A DNA stretch of 64,000 nt from an alpha proteobacterium U9-1i (GTDB taxonomy: Bacteria; Pseudomonadota; Alphaproteobacteria; Caulobacterales; Aquidulcibacteraceae), in the NCBI GenBank assembly GCA_000974665.1, contig BBSY01000004.1, positions 62,001 through 126,000 on the forward strand, written 5' to 3'. Under the pieces are notes generated by a model, which worked only from the letters and a program-made list of their open reading frames with translations, did no database searches and was not told the origin of the DNA. Of the stretch, positions 1 through 64,000 are shown piece after piece; the stretch's first letter is position 1; the number at the start of each line of letters is the position of its first letter. Made by a program: the position numbers and the translations under genes.

Positions 1-109
1 CAGCATGCCCCCCGCCAGCGGGCTGCGCATCAGCGGTGGCGCAAGCAGCGACTCCCACGGGGGCAGCGAACATCGCAAGGAGCGCGCGGCGGCGATCGGT
101 GTTTTCCAT
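1..109 (-). CDS. N-terminus of exported protein (partial)
   Basis: The first 36 codons of a leftward gene that runs off the window. The start ATG at 109-107 has a GGGGAG ribosome binding site about six bases upstream. The visible peptide begins MENTDRRRALLAMFAAPVGV and continues AACATADAQPAGG. This is a twin-arginine-like n-region (RRRALL), a hydrophobic stretch and a possible lipobox (VAAC), so the product is probably exported, perhaps as a Tat lipoprotein. It lies 25 bases after the LLM oxidoreductase gene and is probably the last visible gene of the operon that starts at 5582. The mature domain is outside the window, so no function can be given. Confidence 0.6.
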   Translation of the reverse strand, partial: MENTDRRRALLAMFAAPVGVAACATADAQPAGGGHA

Positions 110-134
110 GGAACTCCCCTTTGTGTTTTATGGA

Positions 135-1136
135 TCAGCGTTTGCCGGACACCAGGCCGGCGGAAACCAGTTCGGGCAACACCGCCTTTTCAAACAGCCG
201 CAAGCTCTTCCACGACAATTCCGGATCAAGCCCGCCCAGCAAAGCGTGGAACGTCACTTGCGATTCTGGCCCGAGACTTTTGATATAGGTCACCGCTTCC
301 TCCGGCCGCAGCACTTTGAGAATTGGCAGCTTGCGCAATTCCTCAAGCGTCGGCGCCGATTGATACGTCGTCGAGCCGACGCCGCGCTCCTTCGCCCATT
401 CCGCGTAAGTGGTGGTCGCGAAGCTGATATGAGGCGCGAGCAACGGCCAATCGCGGTCGGGATCGTCGGTCACGTAGAAGAAGTTCGCGGCGGATTTGAG
501 CAGTGGCTCCGGCTCGGGGAAGCCAGCCTTGGCGCGCTCTTCCTTGTAGATGTCGAACAGCGCCGGGTGGCCCGGAAAATATTGGTACCCCTGCTTGCCG
601 GCGCGGATGGCGGATTTATCCGTCGATCCGCCCATGTAGATCTTCGGCCCACCCGGACGCACCGGCCTTGGCGTGACCCGCACGGTTCGGCCTTGATACT
701 CGAACGGCTCGCCGGTCCACGCCTTCTTCAGAACGTCGAGCGTCTCATTCATGATGCCAAGGCGTTTGGTGATGTCGCGCCCGAACATTTCGAACTCGTG
801 CGGGCGATAGCCCATGCCCGCCGTGAGCCGCACGCGGCCGTTGGAGAGATTGTCGAGGATCGAAAGATCTTCCGCCAAGCGCAACGGATCGTGCAGCGTG
901 ATTACGAGCGCGGAGAAATGCGCTTCAATGCCTTTGGTCGCGCCTAAAATGGCGCTGCCAAAGATCATCGGCGAAGGACAATACCCGTCCTCGGCGCCGT
1001 GATGCTCGGCGATGTAGACTTGCGTGAAGCCAAGCTTATCGGCCCATACAGCTTGATCGATCGCCGCGCGGTAGAGCGCAGGCTGCGAGGCGCCAAACGG
1101 CGGGCTGTTCATGTCGTAGCGAAGGTTCAGTTCCAC
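135..1136 (-). CDS. LLM-class flavin/F420-dependent oxidoreductase
   Basis: Bacterial luciferase-like monooxygenase fold (TIM barrel, about 333 residues). Visible family features are the N-terminal LNLRYDM strand, the IAEHHG motif, LSNGRVRLTAGMGYRPHEF and the GGPKIYMGG segment. Members use FMNH2 or F420H2 to oxidise or reduce a substrate; sequence alone does not settle which. A longer frame reaches ATG 1208, but it would overlap the upstream CoA-transferase gene, which ends at 1147. The GTG at 1136 with GGGAG eight bases upstream is preferred. The gene is the fourth of an operon of CoA-transferase, racemase and hydratase genes. A complete F420 pathway is encoded nearby, so it is a natural candidate for an F420-dependent enzyme (inference). 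Confidence 0.85.
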   Translation of the reverse strand: MELNLRYDMNSPPFGASQPALYRAAIDQAVWADKLGFTQVYIAEHHGAEDGYCPSPMIFGSAILGATKGIEAHFSALVITLHDPLRLAEDLSILDNLSNGRVRLTAGMGYRPHEFEMFGRDITKRLGIMNETLDVLKKAWTGEPFEYQGRTVRVTPRPVRPGGPKIYMGGSTDKSAIRAGKQGYQYFPGHPALFDIYKEERAKAGFPEPEPLLKSAANFFYVTDDPDRDWPLLAPHISFATTTYAEWAKERGVGSTTYQSAPTLEELRKLPILKVLRPEEAVTYIKSLGPESQVTFHALLGGLDPELSWKSLRLFEKAVLPELVSAGLVSGKR

Positions 1137-1146
1137 AATTGGCTCC

Positions 1147-3543
1147 CTATTCCGCCGACACGCGTTGACGCGGCTTCTCTGCGGCTTTGTCGAATTGCAC
1201 CGCGACACGGCGGGCGATGTAGTCGTCGATGTCAGCCGCGCTCACCCCGGCTTCGGTGAGAATGGCGCGCGTGTGTTCGCCTAGCCGAGGCGCAGGTCCG
1301 CCAGGCCGGCCAGGCGTGTCGAACAGGCGATTGAACAGGCCGAATTCACGGATATGCCCGTACATTGAGTTGTGATGCTCGAGCACACGATGCGTGTTCA
1401 GCGCCCAATCCTGCCACAACGCTTCTTCGACCCAAGACGTCTCACGCACGATCTCCGCCGGCGCGCCTGCTGCGTCGAGCGCGCCGCGCGCCTCCGCGCT
1501 GGTACGGGTGGCGAAGAACGGAGCGATAATGGCGATCAGCTCAGCATCGGTCTTCGCGCGCGCTTGATGCGAGGAGAAACGCGCATCGGTCACCAAGCCC
1601 GGCTGGCCGATTGCGTTTGCAAGTGCGGTGAAACCTTTATCGTCGCGACAACAAACGCAGACGTAACCGTCCTTCGTCTTGTACATGCGGTCGAGCGCGA
1701 AAAAGCCCATCTGCTCCTTGTCGAGCCGCAGGCCGTAAACGACCTTCTTGTCCTTATCGAGAAAGTGCTCGGCGGTGGTGAAGAGGCTTGAATGCAGCTG
1801 CGGACACTCAAGATAATCTCCCTCCCCGGTTTGCGCGCGCCGCTCGAGCGCCATGAGCACCGCGACCGCGCCGAGGAAGCCGTTGTTGTAATCTTCGTTG
1901 CCGAACACCGAACGCGTTGGTGGATTTCCTTCGCCGGCGCCTTCGTACAAGAGGCCCGTCCAACCGCTTACGAGCGGCGCGAAAGACTTCAGCTTGGATT
2001 TCGGGCCTTTCGAACCGTATCCCGGCAAGTAGGCGTAGATAAGCTTCGGATTGAGCGCCGCCATGGCTTCGTAGCCGATGCCGAGTTTGTCGGCTTTGCC
2101 GGGGCGGAGATTGTGCATCATCACGTCGGCCGACGCGATGAGCTTCTTCGCGAGCTCAAGGCCCTCAGGCTTTTTCAAATCGAGCACGATGTCACGTTTG
2201 CCGCGCTGGGCGGCATCGAACACGTCGGGCAGCGGACGCATCTGATCGCCGTCCGGTGTTTCGACCTTGATCACATCGGCGCCCAGATCGGAAAGCAGGC
2301 GGCTGCCGAAGCCGACAGCAAAGAACGAACTGAAGTCGAGAATGCGCACGCCTGCGAGCGGATGCTTCAACGATTTGCCGGCGCCCTTGATCGCACGCGG
2401 CTTGCGGGCCGCGAGCGCAGCCAGTTCGCCATTGTGTGCGCCGACGCCCGGCGCCGGCGTCGGATTTACGGTCTTGGAGCGCGCGAAGCGGATGGCGGGC
2501 GCGGACTGGTGAATCGTTCCGAAGTCCGGATCAGCGATCTCGATACGCTGGCCGACGAATTCGGTTTGCGGGTCGAGCAGCACTTCAGCGGGCTGCAACA
2601 CCGGTAGCGCCGCAACATCGGCCCTCTGGAACAGGTCGATCCATTCATCGCGCGGGCGCTTCTTCAGCGCATCGTACATTTCCACACGTGCGATTTGGTA
2701 TTCCTCATCGCTCAGGGGCACCGCCATCTCGGCGCCGGTCACCTGCTGGATACGATCGCCGAAGCCGACGACATCCATCGTCGCTTTGAAGCCGCCGGGG
2801 CCGCCGGTGTGGAGTTGCAAGAAGAGGCCGTCCCCACACTCGAACAAGCCGGTAACGAGGCGCGTGCGGCCAAAGCGATCGGATGCGCCGCTGTCGCCCT
2901 TCTTCATGTAAGAGATGCCGTCTTCCTGCCACCAATTGTTCATCGGCGATTGCGCGAGCATCGCATCGAGCAACGACGCCTCGCTCGCCTGCCCCACGCC
3001 CGTCTCGCGGCGCGCGCGCAATGTTGCGAGCACGTTGATGACGGCGAGAAATGCTTGGCCGTAATGGAGCGCCGGGTGACCGAGATACATCGGCCCCTCG
3101 CGGAACGAACTCTTCTTATCGATCATGGTGCCGAGCAAAGCGGCGGCGAGCGACTCGCCGTAGGGCCGATCCGCGAAGGGCGTATCGGCGCCGTAAGCAC
3201 TTAGCGCGCAAACCGCGAGACCTGAATTCCGCTTGCGGAGCGCGACTTCGTCGAAGCCGAGGCGCTTCGCATCGCTATCGCTCAGCGAGTGAAACAGAAT
3301 GTCGGCGCCATCGACGAGCTTTTGCGCACTCTCGCGATCTCCCGCCTTCTCGAGATCGAGCTCCACGCTCTTCTTGCCGCGATCCCAGCTTTTGCGCGTG
3401 AGGTCATACGCGTAGAAGGCGCCGCCTGGAGGCTCGACCTTCAGCACGTCCGCGCCGTGATCGGCCAAAAGCATGCCGGCGATAGCGCTGGGCATGACTT
3501 GCGCCATGTCGATCACGACGAGGCCTTCGAGCGGTCCAGGCAT
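1147..3543 (-). CDS. Double-domain CaiB/BaiF CoA-transferase
   Basis: A 798-residue protein made of two family III CoA-transferase units in tandem, roughly residues 1-370 and 390-760. Each begins with the family's N-terminal signature (LEGLVVIDMAQV; LAGVRILDFSSF) followed by LLADHGADVLKVE or [13 protein letters not shown]. Family members move CoA between carboxylic acids through an aspartyl-CoA thioester. The second unit keeps an Asp where the catalytic Asp is expected (GNEDYNNGFLGAV); the first has GHPALHYGQAF there, with no Asp at the aligned position, so the N-terminal half may be non-catalytic. ATG with AGGAG upstream. It lies 12 bases after the racemase gene and 10 bases before the LLM gene start, so it is certainly in the same operon. 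Substrate unknown. Confidence 0.88.
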   Translation of the reverse strand: MPGPLEGLVVIDMAQVMPSAIAGMLLADHGADVLKVEPPGGAFYAYDLTRKSWDRGKKSVELDLEKAGDRESAQKLVDGADILFHSLSDSDAKRLGFDEVALRKRNSGLAVCALSAYGADTPFADRPYGESLAAALLGTMIDKKSSFREGPMYLGHPALHYGQAFLAVINVLATLRARRETGVGQASEASLLDAMLAQSPMNNWWQEDGISYMKKGDSGASDRFGRTRLVTGLFECGDGLFLQLHTGGPGGFKATMDVVGFGDRIQQVTGAEMAVPLSDEEYQIARVEMYDALKKRPRDEWIDLFQRADVAALPVLQPAEVLLDPQTEFVGQRIEIADPDFGTIHQSAPAIRFARSKTVNPTPAPGVGAHNGELAALAARKPRAIKGAGKSLKHPLAGVRILDFSSFFAVGFGSRLLSDLGADVIKVETPDGDQMRPLPDVFDAAQRGKRDIVLDLKKPEGLELAKKLIASADVMMHNLRPGKADKLGIGYEAMAALNPKLIYAYLPGYGSKGPKSKLKSFAPLVSGWTGLLYEGAGEGNPPTRSVFGNEDYNNGFLGAVAVLMALERRAQTGEGDYLECPQLHSSLFTTAEHFLDKDKKVVYGLRLDKEQMGFFALDRMYKTKDGYVCVCCRDDKGFTALANAIGQPGLVTDARFSSHQARAKTDAELIAIIAPFFATRTSAEARGALDAAGAPAEIVRETSWVEEALWQDWALNTHRVLEHHNSMYGHIREFGLFNRLFDTPGRPGGPAPRLGEHTRAILTEAGVSAADIDDYIARRVAVQFDKAAEKPRQRVSAE

Positions 3544-3555
3544 AAGCGTCTCCTA

Positions 3556-4695
3556 TTACGCTGCGCCGTGCGCGCGCAACGCGTTGATTTCTTCGGCGGC
3601 GAAGCCCCACTCACGAAGAGCGTCTTCAGTGTGGGCGCCGCGCGCGACTGGCGGCCCCTGGATAGCGCCCGGCGTCAGCGAGAATCGCGGCGCTGGCGCG
3701 GGCTGTGTAAAGCCGTTGGCGGCGACGAAGACACCACGTGCGACATTGGGCGGATAAGTTGGCGCTTCGGTCATACTAAGAACCGGCGCAAAGCAAACAT
3801 CGGCGCCTTCAAGCAGCGCGCACCATTCCTCGCGAGTCCGCTGTGCAAAGATGGCGGCGAATGTCTGCTTCATGGCCGGCCAGTCGGCGCGCGAATATTG
3901 ATCCGGCAGATCAGTGGAGTTGATCTCCGCTTTGTCGAGCAGCAGCGTGTAGAAATGCGGTTCGAGCGGAGCGATGGATATCCATTTTCCGTCGCTGCAT
4001 TGGTAGGTGTCATAAAACGGCGCTGCGCCGTCGAGCACATTGACCCCGCGTTCGTCTTTCCAGCGGCCGCCGGCAAGGCTCCCGTAGAACGCACCCATCA
4101 AGGACGCCGCGCCATCGACGATGGCGGCGTCGACCACTTGGCCCTGCCCGGTTTGGCGGGCGTGAATGATCGCCGCGAGCAAACCAAGAGCGAGGTAGAG
4201 TCCGCCGCCACCGAGATCGCCAGCAAGCGCGAGCGGCGCCATTGGCTTCTCCGGCATGCCAACAGCATGCAACGCGCCGGTGATGGCGATGTAGTTCATG
4301 TCGTGACCCGCCGCGTGCGCGAGCGGCCCTGTTTGGCCCCAACCGGTCATGCGGCCGTAAACGAGTTTCGGATTGCGCTTTAGCGCGACATCCGGCCCAA
4401 GGCCCAAACGCTCCATCACGCCAGGACGAAAACCTTCAAACAGTGCATCGGCGTTTTCAATCAGCCTCAAACACGCTTCGACAGCTTCCGGCCTTTTCAA
4501 GTCGAAGGCTACGGAGCGACGACCGCGTTCAAGCACGTCTGTGGGATTGGGATCGGCGGCGCCTTTGCGGTCGATGCGAATAACATCAGCGCCAAGATCA
4601 GAGAGCAGCATGCCGCAGAACGGCCCAGGACCTATGCCGCCGAACTCGACGACTTTCAGCCCCAATAGCGGTCCCTGACGGCGGCCAACGCCCAC
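3556..4695 (-). CDS. Alpha-methylacyl-CoA racemase-like enzyme
   Basis: CaiB/BaiF superfamily protein of 379 residues that fits the racemase branch rather than true CoA-transferases. It has the opening [19 protein letters not shown], then [11 protein letters not shown], a catalytic His in [14 protein letters not shown] and a catalytic Asp in [13 protein letters not shown], matching the His/Asp pair of the mycobacterial and mammalian enzymes. These racemases interconvert the (R) and (S) 2-methylacyl-CoA epimers so that branched side chains can enter beta-oxidation. GTG start with AAGGAG upstream. It sits between the enoyl-CoA hydratase (11-base gap) and the fused CoA-transferase (12-base gap). 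Its presence suggests that a methyl-branched acyl-CoA is an intermediate of the pathway (inference). Confidence 0.85.
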
Positions 4696-4706
4696 GTCTT
4701 CTCTCC

Positions 4707-5582
4707 TTAGCTTTCGCCAGCGGCTTTTTTGTTGGCTTTCGCCATTTCCTTGGCGCCCATACCGGCAACGAGATTGCCGGTGGTGAGCTGGTTATGCGCG
4801 TGCGCGAGATGGTGCATGTGGAACACGCCATCCATGGCGGTGCGCTTGCCCTGCACGTTTTCGATGTAGTTCTGCGCTTGCTTGGTGAGGCGGATGCCGA
4901 AGCGCGGACGCGTGGCGATTTCGTCAGCGATCTCGGCGGTCTTCGCCTCGAGATCAGCGCGCGGCACGACGCGATTGATAACGCCAAGATCGTACGCGCG
5001 CTGCGCCGGCATGCGCAGCCCCAGATACATGAACTCGCGGGCGATGCGCGTCGGAAGCTCCCACATATGCGCGCAATACTCGACGCCCGGCATGCCCATG
5101 CGCGAAACCGGATCCTGGAAGAACGCATCGTCGGACGCGACGATCATGTCGCAGATCATCGCCAGCATCAGGCCGCCGGCGATGCAACCGCCCTGCACCA
5201 TCGCGATGGTCGGCTTGGGCATTTCCGCCCAACGGCGGCACAGACCGAGGTAAGCGTCGTGCTCGAGAACGTATTGACGCTCCGCGCCGTTCTTCGCGAG
5301 GTGATTGTCCCACAACAGAACGCGATCGCGCTCCATGTGGCCGTCTTTCTCGGCGGTGCCGATGTCGTGGCCGGCTGAGAAATGTTTTCCGCGCCCGCCC
5401 AGCACGATGACGGCGATGTCCTCGTCGCTGGTGGCGCGCTTGAAAGCTTCATCGAGCTGATTGAGCAGCCGATAATTCTGAGAATTGTTCGAGTCCGGGC
5501 GGTTCAGCCAAATCCAGGCCACCGCGCCGCGCGTTTCGTACTCAATCCATTGGGGCGTGGTGGTCGTCGCGGCGTCGGCCAT
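4707..5582 (-). CDS. Enoyl-CoA hydratase/isomerase (crotonase family)
   Basis: Crotonase-fold protein of 291 residues. It shows the oxyanion-hole segments [13 protein letters not shown] and [22 protein letters not shown], then the [12 protein letters not shown] stretch. Such enzymes hydrate 2-enoyl-CoA or catalyse related isomerisation or ring-opening steps. The acidic residues usually needed for hydration are not clearly in the standard places, so the exact reaction is open. It is the first gene of the leftward operon ECH, racemase, double CoA-transferase, LLM enzyme, exported protein. A perfect 16-bp palindrome (5611-5626) lies 28 bases before its ATG and is the likely operator for the whole operon. 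Confidence 0.85.
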
Positions 5583-5610
5583 GGCGGCTCTCCCTAGCTC
5601 GCAGAATTTT

Positions 5611-5626
5611 TTGCACTATAGTGCAA
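5611..5626. promoter_or_regulatory. Operator site 1 (perfect palindrome)
   Basis: TTGCACTATAGTGCAA is a perfect 16-bp inverted repeat in an AT-rich 62-base gap between the stop of the CoA-transferase gene at 5645 and the ATG at 5582. It is the most symmetrical of ten related sites in the window (TTGCAY-N4-GTGCAA). It probably binds a dimeric regulator, such as a TetR-type protein, controlling the operon 5582-1. Confidence 0.75.
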
Positions 5627-5644
5627 TATTATGCCGACGCAAGC

Positions 5645-6886
5645 TCAGCGCGCCGACCTCTGCAGGATGGCGCCGGCCCCTTCGAGATCGGCAAGCTCGG
5701 CGCTTTCAAGCCCGAGCCAGTCGGCCAAACCTTCGAGCGTGTGTTCACCCAACAGCGGCGGCGGGCTTTCAAAGCGCGCCGGCGTTTCGCTGAGCTTGCC
5801 GGGATAGGCCACGGACGGAACTTTGACGCCATCGGTCCTGTCAAAATGATGGACAACCCCACGCGCCTCAATGAAGGGGTCGTTGAAAATCTGCTCAAGG
5901 TTGTTCACCGGCCCGCCAGGCACGCCATTAGCCGGAAGCTTGTCCTTCAGGTCGTCCATTGTGAACGCTTTCAGGATTTCGTTGAGCTTGGCCTCGAGCT
6001 GCGTGCGATTGATCACCCGGTTGGAATTGGTGGAATAGCGCGGATCGGTCGCGAGTTCGGGAACGCCAAGCACTTTGCAGAGCAAGACGAATTGGCGATC
6101 GTTACCGACCGCGATCACAAGCGGGCCAGTGCTCGTGTTGAAGACGCCATACGGCACGACTGTGGGGTGGAAATTGCCCATTCGCTTGGGAGGAACGCCG
6201 CTGACCAGATAGTTCAGCGCTTGATTGGCGAGCATGGAAATCTGCGTGTCGAGCAGCGAGCAATCGATGTACTGCCCCTGCCCCGTGCGTTCGGCGTGGC
6301 GCAGCGCCATGAGGATGCTCACGGTTGCGTACATGCCCGTGGAAACATCGGCGATGGCGACGCCAGGCTTCATAGGCTGGCCGTCGGGTTCGCCAGTGAT
6401 TGAGAGCATGCCGCCCATGGCTTGGGCGACGAAATCGTAGCCCGGACGATCCGCATACGGCCCGTCCTGACCGAAGCCGGTGATCGAGCAATAAATGAGG
6501 CGCGGATTGACGGCCTTCAGCCTTTCATAGTCGAGCCCGTAGCGCGTGAGGCCGCCGAGCTTGAAATTCTCGACCACGATATCGGCTTTCTCAGCCAGCT
6601 TGCGGATGAGCGCGGCGCCTTCCGGCGTGGCGATGTTGACGGCGATCGATCGCTTGTTTCGATTGCAGGAAAGGTAATAGGCGCTGCGGCCAGGGCCGGT
6701 TTCGCCAATTTCGGGCTCGAGGTTGGGCGGCCCCCAGGTGCGGGTGTCGTCTCCGCCCTTCGGTTCTTCGATCTTCAGCACGTCTGCGCCAAAGTCGGCG
6801 AGGATTTGCGTGCACCAAGGGCCGGCGAGCACGCGCGACAGATCCAATACCTTCACCCCTTCAAGCGCGCGGGCCTGGCGTGTCAC
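5645..6886 (-). CDS. CaiB/BaiF family III CoA-transferase
   Basis: Single-domain CoA-transferase of 413 residues. It has the signature LEGVKVLDLSRVLAGPWC and DFGADVLKIEEP, the catalytic-Asp segment VAIADVSTGMYATVSI, and YADRPGYDFVAQAMGG just before it. This is close to the succinyl-CoA- or formyl-CoA-dependent enzymes that activate dicarboxylic or hydroxy acids, though the acid used here is unknown. The start is GTG at 6886 with AAGGAG seven bases upstream. The gene follows the cofEDC operon after a 70-base gap holding operator site 2, so it probably has its own promoter. It is followed after 18 bases by operator site 1. Confidence 0.87.
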   Translation of the reverse strand: MTRQARALEGVKVLDLSRVLAGPWCTQILADFGADVLKIEEPKGGDDTRTWGPPNLEPEIGETGPGRSAYYLSCNRNKRSIAVNIATPEGAALIRKLAEKADIVVENFKLGGLTRYGLDYERLKAVNPRLIYCSITGFGQDGPYADRPGYDFVAQAMGGMLSITGEPDGQPMKPGVAIADVSTGMYATVSILMALRHAERTGQGQYIDCSLLDTQISMLANQALNYLVSGVPPKRMGNFHPTVVPYGVFNTSTGPLVIAVGNDRQFVLLCKVLGVPELATDPRYSTNSNRVINRTQLEAKLNEILKAFTMDDLKDKLPANGVPGGPVNNLEQIFNDPFIEARGVVHHFDRTDGVKVPSVAYPGKLSETPARFESPPPLLGEHTLEGLADWLGLESAELADLEGAGAILQRSAR

Positions 6887-6951
6887 GAATTTCTCCTTTG
6901 GCTTGCCGAGGGGCGACTGTCGCGTGGCGTCGTGCAGTCAAACAGCATTTT

Positions 6952-6967
6952 CTGCACTATAGGTCAA
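6952..6967. promoter_or_regulatory. Operator site 2, inside the end of cofC
   Basis: CTGCACTATAGGTCAA matches the shared motif; its left half is identical to site 1 (TGCACTATAG). It lies 65 bases before the GTG of the CoA-transferase at 6886. It overlaps the last codons and the TAG stop (6959-6957) of cofC, so regulatory and coding information share these bases. Confidence 0.65.
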
Positions 6968-7526
6968 TTTTTATACTGCGCGACGGAGTCCATCCGGCCG
7001 CCAGGGCGGCGTCGAGATCCTCCGTCGTGTCGATGTCCAAGCTTAGGCCTGGGCGCACGATTTCAATGGCGCCGCGGGCGTGGAGGCGGCGACTGTCAAC
7101 GCCAAAGGCGAAGTGGAACGGCTGCCCGTCGCTGAGCGCGATTGCATTGGTGCCGGCGCCGTGGCGATCAGCGGCTATGGCGACGCCAGTTTCGCTACCG
7201 GCTTCAAGGAGCGCCTCAATGTCGGCGGCCGCGACCAACGGCAGATCGCCATGGATGACAACCAATGCCCCAGCGATCTCAGAGCGCGCGGCGGCAAGCT
7301 CGGCATTCAGGCCGGCGCCTTCATCTTTGCGCCATTCAGCGCCTCCAAACGGCCGCGGCGCGAGCACGACCACGCGCGCGACGCTTGGCGCCTGCTTCAA
7401 GGCATCCAAGACGTGGGCGGCGATTTCATCCGCCAATGCTTCGCGCTGCTGCTGCGATAGGCGCGAAGCGAGCCGCGATTTGCGCTCGGGCCCGAGTTTG
7501 AGCGGAACGATCGCGGTCCAGCTCAT
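6957..7526 (-). CDS. cofC: Phospholactate/PEP guanylyltransferase of F420 synthesis
   Basis: CofC/FbiD family nucleotidyltransferase of 189 residues. It activates 2-phospholactate, phosphoenolpyruvate or 3-phosphoglycerate with GTP, giving the donor used by CofD. Visible family motifs are VPLKLGPERKSRLA at the N-terminus (GTP-binding loop with the conserved Lys), VIHGDLPLV, the DRHGAGTNAI segment and FGVDSRRLHA near the C-terminus. Which three-carbon phosphate it uses cannot be read from sequence. Its ATG overlaps the cofD stop by four bases, so the two are translationally coupled. The last codons contain operator site 2. Confidence 0.92.
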   Translation of the reverse strand: MSWTAIVPLKLGPERKSRLASRLSQQQREALADEIAAHVLDALKQAPSVARVVVLAPRPFGGAEWRKDEGAGLNAELAAARSEIAGALVVIHGDLPLVAAADIEALLEAGSETGVAIAADRHGAGTNAIALSDGQPFHFAFGVDSRRLHARGAIEIVRPGLSLDIDTTEDLDAALAAGWTPSRSIKIDL

Positions 7527-8440
7527 CTGAGTGTGCGTGCAAGGTCAAGGGCGGATCGGGCGACGCGAGCGCGATCTTCAAGTGTTGTCATCAAGGTGTT
7601 GGTTCGGGCCGTGGCGAGGCCGCTCGGCGCGTCGTCGCCCTCGTGGACAAGCAGGCCGTCAAGGAGATCGCCATAATGCGCGGCGATTGCGGAATTGGCG
7701 GTTGGAACCTTGAGTTCATCCATCAGCTTCGCCGTGGGGCCTTTGACCGCCTTGCCGCCAATGAGTGGCGACACGGCGACGATCGGCGCCTTAGCCTCTC
7801 GCAAGGCATCGGCGATTTCGCGAACCGCGAGGATCGGATCAACAGAGAGATAGGGGTTCGATGGTGCGATGAGGATCGCTTCGGCATTGGCAATGGCGTC
7901 GAGGACACCCGGCGCCGCCCGCGCCACGACGGCGCCCCGGAATTCGATCCGCGAAACTTTCGGAGCGCAGCGGCGCTCCACGAAATAGCGCTGAAACTCC
8001 AGCGCGCCTTCGTCCGTATCGAGCCAGGTGGCGATCGGATCATCGCTCATCGGCAGAACGTTCGCGCCAACACCCCACGATCGCGCGAAATCGGCTATAA
8101 TGCTGGATAACGGCTCATTTTTCGCGAGCCGCGCGCTGCGCAGAACGTGGAGCGCGAGATCGCCGTCGCCAAGCAGGAACCAGTCCTCGCCGCGCAATTC
8201 CTTGAGCGCGGCCATGAAGGTCCAGCTTTCACCCTCGCGGCCCCAACCCTGGGCTTTGTTCGCCTTGTCCGAGAGCGTGTACAATAGCGTATCTATGTCC
8301 GGCGAAACGCAGAGGCCCAAGTGACGAAAATCGTCACCGGTGTTGACGACAGCGGTTATATCGGGCGGCGGCATGATTTGCGTGAGGCCGCGCACGAGCT
8401 TGGCGCCGCCCACGCCGCCTGTGAGTACGACGACCTTCAT
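7523..8440 (-). CDS. cofD: 2-phospho-L-lactate transferase of F420 synthesis
   Basis: CofD/FbiA family protein of 305 residues, the family's normal length. It transfers the phospholactyl-type group from the CofC product to FO, giving F420-0 or dehydro-F420-0. It opens with VVVLTGGVGGAKLVRGL, followed by VVNTGDDFRHLGLCVSPDID and the LLGDGDLALHVLR segment, which are hallmark CofD motifs for FO and GDP binding. The middle gene of cofE-cofD-cofC, it overlaps each neighbour by four bases (ATGA-type). Confidence 0.95.
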   Translation of the reverse strand: MKVVVLTGGVGGAKLVRGLTQIMPPPDITAVVNTGDDFRHLGLCVSPDIDTLLYTLSDKANKAQGWGREGESWTFMAALKELRGEDWFLLGDGDLALHVLRSARLAKNEPLSSIIADFARSWGVGANVLPMSDDPIATWLDTDEGALEFQRYFVERRCAPKVSRIEFRGAVVARAAPGVLDAIANAEAILIAPSNPYLSVDPILAVREIADALREAKAPIVAVSPLIGGKAVKGPTAKLMDELKVPTANSAIAAHYGDLLDGLLVHEGDDAPSGLATARTNTLMTTLEDRARVARSALDLARTLR

Positions 8441-9186
8441 CGGAACAAATCCTCGTCCAGCACACGCACGAGCGACGTCGCGGGATTGGCCGCGCCCTTG
8501 AGGTCGAGCCCACGCACGAGCGCAGCCGGCACGCCTTCGGCGGCCTCCCCCATCGCGAGGCCGGCGGCGGAAGCGATGAGATCGGCATAGGCGATTTGCG
8601 TCACCTCAAGCTTGCGGCCCTGGCGGTCGGCTTCGCCGCGACGATCGTCGAGCGAGGGCAAGCCCCATGCGCCGATGCCGACATTCACGACGCCTTGGCG
8701 CCACGGGCGGCCGAAGCTGTCGGTGATGAGGATGGCGGGTGAGACGCCGAAGCGTGTGGCGAGATGCGACGCCAGGCCAGCGGCGGAGGCATCGGGATCC
8801 TCCGGCAACAGCAACACTGTATCGTCACGACCGGCGCCGACATTCGAGCGATCGATTCCCGCATTGGCCATAACCAGCCCGAGTTTGTGGCGCGTAATGA
8901 GGACGCCGCGCACGGCGCGCAGTACGTCGTTGGACTCGCGCAGCGCGAGTTCGACGAGGCGCGCGTCTTTGCCAGTTTTCTCAGCGAGCTCCAGCGCGCG
9001 GGCACCGGGCGCGATGTCGGATAGTTGGACGAAGCGGTTCTCGGCCTTGGACACGATCTTTTGCGTCACCGCCAGCACGTCCCCGGCGCGGGGCGCGTGG
9101 ACGGCGAGCGCATCGCCGAGGATCGCGGCGAGGTCGTCGCCCGGCGAAATTTCGCCAATGCCTTCAAGGGGGTGGATTTCGATCAT
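8437..9186 (-). CDS. cofE: F420-0:gamma-glutamyl ligase
   Basis: Stand-alone CofE domain of 249 residues. It adds gamma-linked glutamates to F420-0 with GTP. Motifs seen are LAVTQKIVSKAE, ANAGIDRSN and LITDSFGRPWRQG, all characteristic of CofE. It lacks the C-terminal nitroreductase-like FMN domain found in the actinobacterial FbiB fusion, so dehydro-F420 reduction, if needed, must be done by another protein. It is the first gene of the leftward cofEDC operon, 61 bases downstream of operator site 3, and diverges from the CoA-transferase at 9332. Confidence 0.94.
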   Translation of the reverse strand: MIEIHPLEGIGEISPGDDLAAILGDALAVHAPRAGDVLAVTQKIVSKAENRFVQLSDIAPGARALELAEKTGKDARLVELALRESNDVLRAVRGVLITRHKLGLVMANAGIDRSNVGAGRDDTVLLLPEDPDASAAGLASHLATRFGVSPAILITDSFGRPWRQGVVNVGIGAWGLPSLDDRRGEADRQGRKLEVTQIAYADLIASAAGLAMGEAAEGVPAALVRGLDLKGAANPATSLVRVLDEDLFR

Positions 9187-9247
9187 GGCGTTCGCTGCAG
9201 CGTCACTAACATAGCTTTGGCGCGCGCGCGCAAATTTGCCGATAATT

Positions 9248-9263
9248 TTGCATCATCGTGCAT
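9248..9263. promoter_or_regulatory. Operator site 3 between cofE and CoA-transferase
   Basis: TTGCATCATCGTGCAT lies in the 145-base divergent gap, 61 bases from the cofE ATG and 68 from the ATG at 9332. It is flanked by TTT and TTTT runs like the other sites. Its position suggests it controls both F420 synthesis and the divergent CoA-transferase gene. Confidence 0.7.
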
Positions 9264-9331
9264 TTTTTGATTGCGCGTCCGTGACGCGGGCAGGCAAGAT
9301 AAGGTTCAAAAGGCGACCGGGAGTATTCGCG

Positions 9332-10573
9332 ATGTTCGATCTGCTGAAAGGCGTGCGAGTGCTGGAGTTCGGCATTCTGCTGAACGGCGATCATCTCGGC
9401 ATGCTGATGAGCGATCTGGGCGCCGAAGTGATCAAGGTCGAAGAGCCGGGCTCAGGCGACTATCTGCGCGATATGCTTGGGCAGATCACGCCGCACCACA
9501 GCCCGGCGCATCTTCAGGTGAACAAGAACAAGAAGAGCGTAACGATCAATGTACGCACCGAAGCCGGGCGACATGCCTTCTTCGAACTGCTGAAGACGGT
9601 CGACATTTTCGCCGACGGCCTGCGCGGCGGCGCGTGCGAAGCGATGGGCATCGGCTACGAAGCACAACGCGCCGTGAAGCCGGACATCATCTACATGGCC
9701 AATACGGGTTTTGGCATGACCGGCCCTTATTCGCGGCTCGGCGCGCATGGCTATTCGATGTTGGCGATCGTCGGCGGCCTGCCGGCGGCCAAGGACGAGA
9801 ATGGCTTTGTCGATCGCGCGCAGAGCAAGGATGTGCTCGGTGGCGTGAAGGGTGGCGCGGGCGCACCGTTTGCGGTGATGGCCGGGCTTGCGGCGTTGCT
9901 GCGCCGACAGCGCACGGGGCAAGGCGCATTCATCGACGTCGCCGCTTCGGACGCGAACCTTGCTGCTTCTTGGTCTGCCGCCGTGACGAACCTCAACTAC
10001 GACAGGATTGTTGACCTCACCGGCCTTTCGCCGCGCGGCGAGCCGAACGATGGCTGGCCGGCCGGCTCGGTTCTGTATGCGCTCTACGAGGCGAAAGACG
10101 GGCGCAACATCATGTTCTGCGCCATCGAGCCAAAGTTTTGGTACAATTTCTGCGACGTCGTCGAGCGCCCCGATCTCCGCGACAAGATTCGCACCGACAT
10201 TCCCGTGGATTACGGCATCGACAAGCAATGGCTACGGCCGGTGTTAGCCGACATTATCAGGTCGAAGACGTCATCTGAATGGATGGAGTTGGCGCTCACG
10301 AAGAACGTGCCGCTGGCTGTCGCCAACACGCTCGATCAAACGCCGGACGATCCGCACAACAAGGCGCGCGGCATGATCTATGAGGGCTCACACCCAGGCG
10401 CGGGACCATTCACCTACCTGCGTTATCCGGCGATCATCGACGGCCAACGCAGCAACGTGGAGATCCCCGCACCTGCGCTTGGCGAACACACGGACGAGGT
10501 GCTCGCCAGTATCGGATTGAGCAAAGCCGAAATCGCCGCCGCGCAGGAAATCACGCGCGCCAAGAAAAAGTGA
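9332..10573 (+). CDS. CaiB/BaiF family III CoA-transferase
   Basis: CoA-transferase of 413 residues. The frame extends upstream, but ATG 9332 with GGGAG eight bases before it gives the normal N-terminus MFDLLKGVRVLEFGILLNGD, followed by SDLGAEVIKVEEPG. A DVLGG segment lies near the expected catalytic Asp region, but the spacing to the following helix differs from the gene at 5645, so the catalytic residue should be confirmed by alignment. It is transcribed away from cofE from the shared gap holding operator site 3 and converges on the thiolase gene, seven bases away. Substrate unknown. Confidence 0.84.
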   Translation: MFDLLKGVRVLEFGILLNGDHLGMLMSDLGAEVIKVEEPGSGDYLRDMLGQITPHHSPAHLQVNKNKKSVTINVRTEAGRHAFFELLKTVDIFADGLRGGACEAMGIGYEAQRAVKPDIIYMANTGFGMTGPYSRLGAHGYSMLAIVGGLPAAKDENGFVDRAQSKDVLGGVKGGAGAPFAVMAGLAALLRRQRTGQGAFIDVAASDANLAASWSAAVTNLNYDRIVDLTGLSPRGEPNDGWPAGSVLYALYEAKDGRNIMFCAIEPKFWYNFCDVVERPDLRDKIRTDIPVDYGIDKQWLRPVLADIIRSKTSSEWMELALTKNVPLAVANTLDQTPDDPHNKARGMIYEGSHPGAGPFTYLRYPAIIDGQRSNVEIPAPALGEHTDEVLASIGLSKAEIAAAQEITRAKKK

Positions 10574-10580
10574 GCGCGCT

Positions 10581-11780
10581 TTAGCTCGCGCGCTCAAACA
10601 CCGCTGCGAGGCCCTGCCCGCCGCCTATGCACATCGTCTCCAGACCGTAGCGGCCATTGCGACGCACCAGTTCGCGCGTGAGGTTAGCGAGAATGCGCCC
10701 ACCGGTGGCGCCGATTGGGTGACCGAGAGAAATGCCGGAGCCATTGACGTTGAGCTTGTCGCGGTCGTCCCAGTTCCAAGCCCTGAGCACGGCGAGCACT
10801 TGCGGCGCGAAGGCTTCGTTGAGTTCAACCAAGTCGATGTCCTTCCAGCCGAGGCCGGTGCGCTTGAATAAGCGCTCTACCGCGGGCGCGGGGCCGATGC
10901 CCATCCGCGACGGCTCGCAACCAGCCGCGGCCCAAGAATGGAAATAAGCGATAGGCTCGAGGTTCAGCTCTTTCAGCTTGTCTTCGCCGACGACGAAGCA
11001 GGCTGCGGCAGCGTCGTTCTGCTGACTGGCGTTGCCCGCAGTGACGACGCCTCCCTTCTCCAGCGCTTTCAGTGCGCCGAGCGATTGCATCGTCGCGTCC
11101 GGACGGAAGCCTTCGTCCTTTGCGAACAGCACCGGATCGCCTTTGCGCTGCGGCACCGGCACCGGCACGAGTTCATCGTTGAACTTGCCTTCAGCCCAAG
11201 CATTGGTGGCGCGCTTGTGGCTCATCACAGCGTATTCATCGCAGGCTTCGCGCGAGATGCTGTAATCCTTGGCGAGGTTTTCCGCCGTTTCGATCATGCC
11301 GCTGATCACGCCGAACCTCGAAATTGGCTGCGACATCACGCGTCCCCGAGTCAGGCGGTCATGCATAGTTGAAGACCCCGAACGCGCGCCCGAGCGCATG
11401 TCCGTCGAGTAGTATTCAACATTGCTCATGCTCTCGACGCCGCCCGCGAGCACGACGTCCGCCGCGCCGGTTTGCACCATCATGGCGGCGTCGATGATCG
11501 CCTGCAGGCCGCTACCGCAGCGCCGATCGAGCTGATAGCCGGGAACCGAAATGGGGAGGTCAGCGGCGAGCGCCGACCAACGCGCGATGCAGGGCGCTTC
11601 GCCATTGCCGTAGCCCTGCGCAAACACGACGTCATCGATACGCTCAGCGTCGATCTTGGTGCGCTCGACCAGAGCGCGGATGATCACCGCGCCGAGATCG
11701 CCAGCCTGCATGCCCGCGAGCGAACCTTGAAACTTGCCGACGGCGGTCCGGAGGGGGCTAACGATGGCTGCTCTGCGCAT
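10581..11780 (-). CDS. Thiolase (acetyl-CoA C-acyltransferase)
   Basis: Thiolase of 399 residues with the full catalytic set: nucleophile Cys88 in LDRRCGSGLQAI, NEAFAPQ, His in GHPIGATGGR, and the second Cys in CIGGGQGLA. It cleaves 3-ketoacyl-CoA with CoA to release acetyl-CoA or propionyl-CoA, closing a beta-oxidation round. ATG with GGAG upstream, nine bases after the acyl-CoA dehydrogenase stop at 11790, so it is co-transcribed with it. Chain-length preference cannot be read from the sequence. Confidence 0.9.
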   Translation of the reverse strand: MRRAAIVSPLRTAVGKFQGSLAGMQAGDLGAVIIRALVERTKIDAERIDDVVFAQGYGNGEAPCIARWSALAADLPISVPGYQLDRRCGSGLQAIIDAAMMVQTGAADVVLAGGVESMSNVEYYSTDMRSGARSGSSTMHDRLTRGRVMSQPISRFGVISGMIETAENLAKDYSISREACDEYAVMSHKRATNAWAEGKFNDELVPVPVPQRKGDPVLFAKDEGFRPDATMQSLGALKALEKGGVVTAGNASQQNDAAAACFVVGEDKLKELNLEPIAYFHSWAAAGCEPSRMGIGPAPAVERLFKRTGLGWKDIDLVELNEAFAPQVLAVLRAWNWDDRDKLNVNGSGISLGHPIGATGGRILANLTRELVRRNGRYGLETMCIGGGQGLAAVFERAS

Positions 11781-11789
11781 TTCTGCTCC

Positions 11790-12935
11790 TTAGCTGGCGC
11801 CGCGCATCATCTCGCGGGCGATAATGATCTGCTGAATCTGAGATGTGCCCTCATAAATCCGCAGCAAGCGAACGTCACGGTAGAATCTCTCAACCTTGTA
11901 TTCAGCCATGTAGCCGGCCCCGCCGTGAATTTGTACGGCGCGATCAGCGACGCGCCCCACCGCTTCGCTGGCAAAATATTTGAGCGCGGCAGCGTCAAGG
12001 CTGACGGGCTCGCCGCGATCGAACTTCGCCGCCACCGAATTCAGCAACGCCTCCGTGGCGAGCGCGTCGGTTTTGCTGTCGGCGAGCATGGCCTGAACCA
12101 GCTGGAAGCTCGAAATGACTTGCCCGAATTGTTTGCGTTCCATCGCATAACGCAGACTCATGTCGATCAGGCGGTCACACATGCCGAGCGCAACCGCGGC
12201 GATGTGGATGCGGCCGCGATCGAGCACTTTCATGGCGGTTGTGAAGCCGCGACCTGGCTCGCCGCCGATGATGGCGCTTGCCGGTACACGGCAGTTTTCG
12301 AGGATTACGTCGGTGGTGACGGCGCCCCTCTGGCCCATTTTTTTATCAGGCTTCCCGAAGCTGATGCCGGGCGTGTTCGCCGGCACGATGAAGGAGGAGA
12401 TGCCTTTCGCGCCTTTCACGCCAGGTTCGGTGCGCGCCATGAGCGTGAACACGCTCGCGCGCGGCGCGTTGGTGATGTAGCGCTTGGTGCCGTTGATCAC
12501 ATAGTGATCGCCGTCGAGCGTCGCTGTCGTGCGCAATGAGGCGGCGTCGGAGCCCGCCTCCGGTTCTGTGAGACCGAATGACGAGATAGCCTCCCCCGTC
12601 GCGAACTTTGGCAACCACTCGCGCTTCTGCGCTTCTGTGCCGTCCATCACGATGCCTTGGGAGCCGATGCCAACCGTGGTGCCGATGACGGAGCGAAACA
12701 CCACTGAAGCGCGCGTGAGTTCGCGAATGATGGCCGCTTCTTCGGACATCGTGAGGCCGAGGCCGTCATATTCTTCCGGGATGGAGAGACCAAACAGACC
12801 AAGCTCTCGCATTTCGTCGATGATCTCGGCGGGCACGGCATCATCGGCCTCGATGCGGTCTTCAGCCGGGATGAGGCGCTGATCAACGAAGCGGCGCACC
12901 GTTGTGCGCAGCATTTCAAATGTGTCTTGATCCAT
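11790..12935 (-). CDS. Acyl-CoA dehydrogenase
   Basis: FAD-dependent acyl-CoA dehydrogenase of 381 residues, introducing a 2,3-double bond. Signatures are FGLTEPEAGSDAASLRT, the INGTKRYITNA strand, the RKQFGQVISSFQ helix and the C-terminal IHGGAGYMAEYKVERFYRD with YEGTSQIQ. The last provides the usual catalytic Glu in YEGT. Translation is taken from ATG 12935, which has GGGGAGG nine bases upstream; a longer frame to 13007 would run through operator site 4. It is the first gene of a two-gene operon with the thiolase. Confidence 0.9.
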   Translation of the reverse strand: MDQDTFEMLRTTVRRFVDQRLIPAEDRIEADDAVPAEIIDEMRELGLFGLSIPEEYDGLGLTMSEEAAIIRELTRASVVFRSVIGTTVGIGSQGIVMDGTEAQKREWLPKFATGEAISSFGLTEPEAGSDAASLRTTATLDGDHYVINGTKRYITNAPRASVFTLMARTEPGVKGAKGISSFIVPANTPGISFGKPDKKMGQRGAVTTDVILENCRVPASAIIGGEPGRGFTTAMKVLDRGRIHIAAVALGMCDRLIDMSLRYAMERKQFGQVISSFQLVQAMLADSKTDALATEALLNSVAAKFDRGEPVSLDAAALKYFASEAVGRVADRAVQIHGGAGYMAEYKVERFYRDVRLLRIYEGTSQIQQIIIAREMMRGAS

Positions 12936-12998
12936 GGGCGCATGCCTCCCCGTTTGCCCTCGTTTTAGCGGGCCAGTGCGACAAGTCCACAGCAGATT

Positions 12999-13014
12999 TT
13001 GCACCAACGTGCAT
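12999..13014. promoter_or_regulatory. Operator site 4
   Basis: TTGCACCAACGTGCAT, with TTT before and TTTT after, sits 63 bases before the acyl-CoA dehydrogenase ATG (12935) and just beyond the stop of the CoA-transferase at 13020. Half-sites TTGCAC/GTGCAT are nearly symmetrical. It probably drives the dehydrogenase-thiolase operon. Confidence 0.7.
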
Positions 13015-13019
13015 TTTTA

Positions 13020-14234
13020 TTATGCGGCCACGCCGTCGTCGCGCAGCTTGCCGATGGCCTCTGCGGTTAGACCCAAGACCTCAGCCAGAATTTCATCGGT
13101 ATGCTGGCCAAGCTTCGGCGCGGGCGCCACTGCGCCTCGCGCTGCGCCCTGCACGGCGCCGGCAGGGCCAGACGCTGGGTAGCGCAGGCCGCTCGGATGC
13201 TCAATGGATTGAAAGATCGGGTTGGCGGTGAACAAGCGCGCGTCACTAAACACGGCTTGATGCAGCGTCTGATACTTAGACCAGGTCACGCCCGCAGCGT
13301 CGAACGCTGGGCCAAGGTCGCTCAACGTCCCTTTGGCGATCACGGCTTCGAACAGCGCGAAGAGGCGCTCTCGGTGCCGGAAGCGCAGACCTTCGTCGCG
13401 TGCGAACGAAACGCCGAGCTCACGCTCCAGCACAGCGACGGCATCGCCGAGCTCTAGGGCACGCAAAGCGCCAATCCATTGCCGCGAGGAGATCGCCACG
13501 AGCATCACGCGTTCGCCGTCAGCGGTCGTGAAGTCGCGGCCGAAGGCGCCATAAAGATCGCTGCCCATGCGCGGGCGATCATCGTCGGCGACCATGACCT
13601 CAGCGACCGCGCCGACGTGACTGAGATTCGACGCCACGAGATCGGAAAGCGGTACGCGAATTTCGCAACCCTGTCCGCTCTCACGCCGAGCGCTTAGCGC
13701 CGCCATCAGCGCAAACGCCGCATAGGCGCCGCCAATGAGATCCCACGCGGGAAGAACGTGATTGGTGGGGCGATCATCGTCGGGAAAGCCGGTCGCGAAG
13801 GGCAAGCCGGACGCCGCGTTGACGGTATAATCCACCGCAGGCGCGCCATCGGCCCAGCCCATAATGCGGACGCTGATGATGTCATCGCGGCGGGACTTGA
13901 GGTTGTCGTAGGACAGGAAGCCTCTGACCGGATAATTCGTCACGAACAACCCTGCATTCTCGCCGGGCGCCGTTGCGATCGCGACGGCCAGCTCGCGGCC
14001 CTTCGCCGAGCTAAGATCAAGTGCGACGGACTTCTTGCCCTTGTTGAGTCCCTCCCAGTAAAGGCTGGCGCCGCTGCCCGGGGCGAGCGGCCATCTGCGG
14101 AAGTCCGGCCCGCCGCCTATATTGTCGAAGCGGATCACCTCCGCGCCCATTTGCGCAAAATGTAAACCGCACGATGGGCCGGCGATAAACGCGGCGCCTT
14201 CCACAACACGCAGACCCTTGAGCAGATCGTACAT
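13020..14234 (-). CDS. 2-methylfumaryl-CoA isomerase-like CoA-transferase
   Basis: CaiB/BaiF protein of 404 residues whose opening segment (LLKGLRVVEGAAFIAGPSCG, then QMGAEVIRFDNIGGGPDFRR and WEGLNKGKKSVALDL) recalls the mesaconyl-CoA C1-C4 CoA-transferase (Mct) branch from memory of that family. The later HVLPAWDLIGGAYAAFALM holds the catalytic Asp. Mct moves CoA within one molecule between two carboxylates; here it may act on a related branched dicarboxylate. It is the last of four leftward genes (17606 down to 13020) with gaps of 9 to 24 bases, so co-transcription is likely. The real substrate is not known. Confidence 0.78.
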   Translation of the reverse strand: MYDLLKGLRVVEGAAFIAGPSCGLHFAQMGAEVIRFDNIGGGPDFRRWPLAPGSGASLYWEGLNKGKKSVALDLSSAKGRELAVAIATAPGENAGLFVTNYPVRGFLSYDNLKSRRDDIISVRIMGWADGAPAVDYTVNAASGLPFATGFPDDDRPTNHVLPAWDLIGGAYAAFALMAALSARRESGQGCEIRVPLSDLVASNLSHVGAVAEVMVADDDRPRMGSDLYGAFGRDFTTADGERVMLVAISSRQWIGALRALELGDAVAVLERELGVSFARDEGLRFRHRERLFALFEAVIAKGTLSDLGPAFDAAGVTWSKYQTLHQAVFSDARLFTANPIFQSIEHPSGLRYPASGPAGAVQGAARGAVAPAPKLGQHTDEILAEVLGLTAEAIGKLRDDGVAA

Positions 14235-14246
14235 GATCGCTCCGTT

Positions 14247-15251
14247 CTAGCTGAGCTTCACCAGCATGCGGCCGAGGTTCTCGCCGCTGAACAGTCCGAA
14301 AAAGGCGTCGAGCGAATGATCAATGCCGTCGTAGACGGTTTCGGCAAGTTCCAGTTTGCCGGCCTTGTGCCAGGCTGTGACGTCCCGCAAGAATTCTTCC
14401 TCGCGATGCATATAGTTCAAGGCGATGAAGCCTTGCATGCGGATGCTCTTCACAACCGCCTGCATCAGATTGCGCGGCGCCGTGGGCGGTTCGGTTGAGT
14501 TGTAAACCGAGATCATGCCGCAGAGCGCAAAGCGCGCCTGAAAATTGGCGACTGCCAAAGCCGCCTGCAGATGATCTCCCCCGACGTTCTCGAAATAAAC
14601 ATCGATACCCTCAGGCGCGGCGCGCGCGAGCGCTTTGGTGAGGCTGGGTTCGGCTTTGTAGTCGATCGCTTCGTCGAGCTTAAGCGTATCCTTGAGAAAC
14701 GCGGCCTTGCGCGCGCCGCCGGCCGAGCCGATCACTTTGTGGCCTTTGAGCTTGGCCATCTGGCAGACGGTGGAACCGACGCCGCCAGATGCGGCCGACA
14801 CGAACACGACGTCGCCGTCCTTAAGCCCGGCGATGTCGAACAGGCCCACATAAGCTGTGAGCCCGGTGACGCCAGCGAAACCCAGATAGGCTTGCTCCGG
14901 CAAAATCGTGCAATCACGCAGCCTGAGCGCGCTTGCCGGCGCGTTGAACACTTCGCGCCAACCCATGCGCGAGAATACGATGTCGCCAGGCTTGAAGCCG
15001 GGATCGTTGGAGGCGATCACTTCGCCGGTCGCGCCGCCTTGCATGGCTTCGTTGAGATTAAACGGCGGCACGTAACTTTTCGCGTCGCTCATGCGCCCAC
15101 GCATTGCTGGATCGACCGCCATCCAATGGTTGCGAACCTGCACTTCACCCGCTCCAGGCGGAGGAACATCGACGGATACCAACTCAAACAGATCAAGCGT
15201 AGGCGCGCCGACGGGACGCTTCATCAAACGGACTTCGCGCGATTTCGTCAT
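14247..15251 (-). CDS. NADP-dependent MDR oxidoreductase (CurA/LTB4DH-like)
   Basis: Zinc-independent medium-chain reductase of 334 residues. Family marks are VDPAMRGRMSD near residue 50, the nucleotide-binding AASGGVGSTVCQMAKLKGHKVIGSAG (glycine-rich loop near residue 155) and YFENVGGDHLQAAL. Members reduce the double bond of alpha,beta-unsaturated ketones or related enones using NADPH. It is located between the Mct-like gene and a pair of acyl-CoA dehydrogenase genes in one operon, so an enone or enoyl intermediate of the same pathway is a reasonable substrate (inference). Confidence 0.85.
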   Translation of the reverse strand: MTKSREVRLMKRPVGAPTLDLFELVSVDVPPPGAGEVQVRNHWMAVDPAMRGRMSDAKSYVPPFNLNEAMQGGATGEVIASNDPGFKPGDIVFSRMGWREVFNAPASALRLRDCTILPEQAYLGFAGVTGLTAYVGLFDIAGLKDGDVVFVSAASGGVGSTVCQMAKLKGHKVIGSAGGARKAAFLKDTLKLDEAIDYKAEPSLTKALARAAPEGIDVYFENVGGDHLQAALAVANFQARFALCGMISVYNSTEPPTAPRNLMQAVVKSIRMQGFIALNYMHREEEFLRDVTAWHKAGKLELAETVYDGIDHSLDAFFGLFSGENLGRMLVKLS

Positions 15252-15260
15252 TTCGTGTCC

Positions 15261-16397
15261 TTAGTAGCCGGTGAGCGCCGCGTATCGCTCGCGGTGATAG
15301 GCGGCGGAGCCGTAACTCATGTCGGCGACGCGCGCGCGCTTGTAGAAAAGGCCAGCATCGTGTTCGTCGGTCATGCCGATGCCGCCGTGCAATTGGATCA
15401 TCTCGCCGGAGACGCGTTTGAACGTGTCGCCCGCCAACGCTTTGGCGAGCGACACAAGTTCGCGCGCTTGCGGACTTTGCGCGTCGAGCGCTTCAAGCGC
15501 CGCTTCGACGGCGGAGCGTGTCAGCTCCAGTTCGCCGTACAGCGCCGCGGCGCGGTGTTGCAACGCTTGGAACGAGCCAATGAGCTGGCCGAACTGAAGG
15601 CGCGTTTTGAGGTAAGCGAGGGTAATATCGAACGCCGCGCTCGCTGAACCTAGCATTTCGGCCGCCAAGCCAGCGCGGGCGCAATCGAGCATGTGGTCGA
15701 GCACGCTCGCTGCCTTGCCAACTTCGCCGACGATTGCATCCGCTCCGAGTTCAACGCCGTTGAAGGTGTAGATCGCAGCACCGCGCTGCTCGACCTCCGC
15801 CAGCGATGCTTTGCTAAGCTTTGGCGCGTTTGTGGGCACGATAAACAGCGTCAACCCTTCGACGTCGCCCGCTGCGCCGCTTGTCCGGGCGGCCACAAGA
15901 ACGGCGCTTGCGCCCATGCCGTGCAGCACCGGGCGCTTTTCACCATTGAGAAGCCAGTTGCCGCGCGACTTTTCTGCTTTCAGCGCCACGGCGAGCGGAT
16001 TGTGTTGTGCGCCCTCATCCACCGCGATGGTGACCACGGCTTCACCGGCCGCGATTTTCGGCAACCAATGCTGCTGCTGCGCGGCGCTACCGGCGCGACG
16101 AAGGCCGATCACGGCCGCAAGCGAAGAATTCACCAATGGCGACGGCGTCAAAGTGCGCCCGAGCTGCTCCAGCACCACGCCCATGCTCATGAAACCGAAA
16201 TCAGCGCCACCGTGCTCTTCCGGGGCGACGATGCCAGCCCATCCCATTTCCGCGATCTCGGCGAACAAGGCGCTGTCGTAGCCTTGGAGCGCACCGCTGT
16301 TGCGGAGCTTGCGATACGCAGCGATGGGCGAACGATCGCGCGCCCAAGCGCTGGCGGCGTCCTTCAGCATGACTTGTTCTTCGCTAAGGATGGCCAC
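15261..16397 (-). CDS. Acyl-CoA dehydrogenase, probable partner subunit
   Basis: Acyl-CoA dehydrogenase family protein of 378 residues, with the C-terminal IQLHGGIGMTDEHDAGLFYKRA typical of the FadE subunits found as adjacent pairs in steroid side-chain degradation. The N-terminal half is less canonical: the usual TEPxAGSD flavin-binding segment is replaced by AVDEGAQHNPLAV, which suggests divergent FAD or substrate contacts. GTG start with GAGGGGAC just upstream. The next upstream gene (16422) is another acyl-CoA dehydrogenase, 24 bases away; such pairs often form alpha2beta2 enzymes with one active site per pair. Confidence 0.85.
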   Translation of the reverse strand: MAILSEEQVMLKDAASAWARDRSPIAAYRKLRNSGALQGYDSALFAEIAEMGWAGIVAPEEHGGADFGFMSMGVVLEQLGRTLTPSPLVNSSLAAVIGLRRAGSAAQQQHWLPKIAAGEAVVTIAVDEGAQHNPLAVALKAEKSRGNWLLNGEKRPVLHGMGASAVLVAARTSGAAGDVEGLTLFIVPTNAPKLSKASLAEVEQRGAAIYTFNGVELGADAIVGEVGKAASVLDHMLDCARAGLAAEMLGSASAAFDITLAYLKTRLQFGQLIGSFQALQHRAAALYGELELTRSAVEAALEALDAQSPQARELVSLAKALAGDTFKRVSGEMIQLHGGIGMTDEHDAGLFYKRARVADMSYGSAAYHRERYAALTGY

Positions 16398-16421
16398 GTC
16401 CCCTCTCCCGCGTCTGTAATG

Positions 16422-17606
16422 TTAACCCGGAAGGCCGAGCACGCGTTTCGCGGTGATGTTGTTCTGTATTTCCAAGCTGCCGCCATAGATCGAGAAGGCG
16501 CGGCTGTGGAGCCATGCGCGCGTTGCTTCGATCTCGGCGGCGGCGAAATGATCGCCCTCCCACCCCAGGCCGTTGTGTCCGAGGATTTCAACGGCAAGGT
16601 CGGCGCGCTCTTGCGCGATGTCGGAACCGAGATTTTTGAGCGCCGACACCGCCGCACTGACGCCGGCATTGGTCTTCGCCTCAAGGGCCGCGCGGCGCAT
16701 CGTGTGGGCATAGGCGCGCGCACGCATTGCGTTGCGCACGACGCGATGGCGCACATCCGGATCGGCGATTTGGCCAAGCGCATTGACGCCAAGATATTGC
16801 TTCGCAAGCGGCGCCAGACTTGGCGCTTCGGCGCGACCGCTGGCGAGGCTGTCGCGCTCAAACTGCAACAAACGCTTGGCGATCGGCCAACCCTTGTTGA
16901 GGCCGCCGACCATGTTCTCCTTCGGCACTTTCACGTCGTTGAAGAACACTTCGCAGAAATGCGTAGAGCCGCTGATGAGATAAATCGGCCGCGCTTCGAT
17001 GCCGGGCGAACTCATGTCGATCAGCAGAAACGAGATGCCGCCGTGTTTGGTGGTCGTGTCGGTACGCACCAAACAGAAGCACCAGTGCGAATGATTGGCG
17101 CCTGACGTCCAAATTTTTTGACCGGTGACGATCCAATGATCGCCGCCATCGACGCATTTGGTTTGCAACGACGCGAGGTCGGAGCCCGCGCCCGGCTCGG
17201 AGAAGCCTTGGCACCAGCGCACTTCGGCGCGTGCGATTGGCGGAATGAAGCGGCGCTTTTGAACTTCATCGCCGTACTCAAGCAATGTCGGCCCGAGCAT
17301 CATTTCGCCGTAGGTGTGGTTCGGGTGGAACGCGCCGACGCGGGCCAGTTCCTCGTGGATGATCACCGAATGAGCTTGCGTGAGGCCGCCGCCGCCGTAT
17401 TCCTCGGGCCAGGTCGGGGCGCCCCACCCCTTGCTCACAACGCGTTTTAGCCAGGCCTGGTAATCAGGGTCGGAGTCGGCCAGGGCGCCGTCGGTAATGA
17501 AGGGCGTGGGGCTTTTGCCGGTCAGCGCGGATGGGAAATTGGCCTTGATCCAGGCCACCGCTTCCTCGCGGAAGCCGGCCAAATCGGGGTCGGCATGATC
17601 GAACAT
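16422..17606 (-). CDS. Acyl-CoA dehydrogenase, probable catalytic partner
   Basis: Acyl-CoA dehydrogenase of 394 residues. It has the flavin motif GFSEPGAGSDLASLQT, GQKIWTSGANHSHW, and a C-terminal RAFSIYGGSLEIQNNITAKR like FadE26/FadE29-type proteins. First gene of the leftward operon 17606-13020 (two dehydrogenases, MDR reductase, Mct-like enzyme). Operator site 5 lies 71 bases upstream. Together with the gene at 15261 it probably forms a heteromeric dehydrogenase for a bulky CoA ester; this rests on gene pairing and on the divergent flavin segment in the partner. Confidence 0.87.
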   Translation of the reverse strand: MFDHADPDLAGFREEAVAWIKANFPSALTGKSPTPFITDGALADSDPDYQAWLKRVVSKGWGAPTWPEEYGGGGLTQAHSVIIHEELARVGAFHPNHTYGEMMLGPTLLEYGDEVQKRRFIPPIARAEVRWCQGFSEPGAGSDLASLQTKCVDGGDHWIVTGQKIWTSGANHSHWCFCLVRTDTTTKHGGISFLLIDMSSPGIEARPIYLISGSTHFCEVFFNDVKVPKENMVGGLNKGWPIAKRLLQFERDSLASGRAEAPSLAPLAKQYLGVNALGQIADPDVRHRVVRNAMRARAYAHTMRRAALEAKTNAGVSAAVSALKNLGSDIAQERADLAVEILGHNGLGWEGDHFAAAEIEATRAWLHSRAFSIYGGSLEIQNNITAKRVLGLPG

Positions 17607-17677
17607 TACGCCTCCCTCCCCTTATGGGACGCTTCTTGGGCGCCTGCGCGCCGGGCTGGGGTGGCGACACTTGAAAT

Positions 17678-17693
17678 TTGCATCGCCGGATAT
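17678..17693. promoter_or_regulatory. Operator site 5 (weaker match)
   Basis: TTGCATCGCCGGATAT, followed by a run of T, keeps the strong left half (TTTGCAT) and the central G of the motif; the right half is degenerate. It lies in the 240-base divergent gap, 71 bases from the dehydrogenase ATG (17606) and 153 bases before the TetR start (17847). Nothing else is recognisable in this gap. Confidence 0.5.
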
Positions 17694-17846
17694 TTTTTGG
17701 CACACTTCTCTCCGGTCGGCAAGGCGGCCGCGACAGCGCATTTTGGAACGTCCAGACGCGACTCGCGGCAGGTTGACGGACCGCGGTTGGCCAACCGAAG
17801 CGGGCCGACTACGCTGAGCCGTGTCGCAACGAGGAGCGCTCACATC

Positions 17847-18578
17847 GTGGGTCAAGGAAAACGAAACGTCGCTGAGAGCGATGGGGACCAGGGCCTCATC
17901 TATTCCAGCCCAGCGATTCATGAGCGCCGCCGGCGCATTCTCGAAGAAACGCGGAAGATGATCGCCGAGCACGGGCTCGCGGGCTTCAGCATGGATGAAG
18001 TGGGCAAGCGCGCGGGCGTCGCCAAGCGTACGCTCTACAACGCGTACCAAACCAAGGAAAACATGATCGCGCTGGCGATCCATGAGTATTTTGAGCGCTA
18101 CCTACAGCATATCCCGTACACGGGCGAGATCGGCTCAATCCAACGCAACGTCGAGCGCATGATCTTCGTGATCCAGCGCAACCGGCAACTGCGAAACTAT
18201 ATCAGCGCGCTCATGTCGATCTATTTCAGCGCCGATAGCGACAGCGACATCTGGAACACAATGCATTCGATGGCGGTCGAATCGAACCTGCAATGGATCA
18301 ACGGCTTAAAAAGCAAACGCCAGCTTCAGCCGTGGATCGATCCCGTGCGTTTGGCCGACGATATCGTGCGTATGGAATATTCGATCATCAACGATTGGTG
18401 CCGCGGCAAGATCGAAGACGATCAGGTGGTTTACCATCTGGTTCGCGCTTGCTTGACGATTGGCGCGGGCGCGGCGCGCGGCGCCGGCCGGAAGGAAATC
18501 GAAGACATGCTGACCGAGTTCCACACCTCGGGCATCCCACTGCCGACGCTGCCCACCGCGCGCGCCAAGAAAGGGTGA
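17847..18578 (+). CDS. TetR/AcrR-family transcriptional regulator
   Basis: TetR-type repressor of 243 residues: N-terminal helix-turn-helix (ILEETRKMIAEHG, then FSMDEVGKRAGVAKRTLYN) and an all-helical ligand domain. No ATG occurs before the DNA-binding domain; GTG 17847 with GGAG ten bases upstream is the best start. It is followed after seven bases by an enoyl-CoA hydratase and then a flavin reductase gene. As the only regulator gene inside the catabolic island, it is the leading candidate to bind the ten shared palindromic sites, probably with an acyl-CoA-type ligand (inference). Confidence 0.85.
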   Translation: MGQGKRNVAESDGDQGLIYSSPAIHERRRRILEETRKMIAEHGLAGFSMDEVGKRAGVAKRTLYNAYQTKENMIALAIHEYFERYLQHIPYTGEIGSIQRNVERMIFVIQRNRQLRNYISALMSIYFSADSDSDIWNTMHSMAVESNLQWINGLKSKRQLQPWIDPVRLADDIVRMEYSIINDWCRGKIEDDQVVYHLVRACLTIGAGAARGAGRKEIEDMLTEFHTSGIPLPTLPTARAKKG

Positions 18579-18585
18579 GCGCCGA

Positions 18586-19368
18586 ATGACCGCGTCCGAG
18601 CGCCTCCTCGTCGATAAGCGCGAAGATGGCGTCGTCATCGCCACGTTGAACCGGCCGGAAGCCAATAACGCGGTCTCGTTTGAGATGTGGCGCGCGTTCG
18701 CGGCGCTGCTGGACGATCTGGACCACGATACGCCCGCTCGCGCGCTGGTGATCACCGGCGCCGGACGGCTTTTCTCGACCGGCGGGGATATGAAAATCGG
18801 CCCCGCCGCCGGCGAGGGCGCGCTCTCCCCCGCCGCCAGGCTCGAATGGGGCCAACGCATCATCGCACGGCTGCGGCGCCTGCCCATCCCGGCGATCGCC
18901 GCGATCGAAGGCGGCGCGTTCGGAATGGGCTGGTCGATCGCGCTCGCATGCGACGTCATCATTGCCGCGGACAATGCGAGCTTCAGCGCGCCGTTTGTGG
19001 ATTTCGGACTGACGCCCGATGGCGGCGCCGCGTGGTTCCTCACGCAACGCATCGGGCGGCATCGCGCCGCCGATCTGATGCTGACGGGCCGTACGATGCA
19101 AGCGGCGGAAGCGCTGCAACTCGGGCTCATCAGCCGCACGTGCGCATCGGGTGCGGCGCTTGAGACGGCTGTTGCGTATGCTTCTGCGTTGGGCAAGGGC
19201 AACCGTCACGCCGTGGAGCTGACGAAACGATTGTTGCAAGGCGCCGAGACGGGCGATCTCGACGCCTGTCACGCGCAAGAGCTCGCTTATTGCGCAATCC
19301 TGCAGAAGGGCGACGAACTGGCGCGCGCCAAGGAAGCCTTTGCGGCGCGCAGCAAGAACAAGACCTGA
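18586..19368 (+). CDS. Enoyl-CoA hydratase/isomerase family protein
   Basis: Crotonase-fold protein of 260 residues. Oxyanion-hole segments are GAGRLFSTGGDMK and IEGGAFGMGWSIALACDVI, followed by SFSAPFVDFGLTPDGGAAW. It probably hydrates or isomerises an enoyl-CoA of the same pathway. ATG lies seven bases after the TetR stop and 17 bases before the next gene, so the three form one rightward operon. Confidence 0.87.
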   Translation: MTASERLLVDKREDGVVIATLNRPEANNAVSFEMWRAFAALLDDLDHDTPARALVITGAGRLFSTGGDMKIGPAAGEGALSPAARLEWGQRIIARLRRLPIPAIAAIEGGAFGMGWSIALACDVIIAADNASFSAPFVDFGLTPDGGAAWFLTQRIGRHRAADLMLTGRTMQAAEALQLGLISRTCASGAALETAVAYASALGKGNRHAVELTKRLLQGAETGDLDACHAQELAYCAILQKGDELARAKEAFAARSKNKT

Positions 19369-19385
19369 AGCGAAAGGCGCGTCAC

Positions 19386-20018
19386 ATGCAATTCGACATG
19401 CGGGCCTTGCCGCTCCTCTCGCGCTACAAGATCATAAATTCCACGGTGACGCCGCGCCCCATCGCGTGGATCACGACGCAATCGTCTGACGGAATCGTCA
19501 ATGCCGCGCCGTACAGTTTTTTCAACGCCGTGGGCGACGATCCGCCACTGTTGGTGCATGGACTTCTGAAGGATCCGCGCACCGGTGAACTGAAGGACAC
19601 CGCGACCAACATCGTTCAGACCGGCGAGTATGTGGCCAATTTGGTGTGCGAGGCGGACGCCGAGAAAATGAATCAATGCAGCGCCGACGCGCCACGTGGG
19701 GTGTCAGAGGCCGATTACGCCCGTCTTGAACTCGCGCCTTCGGTGACGGTGAAACCGCCCCGGATCGCAACAAGCCCGGTAAGCTTCGAGTGCCGCCGGC
19801 ATTCCGTCCTCGACATTGGCCGCCAGACAATTGTGCTTGGTGAAATTCTCTACGTGCACATCGCCGATGAATTCATTCTCGACGCCGAGAAGATCTATCT
19901 CGATACGCCGGCCATGAAATTGATCGCGCGCACGCATGGCAGCGGTTGGTACGCACGCACCAGCGATCAGTTTAAGATGGAACGCCCGCGATACGATCCT
20001 GAGCGCTTGAAGCGCTGA
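19386..20018 (+). CDS. Flavin reductase family protein (FMN-binding split barrel)
   Basis: Protein of 210 residues from the DIM6/NTAB flavin reductase-like group, with TPRPIAWITTQSSDGIVNAAPYS (nucleotide-binding strand) and the DTATNIVQTGEYVANLV segment. Some relatives supply reduced flavin to two-component monooxygenases; others are unassigned. ATG 19386 is preferred over an upstream in-frame start because it restores the family N-terminus and leaves a normal gap after the hydratase. It could serve a flavin-dependent enzyme such as the LLM protein at 135-1136. Its stop abuts the stop of the convergent lactonase gene with no spacer. Confidence 0.82.
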   Translation: MQFDMRALPLLSRYKIINSTVTPRPIAWITTQSSDGIVNAAPYSFFNAVGDDPPLLVHGLLKDPRTGELKDTATNIVQTGEYVANLVCEADAEKMNQCSADAPRGVSEADYARLELAPSVTVKPPRIATSPVSFECRRHSVLDIGRQTIVLGEILYVHIADEFILDAEKIYLDTPAMKLIARTHGSGWYARTSDQFKMERPRYDPERLKR

Positions 20019-21047
20019 TCACGCACGCCAGTGCGGCAGCGCCAGGCCGGCCGTTTGTACGCGCAATCTCCAAACTTTGTTGTTCCGCATTGAGGCGATG
20101 TAGAGGTCGCGCAGATCGGGGCCGCCAAAGGCGATGTTTGTCGGCATGTTGAGCTTTTCGCCGGCTGCGTCGCTCAGAATTTCGACCGCCTCGCCGGCCG
20201 GCGTTATAGCGACGAGCTTACCGGCGAACGGGAGCGTGCCCCAAAGATTGCCCGCCGCGTCCATTGCGAGTCCATCGGTGAGGCCCAGGTTCGTGCGCTC
20301 GGCAGCGGGCATTGTGCGGACAGCCACGGCGTCGAGATTATCCGGCGCAAGGCCGAGCCGCGGACCGTGCTGGGTTCGATTGGCGTACCCTGCTGACGCC
20401 GTGCGCGTGAACCGCTGGACATCGCCCGCCGCTGTTTGCGCGACGTAGAGCGTTTCGAAGTTCGCGCCGAAGCAGATGCCGTTGGCGCCGCGAATGCCAT
20501 CCACGACGCGCGACACTACCCCCGCGCGCGACACCTTGTAGACGAACCCGCTCGGATCGGTGTTGCCAACATTGTAGGGATCGCGCCATTTCGAGTGCGT
20601 GCAATAGATGTCGCCGTCGGGCCCCAGCGCTGGGCAGTTTGATCCGACCAGATCGCGGCCCTCGATTGCACTGGCGAGCGTCGTTGTTTCGCCGGTCGCT
20701 AGGTCCACGCGCTGAAGGCTGCCGGGCACATCCCCCAGCAAGCCGAAATTTGCGACCACGATGCCGCCGCGACCGTCCGCGCAAATTCCGTTGGCGGAGT
20801 GCGCACGGCCAATGTCCCGACGCGCACCGTTTGGCGTGAGGATGCTCACGGCGGCATCGTGACATGAGACAGCTAGGCTGCCGTTGGCAAAGGCGACAAT
20901 GCCCTCTGGGCGCGCGAGATCTTCCGCGACGAGTTCGAGCGCGTCGATCGATGATGGCGCCGGCGTGTGAGGCGGCGACGTCGCGCAGCCGGTGAACGCA
21001 ACGGCGCCGCCGGCTTGCAGCAGGGCGCGGCGGGAAACGCGCCTCAT
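20019..21047 (-). CDS. Exported SMP-30/gluconolactonase-like lactonase
   Basis: SMP-30/LRE family six-bladed beta-propeller of 342 residues. These enzymes hydrolyse lactones using a single metal ion; blade motifs such as DGLAMDAAGNLWGT and ANGICADGRGGIVVAN are visible. It begins MRRVSRRALLQAGGAVAFTG followed by Cys, a twin-arginine-type signal with a lipobox, so it is probably a periplasmic lipoprotein. The ATG at 21047 overlaps the stop of the formylglycine enzyme gene by four bases. Last gene of the operon led by the TonB receptor. In this setting it could open lactones formed by the quinoprotein dehydrogenases (inference). Confidence 0.82.
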   Translation of the reverse strand: MRRVSRRALLQAGGAVAFTGCATSPPHTPAPSSIDALELVAEDLARPEGIVAFANGSLAVSCHDAAVSILTPNGARRDIGRAHSANGICADGRGGIVVANFGLLGDVPGSLQRVDLATGETTTLASAIEGRDLVGSNCPALGPDGDIYCTHSKWRDPYNVGNTDPSGFVYKVSRAGVVSRVVDGIRGANGICFGANFETLYVAQTAAGDVQRFTRTASAGYANRTQHGPRLGLAPDNLDAVAVRTMPAAERTNLGLTDGLAMDAAGNLWGTLPFAGKLVAITPAGEAVEILSDAAGEKLNMPTNIAFGGPDLRDLYIASMRNNKVWRLRVQTAGLALPHWRA

Positions 21048-21973
21048 TCTGTTTGCTCTGAACCGTGCCAAACGGTCCGGAATCCGATGTGCTCGGTACC
21101 CATCGTGTCGTCTCCCGGTTGGCGCGCGGCCGGGCGATAGCGCGCGCAGAATTGATCCGAGCACAGAAAGGACCCACCCTTGATGGTGTGGAAACCGTCA
21201 ACGGCGAGCGCAGCTTGCCGCCACGCATCGCGCGTCCATTCCCAGACATTGCCAGTCATGTCGTAGAGCCCATAGCCGTTGGCCGGAAAGCAGCCGGCGG
21301 GCGCTGCGCCTTCGTAACCATCGGCGCCGGAATCGCCGAATGGAAACAGGCCTTGGTAGTGGTTGGCGAGAAGCTGACCGCCGGGCCGCGCTTCTTCGCC
21401 CCACGCGTATGCCGCGCCCTGCAGACCGCCGCGCGCGGCGTACTCCCACTCCGCTTCCGTCGGTAGATCGCGCCCGCGCCAGCGTGCGTATGCAAGCGCA
21501 TCTTCGTGCGCGACCTGCACGACGGGGAACGCGTCCCGGCCTTCGATCGACGAGCCTGCGCCGCTTGGCGTGCGCCAAGTCGCGTCGGGATCGAGCCGCC
21601 ACCAGGTGGAGAGATCGCGATAGTCCACGTTGCCGCCCCGGGGGAAGAACACGGCGCCGCCGGCACGATCGCGTTCTGCAACGGTGACGTAGTTGGTGGC
21701 CCTCACGAAGGCAGCGAATTCGGCGTTGGTGACCTCATGCGCATCGATCCAGAAATCGCCGACGCGCACCGTGCGAACCGGGCGCTCCTCGGCGTGAAAC
21801 TCCGTTGAGCCGATGCTCGCCTCGCCGCCACGCACGAGCACCATGCCCTCGTGGCTCTGCGGATCGGCGATCGCGCGGATGGGTGCGCATGATTGCGCCA
21901 CGGCGCGCGGGGGTTCCGCCTCGCGTGCGCACGCGCTGGCAAGAAACGCAATTGCGGCAAACACCAAACGCAT
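21044..21973 (-). CDS. Formylglycine-generating enzyme, predicted lipoprotein
   Basis: SUMF1/FGE-domain protein of 309 residues. FGE oxidises a sulfatase active-site Cys to formylglycine. The two active-site cysteines are present and correctly spaced (Cys271 and Cys276 in LCSDQFCARYRPAAR), and the FWIDAHEVTNAEFAAFV, LPTEAEWEYAARGG and GNVWEWTRD motifs are intact. The start is ATG 21973, seven bases after the sulfatase stop. The N-terminus MRLVFAAIAFLASAC is a lipoprotein signal with lipobox Cys15. That is notable because characterised bacterial FGEs act on unfolded sulfatase in the cytoplasm. Confidence 0.88.
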   Translation of the reverse strand: MRLVFAAIAFLASACAREAEPPRAVAQSCAPIRAIADPQSHEGMVLVRGGEASIGSTEFHAEERPVRTVRVGDFWIDAHEVTNAEFAAFVRATNYVTVAERDRAGGAVFFPRGGNVDYRDLSTWWRLDPDATWRTPSGAGSSIEGRDAFPVVQVAHEDALAYARWRGRDLPTEAEWEYAARGGLQGAAYAWGEEARPGGQLLANHYQGLFPFGDSGADGYEGAAPAGCFPANGYGLYDMTGNVWEWTRDAWRQAALAVDGFHTIKGGSFLCSDQFCARYRPAARQPGDDTMGTEHIGFRTVWHGSEQTE

Positions 21974-21980
21974 CGCGTAC

Positions 21981-24278
21981 TTATTCCAAGTCGATCGTAA
22001 GACGTTCCAGGGTACCACTGAAGCGGCTCTGCGCGATGGTGTAATCGCCGTTGATCGGCGTGAGCGTGTCCTCGCCCACGTCAAAGCCATCGGTGTGCGA
22101 CATCCAGCTTGACAGCGTGGCGTCTACGCGCCCGCGCGCAAGCACACGGCGGCCGAGCGAGATCGTTACCTCACCGCCAGCGCCGGCGGCCGCGCTATCG
22201 GCGCGGAAGCGTGTCACGAGCCGATGACGGCCGGGCGGCAGTGGATCCGCTGCCCGGATGTTGTACTGGCGCTCTCCGATCGCGTTGTAGTGAAACACCG
22301 GGTGCGAACCCATGAAATAGAGCGCGTAGCCGCCGAAGCGACCGCCTTGCGTGACCAGAACGCCATGGGCGCCGCCTTCGGGCACGACGATATCGGCACT
22401 GATGCTGAACGTGCGACGCATCACTGGCGGCGCGGCTCGCTCGGGAACGCGCGTTACGCCCGGATAAAACGTAAAGCTGGTGCGCCCGTTCGTGAGGCTC
22501 GGGACGCCCTCCGCGCCTTCGTTCGGCGCGTGGATTGGCAGGATGCGGTTGCGCGCGGCCTCTGACCAGAACAAATCTTGCAGCGCCGCGAGGCGCTGAG
22601 GCTCGGCGGCGGCAAGATTGTGCGCTTGGCTGAAATCGGTGTTGACGTTGAACAATTCCCACACGCGCTGGTTCAGCGAAACGGCCGGCGCCGGGGTCGC
22701 GTCCCACGGCGTCCCGACCGGGCGCGAGGCCGCGACCCAGCCGTCGTCATAGATTGCGAAGTTCTGCATCACCTCAAACACTTGCCGTGTGCGCCGCGAT
22801 GGCGCCGACGCGTTGGCGACACTGTAAAGCATGCTGACGCCATCGATCGGTTGTTGCGCAACGCCGTTGAGCTGCATCGGCGCCTCAACACCCGCAGCTT
22901 CTAGAATGGTTGGCATGACGTCTGAGACGAAATGGAACTGCCCGCGCTGACCGCCCGCGTCGCGGATGCGTCGCGGCCAAGACATCACCATGGCGTTTCG
23001 GGTGCCGCCAAAATGCGAAGCGACACGCTTGTACCAGGCGAACGGCGCGTTCATGGCCCAGCCCCAACCGCCTGGGTACAAGTTATAAGCGTTCGGTCCG
23101 CCAATATCGTCAATGTTCGAGAGCACATAATCGAAGCGCTCAGCGACATTGTTGACGCCCGACTGCTCGAACAGTTTGCCGTCGAGGCGCCCTTCCGTAC
23201 TCGCGCCGTTGTCGCCCTGAATGTAGATGATGAGTGTGTTGTCCAACTCACCGGTGTCCCGGATCGCTTCGACAACGCGACCGATTTGCGCATCCGCATA
23301 AGACAGCGACGCCGCGTAGGCCTCCATGTACCGCGCGTAGAGACGGCGCTGATCGGCGCTCAGCGTATCCCACGCCGGCAATTGCGGCGGCCGTGGCGCG
23401 AGTTCGGTCCCGACGGGGATAATGCGCTGCGCGAGTTGGCGGCGATAGATGTCCTCACGCATCTGATCCCAGCCGCCATCGAACTGGCCGCGAAAGCCCG
23501 CGAGCCATTCTTCCGGTGCATGGTTGGGCGCATGCGCGGCGCCGGGTGCATAATAGATGAAGAACGGATTGTTGGGCGCGAGCGCTTGTTGCTGGCGAAT
23601 CCAACCCACAGCATCATCAGCGATATCCGCCTCGAAATGATAATCGGCGCTCTGCGGCGGCGCGATCGCGGTTGTGTTGCGCACGAGGGTTGGCGCGAAG
23701 GCGCTGACGTCGGCGCCAAGGAAACCATAGAAATGTTCGAATCCAAGGCCGGTTGGCCAGCGATCGAACGGGCCCGCTGCGCTCTGCTCCCACTCTGGGG
23801 TAACGTGACCCTTGCCGAACATGGCCGTGTTGAAGCCGCGGGCGCGCAACACTTGGGCGATCGTGCCAGCGGACGCTGGAATGACGCTACTGTACCCCTC
23901 GTACCCGGTGGGCAGGTTCGTCACCAGCCCAACGCCGACATTGTGCGGATTGCGTCCGGTGAGCAGTGACGCGCGCGTGGGCGAGCAGATCGCGGCGGTA
24001 CTGAAGCGATTGTAGCGCAAACCGGCGCGGGCGATCATGTCGAATGTCGGCGTCGGCACAGGGCCGCCAAAGGCGCTCGCGGCGCCGAAGCCGACGTCGT
24101 CCGTCATGATCAGCAGCACGTTCGGCGCGTTTGCGGGTGGGCGTGGCGATTGAGGCCATTGCGGCGGCGGCGATTCCAATGCTGTGCGGCCGACCACACG
24201 CTGTTGCGCCAGCGCAGGTGCGCCAAACGCCATCAAGAGCGCGAGAATCACACCAAGCATCTGCAACAACCGAGGCAT
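21981..24278 (-). CDS. Secreted arylsulfatase-type sulfatase
   Basis: Type I sulfatase of 765 residues, acting on sulfate esters. The formylglycine motif CSPTRASLLTG starts at Cys98. Metal-binding Asp60-Asp61 in LLIMTDDVGFG and GKGHVTPEWEQ are in the expected order. A Sec signal peptide is clear, with cleavage probably after PALA (residue 24). The roughly 200 C-terminal residues form an added beta-rich domain seen in long arylsulfatases. It is flanked by the quinohemoprotein gene two bases upstream and the FGE gene seven bases downstream, so enzyme and activator are made together. The natural ester is unknown; an alkyl or alicyclic sulfate would fit the flanking alcohol dehydrogenases. Confidence 0.92.
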   Translation of the reverse strand: MPRLLQMLGVILALLMAFGAPALAQQRVVGRTALESPPPQWPQSPRPPANAPNVLLIMTDDVGFGAASAFGGPVPTPTFDMIARAGLRYNRFSTAAICSPTRASLLTGRNPHNVGVGLVTNLPTGYEGYSSVIPASAGTIAQVLRARGFNTAMFGKGHVTPEWEQSAAGPFDRWPTGLGFEHFYGFLGADVSAFAPTLVRNTTAIAPPQSADYHFEADIADDAVGWIRQQQALAPNNPFFIYYAPGAAHAPNHAPEEWLAGFRGQFDGGWDQMREDIYRRQLAQRIIPVGTELAPRPPQLPAWDTLSADQRRLYARYMEAYAASLSYADAQIGRVVEAIRDTGELDNTLIIYIQGDNGASTEGRLDGKLFEQSGVNNVAERFDYVLSNIDDIGGPNAYNLYPGGWGWAMNAPFAWYKRVASHFGGTRNAMVMSWPRRIRDAGGQRGQFHFVSDVMPTILEAAGVEAPMQLNGVAQQPIDGVSMLYSVANASAPSRRTRQVFEVMQNFAIYDDGWVAASRPVGTPWDATPAPAVSLNQRVWELFNVNTDFSQAHNLAAAEPQRLAALQDLFWSEAARNRILPIHAPNEGAEGVPSLTNGRTSFTFYPGVTRVPERAAPPVMRRTFSISADIVVPEGGAHGVLVTQGGRFGGYALYFMGSHPVFHYNAIGERQYNIRAADPLPPGRHRLVTRFRADSAAAGAGGEVTISLGRRVLARGRVDATLSSWMSHTDGFDVGEDTLTPINGDYTIAQSRFSGTLERLTIDLE

Positions 24279-24280
24279 CG

Positions 24281-26362
24281 CTATCTCCTTCGCGGCGCCT
24301 GGGTCCGGTCTGCGGCGATAGCTGCACGTGTGGCTTGGCGGATATAGTGCTGCAAAGCGACGATTTCGTCCGCAGCGAGTTCCGGGAATTGCGGCATGCC
24401 GTTTTCGCGCAGGATGCCGTCATGTAGCACGGCGGTCATGGTGGCGTTGTCCAGCGGCATCATAGAGCGGCGGAGATCCGGTGCGGCGCCGCCGGCGTTG
24501 AGCGAACCACCGTGGCAGAGCGCGCAACGCCGCGCGTAGAGCGCGGCGCCAGCCTGCGCTTGTGCGGCGTTGATGCGGAAAGCTGCGTCGTCGACCATCG
24601 GCGGCGGCGTAAGGTCTTCCTCCGGCAATTGCGCCGTTCCGCCGATTGCGAACGTCAGCACGCGTCGGCGTTGGGTGCGATAGTCCCACGCTTCAGTTGG
24701 ACTCGCAGCAGTTGAGCTACGCCACCCCGCCAGCACCGTGATGTATTGCCGCCCGTTTGCTTGATAACTGATCGGTTGCGCCAAAATGCCGTTATGGGCG
24801 TCGAACGCCCACACTTCGCGTCCGGCGTCAGCCGTGTAGGCGCGCAAATGGCCCGTCACGTCGCCTTGGAAAACAAGGTTGCCGGCGCTTGACATGATCG
24901 CGCCGTTCTTCGCGCCCGGCAGCGGCACGCTCCACGCCTCACGCTGCGCGATGGGATCCCACGCCAATAATCTGTTCGAACCTTGCGGCACGACCATGCC
25001 GGGCGGCGGCGGGCCCATTCCGTTGTTGATCACTTGCCCGGGCGTGAACGTCCAGCCGCTCAAGTTCGGTGGATCGACATAGATGCGGCCCTGCTCGATC
25101 GCGGGGATGTAAACGAGCCGCGTCTGACGACTGTAGGACATCGCTTCGGCCGAATGGGCGCCAACCGGAGAGGGAAAAACGATAAACGGTTCGCCATTGG
25201 GAAAGCGCGCGGCGGGCACTTCAACCGGACGCCCGGTCTGCTGATCGATCCGCTCGGCCCAGGTGATGTTTTCCACGAACGGCTCGGCGGAGATGAGCCG
25301 GCCATCTTCGCGATCGATCACATAGAAGAAACCATTCTTCGGCGCATGCAGGATAACGTGACGCTCGCGGCCATCGATCTCGACGTCGGCGAGTTCGATA
25401 TCCATCGCCGCGTTGTAGTCCCACGTTTCCCCGGGATTGACCTGGTAGTGCCACTCGTACTCGCCGGTATCGGCGTTCAACGCGACGATTGAGCAGAGGA
25501 AAAGATTGTCGCCGCCTTCGGGGCTTCGGATTTTTTGATTCCAGGGTGTGCCGTTGCCTGTGCCGATGTAGAGCCGATTGTACCGCTCGTCATACGTCAT
25601 GGCGTGCCAGACCGTGCCGCCGCCGCCATAACGCCACCATTCGCCCGTCCATGTTTCCGCGGCCATGCGCATCGCGCCGTTTTCAAAGCCATCCGCCGGG
25701 TTGCCGGGCACGGTGTAGAAGCGCCAAAGTTGGCGACCATCGTCGGCGTCGTACGCGGTGACGTAGCCACGCACCGGGGCGAAATCTCCGCCGCCGTGGC
25801 CGATCACAACTTTGCCGTCGAACACCTGCGGTGGGCCGGAAATGTAGCGCCCGTCGTTTTCCGCAAGCGTCATCACGCTCCAAAGTTCAGCGCCATTGCG
25901 TGCGTCAACGGCGATCAGGCGGCCATCGACCGTGCCGGTGTAAATTTTGCCTTCCCAGTAGGCGATGCCGCGGATCCCCCACGCGGCGCGCATGCGCTCT
26001 CCGGCAACTTCGGTCGCGCGTGCGTCGTAACGCCAGAGCACTTCGCCGGTGGCGGCGTTCAGCGCCTGGATGACGCTGTAGCCGGACGCGAAATAAAGCA
26101 CGCCATCGACGGCAATTGGCGCGCTGTAACTTGATGGGAAGACATCGATGTCGTGGAACCACGCGAGACCGAGCTCGCCGATGTTCTGATCGTTGATCTC
26201 GGTGAGCGGGCTGAAATGGTTCTCGGTCGCGTCGCCGCCATAGGATGGCCAATCCGCGCCATTGTTCGAACTGATCGGACGTGGCCCGCAGGCGCTTGCG
26301 AAACCCACAAGCGCGACCGCGACAATAGCGCTGAACAGAGGTGATGCCTTGGACCAGCGCAT
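24281..26362 (-). CDS. PQQ-dependent quinohemoprotein dehydrogenase, copy A
   Basis: Protein of 693 residues with an eight-bladed PQQ propeller and a C-terminal cytochrome c domain (CALCH, heme Cys613/Cys616/His617, likely axial Met656). It oxidises an alcohol in the periplasm and passes electrons to heme. Blade repeats such as ALNAATGEVLWRYDA and AVDARNGAELWSV, the GTGNGTPWNQK calcium/PQQ segment and the catalytic Asp in GETWDYNAAMD are present. The vicinal Cys-Cys next to PQQ in well-studied enzymes is absent; the segment reads MRAAWGIRGIAY. The N-terminus has a signal ending ASAC, possibly a lipobox. The paralogue at 26380 lies 17 bases upstream. Confidence 0.88.
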   Translation of the reverse strand: MRWSKASPLFSAIVAVALVGFASACGPRPISSNNGADWPSYGGDATENHFSPLTEINDQNIGELGLAWFHDIDVFPSSYSAPIAVDGVLYFASGYSVIQALNAATGEVLWRYDARATEVAGERMRAAWGIRGIAYWEGKIYTGTVDGRLIAVDARNGAELWSVMTLAENDGRYISGPPQVFDGKVVIGHGGGDFAPVRGYVTAYDADDGRQLWRFYTVPGNPADGFENGAMRMAAETWTGEWWRYGGGGTVWHAMTYDERYNRLYIGTGNGTPWNQKIRSPEGGDNLFLCSIVALNADTGEYEWHYQVNPGETWDYNAAMDIELADVEIDGRERHVILHAPKNGFFYVIDREDGRLISAEPFVENITWAERIDQQTGRPVEVPAARFPNGEPFIVFPSPVGAHSAEAMSYSRQTRLVYIPAIEQGRIYVDPPNLSGWTFTPGQVINNGMGPPPPGMVVPQGSNRLLAWDPIAQREAWSVPLPGAKNGAIMSSAGNLVFQGDVTGHLRAYTADAGREVWAFDAHNGILAQPISYQANGRQYITVLAGWRSSTAASPTEAWDYRTQRRRVLTFAIGGTAQLPEEDLTPPPMVDDAAFRINAAQAQAGAALYARRCALCHGGSLNAGGAAPDLRRSMMPLDNATMTAVLHDGILRENGMPQFPELAADEIVALQHYIRQATRAAIAADRTQAPRRR

Positions 26363-26379
26363 ATGTTTATCCCCGCGCC

Positions 26380-28476
26380 TTAGTGCGCCCCGCCACCGGT
26401 TTCAGCCGCCGCTTGCTCCGCGGCAAGACCGACGCGCGCTTGCTGACGGATGTAGTGCTGCAACCCCTCGATCTCGTTCGCGGGCATTTCCTCGTATTGC
26501 GGCATGCCGCGCGTGCGCAGCGAACCTTGGTTGAGGACAGCCGTCAGGCCTTCGATCGACATCGGCGATTGGGCGCGACGCAAGTCTGGAGCGGCGCCGC
26601 CGGCGATCAGGTTCGGACCGTGACAGATGTGGCAATTGCGATGCAACACGGCGCGGCCCAGTTCAGCCTTCACCGGATCGACGCGGAACTCCGGATCGTC
26701 GAGGATCGGCGGCGGTGCATCGTCCTCGGTCAGCGGCGGCAACGCGGCCGCGCCGTCGAGTACGAATGTCAGCACACGGCGGCGCATGGTGTAGTAGTTC
26801 CACTCTTGTGGCAGCCCGCTCGCACCGGTGCCGCGCCAGCCGGTAATGATGGTGATGTATTGCTTGCCGCCGGCCATGTAGCTGATCGGTTGCGCGCCCA
26901 TTCCGACTTGCGCATCGAACGACCACACTTCTTGGCCGGTGTCAGCGGCATACGCCGTAAGCTCGCCCGTCACTTGACCTTGGAACACCAGGTTGCCGGC
27001 GGTCGACAGCGTGCCGCCGTTTTGCATGCCGGTGAGCGGGTTGCGCCACACCTCACGTTGGTTCACCGGATCATAGGCGAGCAGAGCTGACGTGGACGGC
27101 GCAGGCGGTGGGAAATCAGCCGGCCGCGGACCGAGGCCTTGGTTCAAGCGCATGATGCCTTCGTTGGGCGCCCACGTCGCGAGATTTGGCGGATCGATAT
27201 AGACCTGCCCTGCCTCTGTAACCGGAAGATAGATCAGGCCGTTTGAACGGTTGAACGACATTGAGGCGACGCCGTGCGCGCCCCACGATGACGGGTACCC
27301 GAGGAACGGCGCGCCATTCGGGAAACGCGATTCCGGCCGTTCAACGGGGCGGCCGGTTTCGGTGTCGATGCGTTCGGCCCAGGTGATGTTCTGCGCGAAC
27401 GGTCCGGCTGAGATGAGTTCGCCGTTGTCGCGGTCGATCACATAGAAAAAGCCGTTCTTGGGCGCTTGCATCAACACGCGGCGATCGTGCCCATCGATGT
27501 TGAGCGTCGTCAGTTCTATATCCATCGCCGCGTTGAAATCCCAAGTCTCGCCTGGATTGACTTGGTAGTGCCACACGTACTCGCCGGTGCGCGCATCGAG
27601 CGCGACGATCGAGCAGAGATAGAGATTGTCGCCGCCTTCGGGGCTGCGAATTTTTTGGTTCCACGGCAGACCGTTGCCGGTGCCGATATAGATGCGGCCC
27701 AGTTCGGTGTCGTAGGCCATGGCGTGCCAAGCGTTTCCGCCACCACCCAGGCGCCACCACTCACCACTCCACGTTTCGGCGGCGCGCTCCATGGCGTCAT
27801 TCTCGAAGCCATCCGCCGGGTTGCCTGGCACGGTGTAGAAGCGCCACGCCTGTGCGCCGGTATCGGCGTTGTAAGCTGTCACGAAGCCGCGCGCTGGACC
27901 GTAATCACCACCGCCATTGCCGATGACGACGTTGTTTCCGGCCATGAAGGGCGGGCCGGTGATGTAAAGCGGTGACCCTTCGTCGAGTGTCTGCACCGAC
28001 CAGACTTCCTCGCCAGTGCGTGCGTTGATCGCGATCAAGCGGCCGTCGAGCGTGGCTGTGAACACCTTGCCATCGCGATAAGCCAAGCCGCGTGTGGCCC
28101 AACCGGCGCGCATACGCTGGCCCGCAACGTCATAGACGTGCGGATCGTATTGCCAGAGCAATTCGCCGGTTTGCGCGTTCATCGCGTGGATCACGCTGTG
28201 GCCCACGGGAAAGTAAAGGATGCCGTCGATCGCGAGGGGCGAGCCCATTCCGTTCGGTGTGACCGGCAAATCGTATGACCAAGCGAGGCCGAGGCGGCTC
28301 ACATTCCCCGCGTTGATCTGAGTCAGCGGCGTGTAGTGGTTTTCTGTCGCGTCGCCGCCATAGCTCGACCAGTTAGCGCCTTCTTGGCGCATCAGGCGCG
28401 GCGCGAAAAACGCCAGGGCGCCGATCACCAGCACTGCCAATACGCCCACGATGATCAGATTACGAGACAACTTCAC
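26380..28476 (-). CDS. PQQ-dependent quinohemoprotein dehydrogenase, copy B
   Basis: Protein of 698 residues and a close paralogue of the neighbouring gene, with the same PQQ propeller plus cytochrome c layout (CHICH heme motif near residue 615, likely axial Met near 658). GTGNGLPWNQK and GETWDFNAAMD keep the metal and catalytic residues. As in copy A the vicinal disulfide is missing (MRAGWATRGLAY). The frame opens at GTG 28482, but that start would sit on the Shine-Dalgarno; GTG 28476 has AGGAGG at good spacing. It starts with a hydrophobic segment of about 20 residues, probably an uncleaved membrane anchor. It follows the TonB receptor after a 107-base gap holding a strong hairpin. Confidence 0.88.
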   Translation of the reverse strand: MKLSRNLIIVGVLAVLVIGALAFFAPRLMRQEGANWSSYGGDATENHYTPLTQINAGNVSRLGLAWSYDLPVTPNGMGSPLAIDGILYFPVGHSVIHAMNAQTGELLWQYDPHVYDVAGQRMRAGWATRGLAYRDGKVFTATLDGRLIAINARTGEEVWSVQTLDEGSPLYITGPPFMAGNNVVIGNGGGDYGPARGFVTAYNADTGAQAWRFYTVPGNPADGFENDAMERAAETWSGEWWRLGGGGNAWHAMAYDTELGRIYIGTGNGLPWNQKIRSPEGGDNLYLCSIVALDARTGEYVWHYQVNPGETWDFNAAMDIELTTLNIDGHDRRVLMQAPKNGFFYVIDRDNGELISAGPFAQNITWAERIDTETGRPVERPESRFPNGAPFLGYPSSWGAHGVASMSFNRSNGLIYLPVTEAGQVYIDPPNLATWAPNEGIMRLNQGLGPRPADFPPPAPSTSALLAYDPVNQREVWRNPLTGMQNGGTLSTAGNLVFQGQVTGELTAYAADTGQEVWSFDAQVGMGAQPISYMAGGKQYITIITGWRGTGASGLPQEWNYYTMRRRVLTFVLDGAAALPPLTEDDAPPPILDDPEFRVDPVKAELGRAVLHRNCHICHGPNLIAGGAAPDLRRAQSPMSIEGLTAVLNQGSLRTRGMPQYEEMPANEIEGLQHYIRQQARVGLAAEQAAAETGGGAH

Positions 28477-28531
28477 GATCACCTCCTGCGCGCGCGGCGG
28501 AGCTTATGTTGTGTTTGCGTATCAGCATGAA

Positions 28532-28564
28532 GCGCTCCGCTTGCCCAAAAGACAAGCGGAGCGC
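28532..28564. other. Strong 12-bp hairpin downstream of TonB receptor gene
   Basis: Perfect inverted repeat GCGCTCCGCTTG / CAAGCGGAGCGC with a nine-base loop, between the receptor stop (28584) and the quinoprotein start (28476). No T-run follows on either strand, so it is not a textbook intrinsic terminator. It may slow transcription or protect the 3' end of the receptor message, giving more receptor than enzyme. Confidence 0.7.
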
Positions 28565-28583
28565 CCAAGTTGGTCGCGACGGA

Positions 28584-31055
28584 CTAGAAGTCCACGCTGA
28601 GCGTAACGCCCCACGTGCGCGGGTCGGTCGCCTGTGTCGCTGCAAAGAAAGTCGCGACGGGGAGATAGTTCAGAATTTGCACGTCTTCGGTGAGGTTCTT
28701 GCCCCACAGGGTAAAGCGATAATTGCCGCCCTCCGGCTGCCAGGAAACGCTCGAGTCCACGACGAACATCGGCTCGCGGTAGGAGTACGGCACGTTCAAC
28801 AGATTGACGTAGGCGCTGCTGCGGTAGTTGCCGGAAATATCGAACGTCAGATCGCCGTTGGCGACGGGCATTTCATAGTTGGCGCCCACCGAAACGTCCC
28901 AACGCGGCGCCCGCATCGGACGCAGGTAAGAATTGTCGACCGGAATATAGTTGCGATCCTCTGCGCTTGGGCCGGCCGCGCCAAGATCAAAGAATTGCGT
29001 TGGCGCGCATTGCACCTGCCCTGCCGGCACGGCCGCGGAGAAGGTGGTGCCGTCGAGGTCGGCGCAGAAATCGGTGTAATAGGCTTGGTTCCACCCGATG
29101 TTCGCATAGAGGCGCAGCTGATCAGCCACACGCGCCGCGATGGACAATTCGACACCGTAGCTCGTGAGATCGGCGACGTTCGTGGTCACCGTGCTGACAC
29201 CCGACGGCGACGCGGATGGCGTTACGAGCGAGCGTTGGAGGCCCTCGTAGAGCGAATAGAACGCATTCGCGTTCACCCGCAGGCGGCCGTCGTACCATTC
29301 GCTCCGGAAGCCCGCTTCGTAGTTCTGGGCCTTTTCGTCGCCGTATGGATCTTCGAAGGCGAAGCGGTCGGCGGAGTTGGCGTTGTAGCCGCCCGACTTG
29401 TAGGCCTGCTGATAGAAGGCGAACAGGAACAAGTCCGGGTTCACTTCATAGTTCACGCCGAGCCGCGGGGCGAAATTGTCGGAGCTGATGGGATCAGCGT
29501 CGAAGAAGATCGCGGCGTTCGTGGTCCACGGATGCGACGCGAAGTCCGAACTGGTGGTGAGCGGCGTCACCGAAGACAGCGCCGCGTTGACGCCGCGATA
29601 GCCATACTTCTCTTCGTGTGAGTAGCGCCCGCCGACGACGACCGTGAGTGCGTCAGTCGCGTGGAAGTCAAACTGCGCGTAGGCTGCGTAAGAGTCACGC
29701 GCGCCGCTGTTGTTGATGTAGGTCGGGCCTGTCGTGAACGGGTTCTGTGCGGTCGTCGGCGTGAATACCGCCGGGAACGGCGCCGTTGTATCAGTGAACG
29801 ACAGCTGGGTGGTGTTGTAGTGATCCCAGAAATAGTTCACGCCGGCGACGACATCGACACGATCGCCCCAATTGCCAACGTATTGCAGTTCAGCGGAGCT
29901 CGTCCGGTAAGTTTCAAACCGCGCCGACGAGAACATGTTGATATTTTCGCCGTCGGTATCGGCCCAGTTTTCCTGCTCAACGTAGCCGTAATTCAAGATC
30001 GCGCGCAGCGTGCCATGACCGAGATCGTAGCCCGCGTCCATGGTCAGCGTGTACTGGTCGGTGTCTTGGTCGCGGTTATCCAGGCTGTTGCCGATGCGGA
30101 AAGGATCGCTGCCAGCGCTCGGCAAGCCGCGGCGCGCATCGCCCCAGGGATTGTATCCCGGAAAACCCGCCGTCGCGATCGATGTTGCCGCACCGGTAGT
30201 GGTGTTGCCCGCGTACCAAGCCCCGCCGAAGTCGTGAAAATACTCGGCGAAGATGTTGATGTCCAAGCGCTCGTTTGGCGTGTACCGCAACGTTGGGCGA
30301 ATGTAGAGCGTGTCTTCCCGGCCAATCGACTTGCCTTCGAGTGTCGGATCGATAACGCCGGGCGCGATGACGCCGCTATTGTGATAATAGCCGTCCAAGT
30401 GATGGCTTCGCACAGCGAGACGCCCCGCCAGGACGCCTTCGATGATCGGTTGGTTCAGCACAAGATCGAAATCCTGCTTGCCGAAGGTGCCGAGCGTCGC
30501 TTGCGCGGAGGCGCCTGCATCGTCGAGGTCCGGGCGCGTGGTGCGCACTGAAACCGCACCGGCGAAGGCGTTACGGCCGTACAATGTGCCTTGCGGGCCG
30601 CGCAGGACTTCAATCGCATCCACGTCGATGGCGCTCGTCAGCGCAGTGGCGTTGCGCGCTTGGTAGACGCCGTTGACGTAAACGGCGACTTGCGGGTCGG
30701 TGAAGCTTTCCACTCCCGCATAGCCGACGCCACGCATGGAGAGCGACGCGTGGGTGGGGAAGAGACCTACGTGCTCGATGACGGCGTTTGGGATCAGACG
30801 ATTGAGCGACTCAATGGTCGCCGCGCCTGTTGCGTTCAACTCTTCGCCAGTGACGGGCACGAGTGAAAGCGGAACTTGCTGCAAATTCTGCGTGCGACGC
30901 TGCGCAACGACGACGATTTCGCCGAGACCGCCATCATCTTCCGCCTCGGTGGCGGCGGGCGCCGTGTCCTGCGCCAGCGCCGGTGTGGCGAGTGCAAACC
31001 CGCTCAGTCCAACCAATGCCGTGCTGACGGCCAGCCCGAGTTTCGACTTGCGCAT
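28584..31055 (-). CDS. TonB-dependent outer-membrane receptor
   Basis: Receptor of 823 residues with a Sec signal (cleavage after ATPALA), a TonB box (GEIVVVAQRR near residue 45), a plug domain (RGVGYAGVESFTDPQVAVY, VLRGPQGTLYGRNAFAGAV) and a 22-strand barrel ending in Phe. It resembles the family often found beside catabolic genes in sphingomonads and caulobacters, rather than ferric-siderophore receptors. It is first in the operon with two quinoproteins, sulfatase, FGE and lactonase, so it probably imports the pathway substrate. Two motif copies lie 104 and 139 bases upstream. Confidence 0.92.
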   Translation of the reverse strand: MRKSKLGLAVSTALVGLSGFALATPALAQDTAPAATEAEDDGGLGEIVVVAQRRTQNLQQVPLSLVPVTGEELNATGAATIESLNRLIPNAVIEHVGLFPTHASLSMRGVGYAGVESFTDPQVAVYVNGVYQARNATALTSAIDVDAIEVLRGPQGTLYGRNAFAGAVSVRTTRPDLDDAGASAQATLGTFGKQDFDLVLNQPIIEGVLAGRLAVRSHHLDGYYHNSGVIAPGVIDPTLEGKSIGREDTLYIRPTLRYTPNERLDINIFAEYFHDFGGAWYAGNTTTGAATSIATAGFPGYNPWGDARRGLPSAGSDPFRIGNSLDNRDQDTDQYTLTMDAGYDLGHGTLRAILNYGYVEQENWADTDGENINMFSSARFETYRTSSAELQYVGNWGDRVDVVAGVNYFWDHYNTTQLSFTDTTAPFPAVFTPTTAQNPFTTGPTYINNSGARDSYAAYAQFDFHATDALTVVVGGRYSHEEKYGYRGVNAALSSVTPLTTSSDFASHPWTTNAAIFFDADPISSDNFAPRLGVNYEVNPDLFLFAFYQQAYKSGGYNANSADRFAFEDPYGDEKAQNYEAGFRSEWYDGRLRVNANAFYSLYEGLQRSLVTPSASPSGVSTVTTNVADLTSYGVELSIAARVADQLRLYANIGWNQAYYTDFCADLDGTTFSAAVPAGQVQCAPTQFFDLGAAGPSAEDRNYIPVDNSYLRPMRAPRWDVSVGANYEMPVANGDLTFDISGNYRSSAYVNLLNVPYSYREPMFVVDSSVSWQPEGGNYRFTLWGKNLTEDVQILNYLPVATFFAATQATDPRTWGVTLSVDF

Positions 31056-31159
31056 GTATTTCCTCCCCTAGGTCACACGGTCGCGCCTTCGCGCGCCTCG
31101 ACTCGTTGGGTTCTCACTCAGGCGCGCGCATTCGGCGTACGAAGGTGGACCCGTTCTTT

Positions 31160-31175
31160 CTGCACTCAAAGGCAA
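31160..31175. promoter_or_regulatory. Operator site 6
   Basis: CTGCACTCAAAGGCAA on the + strand (TTGCCTTTGAGTGCAG on the coding strand of the receptor) matches the motif with one change in the second half. It is 104 bases before the receptor ATG and 19 bases from site 7. This gap (31056-31260) holds no gene. Confidence 0.5.
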
Positions 31176-31194
31176 AATTGAAGAGGTGTCAATC

Positions 31195-31210
31195 TTAATC
31201 TCTGGTGCAA
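31195..31210. promoter_or_regulatory. Operator site 7, inverted relative to most
   Basis: On the minus strand this reads TTGCACCAGAGATTAA preceded by ATT; its strong half ATTTTGCAC and the following GATTA resemble site 8. It is the only copy with the strong half in this orientation. Sites 6 and 7 form a tandem before the receptor operon, 139 bases from its ATG for site 7. Confidence 0.55.
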
Positions 31211-31260
31211 AATTCGTTGCGTACATAGGTGTGGCGCCGCAGCACTTGCCCGGCGTCGCG

Positions 31261-32808
31261 TCAGCCGCCGATCGTGCGATCGGTCGGCCAATAGGGCCGC
31301 CGCAACTCGCGCTTGTTGACCTTGCCCATGGCGTTTCGGCCGATGTCGGCGAGGAATTCGTAGCTGCGAGGGCATTTGAAGCCTGCGAGCCTTTCGCGGC
31401 AGAAGCGATTCAAAACCTCCGCGCTCGGCGGATTGACGATGCTGCGTGGCACAATCAGCGCCTTGAGTTCTTCACCCATCTCAGCGTTCGGGACCCCGAC
31501 CACCGCGACGTCGTCGACGTCATCATGCTGCAAAAGCACATGCTCCACCTCGGCCGGATAGAGATTGACGCCACCGCTGACGACCATGTCGGAGACACGG
31601 TCGGTGATGAAAACGTAGCCCTCGCTATCGAGGTAACCCATTTCGCCGAGCGTAAAGACACCGGGCGCAATGTGCGCGGCGGCCGTTTTCTCGGGGTCCC
31701 CGTGATAAATGATGCCGCGCCCTGTGGTGTCGCGGAAATAGAGCAATCCGACTTCATTGGCCGGCAGTTCCTTGCCGTCCTCGCTGAAGATCACCGCTTC
31801 GAACGGAGCGGCGGCCTTCCCCACCGATCCTGGGCGCTTCAGCCAGTCCTCGGAGTTGATCATCGTCGTCGTACCGGATTCGGTGCCACCGTAGGCTTCC
31901 ACCAAAACCGGGCCGAACCAGGCGATCATTCGCTTCTTCACGTCGCGCGGGCACGCCGCGCCCGTGTGCGCGAGGCGCTTCATTGAAGTGACATCGTATT
32001 TGGCGCGCACATCATCTGGCAGTGAGAGCAAGCGCTGGAAGTGCGTCGGCACCATCACCGCGCCTTCGATACACTCGCGCTGAATGGTTTCGAGTACGCG
32101 CTCTGGATCAAAGCCCTTCAGCACAACCACTGCCGCGCCGCCGATCATGGCGCGCACCGTCGTGAGCGGCCCTGTGTGATACATCGGGCTTACGACGAGA
32201 CTCGGGCCACCGGGCAACAGCGCGGCGCGCTCGCGCATGATGGCTGCATACGCCGCGACTGTCGGAGCCGGCGGGAAATAGCTCGGCGGGGTCTCCGTAG
32301 CCTTCGGCTTGCCAGTGGTGCCGGAGGTGTAATGCAGATGCGGCATCGGCTTCATGTCGGACGGCGGATCTGACGGCGCCGCACGCGAGATCATGTCGTC
32401 CCAATGCGCGAGGTCGCTGCGCGCCTCGCAGCGCCAGCCGATCACTTGCGGAACGCCGGCCTTCTTCGCCGCCGCGAGACCTACGTCCGCCGTCTCAGGG
32501 CCGACAAGCAGCACGTTAGCCTTGGAATCTTGCAGAATGTAGGTGAGTTCATCGGCCGTCAGATGGAAGTTCGCCGGCACGCTCGAAACGCCGCTCAGCA
32601 GGCAGCCAAGATAGCCAAGCACAGCTTCGGCGCTGTTTGGTGCGAAGATGGCGATGCGCCGTTCCGAACCAAGGTCAAGCGCTAGAAACCCGTTGACGAC
32701 GCGGTTCAGCAACGCGTCGAGTTCGGCCCAAGTGAGCCGCAAATTCTCGTCCGAGAGCGCAAGCGCCCCGCGCTTCGTATCGGTGATCGTGGCGGCAATC
32801 GCAGACAT
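31261..32808 (-). CDS. Acyl-CoA ligase (AMP-forming)
   Basis: ANL-superfamily ligase of 515 residues. It activates a carboxylic acid with ATP and CoA. The P-loop motif is HYTSGTTGKPKA; EAYGGTESG marks the adenylate pocket, then YLDSEGYVFITDRVSDMVVSGGVNLYPAEVE and the C-terminal Lys in RNAMGKVNKRELRR. It ends the leftward operon APH, SDR, acyl-CoA dehydrogenase, MFS, ligase that starts at 37196. The gap to the MFS gene is nine bases. The acid used is unknown; entry of the transported substrate into CoA-linked metabolism is the obvious role. Confidence 0.9.
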   Translation of the reverse strand: MSAIAATITDTKRGALALSDENLRLTWAELDALLNRVVNGFLALDLGSERRIAIFAPNSAEAVLGYLGCLLSGVSSVPANFHLTADELTYILQDSKANVLLVGPETADVGLAAAKKAGVPQVIGWRCEARSDLAHWDDMISRAAPSDPPSDMKPMPHLHYTSGTTGKPKATETPPSYFPPAPTVAAYAAIMRERAALLPGGPSLVVSPMYHTGPLTTVRAMIGGAAVVVLKGFDPERVLETIQRECIEGAVMVPTHFQRLLSLPDDVRAKYDVTSMKRLAHTGAACPRDVKKRMIAWFGPVLVEAYGGTESGTTTMINSEDWLKRPGSVGKAAAPFEAVIFSEDGKELPANEVGLLYFRDTTGRGIIYHGDPEKTAAAHIAPGVFTLGEMGYLDSEGYVFITDRVSDMVVSGGVNLYPAEVEHVLLQHDDVDDVAVVGVPNAEMGEELKALIVPRSIVNPPSAEVLNRFCRERLAGFKCPRSYEFLADIGRNAMGKVNKRELRRPYWPTDRTIGG

Positions 32809-32817
32809 TTTCGTTCC

Positions 32818-34173
32818 TCAAGCCGGCGCGGGCGTGGTGGCAAGCGCCGCCTCGGCGCGCGTCACCGACGGCCCGAGAAGCGCCAGCGCCGCGCGCATTG
32901 TCACAAACGCAATCGCGAAGCAGCCGACGACCACAATCATCATCGACAGACCGATCTTGCTTTCATCCTGGAACAGGAAATCCGTCAGCGCGCCGACCAT
33001 CGCCGGCCCTGCCCCCAATCCGAGCAACGTGAAGCAGAACAGAAAGATCGAGATCAGCTGCCCACGCACCGCGTTGGGCGCCAGGAGTGCGATGACTGAG
33101 GACACGTAGACCATGAACGGCACCGTGACGAACTGTACGATGCAGTAGAGGCCAAGGAACACCCACGCGCTCGGCGCCATGAACAGGAACACCACGGCCG
33201 GTGAAACGGCGAGCATCAGCCACGAATAGAAACGCAAATGCGCGTCTTTCATGCCGCGGCTGAACAAATGATCGACGACGCGCCCGTTCACCACCAGAGA
33301 CGCGGCGGCGATCAGATTCATAGCGCTGAGCGCGGGGCCGTATTGCAGAGGCGTCCACTCATAGGCGCGGCCGATGTAGGTCGGCACCCAAGAGGTCAGC
33401 GTGTAGCCGCAGATGGACAGGCACGAGAAGCTCACGATCATGAGCGTGATCAAAGCCCAATTGGCGCGCAGGAAGCCCATGAGTTGCGCGTGGCTGTCCG
33501 CGCCGGACTTGGCGGCGACGCCGCGACGTCGCGGCTCGCGGAACGTGAACACTGCAAGCGCCAGCAAGAAGCCCGGAAAGCCCACCATCGCGAACACGAT
33601 CTGCCAAGGTGCGGCGGGTCCGTGCAGAGGAAAATTCACAGCGCCAAGGGTGGTTGCGTAGGCGATGGCCAAGCCGCCAAGACCGAACGCCATCGCGGAG
33701 CCGACTTTGCCGCCCATCTGAAATGTAGACGTCGCGAACGTGAGCCGCTCCTTCGGAAACTCATCCGCCAGCATCGAATAGGCGGCGGGCATCAACGCGG
33801 CCTCGCCGACCCCCACGAAGATCCGCGCTATCAACAGATGCTCGAACGTGTCGGCAAAGCCCGATGCAACGGTCGCCAACGCCCAGACGGTTACGCCGCA
33901 GAAGATGATCCAGCGCCGCGAGAAGCGGTCCACCGCCCAACCGAGCGGGAGGCCGAATATGGCGTAGGAGATCGCAAACGCCGGGCCGAGCAATTGGCCG
34001 ATCTGGAAGTCGGACAAAACCATGTCGGCTTTGATCGGGCCTACGAGCATCGACAGGATGAGGCGATCCAGCCACGAGAAAACGTAGAGGCTGAAGAGAA
34101 CGCCAACCATCCACCAGCTGCGCCAAGGCACAGCCGGCATCGCCAGTGCAGCTTTCGTGCTGGTGTCTGGCAC
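32818..34173 (-). CDS. MFS transporter
   Basis: Major facilitator protein of 451 residues with about 12 hydrophobic helices. The loop 2-3 motif appears as GLPLGWAVDRFSRRWI, and the N-terminus reads YVFSWLDRLILSMLVGPIKAD, as in spinster-like or anion:cation symporter-type MFS proteins linked to catabolic clusters. It begins with GTG preceded by GGGAGAAC. It shares its design with the MFS gene at 40334, so the island has two similar inner-membrane importers. Substrate not known; probably a carboxylate of the pathway. Confidence 0.87.
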   Translation of the reverse strand: MPDTSTKAALAMPAVPWRSWWMVGVLFSLYVFSWLDRLILSMLVGPIKADMVLSDFQIGQLLGPAFAISYAIFGLPLGWAVDRFSRRWIIFCGVTVWALATVASGFADTFEHLLIARIFVGVGEAALMPAAYSMLADEFPKERLTFATSTFQMGGKVGSAMAFGLGGLAIAYATTLGAVNFPLHGPAAPWQIVFAMVGFPGFLLALAVFTFREPRRRGVAAKSGADSHAQLMGFLRANWALITLMIVSFSCLSICGYTLTSWVPTYIGRAYEWTPLQYGPALSAMNLIAAASLVVNGRVVDHLFSRGMKDAHLRFYSWLMLAVSPAVVFLFMAPSAWVFLGLYCIVQFVTVPFMVYVSSVIALLAPNAVRGQLISIFLFCFTLLGLGAGPAMVGALTDFLFQDESKIGLSMMIVVVGCFAIAFVTMRAALALLGPSVTRAEAALATTPAPA

Positions 34174-34196
34174 GACGTTCTCCCTATTCTCTCAGC

Positions 34197-35423
34197 TCAG
34201 CGCAGCGGCTTGCTGACGTATTCCGCGATTTTCATCTTGCCGAGTTGAGCCATATGCACTTCCTCCGGCCCGTCCGTGAGGCGCACGAAACGGTTGGTGA
34301 GGAACAATTGCGCGATGGGCGTGTCACCGCTCACGCCGGCGCCGCCGTGGGCCTGCAGAGCCCGATCACCCACCGTCTGCGCCATTTGCGGCGCGACGAT
34401 CTTGATGGCGGCGATCAAATCTTTGGCGGCCTTGTTGCCGTAGCGATCCATCGCGTCGGCCGCCTTCAATGTCAGCAAACGCGCCATTTCGATCTCGCAG
34501 AACGAACGTGCAATGTCCTGGCGAATGCTGCCTTGATCGGCGAGCTTGCGGCCGAAGGCGACGCGATTTTCAACGCGGTGCGCCATGTATTCCAGCATAC
34601 GCTGCGCTTGGCCGATCGAGCGCATGCAATGATGAATGCGACCAGGCCCAAGCCGCCCTTGCGCGATCTCGAAACCCCGGCCTTCGCCGAGCAATAGGTT
34701 TTCCGCCGGCACGCGCACGTCTGTGAAACGCAGCTCGGCGTGACCGCCCGGTGAGTGATAATGGCCGAACACACTGAGTGGGCGCACGACCTCAACGCCG
34801 GGCGTGTCGCGCGGCACGAGAATCTGAGAATGCTGGCGATGCTTCGGCCCGTCGTTCGGCGTCTTGCCGAGCACAATCATGATCTTGCAGCGCGGGTCCA
34901 TAGCGCCCGAGATCCACCACTTGCGACCGTTGAGCACGTAGTCATCGCCATCGCGGACGATGGTGAGCTCAACGTTTGTCGCGTCGGACGACGCTACTTG
35001 CGGCTCCGTCATCACATACGAAGAGCGGATTTTGCCGTCGAGCAACGGCTTTAGCCATTTCTCCTGTTGTGCAGGCGTGCCGTATTTCGCCAGCACTTCC
35101 ATGTTTCCGGTATCTGGCGCCGAGCAGTTGAAGTATTCCGATGCTGATGACACGCGACCCATCAGCTCTGCGAGCGGCGCGTATTCGAGGTTGGTGAGGC
35201 CTGGGCTCCATTCGCCGTATTCGTGCGGCAAGAAGAGATTCCAGAGTCCGGCCTCACGCGCCTTCGCTTTGATTTTTTCCGTGCCAGGCCACGGCGCCCA
35301 TTGATTGGCTGGCTCGTGAATCCACGCATTGCGCTCGGCTTCGGCGGGATAGACGTGCGCATCCATGAACGCCTCGAGCTTGGCGATCAGGCCTTTGACC
35401 TTGTCGGAGTATTCGAAGTTCAC
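34197..35423 (-). CDS. Acyl-CoA dehydrogenase (FadE-like, APH-associated)
   Basis: Acyl-CoA dehydrogenase of 408 residues, slightly longer than usual at the N-terminus. Visible are [16 protein letters not shown] (flavin motif), [36 protein letters not shown] and [19 protein letters not shown], and the C-terminal [12 protein letters not shown] with the catalytic region. This subtype is regularly found next to APH-like phosphotransferases, as here. GTG start with GGAG seven bases upstream. It is between the MFS and SDR genes, with gaps of 23 and 15 bases. Confidence 0.88.
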
Positions 35424-35438
35424 TTTTTTCTCCGCAGA

Positions 35439-36173
35439 TCAGAGGGTGAGGCCGCCATCGACGAGCAAAGTTTGGCCGACGACGTAGGCCGAGAGCGGCG
35501 ACGCGAGGAACAAGGCGACGCCGGCCATGTCCTCAACCGTGCCGAACCGGCCAAGCGGGAATTTCGCCAACGCTTTTTCGCGACGATCCGGGTGATCCAT
35601 CGTCACCTTCGTGAGCTTGGTATCCACCAGGCCCGGCGCGAAGCCGTTGACGCGAATGCCGAGCGGCGCCCAGGCTTGGCCAAGCGTTTTGGTGAGCCCC
35701 ACAGCGCCGGCTTTCGACGCCGAATACGCCGGATTTCCTACCGTCGCCTTGAACCCCGCCACGGAATTCACCACCACGATCGCGCCTTTGGCGTCGGCCA
35801 GTTGCGGTTTGAATTTCGTCGCGCAATGCAGAACGGAATCGACATTGACCGCCATAACCTTGTCCCAGCCAGCGCGCTGAAACTCCTTCTGGCCGTAAAG
35901 AACGGTGCCTTGCGACAGGATTAGGACGTCCAACGTCGGGAACGGAGCGGGCGCGTTGGCGATAGCGTCCGGGTCGCTTACATCGACACTGGTGTAGCCG
36001 AGGCCGGTGAGATCAGAGCCCTCTTCGGCCTTGTAGTCGCTCGCCGCAGCGCGCGTGCCCCAAACGTGAACCTCGGCGCCACGGGCGCGAAACGCGTGCG
36101 CCACGCCATTACCGATACCGCTTGAGCCGCCAACCACGAGCACGTTCTTGCCGGTGAAATCCAAATCGCTCAT
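35439..36173 (-). CDS. SDR-family oxidoreductase
   Basis: Classical short-chain dehydrogenase/reductase of 244 residues. The NAD(P) loop is VVGGSSGIGNGVA, catalytic Ser in NSVAGF, Tyr-Lys in YSASK, and it ends LVDGGLTL as usual. It probably oxidises a hydroxyl or 3-hydroxyacyl-CoA intermediate. It lies three bases after the APH gene and 15 bases before the dehydrogenase. No dedicated 3-hydroxyacyl-CoA dehydrogenase was seen elsewhere in the window, so this gene may supply that step (inference). Confidence 0.9.
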   Translation of the reverse strand: MSDLDFTGKNVLVVGGSSGIGNGVAHAFRARGAEVHVWGTRAAASDYKAEEGSDLTGLGYTSVDVSDPDAIANAPAPFPTLDVLILSQGTVLYGQKEFQRAGWDKVMAVNVDSVLHCATKFKPQLADAKGAIVVVNSVAGFKATVGNPAYSASKAGAVGLTKTLGQAWAPLGIRVNGFAPGLVDTKLTKVTMDHPDRREKALAKFPLGRFGTVEDMAGVALFLASPLSAYVVGQTLLVDGGLTL

Positions 36174-36176
36174 TCG

Positions 36177-37196
36177 TCACCCGATAAAGCGTTGCGCGCG
36201 CTCGAACAGCCGCACCGCGCGCCCATGCAAGAGGTCGCCCGTTTCGCGCGGAGCTTTGCCCGCGCAAGCGCGTGCGTGTGTGCCTTCGAGCAGGATGCCG
36301 AGCTTGTAACAGGCAAGGACGGCGTACCAATTCATCGCCGACAGGTCGCGCGCGCTGCGAGCAGCATAGTGCGCGACAAGCTCATCCGCACGTGGAAATC
36401 CGATCCACGGCTTCACGCTGATGAGATTCTGCGCTGCGCCCGGCTCCGGCCAGGTCGCCAACAGCCATCCGAGATCGATAAGCGGATCGCCGATCGTTGC
36501 GAGCTCCCAATCCACGATCGCCGCGATTTCGGCGCTGTCATTTTGGAACATGACGTTGGCGAGGTGATAATCGCCGTGGATTACACCTGGACTGAAAGTA
36601 TTGGGCCGGTTCGCTTCCAACCACGCGGCGGCGGCGTCGACCCCCGGCAACTGGTTCGTCCACCCTGGCATCTCGGCGTACGAAGAAAGCTGCGCTTTCC
36701 AGCGCGAGACTTGGCGCTCTAGGTAATTCTCCGGGCGCCCAAATCCTTCGAGACCTATCTTTCGATAGTCGAGCGCGCCGAGCGCGGCGATACCCTCAAC
36801 CACGGCGAGCCCCATCCGGTGCTGCACAGTGGCGGACCCGGCATGCAGCGGCGGCAGACCAGAAACAGGATTGAAACCATCGATTGGCGCCATCAGGTAA
36901 AAGACTGCGCCCAGAACGCTCTCGTCCTCACAGACGGCAATGAAGCGTGGGTGCGGCACTTGTGTGCCTTTAAGCGCGGCGAGCAAGCGCGCTTCGCGGC
37001 GCATAGTGTCGTTTGAATTGGAGCGCTGATGAATAGGCGGGCGACGCAGGACGTAGCCTTCACCGGAGCGCGAAAAACGGAGCAGAATGTTTTGCGTGCC
37101 GCCGGCGAGGCGCACGCAATCGTTGAGCGGGCCAGAGCCCAAGCTTTGGCCGTCCATCCACGCCGCCAGCCTGGGGAGATCGACCTCCGCGTCCAC
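36177..37196 (-). CDS. APH-like phosphotransferase family protein
   Basis: Protein-kinase-like fold of 339 residues, with the catalytic loop VIHGDYHLANVMF and the metal-binding DWELATIGDPLIDLGW. Members beside acyl-CoA dehydrogenases (ACAD10/FadE36-like) are thought to phosphorylate hydroxyacyl groups so that they can be eliminated; antibiotic resistance is not implied. Start taken as GTG 37196, with GGGAGGAGGG upstream. First gene of the operon ending with the CoA ligase at 31261. Its promoter gap, shared with fbiC, holds operator site 8. Confidence 0.85.
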   Translation of the reverse strand: MDAEVDLPRLAAWMDGQSLGSGPLNDCVRLAGGTQNILLRFSRSGEGYVLRRPPIHQRSNSNDTMRREARLLAALKGTQVPHPRFIAVCEDESVLGAVFYLMAPIDGFNPVSGLPPLHAGSATVQHRMGLAVVEGIAALGALDYRKIGLEGFGRPENYLERQVSRWKAQLSSYAEMPGWTNQLPGVDAAAAWLEANRPNTFSPGVIHGDYHLANVMFQNDSAEIAAIVDWELATIGDPLIDLGWLLATWPEPGAAQNLISVKPWIGFPRADELVAHYAARSARDLSAMNWYAVLACYKLGILLEGTHARACAGKAPRETGDLLHGRAVRLFERAQRFIG

Positions 37197-37261
37197 TTAG
37201 CCCTCCTCCCTTATGTCTTTCGCCGATAATGGAGTTGACGAACGTGCTTGGCAATGGAATT

Positions 37262-37277
37262 TTGCACCATAGGTTAG
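37262..37277. promoter_or_regulatory. Operator site 8 between APH operon and fbiC
   Basis: TTGCACCATAGGTTAG, in the sequence ATTTTGCACCATAGG, lies 65 bases before the APH start (37196) and only seven bases before the fbiC ATG (37285). The position on the fbiC side would cover the ribosome-binding zone, so either the site overlaps a near-leaderless promoter or it acts mainly on the APH side. Confidence 0.68.
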
Positions 37278-37284
37278 ATTTTTG

Positions 37285-39663
37285 ATGATGACAGTCCGGG
37301 GGGAAACCGGCCAGGCGCTTCGAGCCCGGCTCTTGAGCGCGCCGCTCGAAGCGCTGCTCTTAGAGGCGCGCGCGCTGCGCGACGCTGGCCACGGCGCCGT
37401 GCAGAGCTATTCGCCCAAGGTTTTCATCCCCCTGACCCAGCTGTGCCGGGATTATTGTCATTACTGCACCTTCTCCCGACCGCCGACGCGCGGGCAGAAG
37501 GCGTATCTCTCCGCCGATGAAGTGCTCGCGATCGCGCGCGCAGGCGCGGCGGCCGGCTGCACCGAAGCGTTGTTCACCTTGGGCGACAAGCCGGAGCTGC
37601 GCCACCCAATCGCGCGCGCTGAACTCAATGCGATGGGATACGCGACGACGATCGATTATCTGGCGGCGATGTGCGCCCTGGTCCTACGCGAGACCAGCCT
37701 GCTGCCGCACGTCAACGCCGGCGTGATGAGCCGCGACGACATCGCCAAATTACGCACGGTGTCTGCATCGCAGGGTTTGATGCTGGAAAGCATTGCCGAA
37801 CGCCTCTGCCAACGCGGTGGTGCGCACTATCAATCGCCCGACAAGGCGCCCGCGGCGCGAATTGAGACGATCCGCTTGGCTGGCGAACTCAAGGTCCCCT
37901 TCACCAGCGGCATCCTGATCGGCATAGGCGAGACGCGCGACGAACGGCTCGACGCCCTGTTAGCCTTGCGCGACTTACATGCCGAGTTTGGACACATCCA
38001 AGAGGTCATCGTTCAGAATTTTCGCGCCAAGCGCCGCACGCCGATGGCGGGCGCGGCTGAGCCAGATATGGACGATCTGCTTTGGACGATCGCTGCGGCG
38101 CGCCTGACCCTCGGGCCATCGATGAACATTCAGGCGCCGCCAAACCTTTCCAGCGCCGATTTTCCACGCTTATTGGACGCGGGAATCAATGATTGGGGCG
38201 GCGTGTCTCCGGTAACGCCCGATCACGTCAACCCGGAGGCGCCCTGGCCCGAGCTGGAGACGCTGCGCGCTGGAACAACGTCGCGCGACCGTGTGCTGGT
38301 GAAGCGGTTGCCGGTGTACCCGCGCTTCAACGATGCACGTTGGCTTGAGCCAAAGGTCGCCGCGCGGGTGCGCCAATTGAGCGATGCGGACGGCTGGTCA
38401 CGAGACGATGACTGGGCCGCGGGCGGCGTGCCGGCGCCGCGCTTTCAACGAAGTGACGGCGCCGCCAGCGACGCTGTGCGCGCATTGGTCGATCGCGTTC
38501 GTGACGCCGAGCCCGTCGAGGCGGATCTCATCGCGCTGTTTCAAGCACGCGGGGCCGACGTCGATTTTATCTGCGACACGGCCGATGATCTGCGACGGGC
38601 GGTTGCGGGCGACGCAGTGAGTTACGTCGTCAATCGCAACATAAACTATACCAACATCTGCCTTTACAGCTGCGGCTTCTGCGCCTTCTCCAAAGGCGCG
38701 ACGCACGAAAATCTTCGCGGTAAACCGTACGATCTCGACCATGACGAGATCTCCCGGCGCGTGCGGGAAGCCGTTGCACGCGGTGCGACCGAAGTGTGCC
38801 TGCAAGGCGGCATCCATCCGAGCTATACTGGCGAAACGTATCTTTCGCTGCTTCGAACGGTGCGTTCGGCGAGTGCGGACGTACACATTCACGCCTTCTC
38901 CCCACTTGAGATCATGCACGGCGCTTCGACGTTGGGACTGCCGCTTGGCGAATATCTGCTGCGCCTTAAGGCCGAAGGCCTCGGCACCCTGCCCGGCACC
39001 GCGGCGGAGATTCTCGACGACGACATCCGCGCTCTAATCTGTCCGGACAAGCTCAACACCGAAGAATGGCTTGCCGTGATGGAAGCCGCGCACGGGGTAG
39101 GCTTACGTACGACGGCGACGATCATGTTCGGCCACCTGGAAGCGCCAGCGCATTGGACGCGGCATTTGCTGCGCGTACGTGCGTTGCAGGCGCGCACCGG
39201 TGGGTTCACCGAATTCGTCCCATTGCCGTTTGTACATATGGAAGCGCCGATGGCGTTGCGCGGGCAAACCCGAAACGGGCCGACATTCCGCGAAGCGCGC
39301 TTGATGCACGCTATTGCGCGCCTGGCGCTGCATCCCTTGATTACAAACATCCAAGCGTCGTGGACGAAGCTTGGCCCCGAAGGCGCCCGCATCTGCCTCG
39401 GCGCGGGCGCAAATGATCTCGGCGGAACGCTGATGAACGAAAGCATATCGCGCGCAGCAGGCGCCAGCCACGGTCAAGAAATGCCACCCGAGGCGATGAA
39501 CGCGTTGATCACCGCATCTGGGCGCATTCCTTTACAGCGCACAACGCTCTACGCGCCCGTAACCGAGGCGCAGCATCGACGCGGCCTCGGCGCCGCGCCG
39601 CTCGCACCGATCATCCAGACACCACCGCGCAAACGCGCACGCATGGAAAGTGAAGTCGCATGA
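37285..39663 (+). CDS. fbiC: FO synthase, CofG-CofH fusion
   Basis: Bifunctional radical-SAM enzyme of about 792 residues that makes FO (the deazaflavin core of F420) from tyrosine and the flavin precursor 5-amino-6-ribitylaminouracil. Two CxxxCxxC clusters are visible: CRDYCHYC at residues 54-61 (CofG half) and CLYSCGFC near residues 459-466 (CofH half). Each is followed by family motifs such as FRAKRRTPMAG and LQGGIHPSYTG. The fused form is typical of actinobacteria and known in some proteobacteria. ATG 37285 or the adjacent 37288 is the start; no good Shine-Dalgarno exists before them. The stop overlaps the npdG ATG by four bases. Confidence 0.95.
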   Translation: MMTVRGETGQALRARLLSAPLEALLLEARALRDAGHGAVQSYSPKVFIPLTQLCRDYCHYCTFSRPPTRGQKAYLSADEVLAIARAGAAAGCTEALFTLGDKPELRHPIARAELNAMGYATTIDYLAAMCALVLRETSLLPHVNAGVMSRDDIAKLRTVSASQGLMLESIAERLCQRGGAHYQSPDKAPAARIETIRLAGELKVPFTSGILIGIGETRDERLDALLALRDLHAEFGHIQEVIVQNFRAKRRTPMAGAAEPDMDDLLWTIAAARLTLGPSMNIQAPPNLSSADFPRLLDAGINDWGGVSPVTPDHVNPEAPWPELETLRAGTTSRDRVLVKRLPVYPRFNDARWLEPKVAARVRQLSDADGWSRDDDWAAGGVPAPRFQRSDGAASDAVRALVDRVRDAEPVEADLIALFQARGADVDFICDTADDLRRAVAGDAVSYVVNRNINYTNICLYSCGFCAFSKGATHENLRGKPYDLDHDEISRRVREAVARGATEVCLQGGIHPSYTGETYLSLLRTVRSASADVHIHAFSPLEIMHGASTLGLPLGEYLLRLKAEGLGTLPGTAAEILDDDIRALICPDKLNTEEWLAVMEAAHGVGLRTTATIMFGHLEAPAHWTRHLLRVRALQARTGGFTEFVPLPFVHMEAPMALRGQTRNGPTFREARLMHAIARLALHPLITNIQASWTKLGPEGARICLGAGANDLGGTLMNESISRAAGASHGQEMPPEAMNALITASGRIPLQRTTLYAPVTEAQHRRGLGAAPLAPIIQTPPRKRARMESEVA

Positions 39664-40337
39664 GCACCCAAACTCGCCCCACGATCGCCGTCATCGGCGG
39701 CGCCGGCAAGGAAGGCAGCGGCCTCGCTTTGCGCTGGGCCCATGTGGGGTATCCGATCATCATAGGCAGCCGCGACGCCGCGCGCGCCAGCGAAGCCGCT
39801 GCCGAAATTAACGCCGCATTGGGACGAGACGCGGCGCGGGGCGCAGACAATTTGGCCGCCGCTCAAAGCGCTGACATCGTGGTGCTTACGGTGCCGTTCT
39901 CGGCGCAACGCGCGACGGTTGAAGGCGTGCGCGAGGCGTTGTCAGGAAAAATCCTGATCGACGTGACAGTGCCGCTCGTCCCGCCGAAGGTCAGTCGCGT
40001 GCAATTGCCGGAGGGTGGTTCCGCCGTCGAAGCAATTCAAAAGCTCCTCGGCGCGGATGTGCGCGTCGTCTCGGCGTTTCAAAACATTTCGGCGCATCAC
40101 TTGAAGGATCTCGACCACACGATCGATTGTGACGTTTTGGTTTGCGCCGACGACAAAGCCACCGGCGACCTCGTCGTCGGCATGGCCAAGGAGATAGGGC
40201 TCGGCGCCTGGAATGCCGGCGTGCTGGCGAACTCGGTCGTTTCCGAGGCGCTTACCTCAGTGCTTATCGCTTTAAACCAGCGCTACAAGGCGCCCGGCTC
40301 CGGCATCCGCATTACCGGTCTGCCGAAGCAGGATTAG
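39660..40337 (+). CDS. npdG: F420:NADPH oxidoreductase
   Basis: NpdG/Fno family protein of 225 residues that passes hydride between NADPH and F420. Motifs are IAVIGGAGKEGSGLALRWA (NADP-binding), IIGSRDAARA, LTVPFSAQRATVE and VVSAFQNISAHHL. It overlaps the stop of fbiC by four bases, so synthesis of the cofactor and its reduction are co-expressed. The gene converges with the MFS gene at 40334, the two stops overlapping by four bases. Confidence 0.92.
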   Translation: MSTQTRPTIAVIGGAGKEGSGLALRWAHVGYPIIIGSRDAARASEAAAEINAALGRDAARGADNLAAAQSADIVVLTVPFSAQRATVEGVREALSGKILIDVTVPLVPPKVSRVQLPEGGSAVEAIQKLLGADVRVVSAFQNISAHHLKDLDHTIDCDVLVCADDKATGDLVVGMAKEIGLGAWNAGVLANSVVSEALTSVLIALNQRYKAPGSGIRITGLPKQD

Positions 40338-41674
40338 CCCGCCGCAGGCGCTGGGCTGGCCGCCTCGATCATGCCCTGCAACTTTGTTCGACCAAGACTG
40401 AGCACGGCGATTGCGATCGGCAACACGACGCACAGACTGATAATCAGCGACCAGCCGACCTTCATCTCATCACGCAAAACGTAATTGGTGATAAAGCCGA
40501 CCGTCGTCGGGCCGAGCCCCATCGCGATGAGGCCCGTACACACAACGAACATCGCTGAAACGCGCCCACGTAGGTGCGCCGGCGTGGCGATCTGAACAAG
40601 CGCCGGCCCGATGCTGGACGCCGCCATGCCGCACGCCATGAACAAGCCGAACAGCGCAACCGCGATCATTGGGTCGGGCACAAGGTATGCGAGCGAGCCG
40701 ACAATGATGCCGAGCGCCGTGCTGCCCATCACCCACGTGAAGTGCGCCGTCTTCATGCCACGGCCGTAGAGTTTATCGACGATCCAGCCATGCAGCGGGA
40801 GCGTGGTAGCCGCGAGGATCTGCGCGATGCCCATCACGATACCGATCCGCGCCGGCTCCCAACCGTGGATACGGATGAGGAACGCCGGCGTCCAAAGCTG
40901 CAAGCCAATCGTCACCGCGAACACAACGCTGATGCCGACGAACACGGCGAAGTAAAACTTCCAGTTCTTCTTCACGTAAGAAAAGGCTTCGCCATAGCCA
41001 AGCGTTACCACTTGCCCGGGCGGACGCTTCTTTTCGCGGAAGAAGAAGATCAAAAACGCCAGAAATACGCCCGGTATGCCGGTGAGGATGAAAGCCTGCC
41101 GCCATGGCTCCAGCGTGCCGAAGGCGCCCAGGTCCACAGCGCCGTTCTCATGCAGCGCCGCCACCAACGGGCCGCCGAGCAAAAAGACAAAACCCGCCCC
41201 CATCACGCCACCCATGACGAAGATCGACATAGCGAAGGACACGCGATCCGGGCGGAAGGAATCGCCGATAACCGAATAGGCGCCGGTGCTGAAGCCCGCC
41301 TCACCGGCGCCGAGCACGGCGCGCGCAAGTGCGATGCCCGCAAAGCCTTGGGCAAAACCGCACATTGCGGCGGCGATGCTCCATACGGTGACGGAAAAAT
41401 AAAGGACAAGCTTGCGGCCAAATCGGTCCAGCAAAATGCCAATCGGAATGGCGCACGCGCTGTAGAGGAGCGCGAAAGCCGGGCCCTGCAACAAGCTTAG
41501 CTGGAAATCCGAAAGCCCGAGATCGGCCTTCATGGGCTGCACCAGCAGCGCGATGATGTAGCGGTCTGTCAGCGACAGCACATAGAGGATGAACAGGATG
41601 GCGACTGTCGCCCAGCCCATCAACGCGCTCGGATAGTCGCCATTCGCCGGCGCGGCTTGCGTGGCCTGACTCAT
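40334..41674 (-). CDS. MFS transporter
   Basis: Major facilitator protein of 446 residues, about 12 helices, with YVLSLTDRYIIALLVQPMKAD and GILLDRFGRKLVLYFS in the first half. It resembles the transporter at 32818, especially in the opening SLTDRYIIALL-type helix. Last gene of the operon P450, ferredoxin, MFS starting at 43133; it lies 36 bases after the ferredoxin gene. Probably imports a carboxylic or terpenoid-type substrate for the P450 (inference). Confidence 0.86.
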   Translation of the reverse strand: MSQATQAAPANGDYPSALMGWATVAILFILYVLSLTDRYIIALLVQPMKADLGLSDFQLSLLQGPAFALLYSACAIPIGILLDRFGRKLVLYFSVTVWSIAAAMCGFAQGFAGIALARAVLGAGEAGFSTGAYSVIGDSFRPDRVSFAMSIFVMGGVMGAGFVFLLGGPLVAALHENGAVDLGAFGTLEPWRQAFILTGIPGVFLAFLIFFFREKKRPPGQVVTLGYGEAFSYVKKNWKFYFAVFVGISVVFAVTIGLQLWTPAFLIRIHGWEPARIGIVMGIAQILAATTLPLHGWIVDKLYGRGMKTAHFTWVMGSTALGIIVGSLAYLVPDPMIAVALFGLFMACGMAASSIGPALVQIATPAHLRGRVSAMFVVCTGLIAMGLGPTTVGFITNYVLRDEMKVGWSLIISLCVVLPIAIAVLSLGRTKLQGMIEAASPAPAAG

Positions 41675-41710
41675 GTTCCCGCCCCCATCTGTCGTTCTTG
41701 TTGTTGTGGC

Positions 41711-41908
41711 TCAGTCTTCGCCTTCGACCGTGAGCGCGCGTTCAGGGCAGGCGCGTGCGCCGCGGCGGGCGACAGCTTCCTGCCCTGGCAGAACCTCTAT
41801 ATCCCCGTCGAGGATATAGCCTGAATCATCGAGCTTGTAGACATCCGGCGCGAGCGACCAGCAGCGCGCATTGCCTTGGCATTTCTTGAAATCCACTTTG
41901 ATTTTCAT
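41711..41908 (-). CDS. Ferredoxin for cytochrome P450 ([3Fe-4S]-type)
   Basis: Small ferredoxin of 65 residues. Cysteines are placed as C-x5-C (KKCQGNARCW) and a distant CP (ACPERA), the three-ligand pattern of P450-associated [3Fe-4S] ferredoxins. The position of the second cysteine of a [4Fe-4S] motif is not a Cys. ATG 41908 has GGAGGG upstream; an upstream in-frame ATG gives an implausible leader. Encoded 10 bases after the P450 stop, it is the electron donor of that enzyme. No ferredoxin reductase gene is visible in the window. Confidence 0.9.
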   Translation of the reverse strand: MKIKVDFKKCQGNARCWSLAPDVYKLDDSGYILDGDIEVLPGQEAVARRGARACPERALTVEGED

Positions 41909-41918
41909 CGCGCCCTCC

Positions 41919-43133
41919 TCAAGTCCAATCCAGCACGAGATTCTCGACGCCAAACACGTAGCCGCCATATGTGATTGGCGCTTCACCGGGCTTTAGGCGG
42001 AACGTTGGAATGCGGTTCAGAAATTCTTCGAGCCCAATGATCAGCTCACGCCGCGCGAGATGTGAGCCGATGCAGCGATGCGGCCCGTAAGCGAATGTCG
42101 TATGCCGGTTGTTCTCACGATCGAAATCGATGCGATCGGGTTCAGGAAACTCGCTCGGATCGCGGTTGGCGATCATGGTGGGGCACGAGACGACGTCGCC
42201 TTTCTTCATCGGCACGCCGTCAAACACAGTATCCTGCGTGACCCGTCGCAGCGGTGTGATCGTCGCGTAAGCGCGGAAGAGCTCTTCGACCGCCGGCCGG
42301 ATGATGTCGTGATCGGCGCGCAAGCGCGCTTGATCCTTTTGCTCACGCGCCAAATGGTACAGGTCAAAGCCGATCGCCATGGCGACGGTGTCGAGGCCGC
42401 CGACGAACATCAGCACGCCCATTCCAACCATTTCTGGATCGGTCAGCGCACGTCCTTCGACGCTGGCTTTGAGCAAGAAGGAGATAAAATCGTCCGTAGG
42501 TTCGCCTTTGCGCTGCTCCACAAGGTCCCGGATGAAGCCGGCGACAATTTTCATCGCTGCTTGCCGCTGCTCGTTGGTGCCGTGCAGCAATTCGTCAGCC
42601 CAGCCGAGAAATTCCGGGCGGCGACTTTCATCAATGCCGAGGAATTGCAAGAATACGCCGACGGCGAACGGGTAAGCGAAATCATTCATAACCTCGCAGG
42701 AGCCCTTGGCCTTGAACGCCTCGATCAGACGCACGGCGCGCTCGCGGGCGCCGGCCTCCATCGCTTCAACACGCTTGGGGGACAGGAGCGGGTTCAACAG
42801 CGTGCGGTAGAAGGTGTGCGCCGGCGGGTCGGACTCGAGCGGGACGATGACGAATTCTTCGCCCATGCTCTTTTCAAAATGGCCGCGCCGGCTGGAGAAG
42901 GTGGCGGGATCACCGAGGATGCGGCGCTGATCTTCCGCGCGTGTGACAACCCACGTGCCGCCGCCATCGAATGCGTTCGACGGCGAATAAAAGATTGGAG
43001 GAAAGTTGTGCACGTAGCCCATCGCGGCGTGCGGGCAACCGTTCGGCGTGCGCTCCATGCCGGGACTCGTGTAGATGCTGAAGTCGCGAACGAGATTTTG
43101 CGGGACATGCTCCGGGACGGCATTGCGCGTCAT
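41919..43133 (-). CDS. Cytochrome P450 monooxygenase, copy 1
   Basis: Bacterial P450 of 404 residues. The heme-binding loop is FAYGPHRCIGSHLARRE (Cys ligand), the I-helix is VGGLDTVAMAI, the ExxR pair is EELFRAY (Glu only; Arg less clear) and the anchor PFAVGVFLQFLGI is normal. It resembles P450s of terpenoid oxidation. Monooxygenation of an alkyl carbon is expected. First gene of an operon with ferredoxin and MFS; operator site 9 lies 67 bases upstream, facing a divergent TonB receptor. The paralogue at 45259 shares most of these motifs. Confidence 0.9.
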   Translation of the reverse strand: MTRNAVPEHVPQNLVRDFSIYTSPGMERTPNGCPHAAMGYVHNFPPIFYSPSNAFDGGGTWVVTRAEDQRRILGDPATFSSRRGHFEKSMGEEFVIVPLESDPPAHTFYRTLLNPLLSPKRVEAMEAGARERAVRLIEAFKAKGSCEVMNDFAYPFAVGVFLQFLGIDESRRPEFLGWADELLHGTNEQRQAAMKIVAGFIRDLVEQRKGEPTDDFISFLLKASVEGRALTDPEMVGMGVLMFVGGLDTVAMAIGFDLYHLAREQKDQARLRADHDIIRPAVEELFRAYATITPLRRVTQDTVFDGVPMKKGDVVSCPTMIANRDPSEFPEPDRIDFDRENNRHTTFAYGPHRCIGSHLARRELIIGLEEFLNRIPTFRLKPGEAPITYGGYVFGVENLVLDWT

Positions 43134-43200
43134 CCGCTTCCTCCTGTTCGCAACCGCGTCTGGCGCACAGTTTCGTTCGAAATTCGTATAGCAGTCATTT

Positions 43201-43216
43201 TTGCATTCAAGTATAA
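43201..43216. promoter_or_regulatory. Operator site 9 with overlapping TATAAT
   Basis: TTGCATTCAAGTATAA, followed by TTTT, lies in the 152-base gap between the P450 (43133, 67 bases away) and the TonB receptor (43286, 69 bases away). The sequence contains TATAAT at 43212-43217, so the site overlaps a likely -10 element for the receptor direction. Confidence 0.55.
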
Positions 43217-43285
43217 TTTTCAGCGAGATCCACCCAAGCGACGAGCCGCGCTGACGTGACCCCGCTCACGCCCTAGAGTGCCCCC

Positions 43286-45262
43286 ATGGACTTCCAGTCA
43301 GATCCGGAAATCGTCGTCACCGCACCGCGACTGCCCGAGGCGCCGGGGCAATTGGCGTTTTCTAGCTTGCCGATCGATGAGGCGGAGCTCACCGAAGCTA
43401 TCCGCATCGATGACGCGCTGCGCTCGACGCCAGGCGTCTCGCTGTTCCGGCGCAACGACAGCGCGGCGGCCAACCCGACCATCCAGGGCCTGTCTCTGCG
43501 CGCCTCCGCGCCATCGGGCGCCGGCCGCACACTCGTACTTCTCGACGGGCAGCCCCTCAACGATCCGTTCGGCGGTTGGGTGATCTGGGGTGCGATCCCG
43601 CCTGACACGTTGGGGCGCGCCGAGATCGTGCGCGGGGCCGGCGCCGGGCCTTACGGCGCAGGCGCGTTGCTCGGTGTCGTGCGCTTGGACGAACGCGACA
43701 CCGATGGCGTGGTGTTCTCTGGCGAAGGCGGCGATCTGGGGCATTGGCGCGCTTCGGCCTTTGGCGCGGCAAGCGGCGGCGGTGCATCGTTGATGCTGGC
43801 GGCGCAGGCTCAACATGAAGATGGCTGGCTCCCCGTGCGCGCGCGGCGCGGCGCGGCCGATGAAGCGGTTTGGTTCGACGGGGCCTCCGCGGTCGCACGG
43901 CTTGGCCTGCGCGGTGACGACCTCGCGTTCTCAGCCCGCATCGGTGCGTACGAAGAAGAACGCGGCGCCGGCCTCGTGGGTGCGCAATCCCGCAACACCG
44001 GACAAAGCGTCAGCTTTGCGCTGGCGCGCCCCAATGGGCCGCTGGCGTGGCGCGTTCAAACTTGGGCCGCGTGGTCCAATCTCGCAAACAGTTCGGTCGC
44101 CACGGCGCCGGATCGAAGCGCCACGACGCCGGCAAACAACCAGTATCGTACACCCGCCTTGGGTTGGGGGCTGAACGCCGCCTTGCGATGGACTGGCGAT
44201 GCAAGCGGCGTTGAGGTTGGGGCAGACGTGCGCGGCAATGACGGCGAAACGCGCGAGTTGTTCCGTTTCCAAGGCGGCGGCTTCACGCGCTCACGCATTG
44301 CCGGCGGCGAAATGCTCACCTCAGGTGCGTACGCTGAAGGTTGGCGCGAAACCGGCGCATATCTCGTCTCCGGCGGCGTGCGACTCGATCAATGGCGCGC
44401 ATTTGGCGGCGCGCGCCTGGAGCGTGACACCGCCAACAACGCAATTGTCCTCGGCGCAACCCCGGAGGACAACGACGTGCTCGCGCCGACAGCACGTCTG
44501 GGCGTGCGGCGCGGGCTAGATGGCGGCCTCTATCTCCGCGGCGCGGCGTATGCTGGCTTCCGTCCGCCAACGCTGAACGAATTGCATCGCCCCTTCCGCG
44601 TCGGCAACGACATCACCGAGGCGAACCCCGGCCTTGATCCTGAACGCCTCACCGGAATTGACGCGGCGGTTGGCGGCGAACGCTGGAGTATTGGCGTTTT
44701 CGCAACACGCGTCGAAGGCGCCATCGTCAACGTCACGCTCGGCGCCGGACCTGGCACGTTTTTCGCTGCTGAGTTGCCGCCTGGCATTTTCGTGCCGGCA
44801 GGCGGCGCGTTTCGGCAGCGGCGGAATGCGGGCGGCATCGACGCTTATGGCGTCGAAGCGGAGGCGCACGGCGATCTGCGAGACCTGCTGCGATGGCGCG
44901 CCGCGCTCAACTACACGGACGCGGCGATGCAAGGTGGGGCGCTCGACGGGCTGAGACCTGCGCAATCCCCGGAATGGAGCGCAACCGCAGGGCTCGCTTG
45001 GGAGGCGCCCACGGGCACAACATTTTCGGCGGACATATCGTACGAAAGCGCGCGCTTTGAAGACGATCTCAACTCACGCGAACTGGCCCCGGCCACAACG
45101 GTCGACCTGCGCGTTGATCAACGCCTGACGCAAGAGCTCTCGATTTACGCGGCGTTTGACAACGTCACCGACGAAGCCGTGGAAACCGCGGAGACGGCGG
45201 ATGGCGTCGAAAGTTTTGGGCCTCCGCGCGCCTTCCGCGTTGGCGTACGGCTTTCGCGCTAG
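43286..45262 (+). CDS. TonB-dependent receptor lacking an evident signal peptide
   Basis: Receptor of 658 residues with a TonB box at once after the start (PEIVVTAPR, residues 7-15), plug motifs (TIQGLSLRASAPSGAGR, VLLDGQPLNDPFGGWVIWG, IVRGAGAGPYGAGALLG) and a full barrel ending VGVRLSR. The start ATG 43286 is preceded by an in-frame TAG at 43274-43276, so no upstream signal sequence can be gained without a frame change. A receptor needs Sec export, so the signal is truncated, is supplied by an unrecognised start, or a small upstream frameshift has occurred. Its stop overlaps that of the convergent P450 by four bases. Confidence 0.85.
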   Translation: MDFQSDPEIVVTAPRLPEAPGQLAFSSLPIDEAELTEAIRIDDALRSTPGVSLFRRNDSAAANPTIQGLSLRASAPSGAGRTLVLLDGQPLNDPFGGWVIWGAIPPDTLGRAEIVRGAGAGPYGAGALLGVVRLDERDTDGVVFSGEGGDLGHWRASAFGAASGGGASLMLAAQAQHEDGWLPVRARRGAADEAVWFDGASAVARLGLRGDDLAFSARIGAYEEERGAGLVGAQSRNTGQSVSFALARPNGPLAWRVQTWAAWSNLANSSVATAPDRSATTPANNQYRTPALGWGLNAALRWTGDASGVEVGADVRGNDGETRELFRFQGGGFTRSRIAGGEMLTSGAYAEGWRETGAYLVSGGVRLDQWRAFGGARLERDTANNAIVLGATPEDNDVLAPTARLGVRRGLDGGLYLRGAAYAGFRPPTLNELHRPFRVGNDITEANPGLDPERLTGIDAAVGGERWSIGVFATRVEGAIVNVTLGAGPGTFFAAELPPGIFVPAGGAFRQRRNAGGIDAYGVEAEAHGDLRDLLRWRAALNYTDAAMQGGALDGLRPAQSPEWSATAGLAWEAPTGTTFSADISYESARFEDDLNSRELAPATTVDLRVDQRLTQELSIYAAFDNVTDEAVETAETADGVESFGPPRAFRVGVRLSR

Positions 45263-46461
45263 GACCAGTCCAGCACCAGATCCTTGATGCCGAACACGAA
45301 GCCACCGAACGCCACTGGTGCGGTGCCCTCCTTGATGCGGAAGTTCGGAATGCGCGCCAGCCATTCCTCCAAGCCGATGATAATTTCGCGACGCGCCAAG
45401 TGCGAACCGAGGCAGCGGTGGGGGCCGTAGGCGAACGCAGTATGGCGATTGTTTTCGCGCGCGAGGTCGATCTTGTCCGGATCGGGAAATTCTTGCGGAT
45501 CGCGATTTGCCATCATGCTTGGGCATGAAATGAGATCGCCCTTTCGGATGTTGGCGCCTTCAAACTCGACGTCGCGCGTGGCCACGCGCACCATCTGCAC
45601 GGTTGAGAACGCACGCAGCATTTCCTCGATCGCTGCCGGGATGCGTGCGGGTTCGCGGCGCAGCAAATCCTGGTCCGAGGGGTTTTCCGCGAGATAGCGC
45701 AGGTCAAATCCAAGCGCTGCCGCGACTGTGTCCAGACCTGCGACGAGCGTTAAGACGCCGACACCGCGCACCTCTTGATCCGTCAGTCTGCGGCCATCAA
45801 TTTCGCGCTCGACGATGAAGGTCATGAAGTCGTCCGTGGGTTCGCGGCGGCGAAGTTCGGCGAGTTCATCCATGAAACCGAGAATTTTGCGGGCCGCCCA
45901 CGTGCGCTGCTCCGGCGTGCCATGAAGCAGATTGTTGGCCCAGTCTACAAACTCTTCGAGCCGATCGTCCGGCAAGCCGATGAAGCGCAGGAAGATGTTC
46001 ACGGCGAACGGAAACGCGAAGTCCGTCATCACCTCGCAGGACGTTCCTCGCGCCTTGATTTTCTCGATCAGCATCACCGCGCGTTCACGCACGATATGCT
46101 CCATCTGCGTTACACGCTTCGGCGAGAACAGAGGCAGCAGAACCTGACGAAAGTTCGTGTGTTGCGGCGGGTCCAGTTCAAGCGGAATAAGCGGCCAGTC
46201 TTCGCCCAGCGCGGTCGTGAAGATACGTCGGAAGCTGGAGAAGGTGTCGGTATCCTGCAGGAGCCGACGTTGATCATCAGCACGCGTGACGATCCACGTG
46301 CCAAGGCCTTCGCGCGTGTTGGCGGCGGAGTAGAAAACGCGTTGCCCCTGAGCGTGCACGCAACTCACCGCCAAATGCGGATCGCCGTTCGGCGTGGGCG
46401 TCATGCCGGGGGACGTGAAAAGGCTGAAATCGCCAGTTGGAACCCTAGCTTCTCCGCTCAT
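45259..46461 (-). CDS. Cytochrome P450 monooxygenase, copy 2
   Basis: P450 of 400 residues, a paralogue of the one at 41919. Heme loop FAYGPHRCLGSHLARRE, I-helix LVAGLDTVAAALGF, and the common tail FGIKDLVLDWS. ATG 46461 overlaps the stop of the aldehyde dehydrogenase gene (ATGA), which favours this start over the upstream in-frame one. It has no ferredoxin gene beside it, so it probably shares the donor at 41711. An aldehyde dehydrogenase just upstream suggests oxidation of an alcohol or methyl group to acid in the same route (inference). Confidence 0.88.
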   Translation of the reverse strand: MSGEARVPTGDFSLFTSPGMTPTPNGDPHLAVSCVHAQGQRVFYSAANTREGLGTWIVTRADDQRRLLQDTDTFSSFRRIFTTALGEDWPLIPLELDPPQHTNFRQVLLPLFSPKRVTQMEHIVRERAVMLIEKIKARGTSCEVMTDFAFPFAVNIFLRFIGLPDDRLEEFVDWANNLLHGTPEQRTWAARKILGFMDELAELRRREPTDDFMTFIVEREIDGRRLTDQEVRGVGVLTLVAGLDTVAAALGFDLRYLAENPSDQDLLRREPARIPAAIEEMLRAFSTVQMVRVATRDVEFEGANIRKGDLISCPSMMANRDPQEFPDPDKIDLARENNRHTAFAYGPHRCLGSHLARREIIIGLEEWLARIPNFRIKEGTAPVAFGGFVFGIKDLVLDWS

Positions 46462-47933
46462 TGCGCCGTCCTTATCCAAACGCCTTTGGTGTTGAGGTAT
46501 GACTCAATGTGCTCAACGCCGCCTTCGCGGCCATAACCGCTCATCTTGTAGCCGCCGAACGGCACGTTCGGGTCCATCGCCTGATAATGGTTCACCCAGA
46601 CCGATCCGGTACGCAGGCGTTTGGCGGCGGCATGCGCTTTGGTGATGTCGCGCGTCCATACACCGCTGGCGAGGCCGAATTGCGTGTCGTTGGCGCGGTC
46701 GATCACCTCTTCAAAGCTGTCAAACGGCAGCACACACACGACGGGGCCGAAAATTTCCTCGCGTGCAATGCGCATATGATCCTGCACATCAGCAAAGATC
46801 GTTGGCGGCACGAAGTAACCCTTGGCGAAGTCTCCCTCGGTGAGCCGCTTGCCGCCAGAGACGGCGCGCGCGCCTTCGGCGGGGCCAACGTCGAGATAGG
46901 AAGACACGCGACTCAACTGCTTTTCGGAGACCAACGGGCCGAGTTGCGTCTCGGGATTGATGCTGTTGCCGACGCGCAGCGTTTTACTGAATGCGGCCAA
47001 GCGCTCGACGAACTCGTCGTGGATTTTGCGCTCAACGAAGAGCCGCGTTCCCGCACTGCAGACTTGACCCGAATTGTTGAACACGCCCATGGCCGAACCT
47101 GGCACGGCGAGATCGAGGTCCGCGTCGGCGAAGACGATGTTGGGACTTTTGCCGCCAAGCTCGAGCGTCACCTTCTTCACGGTGCGCGCTGAGGCTTCAA
47201 TGATCCGTTGGCCAGTCTCGCAAGAGCCCGTGAACGTGATTTTGTCGACGTCAGGATGAGATGAGAGTGCAGCGCCGGCGGCGCCCATGCCGGTGACGAC
47301 GTTGACAACACCTGGCGGCACGCCGGCCTCAAGGCAAAGCTCCCCGAAGCGCAGCGGCGTCAACGATCCATCCTCGGCGGGCTTCAACACCACAGTACAG
47401 CCCGTCGCCAAAGCCGGGCCGGCTTTCCATTGCGCGCTGAACAATGGCCCGTTCCAAGGAATGATGGCCCCGACGACGCCGACCGGTTCTTTGAGCGTGT
47501 AGGACAGCAGTTCAACCGGAAACGAATTGCTCAGCGTCGAGCCGTGGATCGCGGTTGCGGCGCCGGCGAAGTGCCGGAGCGAGCGTACGATCATGCCTTT
47601 GAGCAGGCGGGACGTGGTGATGGGACGGCCCATCTCCAGCGTGTCCATCAAGGCAAGTTCCTCGAACTCACGCTCGACCAAGTCGGCAAGCTTCAAGAGG
47701 ACCGCTTGACGCTCCGCCGGCTTGAACGTGCTCCAGGGGCCGTTGAACGCCTTGCGCGCGGCGGCAACGGCGCGATCGATGTCGGCCGCCTCACCGAAGG
47801 CAAGGTGAGCGATCACTTCTCCCGTTGACGGGTTGATGGTTGGAAAGGTTTTTCCGGACAAAGCCTCGACGTGCTCGCCGTCGATCAGCAGGCGCTTGGT
47901 GCTTACCGCAAGTGGACGGGCGCCATCTGCCAC
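46458..47933 (-). CDS. NAD(P)-dependent aldehyde dehydrogenase
   Basis: Aldehyde dehydrogenase of 491 residues. Catalytic Cys is in NNSGQVCSAGTR, the general base Glu in VTLELGGKSPNIVF, and the coenzyme loop TFTGSCETGQ is present, along with IIPWNGPLFSAQWK. It oxidises aldehydes to acids. GTG start at 47933; the stop overlaps the P450 ATG. Operator site 10 is 58 bases upstream in the divergent gap with the EthD gene. Confidence 0.92.
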   Translation of the reverse strand: MADGARPLAVSTKRLLIDGEHVEALSGKTFPTINPSTGEVIAHLAFGEAADIDRAVAAARKAFNGPWSTFKPAERQAVLLKLADLVEREFEELALMDTLEMGRPITTSRLLKGMIVRSLRHFAGAATAIHGSTLSNSFPVELLSYTLKEPVGVVGAIIPWNGPLFSAQWKAGPALATGCTVVLKPAEDGSLTPLRFGELCLEAGVPPGVVNVVTGMGAAGAALSSHPDVDKITFTGSCETGQRIIEASARTVKKVTLELGGKSPNIVFADADLDLAVPGSAMGVFNNSGQVCSAGTRLFVERKIHDEFVERLAAFSKTLRVGNSINPETQLGPLVSEKQLSRVSSYLDVGPAEGARAVSGGKRLTEGDFAKGYFVPPTIFADVQDHMRIAREEIFGPVVCVLPFDSFEEVIDRANDTQFGLASGVWTRDITKAHAAAKRLRTGSVWVNHYQAMDPNVPFGGYKMSGYGREGGVEHIESYLNTKGVWIRTAQ

Positions 47934-47991
47934 GGTTGGCCTCTCACAATCTGAGCGCCTACTCCAGGCGCGGGCGGGACGATTTCACATT

Positions 47992-48007
47992 TTGCACAGC
48001 GGTGCAA
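47992..48007. promoter_or_regulatory. Operator site 10
   Basis: TTGCACAGCGGTGCAA is a near-perfect 16-bp palindrome (TTGCAC/GTGCAA halves, central AGCG) preceded by ATT. It is 58 bases from the aldehyde dehydrogenase start and 33 bases from the EthD ATG at 48041, between divergent genes. It is the rightmost copy, at the island edge. Confidence 0.75.
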
Positions 48008-48040
48008 CAATGATATGAAGCCGCTCGGAGCCTTGTCCCT

Positions 48041-48427
48041 ATGATCAAAGTCATAAGCATGCTGAAGCGCCGGGCCGACATCACCCACCAGCACTTCTCG
48101 GACTATTGGTACAATATCCACGCGCCACTCGGAAACCGCATCGCACCGGCCGACGCGCTGAGCGCGCGCTACGTGCAGAACCACGCACTGACAATGAAGG
48201 GTGGCGGCGAAGCGCCATACGATGCAGTCGCGGAACTCTACTTCGAAGATATGGCGGCGATGAAGCGCTGGACCGATTGGTATCACAGCGAAGCTGGCAA
48301 GCCGCTTCGCGACGACGAACTCAATTTTATGGACGTAAGCCAGCGCGTGATCGTCGTGACGGACGAACGCGTGATGCGTGACAATCTCACCGAACGGTTG
48401 GCCGCTTTGAAAGGCGCCTCCAAATGA
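48041..48427 (+). CDS. EthD domain-containing protein
   Basis: Ferredoxin-like dimeric alpha-beta barrel protein of 128 residues with the N-terminal KVISMLKRRADITHQHFSDY and HAPLGNRI segment typical of EthD. EthD-family proteins accompany P450 or ring-modifying enzymes; the biochemical role is not settled. ATG 48041; its stop overlaps the ATG of the next gene (ATGA). It is transcribed away from the aldehyde dehydrogenase. Confidence 0.85.
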   Translation: MIKVISMLKRRADITHQHFSDYWYNIHAPLGNRIAPADALSARYVQNHALTMKGGGEAPYDAVAELYFEDMAAMKRWTDWYHSEAGKPLRDDELNFMDVSQRVIVVTDERVMRDNLTERLAALKGASK

Positions 48428-49431
48428 AGGCGCTGGTGCTCAGGACAGCGGACGGCCCAGAAGCGCTGCACCTCGAGGATTGGCCAAAGCCCCAGCCGCA
48501 AGCCGGCGACGTTTTGGTGCGCGTGCGCGCCTCGGCGCTCAACCGACGCGACTTCACCATCGTCAACGGCAAGCATGTAAACACCAAACTCCCCTGCGTG
48601 CTGGGCGGCGACGGCGCGGGCGTGGTTGAGGCGGTCGGTGATGGCGTCGATAAGATCTCTATCGGACAAGAGGTCGTGCTCTATCCGGCGCGCGAGTGGG
48701 GCGACGACGAGACGCGCTACGGCGTGAATTTTCGCGTGCTCGGCATGCCCGACCAAGGCACGTTCGCGGAGTACATCTGTACGCCGGCGACGGATGTCGC
48801 GCCAAAACCCGCCCATCTAAGCTTTGAGCAAGCCGCGGCGATCCCGCTCGCAGGCGTAACGGCTTGGCGCGCTGTCGTCACCCAAGGCGAAGTTCGCGCG
48901 GGCAAGCGCGTTTTGGTAACTGGCGCGGGCGGTGGCGCTGCGACCTTTGCGGTGCAGTGGGCGGCACAGTTGGGCGCCGATGTGTTTGTCACAAGCGGCG
49001 ACGACGCCAAGATTGAGCGCGCGAAAACCTTGGGCGCCAAGGGTGGCGTGAATTATCGCGATCCCGATCTGCGTGCGAAACTGAAAGAGCTCACGCGCGG
49101 CGTCGACCTCATAATCGACAGCGCTGGCGGCAATGACATGCAAACGCTGATCGATACGCTCAGACCGGGCGGGCGCTATGTATTCTTTGGGTCCACATTG
49201 GGTAACCCGACCAAGCCACTCGACGTCCGCGCACTCTTCTTGAAGCACGTACGCCTGCAGGGCACAGCAATGGGCTCGCTCGCTGAATTCAAGGCGATGA
49301 TGCGGTTCGTCGAGGAGAACAGAATTGAACCCGTGATCGATCAAATCCTGCCGCTTGAACGCGGCGCGGATGGGCTGAGGGCGATGTTGAGTTTCACGCA
49401 GATGGGCAAAATCGTACTGCGAAACGCCTAG
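48424..49431 (+). CDS. Quinone-oxidoreductase-like MDR enzyme
   Basis: Medium-chain reductase of 335 residues. It has LNRRDFTIVNG, GGDGAGVVEAVG and the loop VTGAGGGAATFAVQWAAQLGADVFV for NADPH. Zinc-binding residues of alcohol dehydrogenases are absent, so a quinone or enone reductase role is more likely. It overlaps the EthD gene by four bases, and a bidirectional hairpin terminator follows 10 bases after its stop. Its substrate is probably an oxidation product of the P450 branch (inference). Confidence 0.87.
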   Translation: MKALVLRTADGPEALHLEDWPKPQPQAGDVLVRVRASALNRRDFTIVNGKHVNTKLPCVLGGDGAGVVEAVGDGVDKISIGQEVVLYPAREWGDDETRYGVNFRVLGMPDQGTFAEYICTPATDVAPKPAHLSFEQAAAIPLAGVTAWRAVVTQGEVRAGKRVLVTGAGGGAATFAVQWAAQLGADVFVTSGDDAKIERAKTLGAKGGVNYRDPDLRAKLKELTRGVDLIIDSAGGNDMQTLIDTLRPGGRYVFFGSTLGNPTKPLDVRALFLKHVRLQGTAMGSLAEFKAMMRFVEENRIEPVIDQILPLERGADGLRAMLSFTQMGKIVLRNA

Positions 49432-49440
49432 CCGAATACG

Positions 49441-49472
49441 AAAACGCCGGACCCTCTCGAGCCCGGCGTTTT
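49441..49472. terminator. Bidirectional intrinsic terminator
   Basis: AAAACGCCGG / CCGGCGTTTT stem of 10 bp with a 12-base loop, A-run before and T-run after. It lies between the stops of the MDR enzyme (49431, +) and the autotransporter (49495, -), so it can end both transcripts. Confidence 0.85.
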
Positions 49473-49494
49473 CTTCCCCTGAATGTCTTTGAGC

Positions 49495-52400
49495 TTAGAA
49501 GCGGAAACGAACCGCTGCGTTCAGGCTGTGCCGGTCGATCTCGTCGCCGAACTCGCCCTCGTACGAGAGCGAGAAGGTCGAGAAACCGTTTGTTGCATCT
49601 ATTCCGACGCCGATAAGCGGCGCGCCCTCGCCCGAGCTTTCATCGACAAGCGTGAACGGCGTGCCGCCGCCAAGGCGGAACTCGCGTTCGGCGTCGTCAC
49701 TCAGCACGTTCGCGCGATAGCCAAGCATCAAGCGCGGCGCGAGCATGCCTTCGCCGCTCAACCGCCAACGGCCGCTGAATTCAACGCCAACATCGGCCCA
49801 AAGGCGCTGTGCGAATTGGCTCTCGACGTCGTAATTGAACGCTGCACCGCCACCCTCTTCCTCGTACGCGGCTTCGTTGAGCGCCACGTACGTGAGCGCC
49901 GCGTGCGGCGTGACGATGAACCAATCGGTCAGCGCCAATGGAAGCGATGCGCGCGCCGCGCCGTGGCCTTCGTAAGCCCACCAATCGGCCTCGGTCGACG
50001 CAACGAACGCGTTGCCGATTTCCACGCGCCGCGTGCTGCTCATTTTGCCCACGCCGAGGCCGGCCACGAAATCGAGGTCAATCGGACCCATAGCCGTGCC
50101 GAGATACGCGTTGGCCTGACCAAACGACGCTGAGAGCTCGCCATCGGCGCGACCAGGCTCTTCGATCACTGACGTGATAAACGACGCCGACAAGCCGAAG
50201 AGCGCGCCGTTGTCGAGCGGCCCGTCGATACCGCCAGCCAGACCAAAGCCGTAACCACGGAATTCAACACCGTTGGTGGTCTGCGGCTCGCGCGTCAGGC
50301 CGTAGCCGATTTCCTGCACCCAGAGCGAAACGTCGTCGATGTTGTGCAGACGCGTCGCCGCGAGCCGGTTGGTGGCGGCGCTTTGCGATTGCTGAATGGC
50401 CGTCGCCGCGAGCTCGGTCGCGCCGCCGGAGAAAGTCGGCAGCAGATCATCGTAGGCGGATTCAAACTCTTCTTGGGTGTCGAGCTGCGACATCGCCAAG
50501 CTGGCCGTGTTGTTGGTGCGCAATGCAGCCAGAATCGGGTTGAACGCCGCGCTCTCGTTCCTGTTGAGGCCGAGTTCGCTGGTAGATTTTAGTACGTAGG
50601 TCGCGGCAAGCGAGTTGGGATCGCCGACGGGACGCGCAACGGCCAGATTGTACAGGTAGGACGAGCCAGGCCCGGACAACGTGCGCTCGACGTTCGCAGC
50701 GCCGACCAAGCCGCCGGCAGCCGTGAGGAACACGCTTGAGCCGGAGAGCGGCAAGCCGACCGGAATGATTGGCGTGACCACCGACCCGGGATCAAACTGC
50801 ACGACGCCGCTGGCCAGAAGGCGCGTGGACTCGCTCACGTTCTCGGACAACAGCACGCTAAGCTCGCCATCCGCCTGGAAGACAGCAGAGCTGAAATTCG
50901 TGGTGCCGCCATCGACCGCGAGGATGCCGTTCACAACATTCAGCGTGAGGCCGCCTGAATTGCCGATGCGGCCCAGGAACGTCGCACCGTTATTGATGTT
51001 GAAAACGTTGGTTCCCGCGCCGAAATCGACGTCTCCAACGATCGCGCCCGCCGACAGGTTCAGCGTGTCGCTACCCGAACCGAAACGCACATCGCCTTCG
51101 ATGCGCACGGCGGGACGTGTCACCGTATCGTCGTCAACGGTGTCGTCGTCCGTAAAGACAGCGTCGGCGGTTTGGTTCAGCGTCACGCCAATGCTGGAGC
51201 CTGACACGTCAATTGCGATCGCGGAGCCGGTGGCGACGGGCACGATGTCGTCCGTGCCGTCGGTGTCGGTCGGGATCAATTCGGCGCGGATGAGACCCGA
51301 ATTGTTGATCGTCGCCAAGGTGTTCGAACGGTCCACGATAGCAGTCGCGTTGGAAACCTCGCCCAACGCTTGCGACAAGACGCTACCGGTATTGGTGAAA
51401 CTCGGAACCTGCGCGCCAGACTCGAAAAGAACCGCGTAACCGTCGAACGCACCCTCGGCCACAACCTGCGTCGTGATATTTTTGCGCGTTACGAAGCTGG
51501 GAACGATGGCGTTTTGACCGATGATCACGCCGAAGACGTCCGCTTCACGCGTGATCGAGGTGAACGTGTTGTCGAGCAGGATCCCGCCTGCGGTCGTTAC
51601 GGTGCTTGTGCCGGTGCCTTGGATCCGCAGCGCCGTTGTCTCAACACCATCGTAAACGCCGAGCGAGGCGACGGAGCCGCGTGCATGAAAGCCGTAGCCT
51701 GAGGCCGTAGCGCCCAGCACGAGATTGGCCGAAGGATCGGCGGCAATCAGGAACGCGGGCGCATTCGAGAACGACTGAATTTGACCGCCTGCATCGTCGT
51801 TCGTGTCACCAGCGCCTTCAGTAACGCCGTCCCCGTCATCATCAACGTCGTCTTCAACACCGATGCCTTCGATGGTGATGCCCTGGAGCACGCTGCGGCG
51901 AACCTCAACGGCGGCGCCGCTGAGGAGAAAATCATCTGCATCGAGCTTGGTGGCGTCGTTCGGCCGCGTGGTCGCGTGGAAGCCTGAAACGTTGATCGTA
52001 CCGCTGATGCTGAGCTCACCAGAAATCGGCGCATCGACCAGAAGACCGCGGCTTCCGGCGCCGCGCACGTTGATCGATCCGGCGCTCAGAACGACGTTGC
52101 CGTTAACACCAGCACCAGCTCCGCCGGTGATCGCGATTGCCGCCGAATTGTCACCGATAATGGTGATGTTGCCGCCGTTGGTTAGATTGCCGGACAGCAA
52201 AGAGTTCAGGCGGATGCCGTAGGAATCGTCACCTTCGATGCCAATGGGGCCGGTATTGGAGATGGCGCCGGTGTGCGTGCCACCCTCAAGCAAAATGCCG
52301 ATGCGGTCTGTTCCCTGCGCCCATTCGCCGTCCAGGTCGCCGTCCGCGTCGCCGTCGGCCGCCGTGTACGTTTCGATCAAGCTGATCGCGCCGGTGCTGC

Positions 52401-52728
52401 TCACATCGCCGCTGAAGCCGCCGACAATTCGGATGCCGCGCGAACCGCTGGCGTCGTTCGACGTGAGGCCAGTCGAGCCATTGTTGGTGACGTTGTTGTT
52501 GGAGTTCAGCGTAATCGCGGATTGCCCGGTCGTGACCGCGATCGAACCACCGGCGGCGACGGTTACGTTGCCGGGCGTCAGATCGCCAGGCGCGGCGGGT
52601 TGCGAGGTTTGCAGCGGCGTCGTCGTCGCGGTTGTGACTTCCACCGGTCCGGCTTCGGCCTTGTCGGCTCCCGCGACGCCGGCCAATACGACCGCCAATC
52701 CCGCGAGCTTAATCCCCGTTTTGCGCAT
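49495..52728 (-). CDS. Autotransporter outer-membrane protein
   Basis: Type V secreted protein of 1,077 residues. ATG 52728 gives MRKTGIKLAGLAVVLAGVAG, a signal peptide with cleavage after AEA. The passenger (about residues 35-760) is rich in G, S, N, T and D and made of short beta-helix-like repeats (ISGTINVSG; LTNGGNITIIGDN). It includes Asp-rich stretches (VEDDVDDDGDGVTEG) that look like calcium-binding loops. The C-terminal roughly 270 residues form the beta-barrel, ending in FRF. Likely an adhesin or surface protein. It has no motif copy upstream and is not part of the catabolic island. Confidence 0.9.
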   Translation of the reverse strand: MRKTGIKLAGLAVVLAGVAGADKAEAGPVEVTTATTTPLQTSQPAAPGDLTPGNVTVAAGGSIAVTTGQSAITLNSNNNVTNNGSTGLTSNDASGSRGIRIVGGFSGDVSSTGAISLIETYTAADGDADGDLDGEWAQGTDRIGILLEGGTHTGAISNTGPIGIEGDDSYGIRLNSLLSGNLTNGGNITIIGDNSAAIAITGGAGAGVNGNVVLSAGSINVRGAGSRGLLVDAPISGELSISGTINVSGFHATTRPNDATKLDADDFLLSGAAVEVRRSVLQGITIEGIGVEDDVDDDGDGVTEGAGDTNDDAGGQIQSFSNAPAFLIAADPSANLVLGATASGYGFHARGSVASLGVYDGVETTALRIQGTGTSTVTTAGGILLDNTFTSITREADVFGVIIGQNAIVPSFVTRKNITTQVVAEGAFDGYAVLFESGAQVPSFTNTGSVLSQALGEVSNATAIVDRSNTLATINNSGLIRAELIPTDTDGTDDIVPVATGSAIAIDVSGSSIGVTLNQTADAVFTDDDTVDDDTVTRPAVRIEGDVRFGSGSDTLNLSAGAIVGDVDFGAGTNVFNINNGATFLGRIGNSGGLTLNVVNGILAVDGGTTNFSSAVFQADGELSVLLSENVSESTRLLASGVVQFDPGSVVTPIIPVGLPLSGSSVFLTAAGGLVGAANVERTLSGPGSSYLYNLAVARPVGDPNSLAATYVLKSTSELGLNRNESAAFNPILAALRTNNTASLAMSQLDTQEEFESAYDDLLPTFSGGATELAATAIQQSQSAATNRLAATRLHNIDDVSLWVQEIGYGLTREPQTTNGVEFRGYGFGLAGGIDGPLDNGALFGLSASFITSVIEEPGRADGELSASFGQANAYLGTAMGPIDLDFVAGLGVGKMSSTRRVEIGNAFVASTEADWWAYEGHGAARASLPLALTDWFIVTPHAALTYVALNEAAYEEEGGGAAFNYDVESQFAQRLWADVGVEFSGRWRLSGEGMLAPRLMLGYRANVLSDDAEREFRLGGGTPFTLVDESSGEGAPLIGVGIDATNGFSTFSLSYEGEFGDEIDRHSLNAAVRFRF

Positions 52729-52825
52729 GCCGGCTCCGTTCCCGTGTCCCATCCCAGCGGGGGGCGGACGGCGCTGCCCGGCCGCTGCCGAGCGCGGCGC
52801 AGCGGCCTCGCATCTCCCCGCAATA

Positions 52826-52854
52826 CGCCGCCCAGAGTGACCCCTTGGGCGGCG
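52826..52854. other. Hairpin in the 5' region of the autotransporter
   Basis: CGCCGCCCA / TGGGCGGCG, a 9-bp perfect stem with an 11-base loop, about 98 bases before the autotransporter ATG and 92 bases after the methyltransferase stop. No T-run follows. The rest of the 217-base gap (52729-52945) is without recognisable features. Confidence 0.5.
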
Positions 52855-52945
52855 CGCTCGGATGGCATGCCGGCTTTACCGAATTTTGTCCATAGCGCGG
52901 CGCAGGGTCGAAATTCCCCTATCCGTGCAAATATGTGACGCGGTT

Positions 52946-53701
52946 TTAGCGGGCGCGGGCGGTGAGGAAGAGCATGCCCGAGTAGCCGCTGCGAATCTCC
53001 TCTTCGCGGTCGCCGATCCGCTCGACCGTCATTCCGGTTGCGAGCTTGCTGAAGGCTGCTTCCAGCTCATCCGGACCGACACTGACGGCGGGGTATTCCT
53101 CGCTGCCAACGGTGTACCCTCGGGATCCGGCCAGGAATGCCGCCGCCAGCATCCCGCCCGGCCGAACGGCGCGGGCGAAGCAGGCGCACGCGTTCTCGAA
53201 CTCGTCCTGGCGGGCGGTGATGGACTCGGCGCAGAAAAACATCGTCGCTGCGTCCCAGTTCGCCGCCGGCAGATCGAAAATTGAGCCTTGGACAGCGTCG
53301 AGTTTGGCGCGGAGCGCCGCCATGGGCGCCTCTGGGCTGGCATCGGCCATACCGTGGGCGGCGCGGGCGATTTCCCAAAAGTGCAGCCACGGCGCGCGCA
53401 AAGCGGCGCGCTTCGCTTCCTGATGCAACCACGCAATGTTGCTCTCGGCATATTCCCAGGCTGTCACGCGGCGCGCGACCGGCAGTGCGGACAAGAGCGG
53501 AAACAGGTTCGGTCCGGTGCCGACGTCGAGCACGTCGAGATCAGTGCGACCGGCGGCGCCCTCGATCAGCGCGGCGCAGGTGCGACGCACGACCTCGTCA
53601 TCGTCAGGATGGGGATCGGCATAATAGTGCTGAACGTAGGATTCGGGATCGAATTTGGACCAGCCGAATTCCTTATTCCCCGCGCCAGCGTCGTCCGACA
53701 T
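52946..53701 (-). CDS. SAM-dependent methyltransferase (NNMT/PNMT-like)
   Basis: Class I methyltransferase of 251 residues. The SAM-binding motif I is LDVLDVGTGPNLFPLL. The start WSKFDPESYVQHYYADPHPDD resembles the small NNMT/PNMT/TEMT group found in actinobacteria and some proteobacteria. Methyl acceptor not known. It is isolated from its neighbours by gaps of 217 and 53 bases and carries no targeting signal. Confidence 0.75.
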   Translation of the reverse strand: MSDDAGAGNKEFGWSKFDPESYVQHYYADPHPDDDEVVRRTCAALIEGAAGRTDLDVLDVGTGPNLFPLLSALPVARRVTAWEYAESNIAWLHQEAKRAALRAPWLHFWEIARAAHGMADASPEAPMAALRAKLDAVQGSIFDLPAANWDAATMFFCAESITARQDEFENACACFARAVRPGGMLAAAFLAGSRGYTVGSEEYPAVSVGPDELEAAFSKLATGMTVERIGDREEEIRSGYSGMLFLTARAR

Positions 53702-53754
53702 GCAGCCTCCATGAGCGGCCGCAAGCTATACTGGTTCACGGCATGCCGAAACGT

Positions 53755-56064
53755 CTATTGCCGGCGTCTGGAGACGAGCGACGAGAGTTCGCCCGGCGCT
53801 GCGTCCGAAGCCGCGGCAGCGGCCTCGGACCGCGTCACGAATGCGGCGATGTCGGCGCTCGGCATCGCGTGAGCGAAAAAGAAGCCCTGCAGCTCGGTGA
53901 CGCCCATGAGACGCATCACGGAGGCCTCGGCTTCGGTCTCAACGCCTTCGGCGACGATGTCCATACCGAGGCCGCGCCCGATGGTGACGACCGATTGGAT
54001 GATCGTCATGGCGCGCTTGCGTTCGTGAACGCCGGTGACGAAGGCGCGATCGATTTTGATCTTGTCGAAGCGGAAATCGCAGAGATAGCGCAGCGACGAA
54101 TAACCGGTGCCGAAATCGTCCAAGGCAATCTTGAAGCCGAGCGCACGGATCGCCTCGAGAATTTGGCGATTGCGATCGGTCGATTCCATCAGCACGCCTT
54201 CGGTGACCTCGAGCACGAAGCGGCGCGGATCGACGTTGTGCTCGGCGATCAACCGTTCGAGCAGCGCGACCAAGTCGACATGGCGAAACTGCACCGGCGA
54301 AAGGTTGATCGCGACGTCGAGGTTGGGCCAGCTCTTGGCTTCAGAGAATGCGCGCGAGAGCACGTAAGCGCCCAGCGCCGGCATCAAGCCCGCCTCTTCG
54401 GCGATCGGCACGAACACCGCCGGCGAGATATCGCCCTTGGTGGGGTGACGCCACCGCAGCAGCGCTTCGACGCCCGACACCTTGTTGGTCGAGCAATTGA
54501 TCAGCGGCTGATAGTGCAGCAACAGCTCTTCACGGTTCAGCGCTTCCAGCAATTCGAGTTCAATCTCGCGGCGTTGCTCAACCTCGGCCGCCATCTCGGC
54601 GCAGAACACCATGACGCGGTCGCGGCCCTGGTTTTTTCCCTGATAGAGCGCAATGTCGGCGTGGCGCATCAATTCCGGCGGCGACATGCCATGTTCGGGC
54701 GCGAGCGCGATGCCGATCGAGGCGGTCATGCGAAGGTTTTGACCGTAGACGTCAAAGCCTTCATCAAACGCGCGGCGCAGGCGCTCACTCAGGTCCGCGG
54801 CGCCCTCTGTTCCGGCGGCGCGGCGAAGAACCGCAAACTCATCGCCGCCGAAGCGGGCGAGGAAGTCGTCGCGGCCCAATGCTTTGCGCAAGCGCGCGCC
54901 GACGGCCATGATCAGGGCGTCGCCGGCTTGGTGGCCCAGCGTGTCGTTGATGTCCTTGAAGCGGTCGACGTCGATATAGGCGACGACGACGTGCGTGTTG
55001 TTGCGCGCCTGCACGACATCATCGAGGCTTTCCTGCAGGCGCTCCACGAAGTGACGGCGGTTTGGCAAGCCTGACATTTGATCGTGCTTGGCTTCATGCT
55101 GCGCTTTGCGCTCGCGGCTCGCGAGCTCCATCGAAGCACTCTTGAGGCGCCCGAGCATGACGGCGGTAAGGTAGCCGGCGCCGATAACGCCCAGGACCAC
55201 CAGCGGCAGCACAAACAGCAGCAATGGTTGGCCTGGGCGGCGCGGCGTCCAGGTGAGATGGCCAAGGGGGGCGCCATCATCGGCGAGGAAGGGGCGCGAT
55301 ACGACGCCGTTTTGCACCGACGGGCGCTGTGACACCGCGAGATCGGGCGTCAGCAAAGTGCGACCGACGCCCACCATGAAGTCTTCGTCGATCTTCACCA
55401 CGGACACCATCATGTGCGGCCGGCCTTGGAGCACATTGGCGTCAACCATCGGCACAATGGTCATGGCCGTCACCACGGCGGGAACGCCGTCGACCGTCAG
55501 GATATGGCCAGCCCAGCCGGCGCTCTGCGCGCCGAGCAGAAAGCTGTAGCGGGCTTGGTCGGCCGTGAAGGCGCCATCACGCACACGCAGGCTGGGGTCA
55601 CGGTTGCCGCGCGCCGCCGCCACGACCTGCCCCAGCACATCGGCGTGCCGCGAGTAGGATACGGCAGGGTGACGCTGATATTCGCCTTCGATGTTCGCGT
55701 AGACCGGCCGGTTGTCGCCATCGATGATGTAGATCTCATCGTGACCATAGGTCTCGTAGAAATAGACGCCGAAATTGGTCTCGATCCACTCAAGGTCCAG
55801 CGGTCGCAATTGGGCGTTGATAACCGCGTCATCCCACCAGGCGATCGCCTTTTCTTCGTTGAGAACCCGGCTCACGGCTTGGTCGAGGGCATTCTCCACC
55901 AATTGGCGTTCACGCACGACTGCCGCGCTGTTCGCCGACCAGCCGGCGAACGCGACAACGGCGATGAGCACTACGCCAAAGCACGCAAGCGCGAACCCGA
56001 TCACCGCTGTAAGGCGGCGCAGATCGTTCTTGTAGTGAAGCGTCCGGTTCGCGTCGTTCAACAT
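53755..56064 (-). CDS. Membrane CHASE4-GGDEF-EAL c-di-GMP enzyme
   Basis: Protein of 769 residues: transmembrane segment near residue 25, periplasmic CHASE4-type sensor (WWDDAVINAQLRPLDLEWIE, FYETYGHDEIYIIDG), second membrane segment near residue 285, GGDEF domain (RFGGDEFAVLRR) and EAL domain (VEALLRWRHPTKGDIS, with DDFGTGYSSLRYL). Both catalytic motifs are intact, so it could make or break c-di-GMP. The RxxD inhibitory site before GGDEF is not evident. No operon partner; transcribed leftward from a 323-base AT-rich gap. Confidence 0.93.
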   Translation of the reverse strand: MLNDANRTLHYKNDLRRLTAVIGFALACFGVVLIAVVAFAGWSANSAAVVRERQLVENALDQAVSRVLNEEKAIAWWDDAVINAQLRPLDLEWIETNFGVYFYETYGHDEIYIIDGDNRPVYANIEGEYQRHPAVSYSRHADVLGQVVAAARGNRDPSLRVRDGAFTADQARYSFLLGAQSAGWAGHILTVDGVPAVVTAMTIVPMVDANVLQGRPHMMVSVVKIDEDFMVGVGRTLLTPDLAVSQRPSVQNGVVSRPFLADDGAPLGHLTWTPRRPGQPLLLFVLPLVVLGVIGAGYLTAVMLGRLKSASMELASRERKAQHEAKHDQMSGLPNRRHFVERLQESLDDVVQARNNTHVVVAYIDVDRFKDINDTLGHQAGDALIMAVGARLRKALGRDDFLARFGGDEFAVLRRAAGTEGAADLSERLRRAFDEGFDVYGQNLRMTASIGIALAPEHGMSPPELMRHADIALYQGKNQGRDRVMVFCAEMAAEVEQRREIELELLEALNREELLLHYQPLINCSTNKVSGVEALLRWRHPTKGDISPAVFVPIAEEAGLMPALGAYVLSRAFSEAKSWPNLDVAINLSPVQFRHVDLVALLERLIAEHNVDPRRFVLEVTEGVLMESTDRNRQILEAIRALGFKIALDDFGTGYSSLRYLCDFRFDKIKIDRAFVTGVHERKRAMTIIQSVVTIGRGLGMDIVAEGVETEAEASVMRLMGVTELQGFFFAHAMPSADIAAFVTRSEAAAAASDAAPGELSSLVSRRRQ

Positions 56065-56387
56065 TTGGCTAATACCAAGTAAATCAGCGGAGCACAGAGC
56101 TCCGCCGTATTAGATACTATGACAGTACAAATATTAGGTTACGCTCGAGACACGCGCCTGCTTACTGTTTCTTAGCCATACTGAACGAATGCGTCAGGTC
56201 ATCCTCAAGGTTATGGTTAATGCAGAGGCGAATGCAATTAATAAAGGTAAACATAGATTTACGCTTGTCTTGATGTATTTTACCCTTTATTAGTGAAATC
56301 GCCTCGTGCGGAGGATCGGCCGGAAGAATCCGAAGCCTTGCCTTCGCCTGCTGGCAGTAATGGTTAACAAGAACTGTGGTGCCACCT
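56065..56387. other. AT-rich intergenic region with CtrA-like half-sites
   Basis: Noncoding gap between divergent genes (CHASE4-GGDEF-EAL and GNAT), clearly richer in A and T than the surroundings. It holds two ATGGTTAA octamers (56213-56220 and 56360-56367; TTAACCAT on the other strand), the CtrA half-site of Caulobacter relatives. It also has an imperfect hairpin: AATAAAGGTAAA at 56240-56251 facing TTTTACCCTTTATT at 56278-56291. No gene is evident here. Confidence 0.55.
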
Positions 56388-57131
56388 ATGAGCCGGTACG
56401 CCGTGAAGACGCGCGCCGACAGCCCCGCCTTGAAGCGCGCGGCGATCGCTGTCGAAGCCTCCGCCTGGAACGCACTTGGGTTCCTGAATTTTACGCGGGC
56501 GCATTTCCAATATTACGACGAGCTGCTTGAGCGGTTTGCCGACTATCAAATTTGCCTGGTGGACGAAGAAACGGGGTACCCGGTCGCGGTGGGTTGCTGC
56601 GTTCCGTTCTACTGCGCCGACCCGAGCGCCCTCCCCCCCGAAGGCTGGGATTGGATTGTTGAATCGGCCAGTCGCACGGACGTCACACCCAATATGCTCG
56701 GAGGCCTGGGCATTTCCGTGCCGCAAGTCCATCGCTCGAAGGGTCTCGCTCGCGTCGTCATAAGTGCGATGCGCGACATGGCGGTTAGCCGCGGCCTCGG
56801 CGGTGTTGTGATCCCGGTGCGCCCGACCGCGAAGGCAAAGCATCCCGAAGTGTCGATGGACGAGTACATGGCTTGGACCGACGACAAGGGTCGCACCTAC
56901 GATCCTTGGCTGCGCAGTCATCTGGCCGCCGGCGGACGAGTGGTCGGGCACGCTTCACGCTCGATGGTGGTCGAAGAGCCAGTCGCGTTCTGGGAAACTT
57001 GGGGCGGACAGCGTTTCGAGCAATCGGGCCTCTACGCAATCCCTGGCGGGCTCACGCAAGTGAAGATCGACCTCGAGCGCGGCACCGGGCACTACGTCGA
57101 GCCGAACGTCTGGTTCGCCTACGCAGCTTGA
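56388..57131 (+). CDS. GNAT-family acetyltransferase-like protein
   Basis: Protein of 247 residues. The best acetyl-CoA-binding segment is VHRSKGLARVVISAMRD, which fits the R/Q-x-x-G-x-A loop of GNAT enzymes, with WDWIVESASRTD before it. A tail with GLTQVKIDLERGTGHYVEPN follows. The ATG at 56388 is preferred to the GTG 12 bases upstream because the first gives a normal N-terminus, but no clear Shine-Dalgarno is seen for either. It faces the REC-GGDEF-EAL gene tail to tail. Role unknown. Confidence 0.65.
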   Translation: MSRYAVKTRADSPALKRAAIAVEASAWNALGFLNFTRAHFQYYDELLERFADYQICLVDEETGYPVAVGCCVPFYCADPSALPPEGWDWIVESASRTDVTPNMLGGLGISVPQVHRSKGLARVVISAMRDMAVSRGLGGVVIPVRPTAKAKHPEVSMDEYMAWTDDKGRTYDPWLRSHLAAGGRVVGHASRSMVVEEPVAFWETWGGQRFEQSGLYAIPGGLTQVKIDLERGTGHYVEPNVWFAYAA

Positions 57132-57139
57132 ACTGCGCG

Positions 57140-58966
57140 CTAAGCGGTCGCGCGAAGTTTCTGAGCCACATAAATCGGTTCGACCGCCGCGGCGCCGAAC
57201 AAGTAGCCTTGACCGAGGTGGCAGCCCATCGCGGCCAACGCGTCAACCGTTGCAACGTCCTCGACGCCTTCTGCCGTAACTTCGAGTCCCAGCGCCTTGC
57301 CCAGTCCAACGAGCGCACCGACGATAGTCGCGCTTTCACGATCGGTTGTCATGGCCGACACGAACGAGCGGTCGATTTTCAACTTGTCGATCGGCAACGC
57401 GCGCAGAAGGTACAAGGACGAGTAGCCGGTGCCGAAATCATCGAGCGCGACCCGCACGCCTTGGTTCTTAAGCGACATCAGCGACGCCTTGGCGCGCTCC
57501 ATATCACCAATCATGGCGCTTTCAGTGACTTCGATCTCGAGCCGCTGAGCGGGAAAGCCGGTTTCTTTGAGCGTGCGCAGCACCTTCTCGGGGAACCATT
57601 GGTCACGCACTTGGCTGGGTGAAATGTTCACCGCGAGCATGAATTGGCCCGGCTGATCGAGCGCCTTGCGGCACGCTTGCGCCAGCAGTGCCCAGAACAT
57701 GGAATCCACCAGTCCCGCCTCTTCGGCGACGGGGATGAATTCGACCGGCGAGATCATGCCGCGCGTGCGATGCGGCCAGCGCGCAAGGACTTCGAAGCCC
57801 GCAGCCTCACCGGTCGCGAGCTTAACCAACGGCTGGAAGTAGGGAACGATATCGCCCGCAGGAATGGCCGAACGAAGCTCAGCTTCCAGCGAAGCCTTCG
57901 ACTTCAGCTGTTCGTCGATGCTTGAATCGAAGAACGTGAAGGCGCCGCGCTCTTGCTTGGCGCGGAGCATTGCGGCGTCGCCGCGTTGCAAAATGTCGGC
58001 GGCGGTGCGTCCGTCATCGGGACAGATGGCGACGCCGATGGAGGCGCCAACCGTCAGTCGAAGGCCGTTGATTTGAATCGGCGCGGCCAATTCATTGAGG
58101 ATGCGCTGCGCGGCTGTCGATACGTCTTCACGTCCCGAAACGCCTTCGAGCAGAATTGCGAATTCGTCGCCACCCAGTCGGGCCGCGAAGCTGTCGCTGC
58201 GAATGCAGCTTGAAAGGCGTGTGCCAATCACTTGCAGCAATTGATCGCCGACCGCATGCCCGTGCACGTCATTGATCGGCTTGAAGCGATCGAGATCGAC
58301 GAACATCAAAGCAAAGCCATCATCGCCTTCACCAACCAAAGTGAGGCGGCGCTCGAGCTCTTCAAGAAAATGGCGGCGATTGGCTAAGCCCGTCAGCGGA
58401 TCGTGCCGCGCCAGCAATTGCGCGCGCGCTTCCGCCGCTTCGCGTTCGGCAATTTGCTCGGACAAGGTTTCGTTGGCGCTGCGCAGATCCTGCGTACGCT
58501 CCAACACCTTGACTTCAAGGTCGTTGCGGATGGCGTCGAGCGCCAGCACGGCCGCGCGGCGATCGAGCTGAGCCTTCACGCGCGCGGTCAACACGCGCAG
58601 ATCGATCGGCTTGGTGATGTAGTCGTTGCTGCCCGCTTCGAGCGCGGCGGAAACGACATCGCCGTCATCCAACGCCGTCACGACGATCACCGGCACGTGC
58701 TCGGCATCGTAACGCGTACGGATGCCGAGCAGCGCGTCATGCCCCGAGCGCTCTGGCATCATCCAGTCGAGCAAAACGAGTTCGATGTTCTCCGCCGCGA
58801 TCGTATCTTCGATGCCGACCGCGCTATCGCGCAAAATAACTTGGTAGCCGCGACGCTCGAGGCGACGGCCGAGCATGTCACGGTTCTGCGCCTGGTCATC
58901 GACCAGCAGAATACGACCGAGGCGCGTTGCCTCGAGGCCGTCATCGCCGACTTGCGCCGAGGACAT
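57140..58966 (-). CDS. Response regulator with GGDEF and EAL domains
   Basis: Protein of 608 residues: receiver domain (RILLVDDQAQNRDMLGRR, phospho-Asp in LLLDWMMP, Lys in NDYITKPID), a short coiled linker, GGDEF (LGGDEFAILLEG) and EAL-type domain whose signature reads EVL (GFEVLARWPHRTRG). The domain still has DDFGTGYSSLYLL. A phosphorylated signal therefore controls c-di-GMP turnover. The partner kinase is likely the hybrid kinase at 59483 or another enzyme; the intervening 147 bases hold a strong inverted repeat. Confidence 0.92.
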   Translation of the reverse strand: MSSAQVGDDGLEATRLGRILLVDDQAQNRDMLGRRLERRGYQVILRDSAVGIEDTIAAENIELVLLDWMMPERSGHDALLGIRTRYDAEHVPVIVVTALDDGDVVSAALEAGSNDYITKPIDLRVLTARVKAQLDRRAAVLALDAIRNDLEVKVLERTQDLRSANETLSEQIAEREAAEARAQLLARHDPLTGLANRRHFLEELERRLTLVGEGDDGFALMFVDLDRFKPINDVHGHAVGDQLLQVIGTRLSSCIRSDSFAARLGGDEFAILLEGVSGREDVSTAAQRILNELAAPIQINGLRLTVGASIGVAICPDDGRTAADILQRGDAAMLRAKQERGAFTFFDSSIDEQLKSKASLEAELRSAIPAGDIVPYFQPLVKLATGEAAGFEVLARWPHRTRGMISPVEFIPVAEEAGLVDSMFWALLAQACRKALDQPGQFMLAVNISPSQVRDQWFPEKVLRTLKETGFPAQRLEIEVTESAMIGDMERAKASLMSLKNQGVRVALDDFGTGYSSLYLLRALPIDKLKIDRSFVSAMTTDRESATIVGALVGLGKALGLEVTAEGVEDVATVDALAAMGCHLGQGYLFGAAAVEPIYVAQKLRATA

Positions 58967-59084
58967 TAGCCCCCCTGCACCCGCTAAAACCCATACCAGC
59001 GTTCACATTACGATACGGAGGTTGAGGTCCGCCTAATATCCGTGCAGAGCCGCCATCAAATTTTGGATAACCGAACAATTCGTA

Positions 59085-59118
59085 CTTAACGCCCGCTCAT
59101 CATGAGCGAGGCGTTAAG
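59085..59118. other. Long inverted repeat at the receiver-gene stop
   Basis: CTTAACGCC-c-GCTCAT / ATGAGC-ga-GGCGTTAAG: two blocks of 9 and 6 paired bases around a single central base. It spans the TAA stop of the receiver gene (59116-59114). It may be the end signal for the leftward kinase-receiver transcript or a regulator site; no T-run follows. Confidence 0.6.
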
Positions 59119-59473
59119 CTGCGTACTTCTCGATCAACGCGACAAGGCCAGCGAAGTCGACGGGCTTTGTCGCGAAATCATCGCATCCCGCGTCCATGCA
59201 TTCGCGGCGCGCGCTCTCCATCGCGTGCGCGGTGAGCGCCACGATCTTCACGCCGCTCACGTTCGGCGTTTGCCGCAGCGTGCGCGTTGCTTCGATGCCG
59301 GACATCACCGGCATGGAGATATCCATAAGGATGAGATCAGGCGCGCATTGCTTCGCCTTTTCGACGGCCTCGGCGCCATTTTCCGCAACGACGACTTCGT
59401 AGCCGCGCCGTTCGAGACGGCGCGTCAGCATCTCGCGGTTGTCAGGATGGTCTTCGGCAATAAGGATTCGCAT
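59114..59473 (-). CDS. Single-domain response regulator (DivK-like)
   Basis: Stand-alone receiver of 119 residues. It starts MRILIAEDHPDNREMLTRRL (acidic pair ED, phospho-Asp in LILMDISMPVMSG), has the Thr/Ala switch in IVALTAHAMES and Lys in FATKPVDF. Such proteins relay phosphate from a hybrid kinase without DNA binding, as DivK does in caulobacters. It begins nine bases after the stop of the hybrid kinase gene, so the two are co-transcribed. Confidence 0.93.
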   Translation of the reverse strand: MRILIAEDHPDNREMLTRRLERRGYEVVVAENGAEAVEKAKQCAPDLILMDISMPVMSGIEATRTLRQTPNVSGVKIVALTAHAMESARRECMDAGCDDFATKPVDFAGLVALIEKYAA

Positions 59474-59482
59474 GTTCTTTGC

Positions 59483-62194
59483 TCACGCAGACTTGGCGAT
59501 AGGCGGAGTCGGCGAACCGGCCGACGCGGAGGCGGAAGGTGTTGGCGCGCGCGCGACACGCGCGGCGACGGCGGCGAGGACGTCTCGGTCCACTGGTTTG
59601 ATCAAGTGCTCACAGGCGCCCAAAGAAAGCGCGCGCTGTCGGTCGTCATCAATCGACAACACGATCACCGGAATGCCGGCGCTCTCGGGCGCGTCGTGCA
59701 AGCCCACGAGAACGTCCCAACCGCTCATATCCGGTAGATTGATGTCGAGAACGATGACGTCCGGCGAAATGGCTTGCGCCAGGTTGATCCCATCTTGACC
59801 ACGGCTGGCGCCACGCACATCGAAGCCCAACCGCGACAACGAACGCTGCACGAGGTCGCGCGCGCTTTCTTCGTCGTCGATCACAAGCGCGACGCGACCA
59901 GTTCCGGCGTCCTCGGCGCTATCGAGCGCTTCCGTCCAACGCGCAGGCATACGCAGCGTAAACGTCGAGCCTTCGCCTTCGACGCTGGTGACACTCACGT
60001 CGCCGCCGAGCAATTGCATCATCCGTCGCGTGATTGCGAGCCCAAGCCCTGTGCCGCCATACTTGCTCGACGTGGTGGCTTCCGCTTGCGTGAACGGATT
60101 GAACAAGCGGGCGACTTGCTCCGCGCTCATGCCGATGCCGCTGTCGCGCACGCCAATCTCTATCCAATCGCCGTCTGACGCGATGGTGCGGCGCGCGCGC
60201 ACAGTGATCTTGCCCTGCTCTGTGAACTTCGCCGCGTTGGACAAAAGGTTGAGCAGGCACTGATTGAGCTTGAACGGATCGCTGCGGGAATCGCCAAGAT
60301 CAGCCGCGAGATCGAGATCGAGCACATTGCCATTCTTCTCGATAGCCGGGCGCAATGTATGCGCCGCCTCCTCAATCAAGCTCCGAACATCAAAATCGGA
60401 CGCTGACACATCCATGCGTCCGGCTTCGATCTTGGACAGATCAAGAATGTCGTTGATCAGGTGCAGCAGCTGACGCGCGGCGCTGAGAATGCGATCCAGA
60501 TCCTTCAGGTCGGTCTCGCGCCCGTCCGCCTCGGCTTCCTCTTGAAGGATTTCGGAATAGCCAATGATGGCGTTCAACGGCGTGCGCAGCTCATGGCTCA
60601 TCGACGCCAAGAATTGCGACTTGGACACGCTGGCGTTTTCCGCCAGTTCACGCGCCGCGCGCAGCGACGCGAGTGCGTCCGCCAGCGTTGCGTCGCGCGC
60701 GTCCATCTCTTCCATCAATCCGGCGAGGTGCTCGTACATGTCGGCGACGCTGACATCGGACGCGGCGATCGAAATCTCCTGCTCGGCGCCGTCATTGATA
60801 TCGGCGAACAAAGCGCGCTTGGCGCGCAGCGCCTTCTCCGCACGCTGCATTGCCGCAATGAACGCGGCCTCCTGTACCTTGCGTTCCGTAATGTCCTTCG
60901 AGATCACGATCAGCTTACGAACGCCGCCCGTGCGCCCCAACACGCGGCGCGCGGACAATTGCGCCCATGCGATCGCGCCATCCGGCTTGACGATGCGGTG
61001 CTCAACGCTACCGCCCTCGCCTGCGGCGACGTCGTGAAAATATCCCGCCAGCATGTCGCGATCGTCGGCGTGAATAATGGTGGTCGTGTTTTTGTCGAAC
61101 TGCTCGAACGTGAACGCTTCGCCGTACAGCGCCTCGACATCCCCATACCAACTGATGAAGCAGGTCTTGTAGTCGACCTCCCACACGACGTGGAGCCCTG
61201 CGTCCATCGCAATCCGGAAGCGCTCCTCGTTGGCCGCGGCAGCGCGGCGCGCCTCAACGAGCGAAGTAATATCGCGCGCGACGGCGAGTGCGCCGCGCAC
61301 GGCGCCGTCGTTGCCGCGCCAGGGCCGTGCTTCCCACTCGAACCAACGCCGACCGCCGGTCGTCAGCACTTCATCCTCGGCATGGCGTACGATTTCGCCG
61401 TCAAGCGCACGCGCTAAGGCGGCGTTCCAGCTCTGCGGAGAGAGCAAGATCAATTCCTCGAACTTGCGGCCGGTCGCGCCCTTTGCGCCCAAACGCTCCT
61501 CAGCGCCACGGCTCATCGCCACAATGCGACCCTGGCGATCGACAAGCACGGCGGTGACGTCGTTGCTGTCAAACAGAAGCTGTGTCAGCGCGTGCTGAAG
61601 ATCCTCGGTCGCGGCTCTGTCAGTGAGCGCGCGCTCCGCCGCTGCGGCACTCATGCGCGCGTGCGTGACATAAACCATCAGCGCGCCGCCGCCGATCGCG
61701 GCAATCACCGCGAGATCCCAATCAGGACGCGCGCTCGCAGTCGCGATCGCCAGCGGCGCAATCAACAGAGACAAAGCCGGAGGCGCAGCGCCCGCGATCG
61801 CGACCGGCAGCATACGCCCCGCACCTTCGCCAAAATGGCGTACCACCGCCGCCACCCACAGCACCATGGCCGCGGCAGCGCCTGCTGGTTGTCCGTTGAG
61901 CCAAAGCGCAGCCGGCAGGCTTGCGTAAAACGCCGCGTTTAGAAACGCCCAAGCCGCGAGCGCGGAGATCGTGCGTGCGCCGTAAGGGCTGTCACGTGCG
62001 TCAAGGCGTCGATAAATTTCCGCGTCGGCGATGAGGAGCAACGACATGACGCCGGCCCAGAACACCGCGAAGCCTTCACCGGTGATCGCCGCCGACAGGC
62101 CGCCGACGAGCAAAGTCAGTGCGCACGCCGCCGGAAGCTCGCGGCGGCGCGTCTCAGTCGCGCTCGCCAGCGCAGTGGGCGGTGAATAAGGCAT
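59483..62194 (-). CDS. Hybrid sensor histidine kinase
   Basis: Protein of 903 residues. The first roughly 190 residues contain several hydrophobic segments, followed by two PAS domains (roughly residues 200-320 and 325-440), a coiled region, the HisKA dimerisation helix (SMSHELRTPLNAIIGYSEIL), the HATPase with GTGLGLAITRRMMQLLGGD, and a C-terminal receiver (ALVIDDEESARDLVQ, phospho-Asp in VIVLDINLPDMSG). It would sense a signal at the membrane and pass phosphate to its receiver and then perhaps to the receiver gene nine bases downstream. Confidence 0.93.
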   Translation of the reverse strand: MPYSPPTALASATETRRRELPAACALTLLVGGLSAAITGEGFAVFWAGVMSLLLIADAEIYRRLDARDSPYGARTISALAAWAFLNAAFYASLPAALWLNGQPAGAAAAMVLWVAAVVRHFGEGAGRMLPVAIAGAAPPALSLLIAPLAIATASARPDWDLAVIAAIGGGALMVYVTHARMSAAAAERALTDRAATEDLQHALTQLLFDSNDVTAVLVDRQGRIVAMSRGAEERLGAKGATGRKFEELILLSPQSWNAALARALDGEIVRHAEDEVLTTGGRRWFEWEARPWRGNDGAVRGALAVARDITSLVEARRAAAANEERFRIAMDAGLHVVWEVDYKTCFISWYGDVEALYGEAFTFEQFDKNTTTIIHADDRDMLAGYFHDVAAGEGGSVEHRIVKPDGAIAWAQLSARRVLGRTGGVRKLIVISKDITERKVQEAAFIAAMQRAEKALRAKRALFADINDGAEQEISIAASDVSVADMYEHLAGLMEEMDARDATLADALASLRAARELAENASVSKSQFLASMSHELRTPLNAIIGYSEILQEEAEADGRETDLKDLDRILSAARQLLHLINDILDLSKIEAGRMDVSASDFDVRSLIEEAAHTLRPAIEKNGNVLDLDLAADLGDSRSDPFKLNQCLLNLLSNAAKFTEQGKITVRARRTIASDGDWIEIGVRDSGIGMSAEQVARLFNPFTQAEATTSSKYGGTGLGLAITRRMMQLLGGDVSVTSVEGEGSTFTLRMPARWTEALDSAEDAGTGRVALVIDDEESARDLVQRSLSRLGFDVRGASRGQDGINLAQAISPDVIVLDINLPDMSGWDVLVGLHDAPESAGIPVIVLSIDDDRQRALSLGACEHLIKPVDRDVLAAVAARVARAPTPSASASAGSPTPPIAKSA

Positions 62195-62258
62195 TAAGCT
62201 CGCCTCAGCGGAAGGAACCGGGCGACGCTGCCAGCAAGCGATGAATTTATGCTAAACT

Positions 62259-62876
62259 ATGTTTCAGGATCAGCGCTTTGCGACACCGGCGCGGGTTATG
62301 CTGATGCTCGATTCGATGCGCCACGCCGATCCCCTCCTGCCCGAGCGCCGGCGCGTTCAGATTCTTGACGCCGCACGCGCGTGCTTTGCTGCCCGCGGGC
62401 TGAGTCAGACCACCATAGAGGACATCTGCGCCGAAGCCCGCGTCAGCCCAGGTGCGCTCTACCGATATTTTGCCTCCAAGGCCGAGATCGTCGCTGCTTT
62501 GGCGCATGAAGCGCACGCCGAGGCCGATGCGCTGATCGCTCTCGACGATGATCCCGCGACCGTGCTCGACGCTCTCGCCCGCAACGCTCTGGGCCAAAAC
62601 GCCATGTTCAACGTGGCGCTTTGGGCCGAGGCGAGCCACGATCCACCGCTTGCCGGCGCCCTGGCGCAGCGTGACGCCCGCAACCAAACGACGCTTTCCA
62701 CCCTTGTTGGCAGCGTAGACGTGGCGCGCTTGTTGATCGTTGCGCTCGACGGCCTCGCGCAGCGGCGCGCGCTCAATCATCTCGATTTCGAAACGGCCTG
62801 CAGCCAATTCAGTGAATTTGCGCACACATTGTTGGGCGTTACCCGCCCCGATGCAGCAGAATCACGAACACGTTGA
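62259..62876 (+). CDS. TetR/AcrR-family regulator
   Basis: TetR-type protein of 205 residues with a clear helix-turn-helix (ILDAARACFAARGLSQTTIE, then VSPGALYRYFASK). The first in-frame ATG is at 62259, but ATG 62298, 62304 and 62316 are also possible; the last sits closest to the DNA-binding domain (MRHADPLLPERRR). It overlaps the end of the convergent MerC gene by 38 bases. Target genes unknown; no motif of the catabolic island occurs here. Confidence 0.85.
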   Translation: MFQDQRFATPARVMLMLDSMRHADPLLPERRRVQILDAARACFAARGLSQTTIEDICAEARVSPGALYRYFASKAEIVAALAHEAHAEADALIALDDDPATVLDALARNALGQNAMFNVALWAEASHDPPLAGALAQRDARNQTTLSTLVGSVDVARLLIVALDGLAQRRALNHLDFETACSQFSEFAHTLLGVTRPDAAESRTR

Positions 62877-63195
62877 AAGCGAAACACGCCACCGAGAGCC
62901 CAAAGAGCCAAGGAAACGGCTTCGGGCCATTACGGCGCGCGAGCACTTCCAAAGTCCCCCCGATCACAACCAAAGCGGCCGACAGGCTCAAAATCCAGAC
63001 TTCATGAGCGTGCAGCAATTGATGGAAGGCGTCTGCGGTAGTCGCAAGCAGCGCCGTCCCCGAGGTTACGCCCGAAACCCCGGCCGCCAGCATCGCGAGT
63101 ACCGGCATACCGCAGCAGAGCGCGTGCACGCCGACGACGGCCGCATGGGCCAAATGGGCCCGACGCCCTGCCCGCTCTGTGTTATGTTGTAACAT
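62839..63195 (-). CDS. MerC domain-containing protein
   Basis: Small membrane protein of about 118 residues with four hydrophobic segments and a Cys pair in HALCCGMPVLAMLAAG in the first, as in MerC-family metal-handling proteins. ATG 63195 (MLQHNTERAG) is chosen because upstream in-frame sequence looks non-coding. A Zur-like inverted repeat covers the start codon. In other bacteria, MerC-domain genes are often under zinc control, so a role in zinc handling is likelier than mercury resistance; no mer genes are nearby. Confidence 0.8.
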   Translation of the reverse strand: MLQHNTERAGRRAHLAHAAVVGVHALCCGMPVLAMLAAGVSGVTSGTALLATTADAFHQLLHAHEVWILSLSAALVVIGGTLEVLARRNGPKPFPWLFGLSVACFAFNVFVILLHRGG

Positions 63196-63198
63196 CAC
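63181..63198. promoter_or_regulatory. Zur-like inverted repeat at the MerC start
   Basis: GTTATGTTGTAACATCAC (63181-63198) holds ATGTT / AACAT arms, a two-base centre and matching outer GT/AC. It resembles the alphaproteobacterial Zur box built on ATGTTATAACAT. It overlaps the MerC ATG (63195-63193), where a bound repressor would block expression. Confidence 0.5.
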
Positions 63199-63357
63199 GT
63201 GCAACTTAGCGTTCCGCGCGAGGGGGTCAAGCGGCGCGCGCCGGTTTTTTGCCGTCGCATCTTCTGAGGACCGGGTGCTGTCACGAAGGGTTCGCACGTC
63301 CACCGCTTGCGGATTGCCGCGGCGCGGCGCAAAGGAAGCGGAAGAAGGTGAACGGCG

Positions 63358-63501
63358 ATGCTGAGCATCCTTGCGACAATCCGTGATTATCTCGTGGCGA
63401 TGGCGCTGGCGTGGATCGGCGTGTCGATGGAGCGCGTCGTCGAACGCGAGCCGGCGGCTAATGCGGCATGCGCGGAAGCAGCAGCGCCCTGCAACGACTG
63501 A
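63358..63501 (+). CDS. Small membrane-type protein (47 residues)
   Basis: Short frame starting MLSILATIRDYLVAMALAWI, with an amphipathic or membrane-like N-terminal segment and an Ala/Cys-rich tail (AACAEAAAPCND). An AAGGTG Shine-Dalgarno-like sequence lies seven bases before the ATG. It is below usual gene-finder cut-offs; codon use is like that of neighbours. No homologue can be named. Between it and the next gene (63637) about 135 bases hold no recognisable gene. Confidence 0.45.
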   Translation: MLSILATIRDYLVAMALAWIGVSMERVVEREPAANAACAEAAAPCND

Positions 63502-63636
63502 ATTCTTCGCAATTGAGTTGAAGTCAGCAGCCTTCTGGGGTGTTCGCCCTGGAAAGGCCCACTTTGTTCAGTTTTCGTTGACGACTAAGCTTAATCACGT
63601 GTTGACGCGCGTGAGCGCTTCGAGCGGGGGCGTATT

Positions 63637-64000
63637 GTGAAGGACGACGCAGCGATGGATCGCGCTTCGCCAGAGACGGAAACGTCAACCAACGCCCCAC
63701 GCGAGCCCGGCGCGATGATCGCGCGGCTTTCAATGGGTGTCGCGATCGTATGGATCGTCGGCGTCGGCGCGATCTCATTTGCGCTGCTTGGCGTTGCCGG
63801 CGTCGCCGCACTTGAGCCTGCACAGATTGGCGCGCTGGTCGCCGCGGCCATACTGCCAGCCTTGATGGCTGTATTCTCCGGGGCGGCCGCCCGCGAGGGC
63901 GCACGTGCCAGAGCCGAGGCTCAGCGTCTGGCCGACGCAGCCGACCGGTTGATGAACCCGGAGCAAAGCGCCGAGGAAGCCGCAAAAAAGCTCGCGAAGA
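63637..64000 (+). CDS. Two-helix membrane protein with coiled coil (partial)
   Basis: An open frame that runs off the right edge without a stop. GTG 63637 or ATG 63655 could start it. The visible 121 residues have two hydrophobic segments (about residues 36-58 and 65-88) followed by a helical, Ala/Glu/Arg-rich stretch (AREGARARAEAQRLADAADR) likely to form a coiled coil. The topology resembles polar or cell-division scaffolds, but no family is recognisable from the part shown. Confidence 0.6.
   Translation, partial: MKDDAAMDRASPETETSTNAPREPGAMIARLSMGVAIVWIVGVGAISFALLGVAGVAALEPAQIGALVAAAILPALMAVFSGAAAREGARARAEAQRLADAADRLMNPEQSAEEAAKKLAK

Follow-up and report, generated by a model that had tools for sequence, protein, structure and literature searches.

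Gene content of the cluster

The window, the whole 64,000-nucleotide stretch analysed here, contains a cluster of operons whose features are listed in Table 1. Profile searches bore out the gene content proposed in the initial annotation: F420 synthesis genes, five CoA-transferase genes, acyl-CoA dehydrogenases (four), P450s (two) and the TonB-quinoprotein-sulfatase operon. The N-terminal helix-turn-helix domain PF00440 is recognized in the TetR protein with 43.2 bits against a cutoff of 24. The closest solved relatives of the P450 at 41919-43133 match at 2e-67, a ranking by chain match and not by family identity. The F420 biosynthesis set FbiC (CofGH), CofC, CofD and CofE, known here from its genes, scores above equivalog cutoffs (for CofE, that of TIGR01916). 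The fbiC ORF opens at 37282, and its start codon is uncertain.

Table 1. Genes and putative operators of the cluster (window coordinates)
Feature	Position	Strand	Remarks
LLM (luciferase-like) oxidoreductase, candidate F420 or FMN user	135..1208	-	Pfam PF00296
CoA-transferase III fusion (798 aa), CoA-transferase III, enoyl-CoA hydratase	1147..5582	-
Operator	5608..5629	.	upstream of ECH/CoA-transferase/LLM operon (135-5582, minus); also at G202 orthologue
CoA-transferase III	5645..6886	-
Operator	6949..6970	.	upstream of CoA-transferase 5645-6886; overlaps cofC 3' end; G202 gene has site too
cofC	6957..7526	-	TIGR03552 above cutoff
cofD	7523..8440	-	TIGR01819 above cutoff; genome's only CofD hit at E 1e-20
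cofE	8437..9186	-	TIGR01916 above cutoff; NF009809 and NF009810 not passed
Operator	9245..9266	.	between cofE (minus) and CoA-transferase 9332-10573 (plus)
CoA-transferase III	9332..10573	+	start codon assigned here
Thiolase, acyl-CoA dehydrogenase, CoA-transferase III, ADH, two acyl-CoA dehydrogenases	10581..17606	-
Operator	12996..13017	.	upstream of acyl-CoA dehydrogenase 11790-12935; G202 orthologue site scores 18.74
Operator	17675..17696	.	between acyl-CoA dehydrogenase 16422-17606 and tetR
tetR, TetR-family regulator, proposed regulator of cluster	17847..18578	+	Pfam TetR_N 3.4e-11; orthologues adjoin motif
Enoyl-CoA hydratase and flavin reductase	18586..20018	+	downstream of tetR
TonB receptor, two PQQ alcohol dehydrogenases, sulfatase, FGE-like protein, SGL protein	20019..31055	-
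Operator	31157..31178	.	upstream of TonB-PQQ-sulfatase operon, covering -10
Second, upstream operator	31192..31213	.	TonB operon; strong half on minus strand
AMP-binding enzyme, MFS, acyl-CoA dehydrogenase, SDR, APH-like kinase	31261..37196	-
Operator	37259..37280	.	between APH-like kinase operon (minus) and fbiC-FNO (plus)
fbiC (CofG-CofH fusion)	37333..39663	+	NF006687 above cutoff; genome's only FbiC hit at E 1e-60
NADPH-dependent F420 reductase (FNO/NpdG)	39660..40337	+	TIGR01915 above cutoff
P450	41919..43133	-	closest solved relatives CYP101D/P450cam
Operator	43198..43219	.	between P450 (minus) and TonB receptor (plus)
TonB-dependent receptor	43286..45262	+
P450 and aldehyde dehydrogenase	45259..47933	-
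Operator	47989..48010	.	between aldehyde dehydrogenase-P450 operon (minus) and EthD-ADH (plus)
EthD-domain protein and zinc-type alcohol dehydrogenase	48041..49431	+

Palindromic sites in the promoter regions

All ten sites reported initially, named here by their first positions (5611, 6952, 9248, 12999, 17678, 31160, 31195, 37262, 43201 and 47992), are present, the strong half of 31195 lying on the opposite strand. The repeat was recognized correctly at all ten places, while the putative operator proved longer than first written, AWTTTGCAY-N4-RTGCAAAWT. The reading as one regulon is supported, its extent being a 49-kb cluster of operons from 135 to 49431 and not 43 kb. Seven sites do lie near minus-strand start codons, at distances of 59-72 bases, one more than the 58-71 first counted: 6952 (66), 9248 (62), 12999 (64, ATG at 12935), 17678 (72), 37262 (66), 43201 (68) and 47992 (59). 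Sites 5611 and 31160 are 29 and 105 bases from the start, respectively. The claim that all ten fall in promoter gaps applies to the nine that are wholly intergenic; the exception is 6952, at cofC. After three start-codon corrections, intergenic DNA makes up 1706 of the 49297 bases of the cluster (3.5%), and only two of its 11 gaps of at least 40 bases are devoid of a site (28483-28583 and 41675-41918).

Motif statistics

The short form of the motif, TTGCAYNNNNRTGCAA, is not enriched in the window at up to two mismatches (8 found, 9.03 expected), and 73 of 100 shuffled sequences contained at least 8 matches. Chance alone thus gives as many matches to the short motif, which was therefore dropped as evidence. 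Genome-wide, TTTGCAYNNNNRTGCAA at up to two mismatches shows a mild excess, with 171 matches versus 130 for the reversed control. A strong signal was obtained by matrix ranking with the motif that includes the AT arms and a degenerate second half. The matrix was trained on sites next to tetR orthologues of other genera, the choice of which sites was guided by the consensus first spotted in the window, and the 188-kb contig was scanned. Its top seven hits are seven of the ten sites, all in gaps of the cluster, whereas none of 300 column-permuted palindromic matrices reached seven (largest 6). Site 9245-9266 has the highest score in the contig (30.35), followed by 12996-13017 (29.66). By matrix alone 31160 (rank 9), 6952 (rank 14) and 31195 (rank 15) are weak; 6952 and 31195 have no and one mismatch, respectively, to an extended pattern that was itself derived from the window sites. 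The initial statement that no site occurs to the right of 48007 holds in practice, with a single matrix hit above 10 in that part of the window (59063, 12.0).

The extended pattern, built from the ten window sites and used for genome counts, has 19 matches in the source genome, 11 at window sites and 8 outside the cluster; given the origin of the pattern, these 19 by themselves prove nothing. Eight extended-pattern matches are found on C2, and one perfect palindrome is located at C3:1188062.

Sites in relatives and identity of the regulator

The motif is conserved in relatives, lying beside the TetR orthologue in several other genera. In the second Terricaulis genome, G202, it recurs at seven promoters, upstream of the ECH4, CaiB5, CaiB9, ACAD11, ACAD15, APH and tetR orthologues, and the 22-mer upstream of one acyl-CoA dehydrogenase orthologue is identical to window site 17675-17696. 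Extended-pattern matches in G202 number 18, with 8 at the seven cluster places and 10 outside the cluster, versus 1-7 in each of 28 genomes of the genus without the TetR. G202 lacks syntenic counterparts of sites 43201, 47992 and 31160/31195, and no site was found in the stretch read at its EthD orthologue. It does carry the site in the APH gap, as do 13 of 16 further APH-bearing loci. An unguided dyad search over 20 TetR-orthologue loci found TGCAC-N4-GTGCA and TTGCA-N6-TGCAA in ten loci each; the largest count in 20 shuffles, which ignore the kinship of the loci, was 5. Locus L071 was excluded from the training set of 20 loci and from the 23-genome searches.

It is highly improbable that the sites are AT-rich promoter sequences alike through chance or composition. 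The missing enrichment of the short motif in the window would fit such a reading, but the permuted matrices, the few matches in genomes without the TetR and the fact that other genomes carry sites at the same promoters argue against it.

The TetR gene itself has a palindromic site in its divergent gap, as it does in G202 and several sphingomonads. The recognition region reads VAK in all 24 TetR proteins from the window, L052-L073 and L075, and VAQ in all 11 from L074 and L076-L085. Motif copies with up to two mismatches occur in 11 of the 22 loci L052-L073 versus none of the 12 loci L074-L085; matches also appear in 4 of these 12 at up to three mismatches, and in 4 of 45 distant TetR loci (L086-L130) at up to two. 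In G180, with a distant TetR (34%), no site was found within 100 kb at up to three mismatches.

A different regulator could bind the sites, either TetR-X, a second TetR that heads the sphingomonad F420 operon, or PhaR/AniA, but this is improbable. In the two loci read, TetR-X adjoins the APH operator, and 15 of the 18 genomes searched for it gave a hit; it is, however, absent from the source genome and G202 and weak in G405, all three of which have many sites. If PhaR is general across the alphaproteobacteria, the 28 genomes without site excess speak against it. The PhaR motif described for S. meliloti is also palindromic, with YGCR elements and AT arms, but its YGCR elements lie much closer together (PMC12542648). 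Recurrence of the motif near TetR orthologues, its tracking of the recognition region and the absence of the rival TetR from both Terricaulis genomes make the protein encoded at 17847, proposed from the outset as the natural regulator, the most likely one. At the level of sequence, the sites, their recurrence in relatives and their co-occurrence with this TetR are established; that the motif is its operator, jointly controlling the breakdown enzymes and the F420 synthesis genes, appears very likely.

A role in bile-salt or steroid degradation, suggested by a hit in Chol11, was rejected: the Chol11 locus matches tetR and FNO alone and sites are few, with 7 genome-wide matches despite the presence of the TetR. 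Term searches in the accessible parts of two Chol11 papers (PMC12175502, PMC8540908) returned nothing on the TetR regulator.

Promoter geometry and proposed mode of regulation

Promoters were fitted with general sigma-70 frequencies and no shuffled control over 121 gene-oriented rows, of which at most 14 per gene were listed; in a set of 64 sequences, rows sharing an identical 50-base core were removed, and an operator between two genes may count twice. The ECH4 promoter, TTGCGT-N16-TATAGT, has the operator over its -10 element in the window and in G202. At TonB1 (TTGACA-N17) it also covers -10, with an offset of -24.5 as in sphingomonad PQQ-dehydrogenase promoters, a likeness that has no null. 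Among the rows listed, the operator covers -35 at tetR in seven sphingomonad rows, and -10 or -35 in several PQQ1 rows. A fixed -35 position at all promoters was rejected, since only some groups show it, namely APH, ECH4 and parts of PQQ1 and tetR, and the 121 rows as a whole do not. The sulfatase operon would be a member of the regulon to judge from its weaker sites (31160/31195) and a promoter layout resembling that of sphingomonad PQQ dehydrogenases.

TetR-family proteins are mostly repressors. The same TetR could nevertheless act through the same operator mainly as an activator, or as an activator at upstream sites and a repressor elsewhere, which we consider unlikely. At APH, from Terricaulis to sphingomonads, the operator is centred 15-16 bases upstream of TTGCMA-N17-CATTAT in 12 of 14 rows listed (+15.5/16.5), and a CTTGC box recurs behind the ECH17 sites, though the promoter fit passes over it in the rows listed except for a related box in L060. 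Operators that cover -10 or -35 at ECH4, TonB1, PQQ1 and tetR speak against activation, as does a possible divergent promoter, TTGACG-N17-AATTTT, read by eye next to the APH site. The operator upstream of -35 at APH is unusual for a repressor; the TetR may therefore activate some promoters, or may act there by repressing an overlapping divergent promoter.

Repression of the cluster remains the preferred reading. A TetR dimer would bind the operator at the ten sites, which are spread over nine promoter regions, most likely keeping the cluster repressed; an intermediate of the pathway, probably an acyl-CoA, would release the dimer. Joint induction of the genes for catabolism, for uptake and for F420 synthesis (fbiC, cofC, cofD, cofE and FNO) would follow.

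Comparison with known regulators

KstR and other acyl-CoA-responsive TetR regulators act through many operators on acyl-CoA catabolic genes, and the KstR operator is unlike the one described here. The window TetR shows weak N-terminal similarity to KstR (NCBIfam, PDB); against the KstR equivalog model (NF033703) it scores 35.8 bits, far under the 280-bit cutoff. In Mycobacterium smegmatis the TetR-family protein MftR represses the mycofactocin synthesis cluster and is released by long-chain acyl-CoA (PMC8728441). According to the sections available of that report, MftR shares with the window TetR its family, a redox-cofactor gene cluster and a palindromic operator, but differs in the cofactor and in the operator, T-N2-GGCA-N5-TGCC-N2-A; it acts on the cofactor cluster, whereas the window TetR would cover both cofactor genes and a degradation pathway (PMC8728441). 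FadP, PsrA and LiuQ, whose regulons were reconstructed through comparative genomics, likewise belong to the TetR family and control operons for acyl-CoA or branched-chain degradation; the available description of these regulons names no F420 genes (PMC5343134). SAR202 bacteria combine FMN/F420 luciferase-like enzymes, CaiB/BaiF CoA-transferases, SDRs and a P450 for the oxidation of cyclic compounds; these are, however, Chloroflexi, and the excerpted account treats enzyme families with no claim of a regulon (PMC5395668). Literature searches found no publication of this regulon and no paper on regulation of F420 synthesis in proteobacteria; among the matches listed, searches with motif strings led to unrelated fields.

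F420 synthesis and possible F420 users

Since the only FbiC and CofD hits of the source genome lie in the cluster, its F420 is probably made on demand for the pathway. FbiC and CofD are encoded in 22 of 23 TetR-bearing genomes searched, and 15 of the 22 have fbiC and tetR on one contig. There is about an even chance that in Terricaulis, sphingomonads and Emcibacter F420 is inducible and not housekeeping, with one TetR tying the whole of its synthesis, and its reduction, to a single degradation pathway, and with regulator, pathway and cofactor genes having stayed together. The analysis offers a candidate regulator, operator and many sites for F420 control in proteobacteria, with orthologues in named Sphingobium strains. 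If the inducing substrate becomes known, the step that uses F420 probably belongs to the regulon, which would give a handle on F420 use in these bacteria.

Insertion of the F420 genes into an older regulon was considered and dropped. In sphingomonad loci these genes lie between the APH operator and the thiolase gene, while G202 has APH, operator and thiolase in that order with the F420 genes missing, which makes loss in G202 the simpler explanation; G202 is an 89%-complete MAG, in which an assembly gap could also account for the missing genes.

For the luciferase-like protein (135-1208), no LLM model, FMN or F420, attains its cutoff. A role as the sole F420 user is not supported, since G407, G408, G410 and G417 encode FbiC and have no LLM hit at E 1e-30, although G407 and G417 comprise only about 2 Mb each. 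The phyletic pattern is mixed, because the orthologue is missing from these four genomes and also from G202, which has no F420 genes. A close orthologue is present in 18 of the 23 TetR genomes, and its closest matches among solved chains are PuwE and the alpha chains of alkanal monooxygenase.

Motif sites in the window

The initial annotation had described ten palindromic sites as the mark of one regulon, and all ten are present in the window. Nine are wholly intergenic, rather than all ten as first described, in a cluster with an intergenic share of only 3.5% of the DNA; seven do lie near minus-strand start codons, at distances of 59–72 and not 58–71 bases. The short motif is no commoner than in shuffled sequence (8 occurrences against 9.03 expected), so the proposed regulon needed testing by other routes. 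The pattern WWTYTGCAYNNNRGNNNAWWWW (up to one mismatch) has 19 matches in the 4.05-Mb window genome (11 at the ten sites and 8 elsewhere), but this count is no test, because the pattern was derived from those ten sites.

Conservation of the motif with the TetR gene

Relatives of the window TetR (P0001), the proposed regulator, are rare in its order, being found in three of 398 sampled genomes: the window genome, which is probably Terricaulis, a genome of the same genus (the Terricaulis MAG G202) and G180 (34% identity). Within the genus only the first two of 30 genomes encode one. GTDB contigs provided 22 loci (L052–L073, including G202 as L052) with relatives of 50–77% identity, under titles including Sphingobium, Novosphingobium, Sphingomonas, Sandaracinobacteroides and Emcibacter, and loci L074–L085 with relatives of 30–46% identity. 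The pattern WTTTGCAYNNNNRTGCAAAW (up to three mismatches) occurs in 21 of the 22 closer loci, the exception being L071, whose contig stops within tetR, and in four of the 12 more remote ones. With up to two mismatches the numbers are 11/22 and 0/12, and 4/45 at distant TetR loci (L086–L130).

An unguided dyad count in the tetR flanks of 20 loci (L053–L073 without L071) ranked TGCAA-N6-TTGCA first (17 loci), a dyad made of the strong half and an adjacent TTGC element; the operator dyads TGCAC-N4-GTGCA and TTGCA-N6-TGCAA each occur in 10 loci. The maximum in 20 shuffles, which disregard the kinship of the loci, was 5. In the TetR alignment, the recognition region reads VAKRTLYNA in P0001, L052–L073 and L075 (24/24) and VAQRTLY in L074 and L076–L085 (11/11), a VAK/VAQ split that runs parallel to the presence of the motif in the loci.

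A position weight matrix was trained on 27 sites spread over 19 of the same 20 loci; no training site is from Terricaulis, yet they were chosen with a consensus first noticed in the window. On the 188-kb contig, 64 kb of which is the window, its seven best scores fall at 9248, 12999, 5611, 17678, 37262, 43201 and 47992, while 31160, 6952 and 31195 rank 9th, 14th and 15th. None of 300 column-permuted matrices reached seven. Since the best score in first-order Markov sequence averaged 14.9 and reached 21.2, the scores of 17678, 37262, 43201 and 47992 (14.6–17.7) are unremarkable singly, and the weight of these sites comes from their number and position.

In G202, WWTYTGCAYNNNRGNNNAWWWW has 18 matches, eight at seven cluster places and 10 elsewhere. 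Sites precede the orthologues of ECH4, CaiB5, CaiB9, ACAD11, ACAD15, APH and tetR, and the 22-mer ahead of ACAD15 is the same in both genomes; the upstream stretch examined of the EthD orthologue contains no site. The 28 genus genomes without TetR, some incomplete, have 1–7 matches each (99 in total). Thirteen further TetR genomes have 6–59 matches against 0–4 for the reversed pattern, except the AT-rich G408 (59 against 27); the small MAG G407 has the fewest (6 against 1), followed by Chol11 (7 against 0). Single copies outside the cluster and paired sites are listed in the table.

Coordinates of the regulator, gene runs and additional sites (G000, window genome; L, loci; C, contigs)
Feature	Location	Strand	Remark
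tetR	window 17847-18578	+	proposed regulator
APH-like kinase, SDR, acyl-CoA dehydrogenase, AMP-binding enzyme	window 31261-37196		one gene run
Single matrix match, score 12.0	window 59063		right of cluster; in gap before response-regulator/GGDEF-EAL gene
Perfect TTTGCAYNNNNRTGCAA copy	G000:C3:1188062-1188078 (L001)		sole one in genome outside cluster; directly precedes 335-aa ORF
Core cluster of G202	G202:C5:395001-495000 (L042-L046)		same core, without F420 or luciferase-like (LLM) genes
TetR-X, TetR-family ORF	L139:706-1425	+	between APH operator and fbiC, sphingomonads
TetR-X, TetR-family ORF	L145:731-1447	+	between APH operator and fbiC, sphingomonads
Paired sites before PQQ dehydrogenase gene	L056 7672/7747
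Paired sites before PQQ dehydrogenase gene	L058 7585/7661
Paired sites before PQQ dehydrogenase gene	L059 7679/7754
Paired sites before PQQ dehydrogenase gene	L061 7569/7644
Paired sites before PQQ dehydrogenase gene	L063 7633/7709
Paired sites before PQQ dehydrogenase gene	L066 7438/7514

Gene content of the predicted regulon

Pfam and NCBIfam assignments agree with the gene set first described. They name the full F420 synthesis pathway plus F420 reductase. CoA-transferase III is represented by five genes, one of them matched over two stretches; there are also four acyl-CoA dehydrogenases, two each of P450s, PQQ alcohol dehydrogenases and TonB receptors, and a sulfatase accompanied by an FGE-like protein. 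Among solved chains, a type II quinohemoprotein alcohol dehydrogenase is nearest to one of the PQQ enzymes. The APH–SDR–acyl-CoA dehydrogenase trio may be akin to 4-hydroxyacyl-CoA handling of the LvaA or ACAD11 kind, and the gene run that it forms with the AMP-binding enzyme brings 4-hydroxy-acid degradation to mind. The luciferase-like, CoA-transferase and SDR genes are reminiscent of the set in SAR202, for which alicyclic oxidation is predicted (PMC5395668). Because of this likeness, and because one P450 is similar to CYP101D/P450cam, our guess is that the substrate may be terpenoid-like or alicyclic.

F420 genes and TetR across genomes

FbiC and CofD matches were found in 22 of 23 TetR genomes (the window genome, G202 and those of 21 loci, without L071 and with the 46%-identity L075), and fbiC shares a contig with tetR in 15 of the 22. 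The window genome has one match of each, both inside the cluster. The sole exception, G202, has no FbiC, CofD or LLM match at the thresholds applied. FbiC occurs in four of the 28 genus genomes without TetR, and these four loci have no matrix match above 9.5. Five FbiC-like matches, one close to tetR, are present in Sphingobium sp. 15-1 (G398, the genome of L055).

Outside the window, 13 of 16 loci with APH beside F420 or thiolase genes have a matrix match above 10 in the APH gap. The typical arrangement runs APH, operator, TetR-X, fbiC, FNO, then cofE-cofD-cofC or thiolase, often with additional sites ahead of the thiolase. TetR-X, a rival candidate for the regulator, immediately precedes fbiC in most genomes possessing it; no match to it was found in the window genome or G202.

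A TetR-controlled catabolic regulon is of a known kind; the link of such a regulon to the provision of F420 seems not to have been described within the literature searched. As the initial annotation held for the motif, no description of this regulon was found by title or abstract in open-licence literature on F420 in sphingomonads or Terricaulis, F420/fbiC regulation, or TetR regulons with CaiB in alphaproteobacteria; a term search of the main text of an F420 review returned neither 'sphingo' nor 'regulation of F420' (PMC8498797).

Promoter geometry and proposed mechanism

By analogy with MftR (PMC8728441), we favour a model in which TetR would repress its targets and be released by a pathway acyl-CoA. 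Promoter fits, made without a null model, suggest that the operator is placed in several geometries. It lies across the fitted -10 element at ECH4 (window and G202), at TonB1 (window) and at PQQ-dehydrogenase genes, where in seven listed rows the operator is centred 24.5 bases downstream of a TTGACA. At tetR it covers the -35 element in seven rows from sphingomonads and in neither Terricaulis genome; at APH, in 12 of 14 rows, it sits upstream of -35. Before the PQQ dehydrogenase gene of six loci, two matrix matches are 75–76 bases apart, about seven helical turns, a pairing that suggests cooperative binding. The APH site also adjoins a possible promoter, TTGACG-N17-AATTTT, read by eye and facing fbiC.
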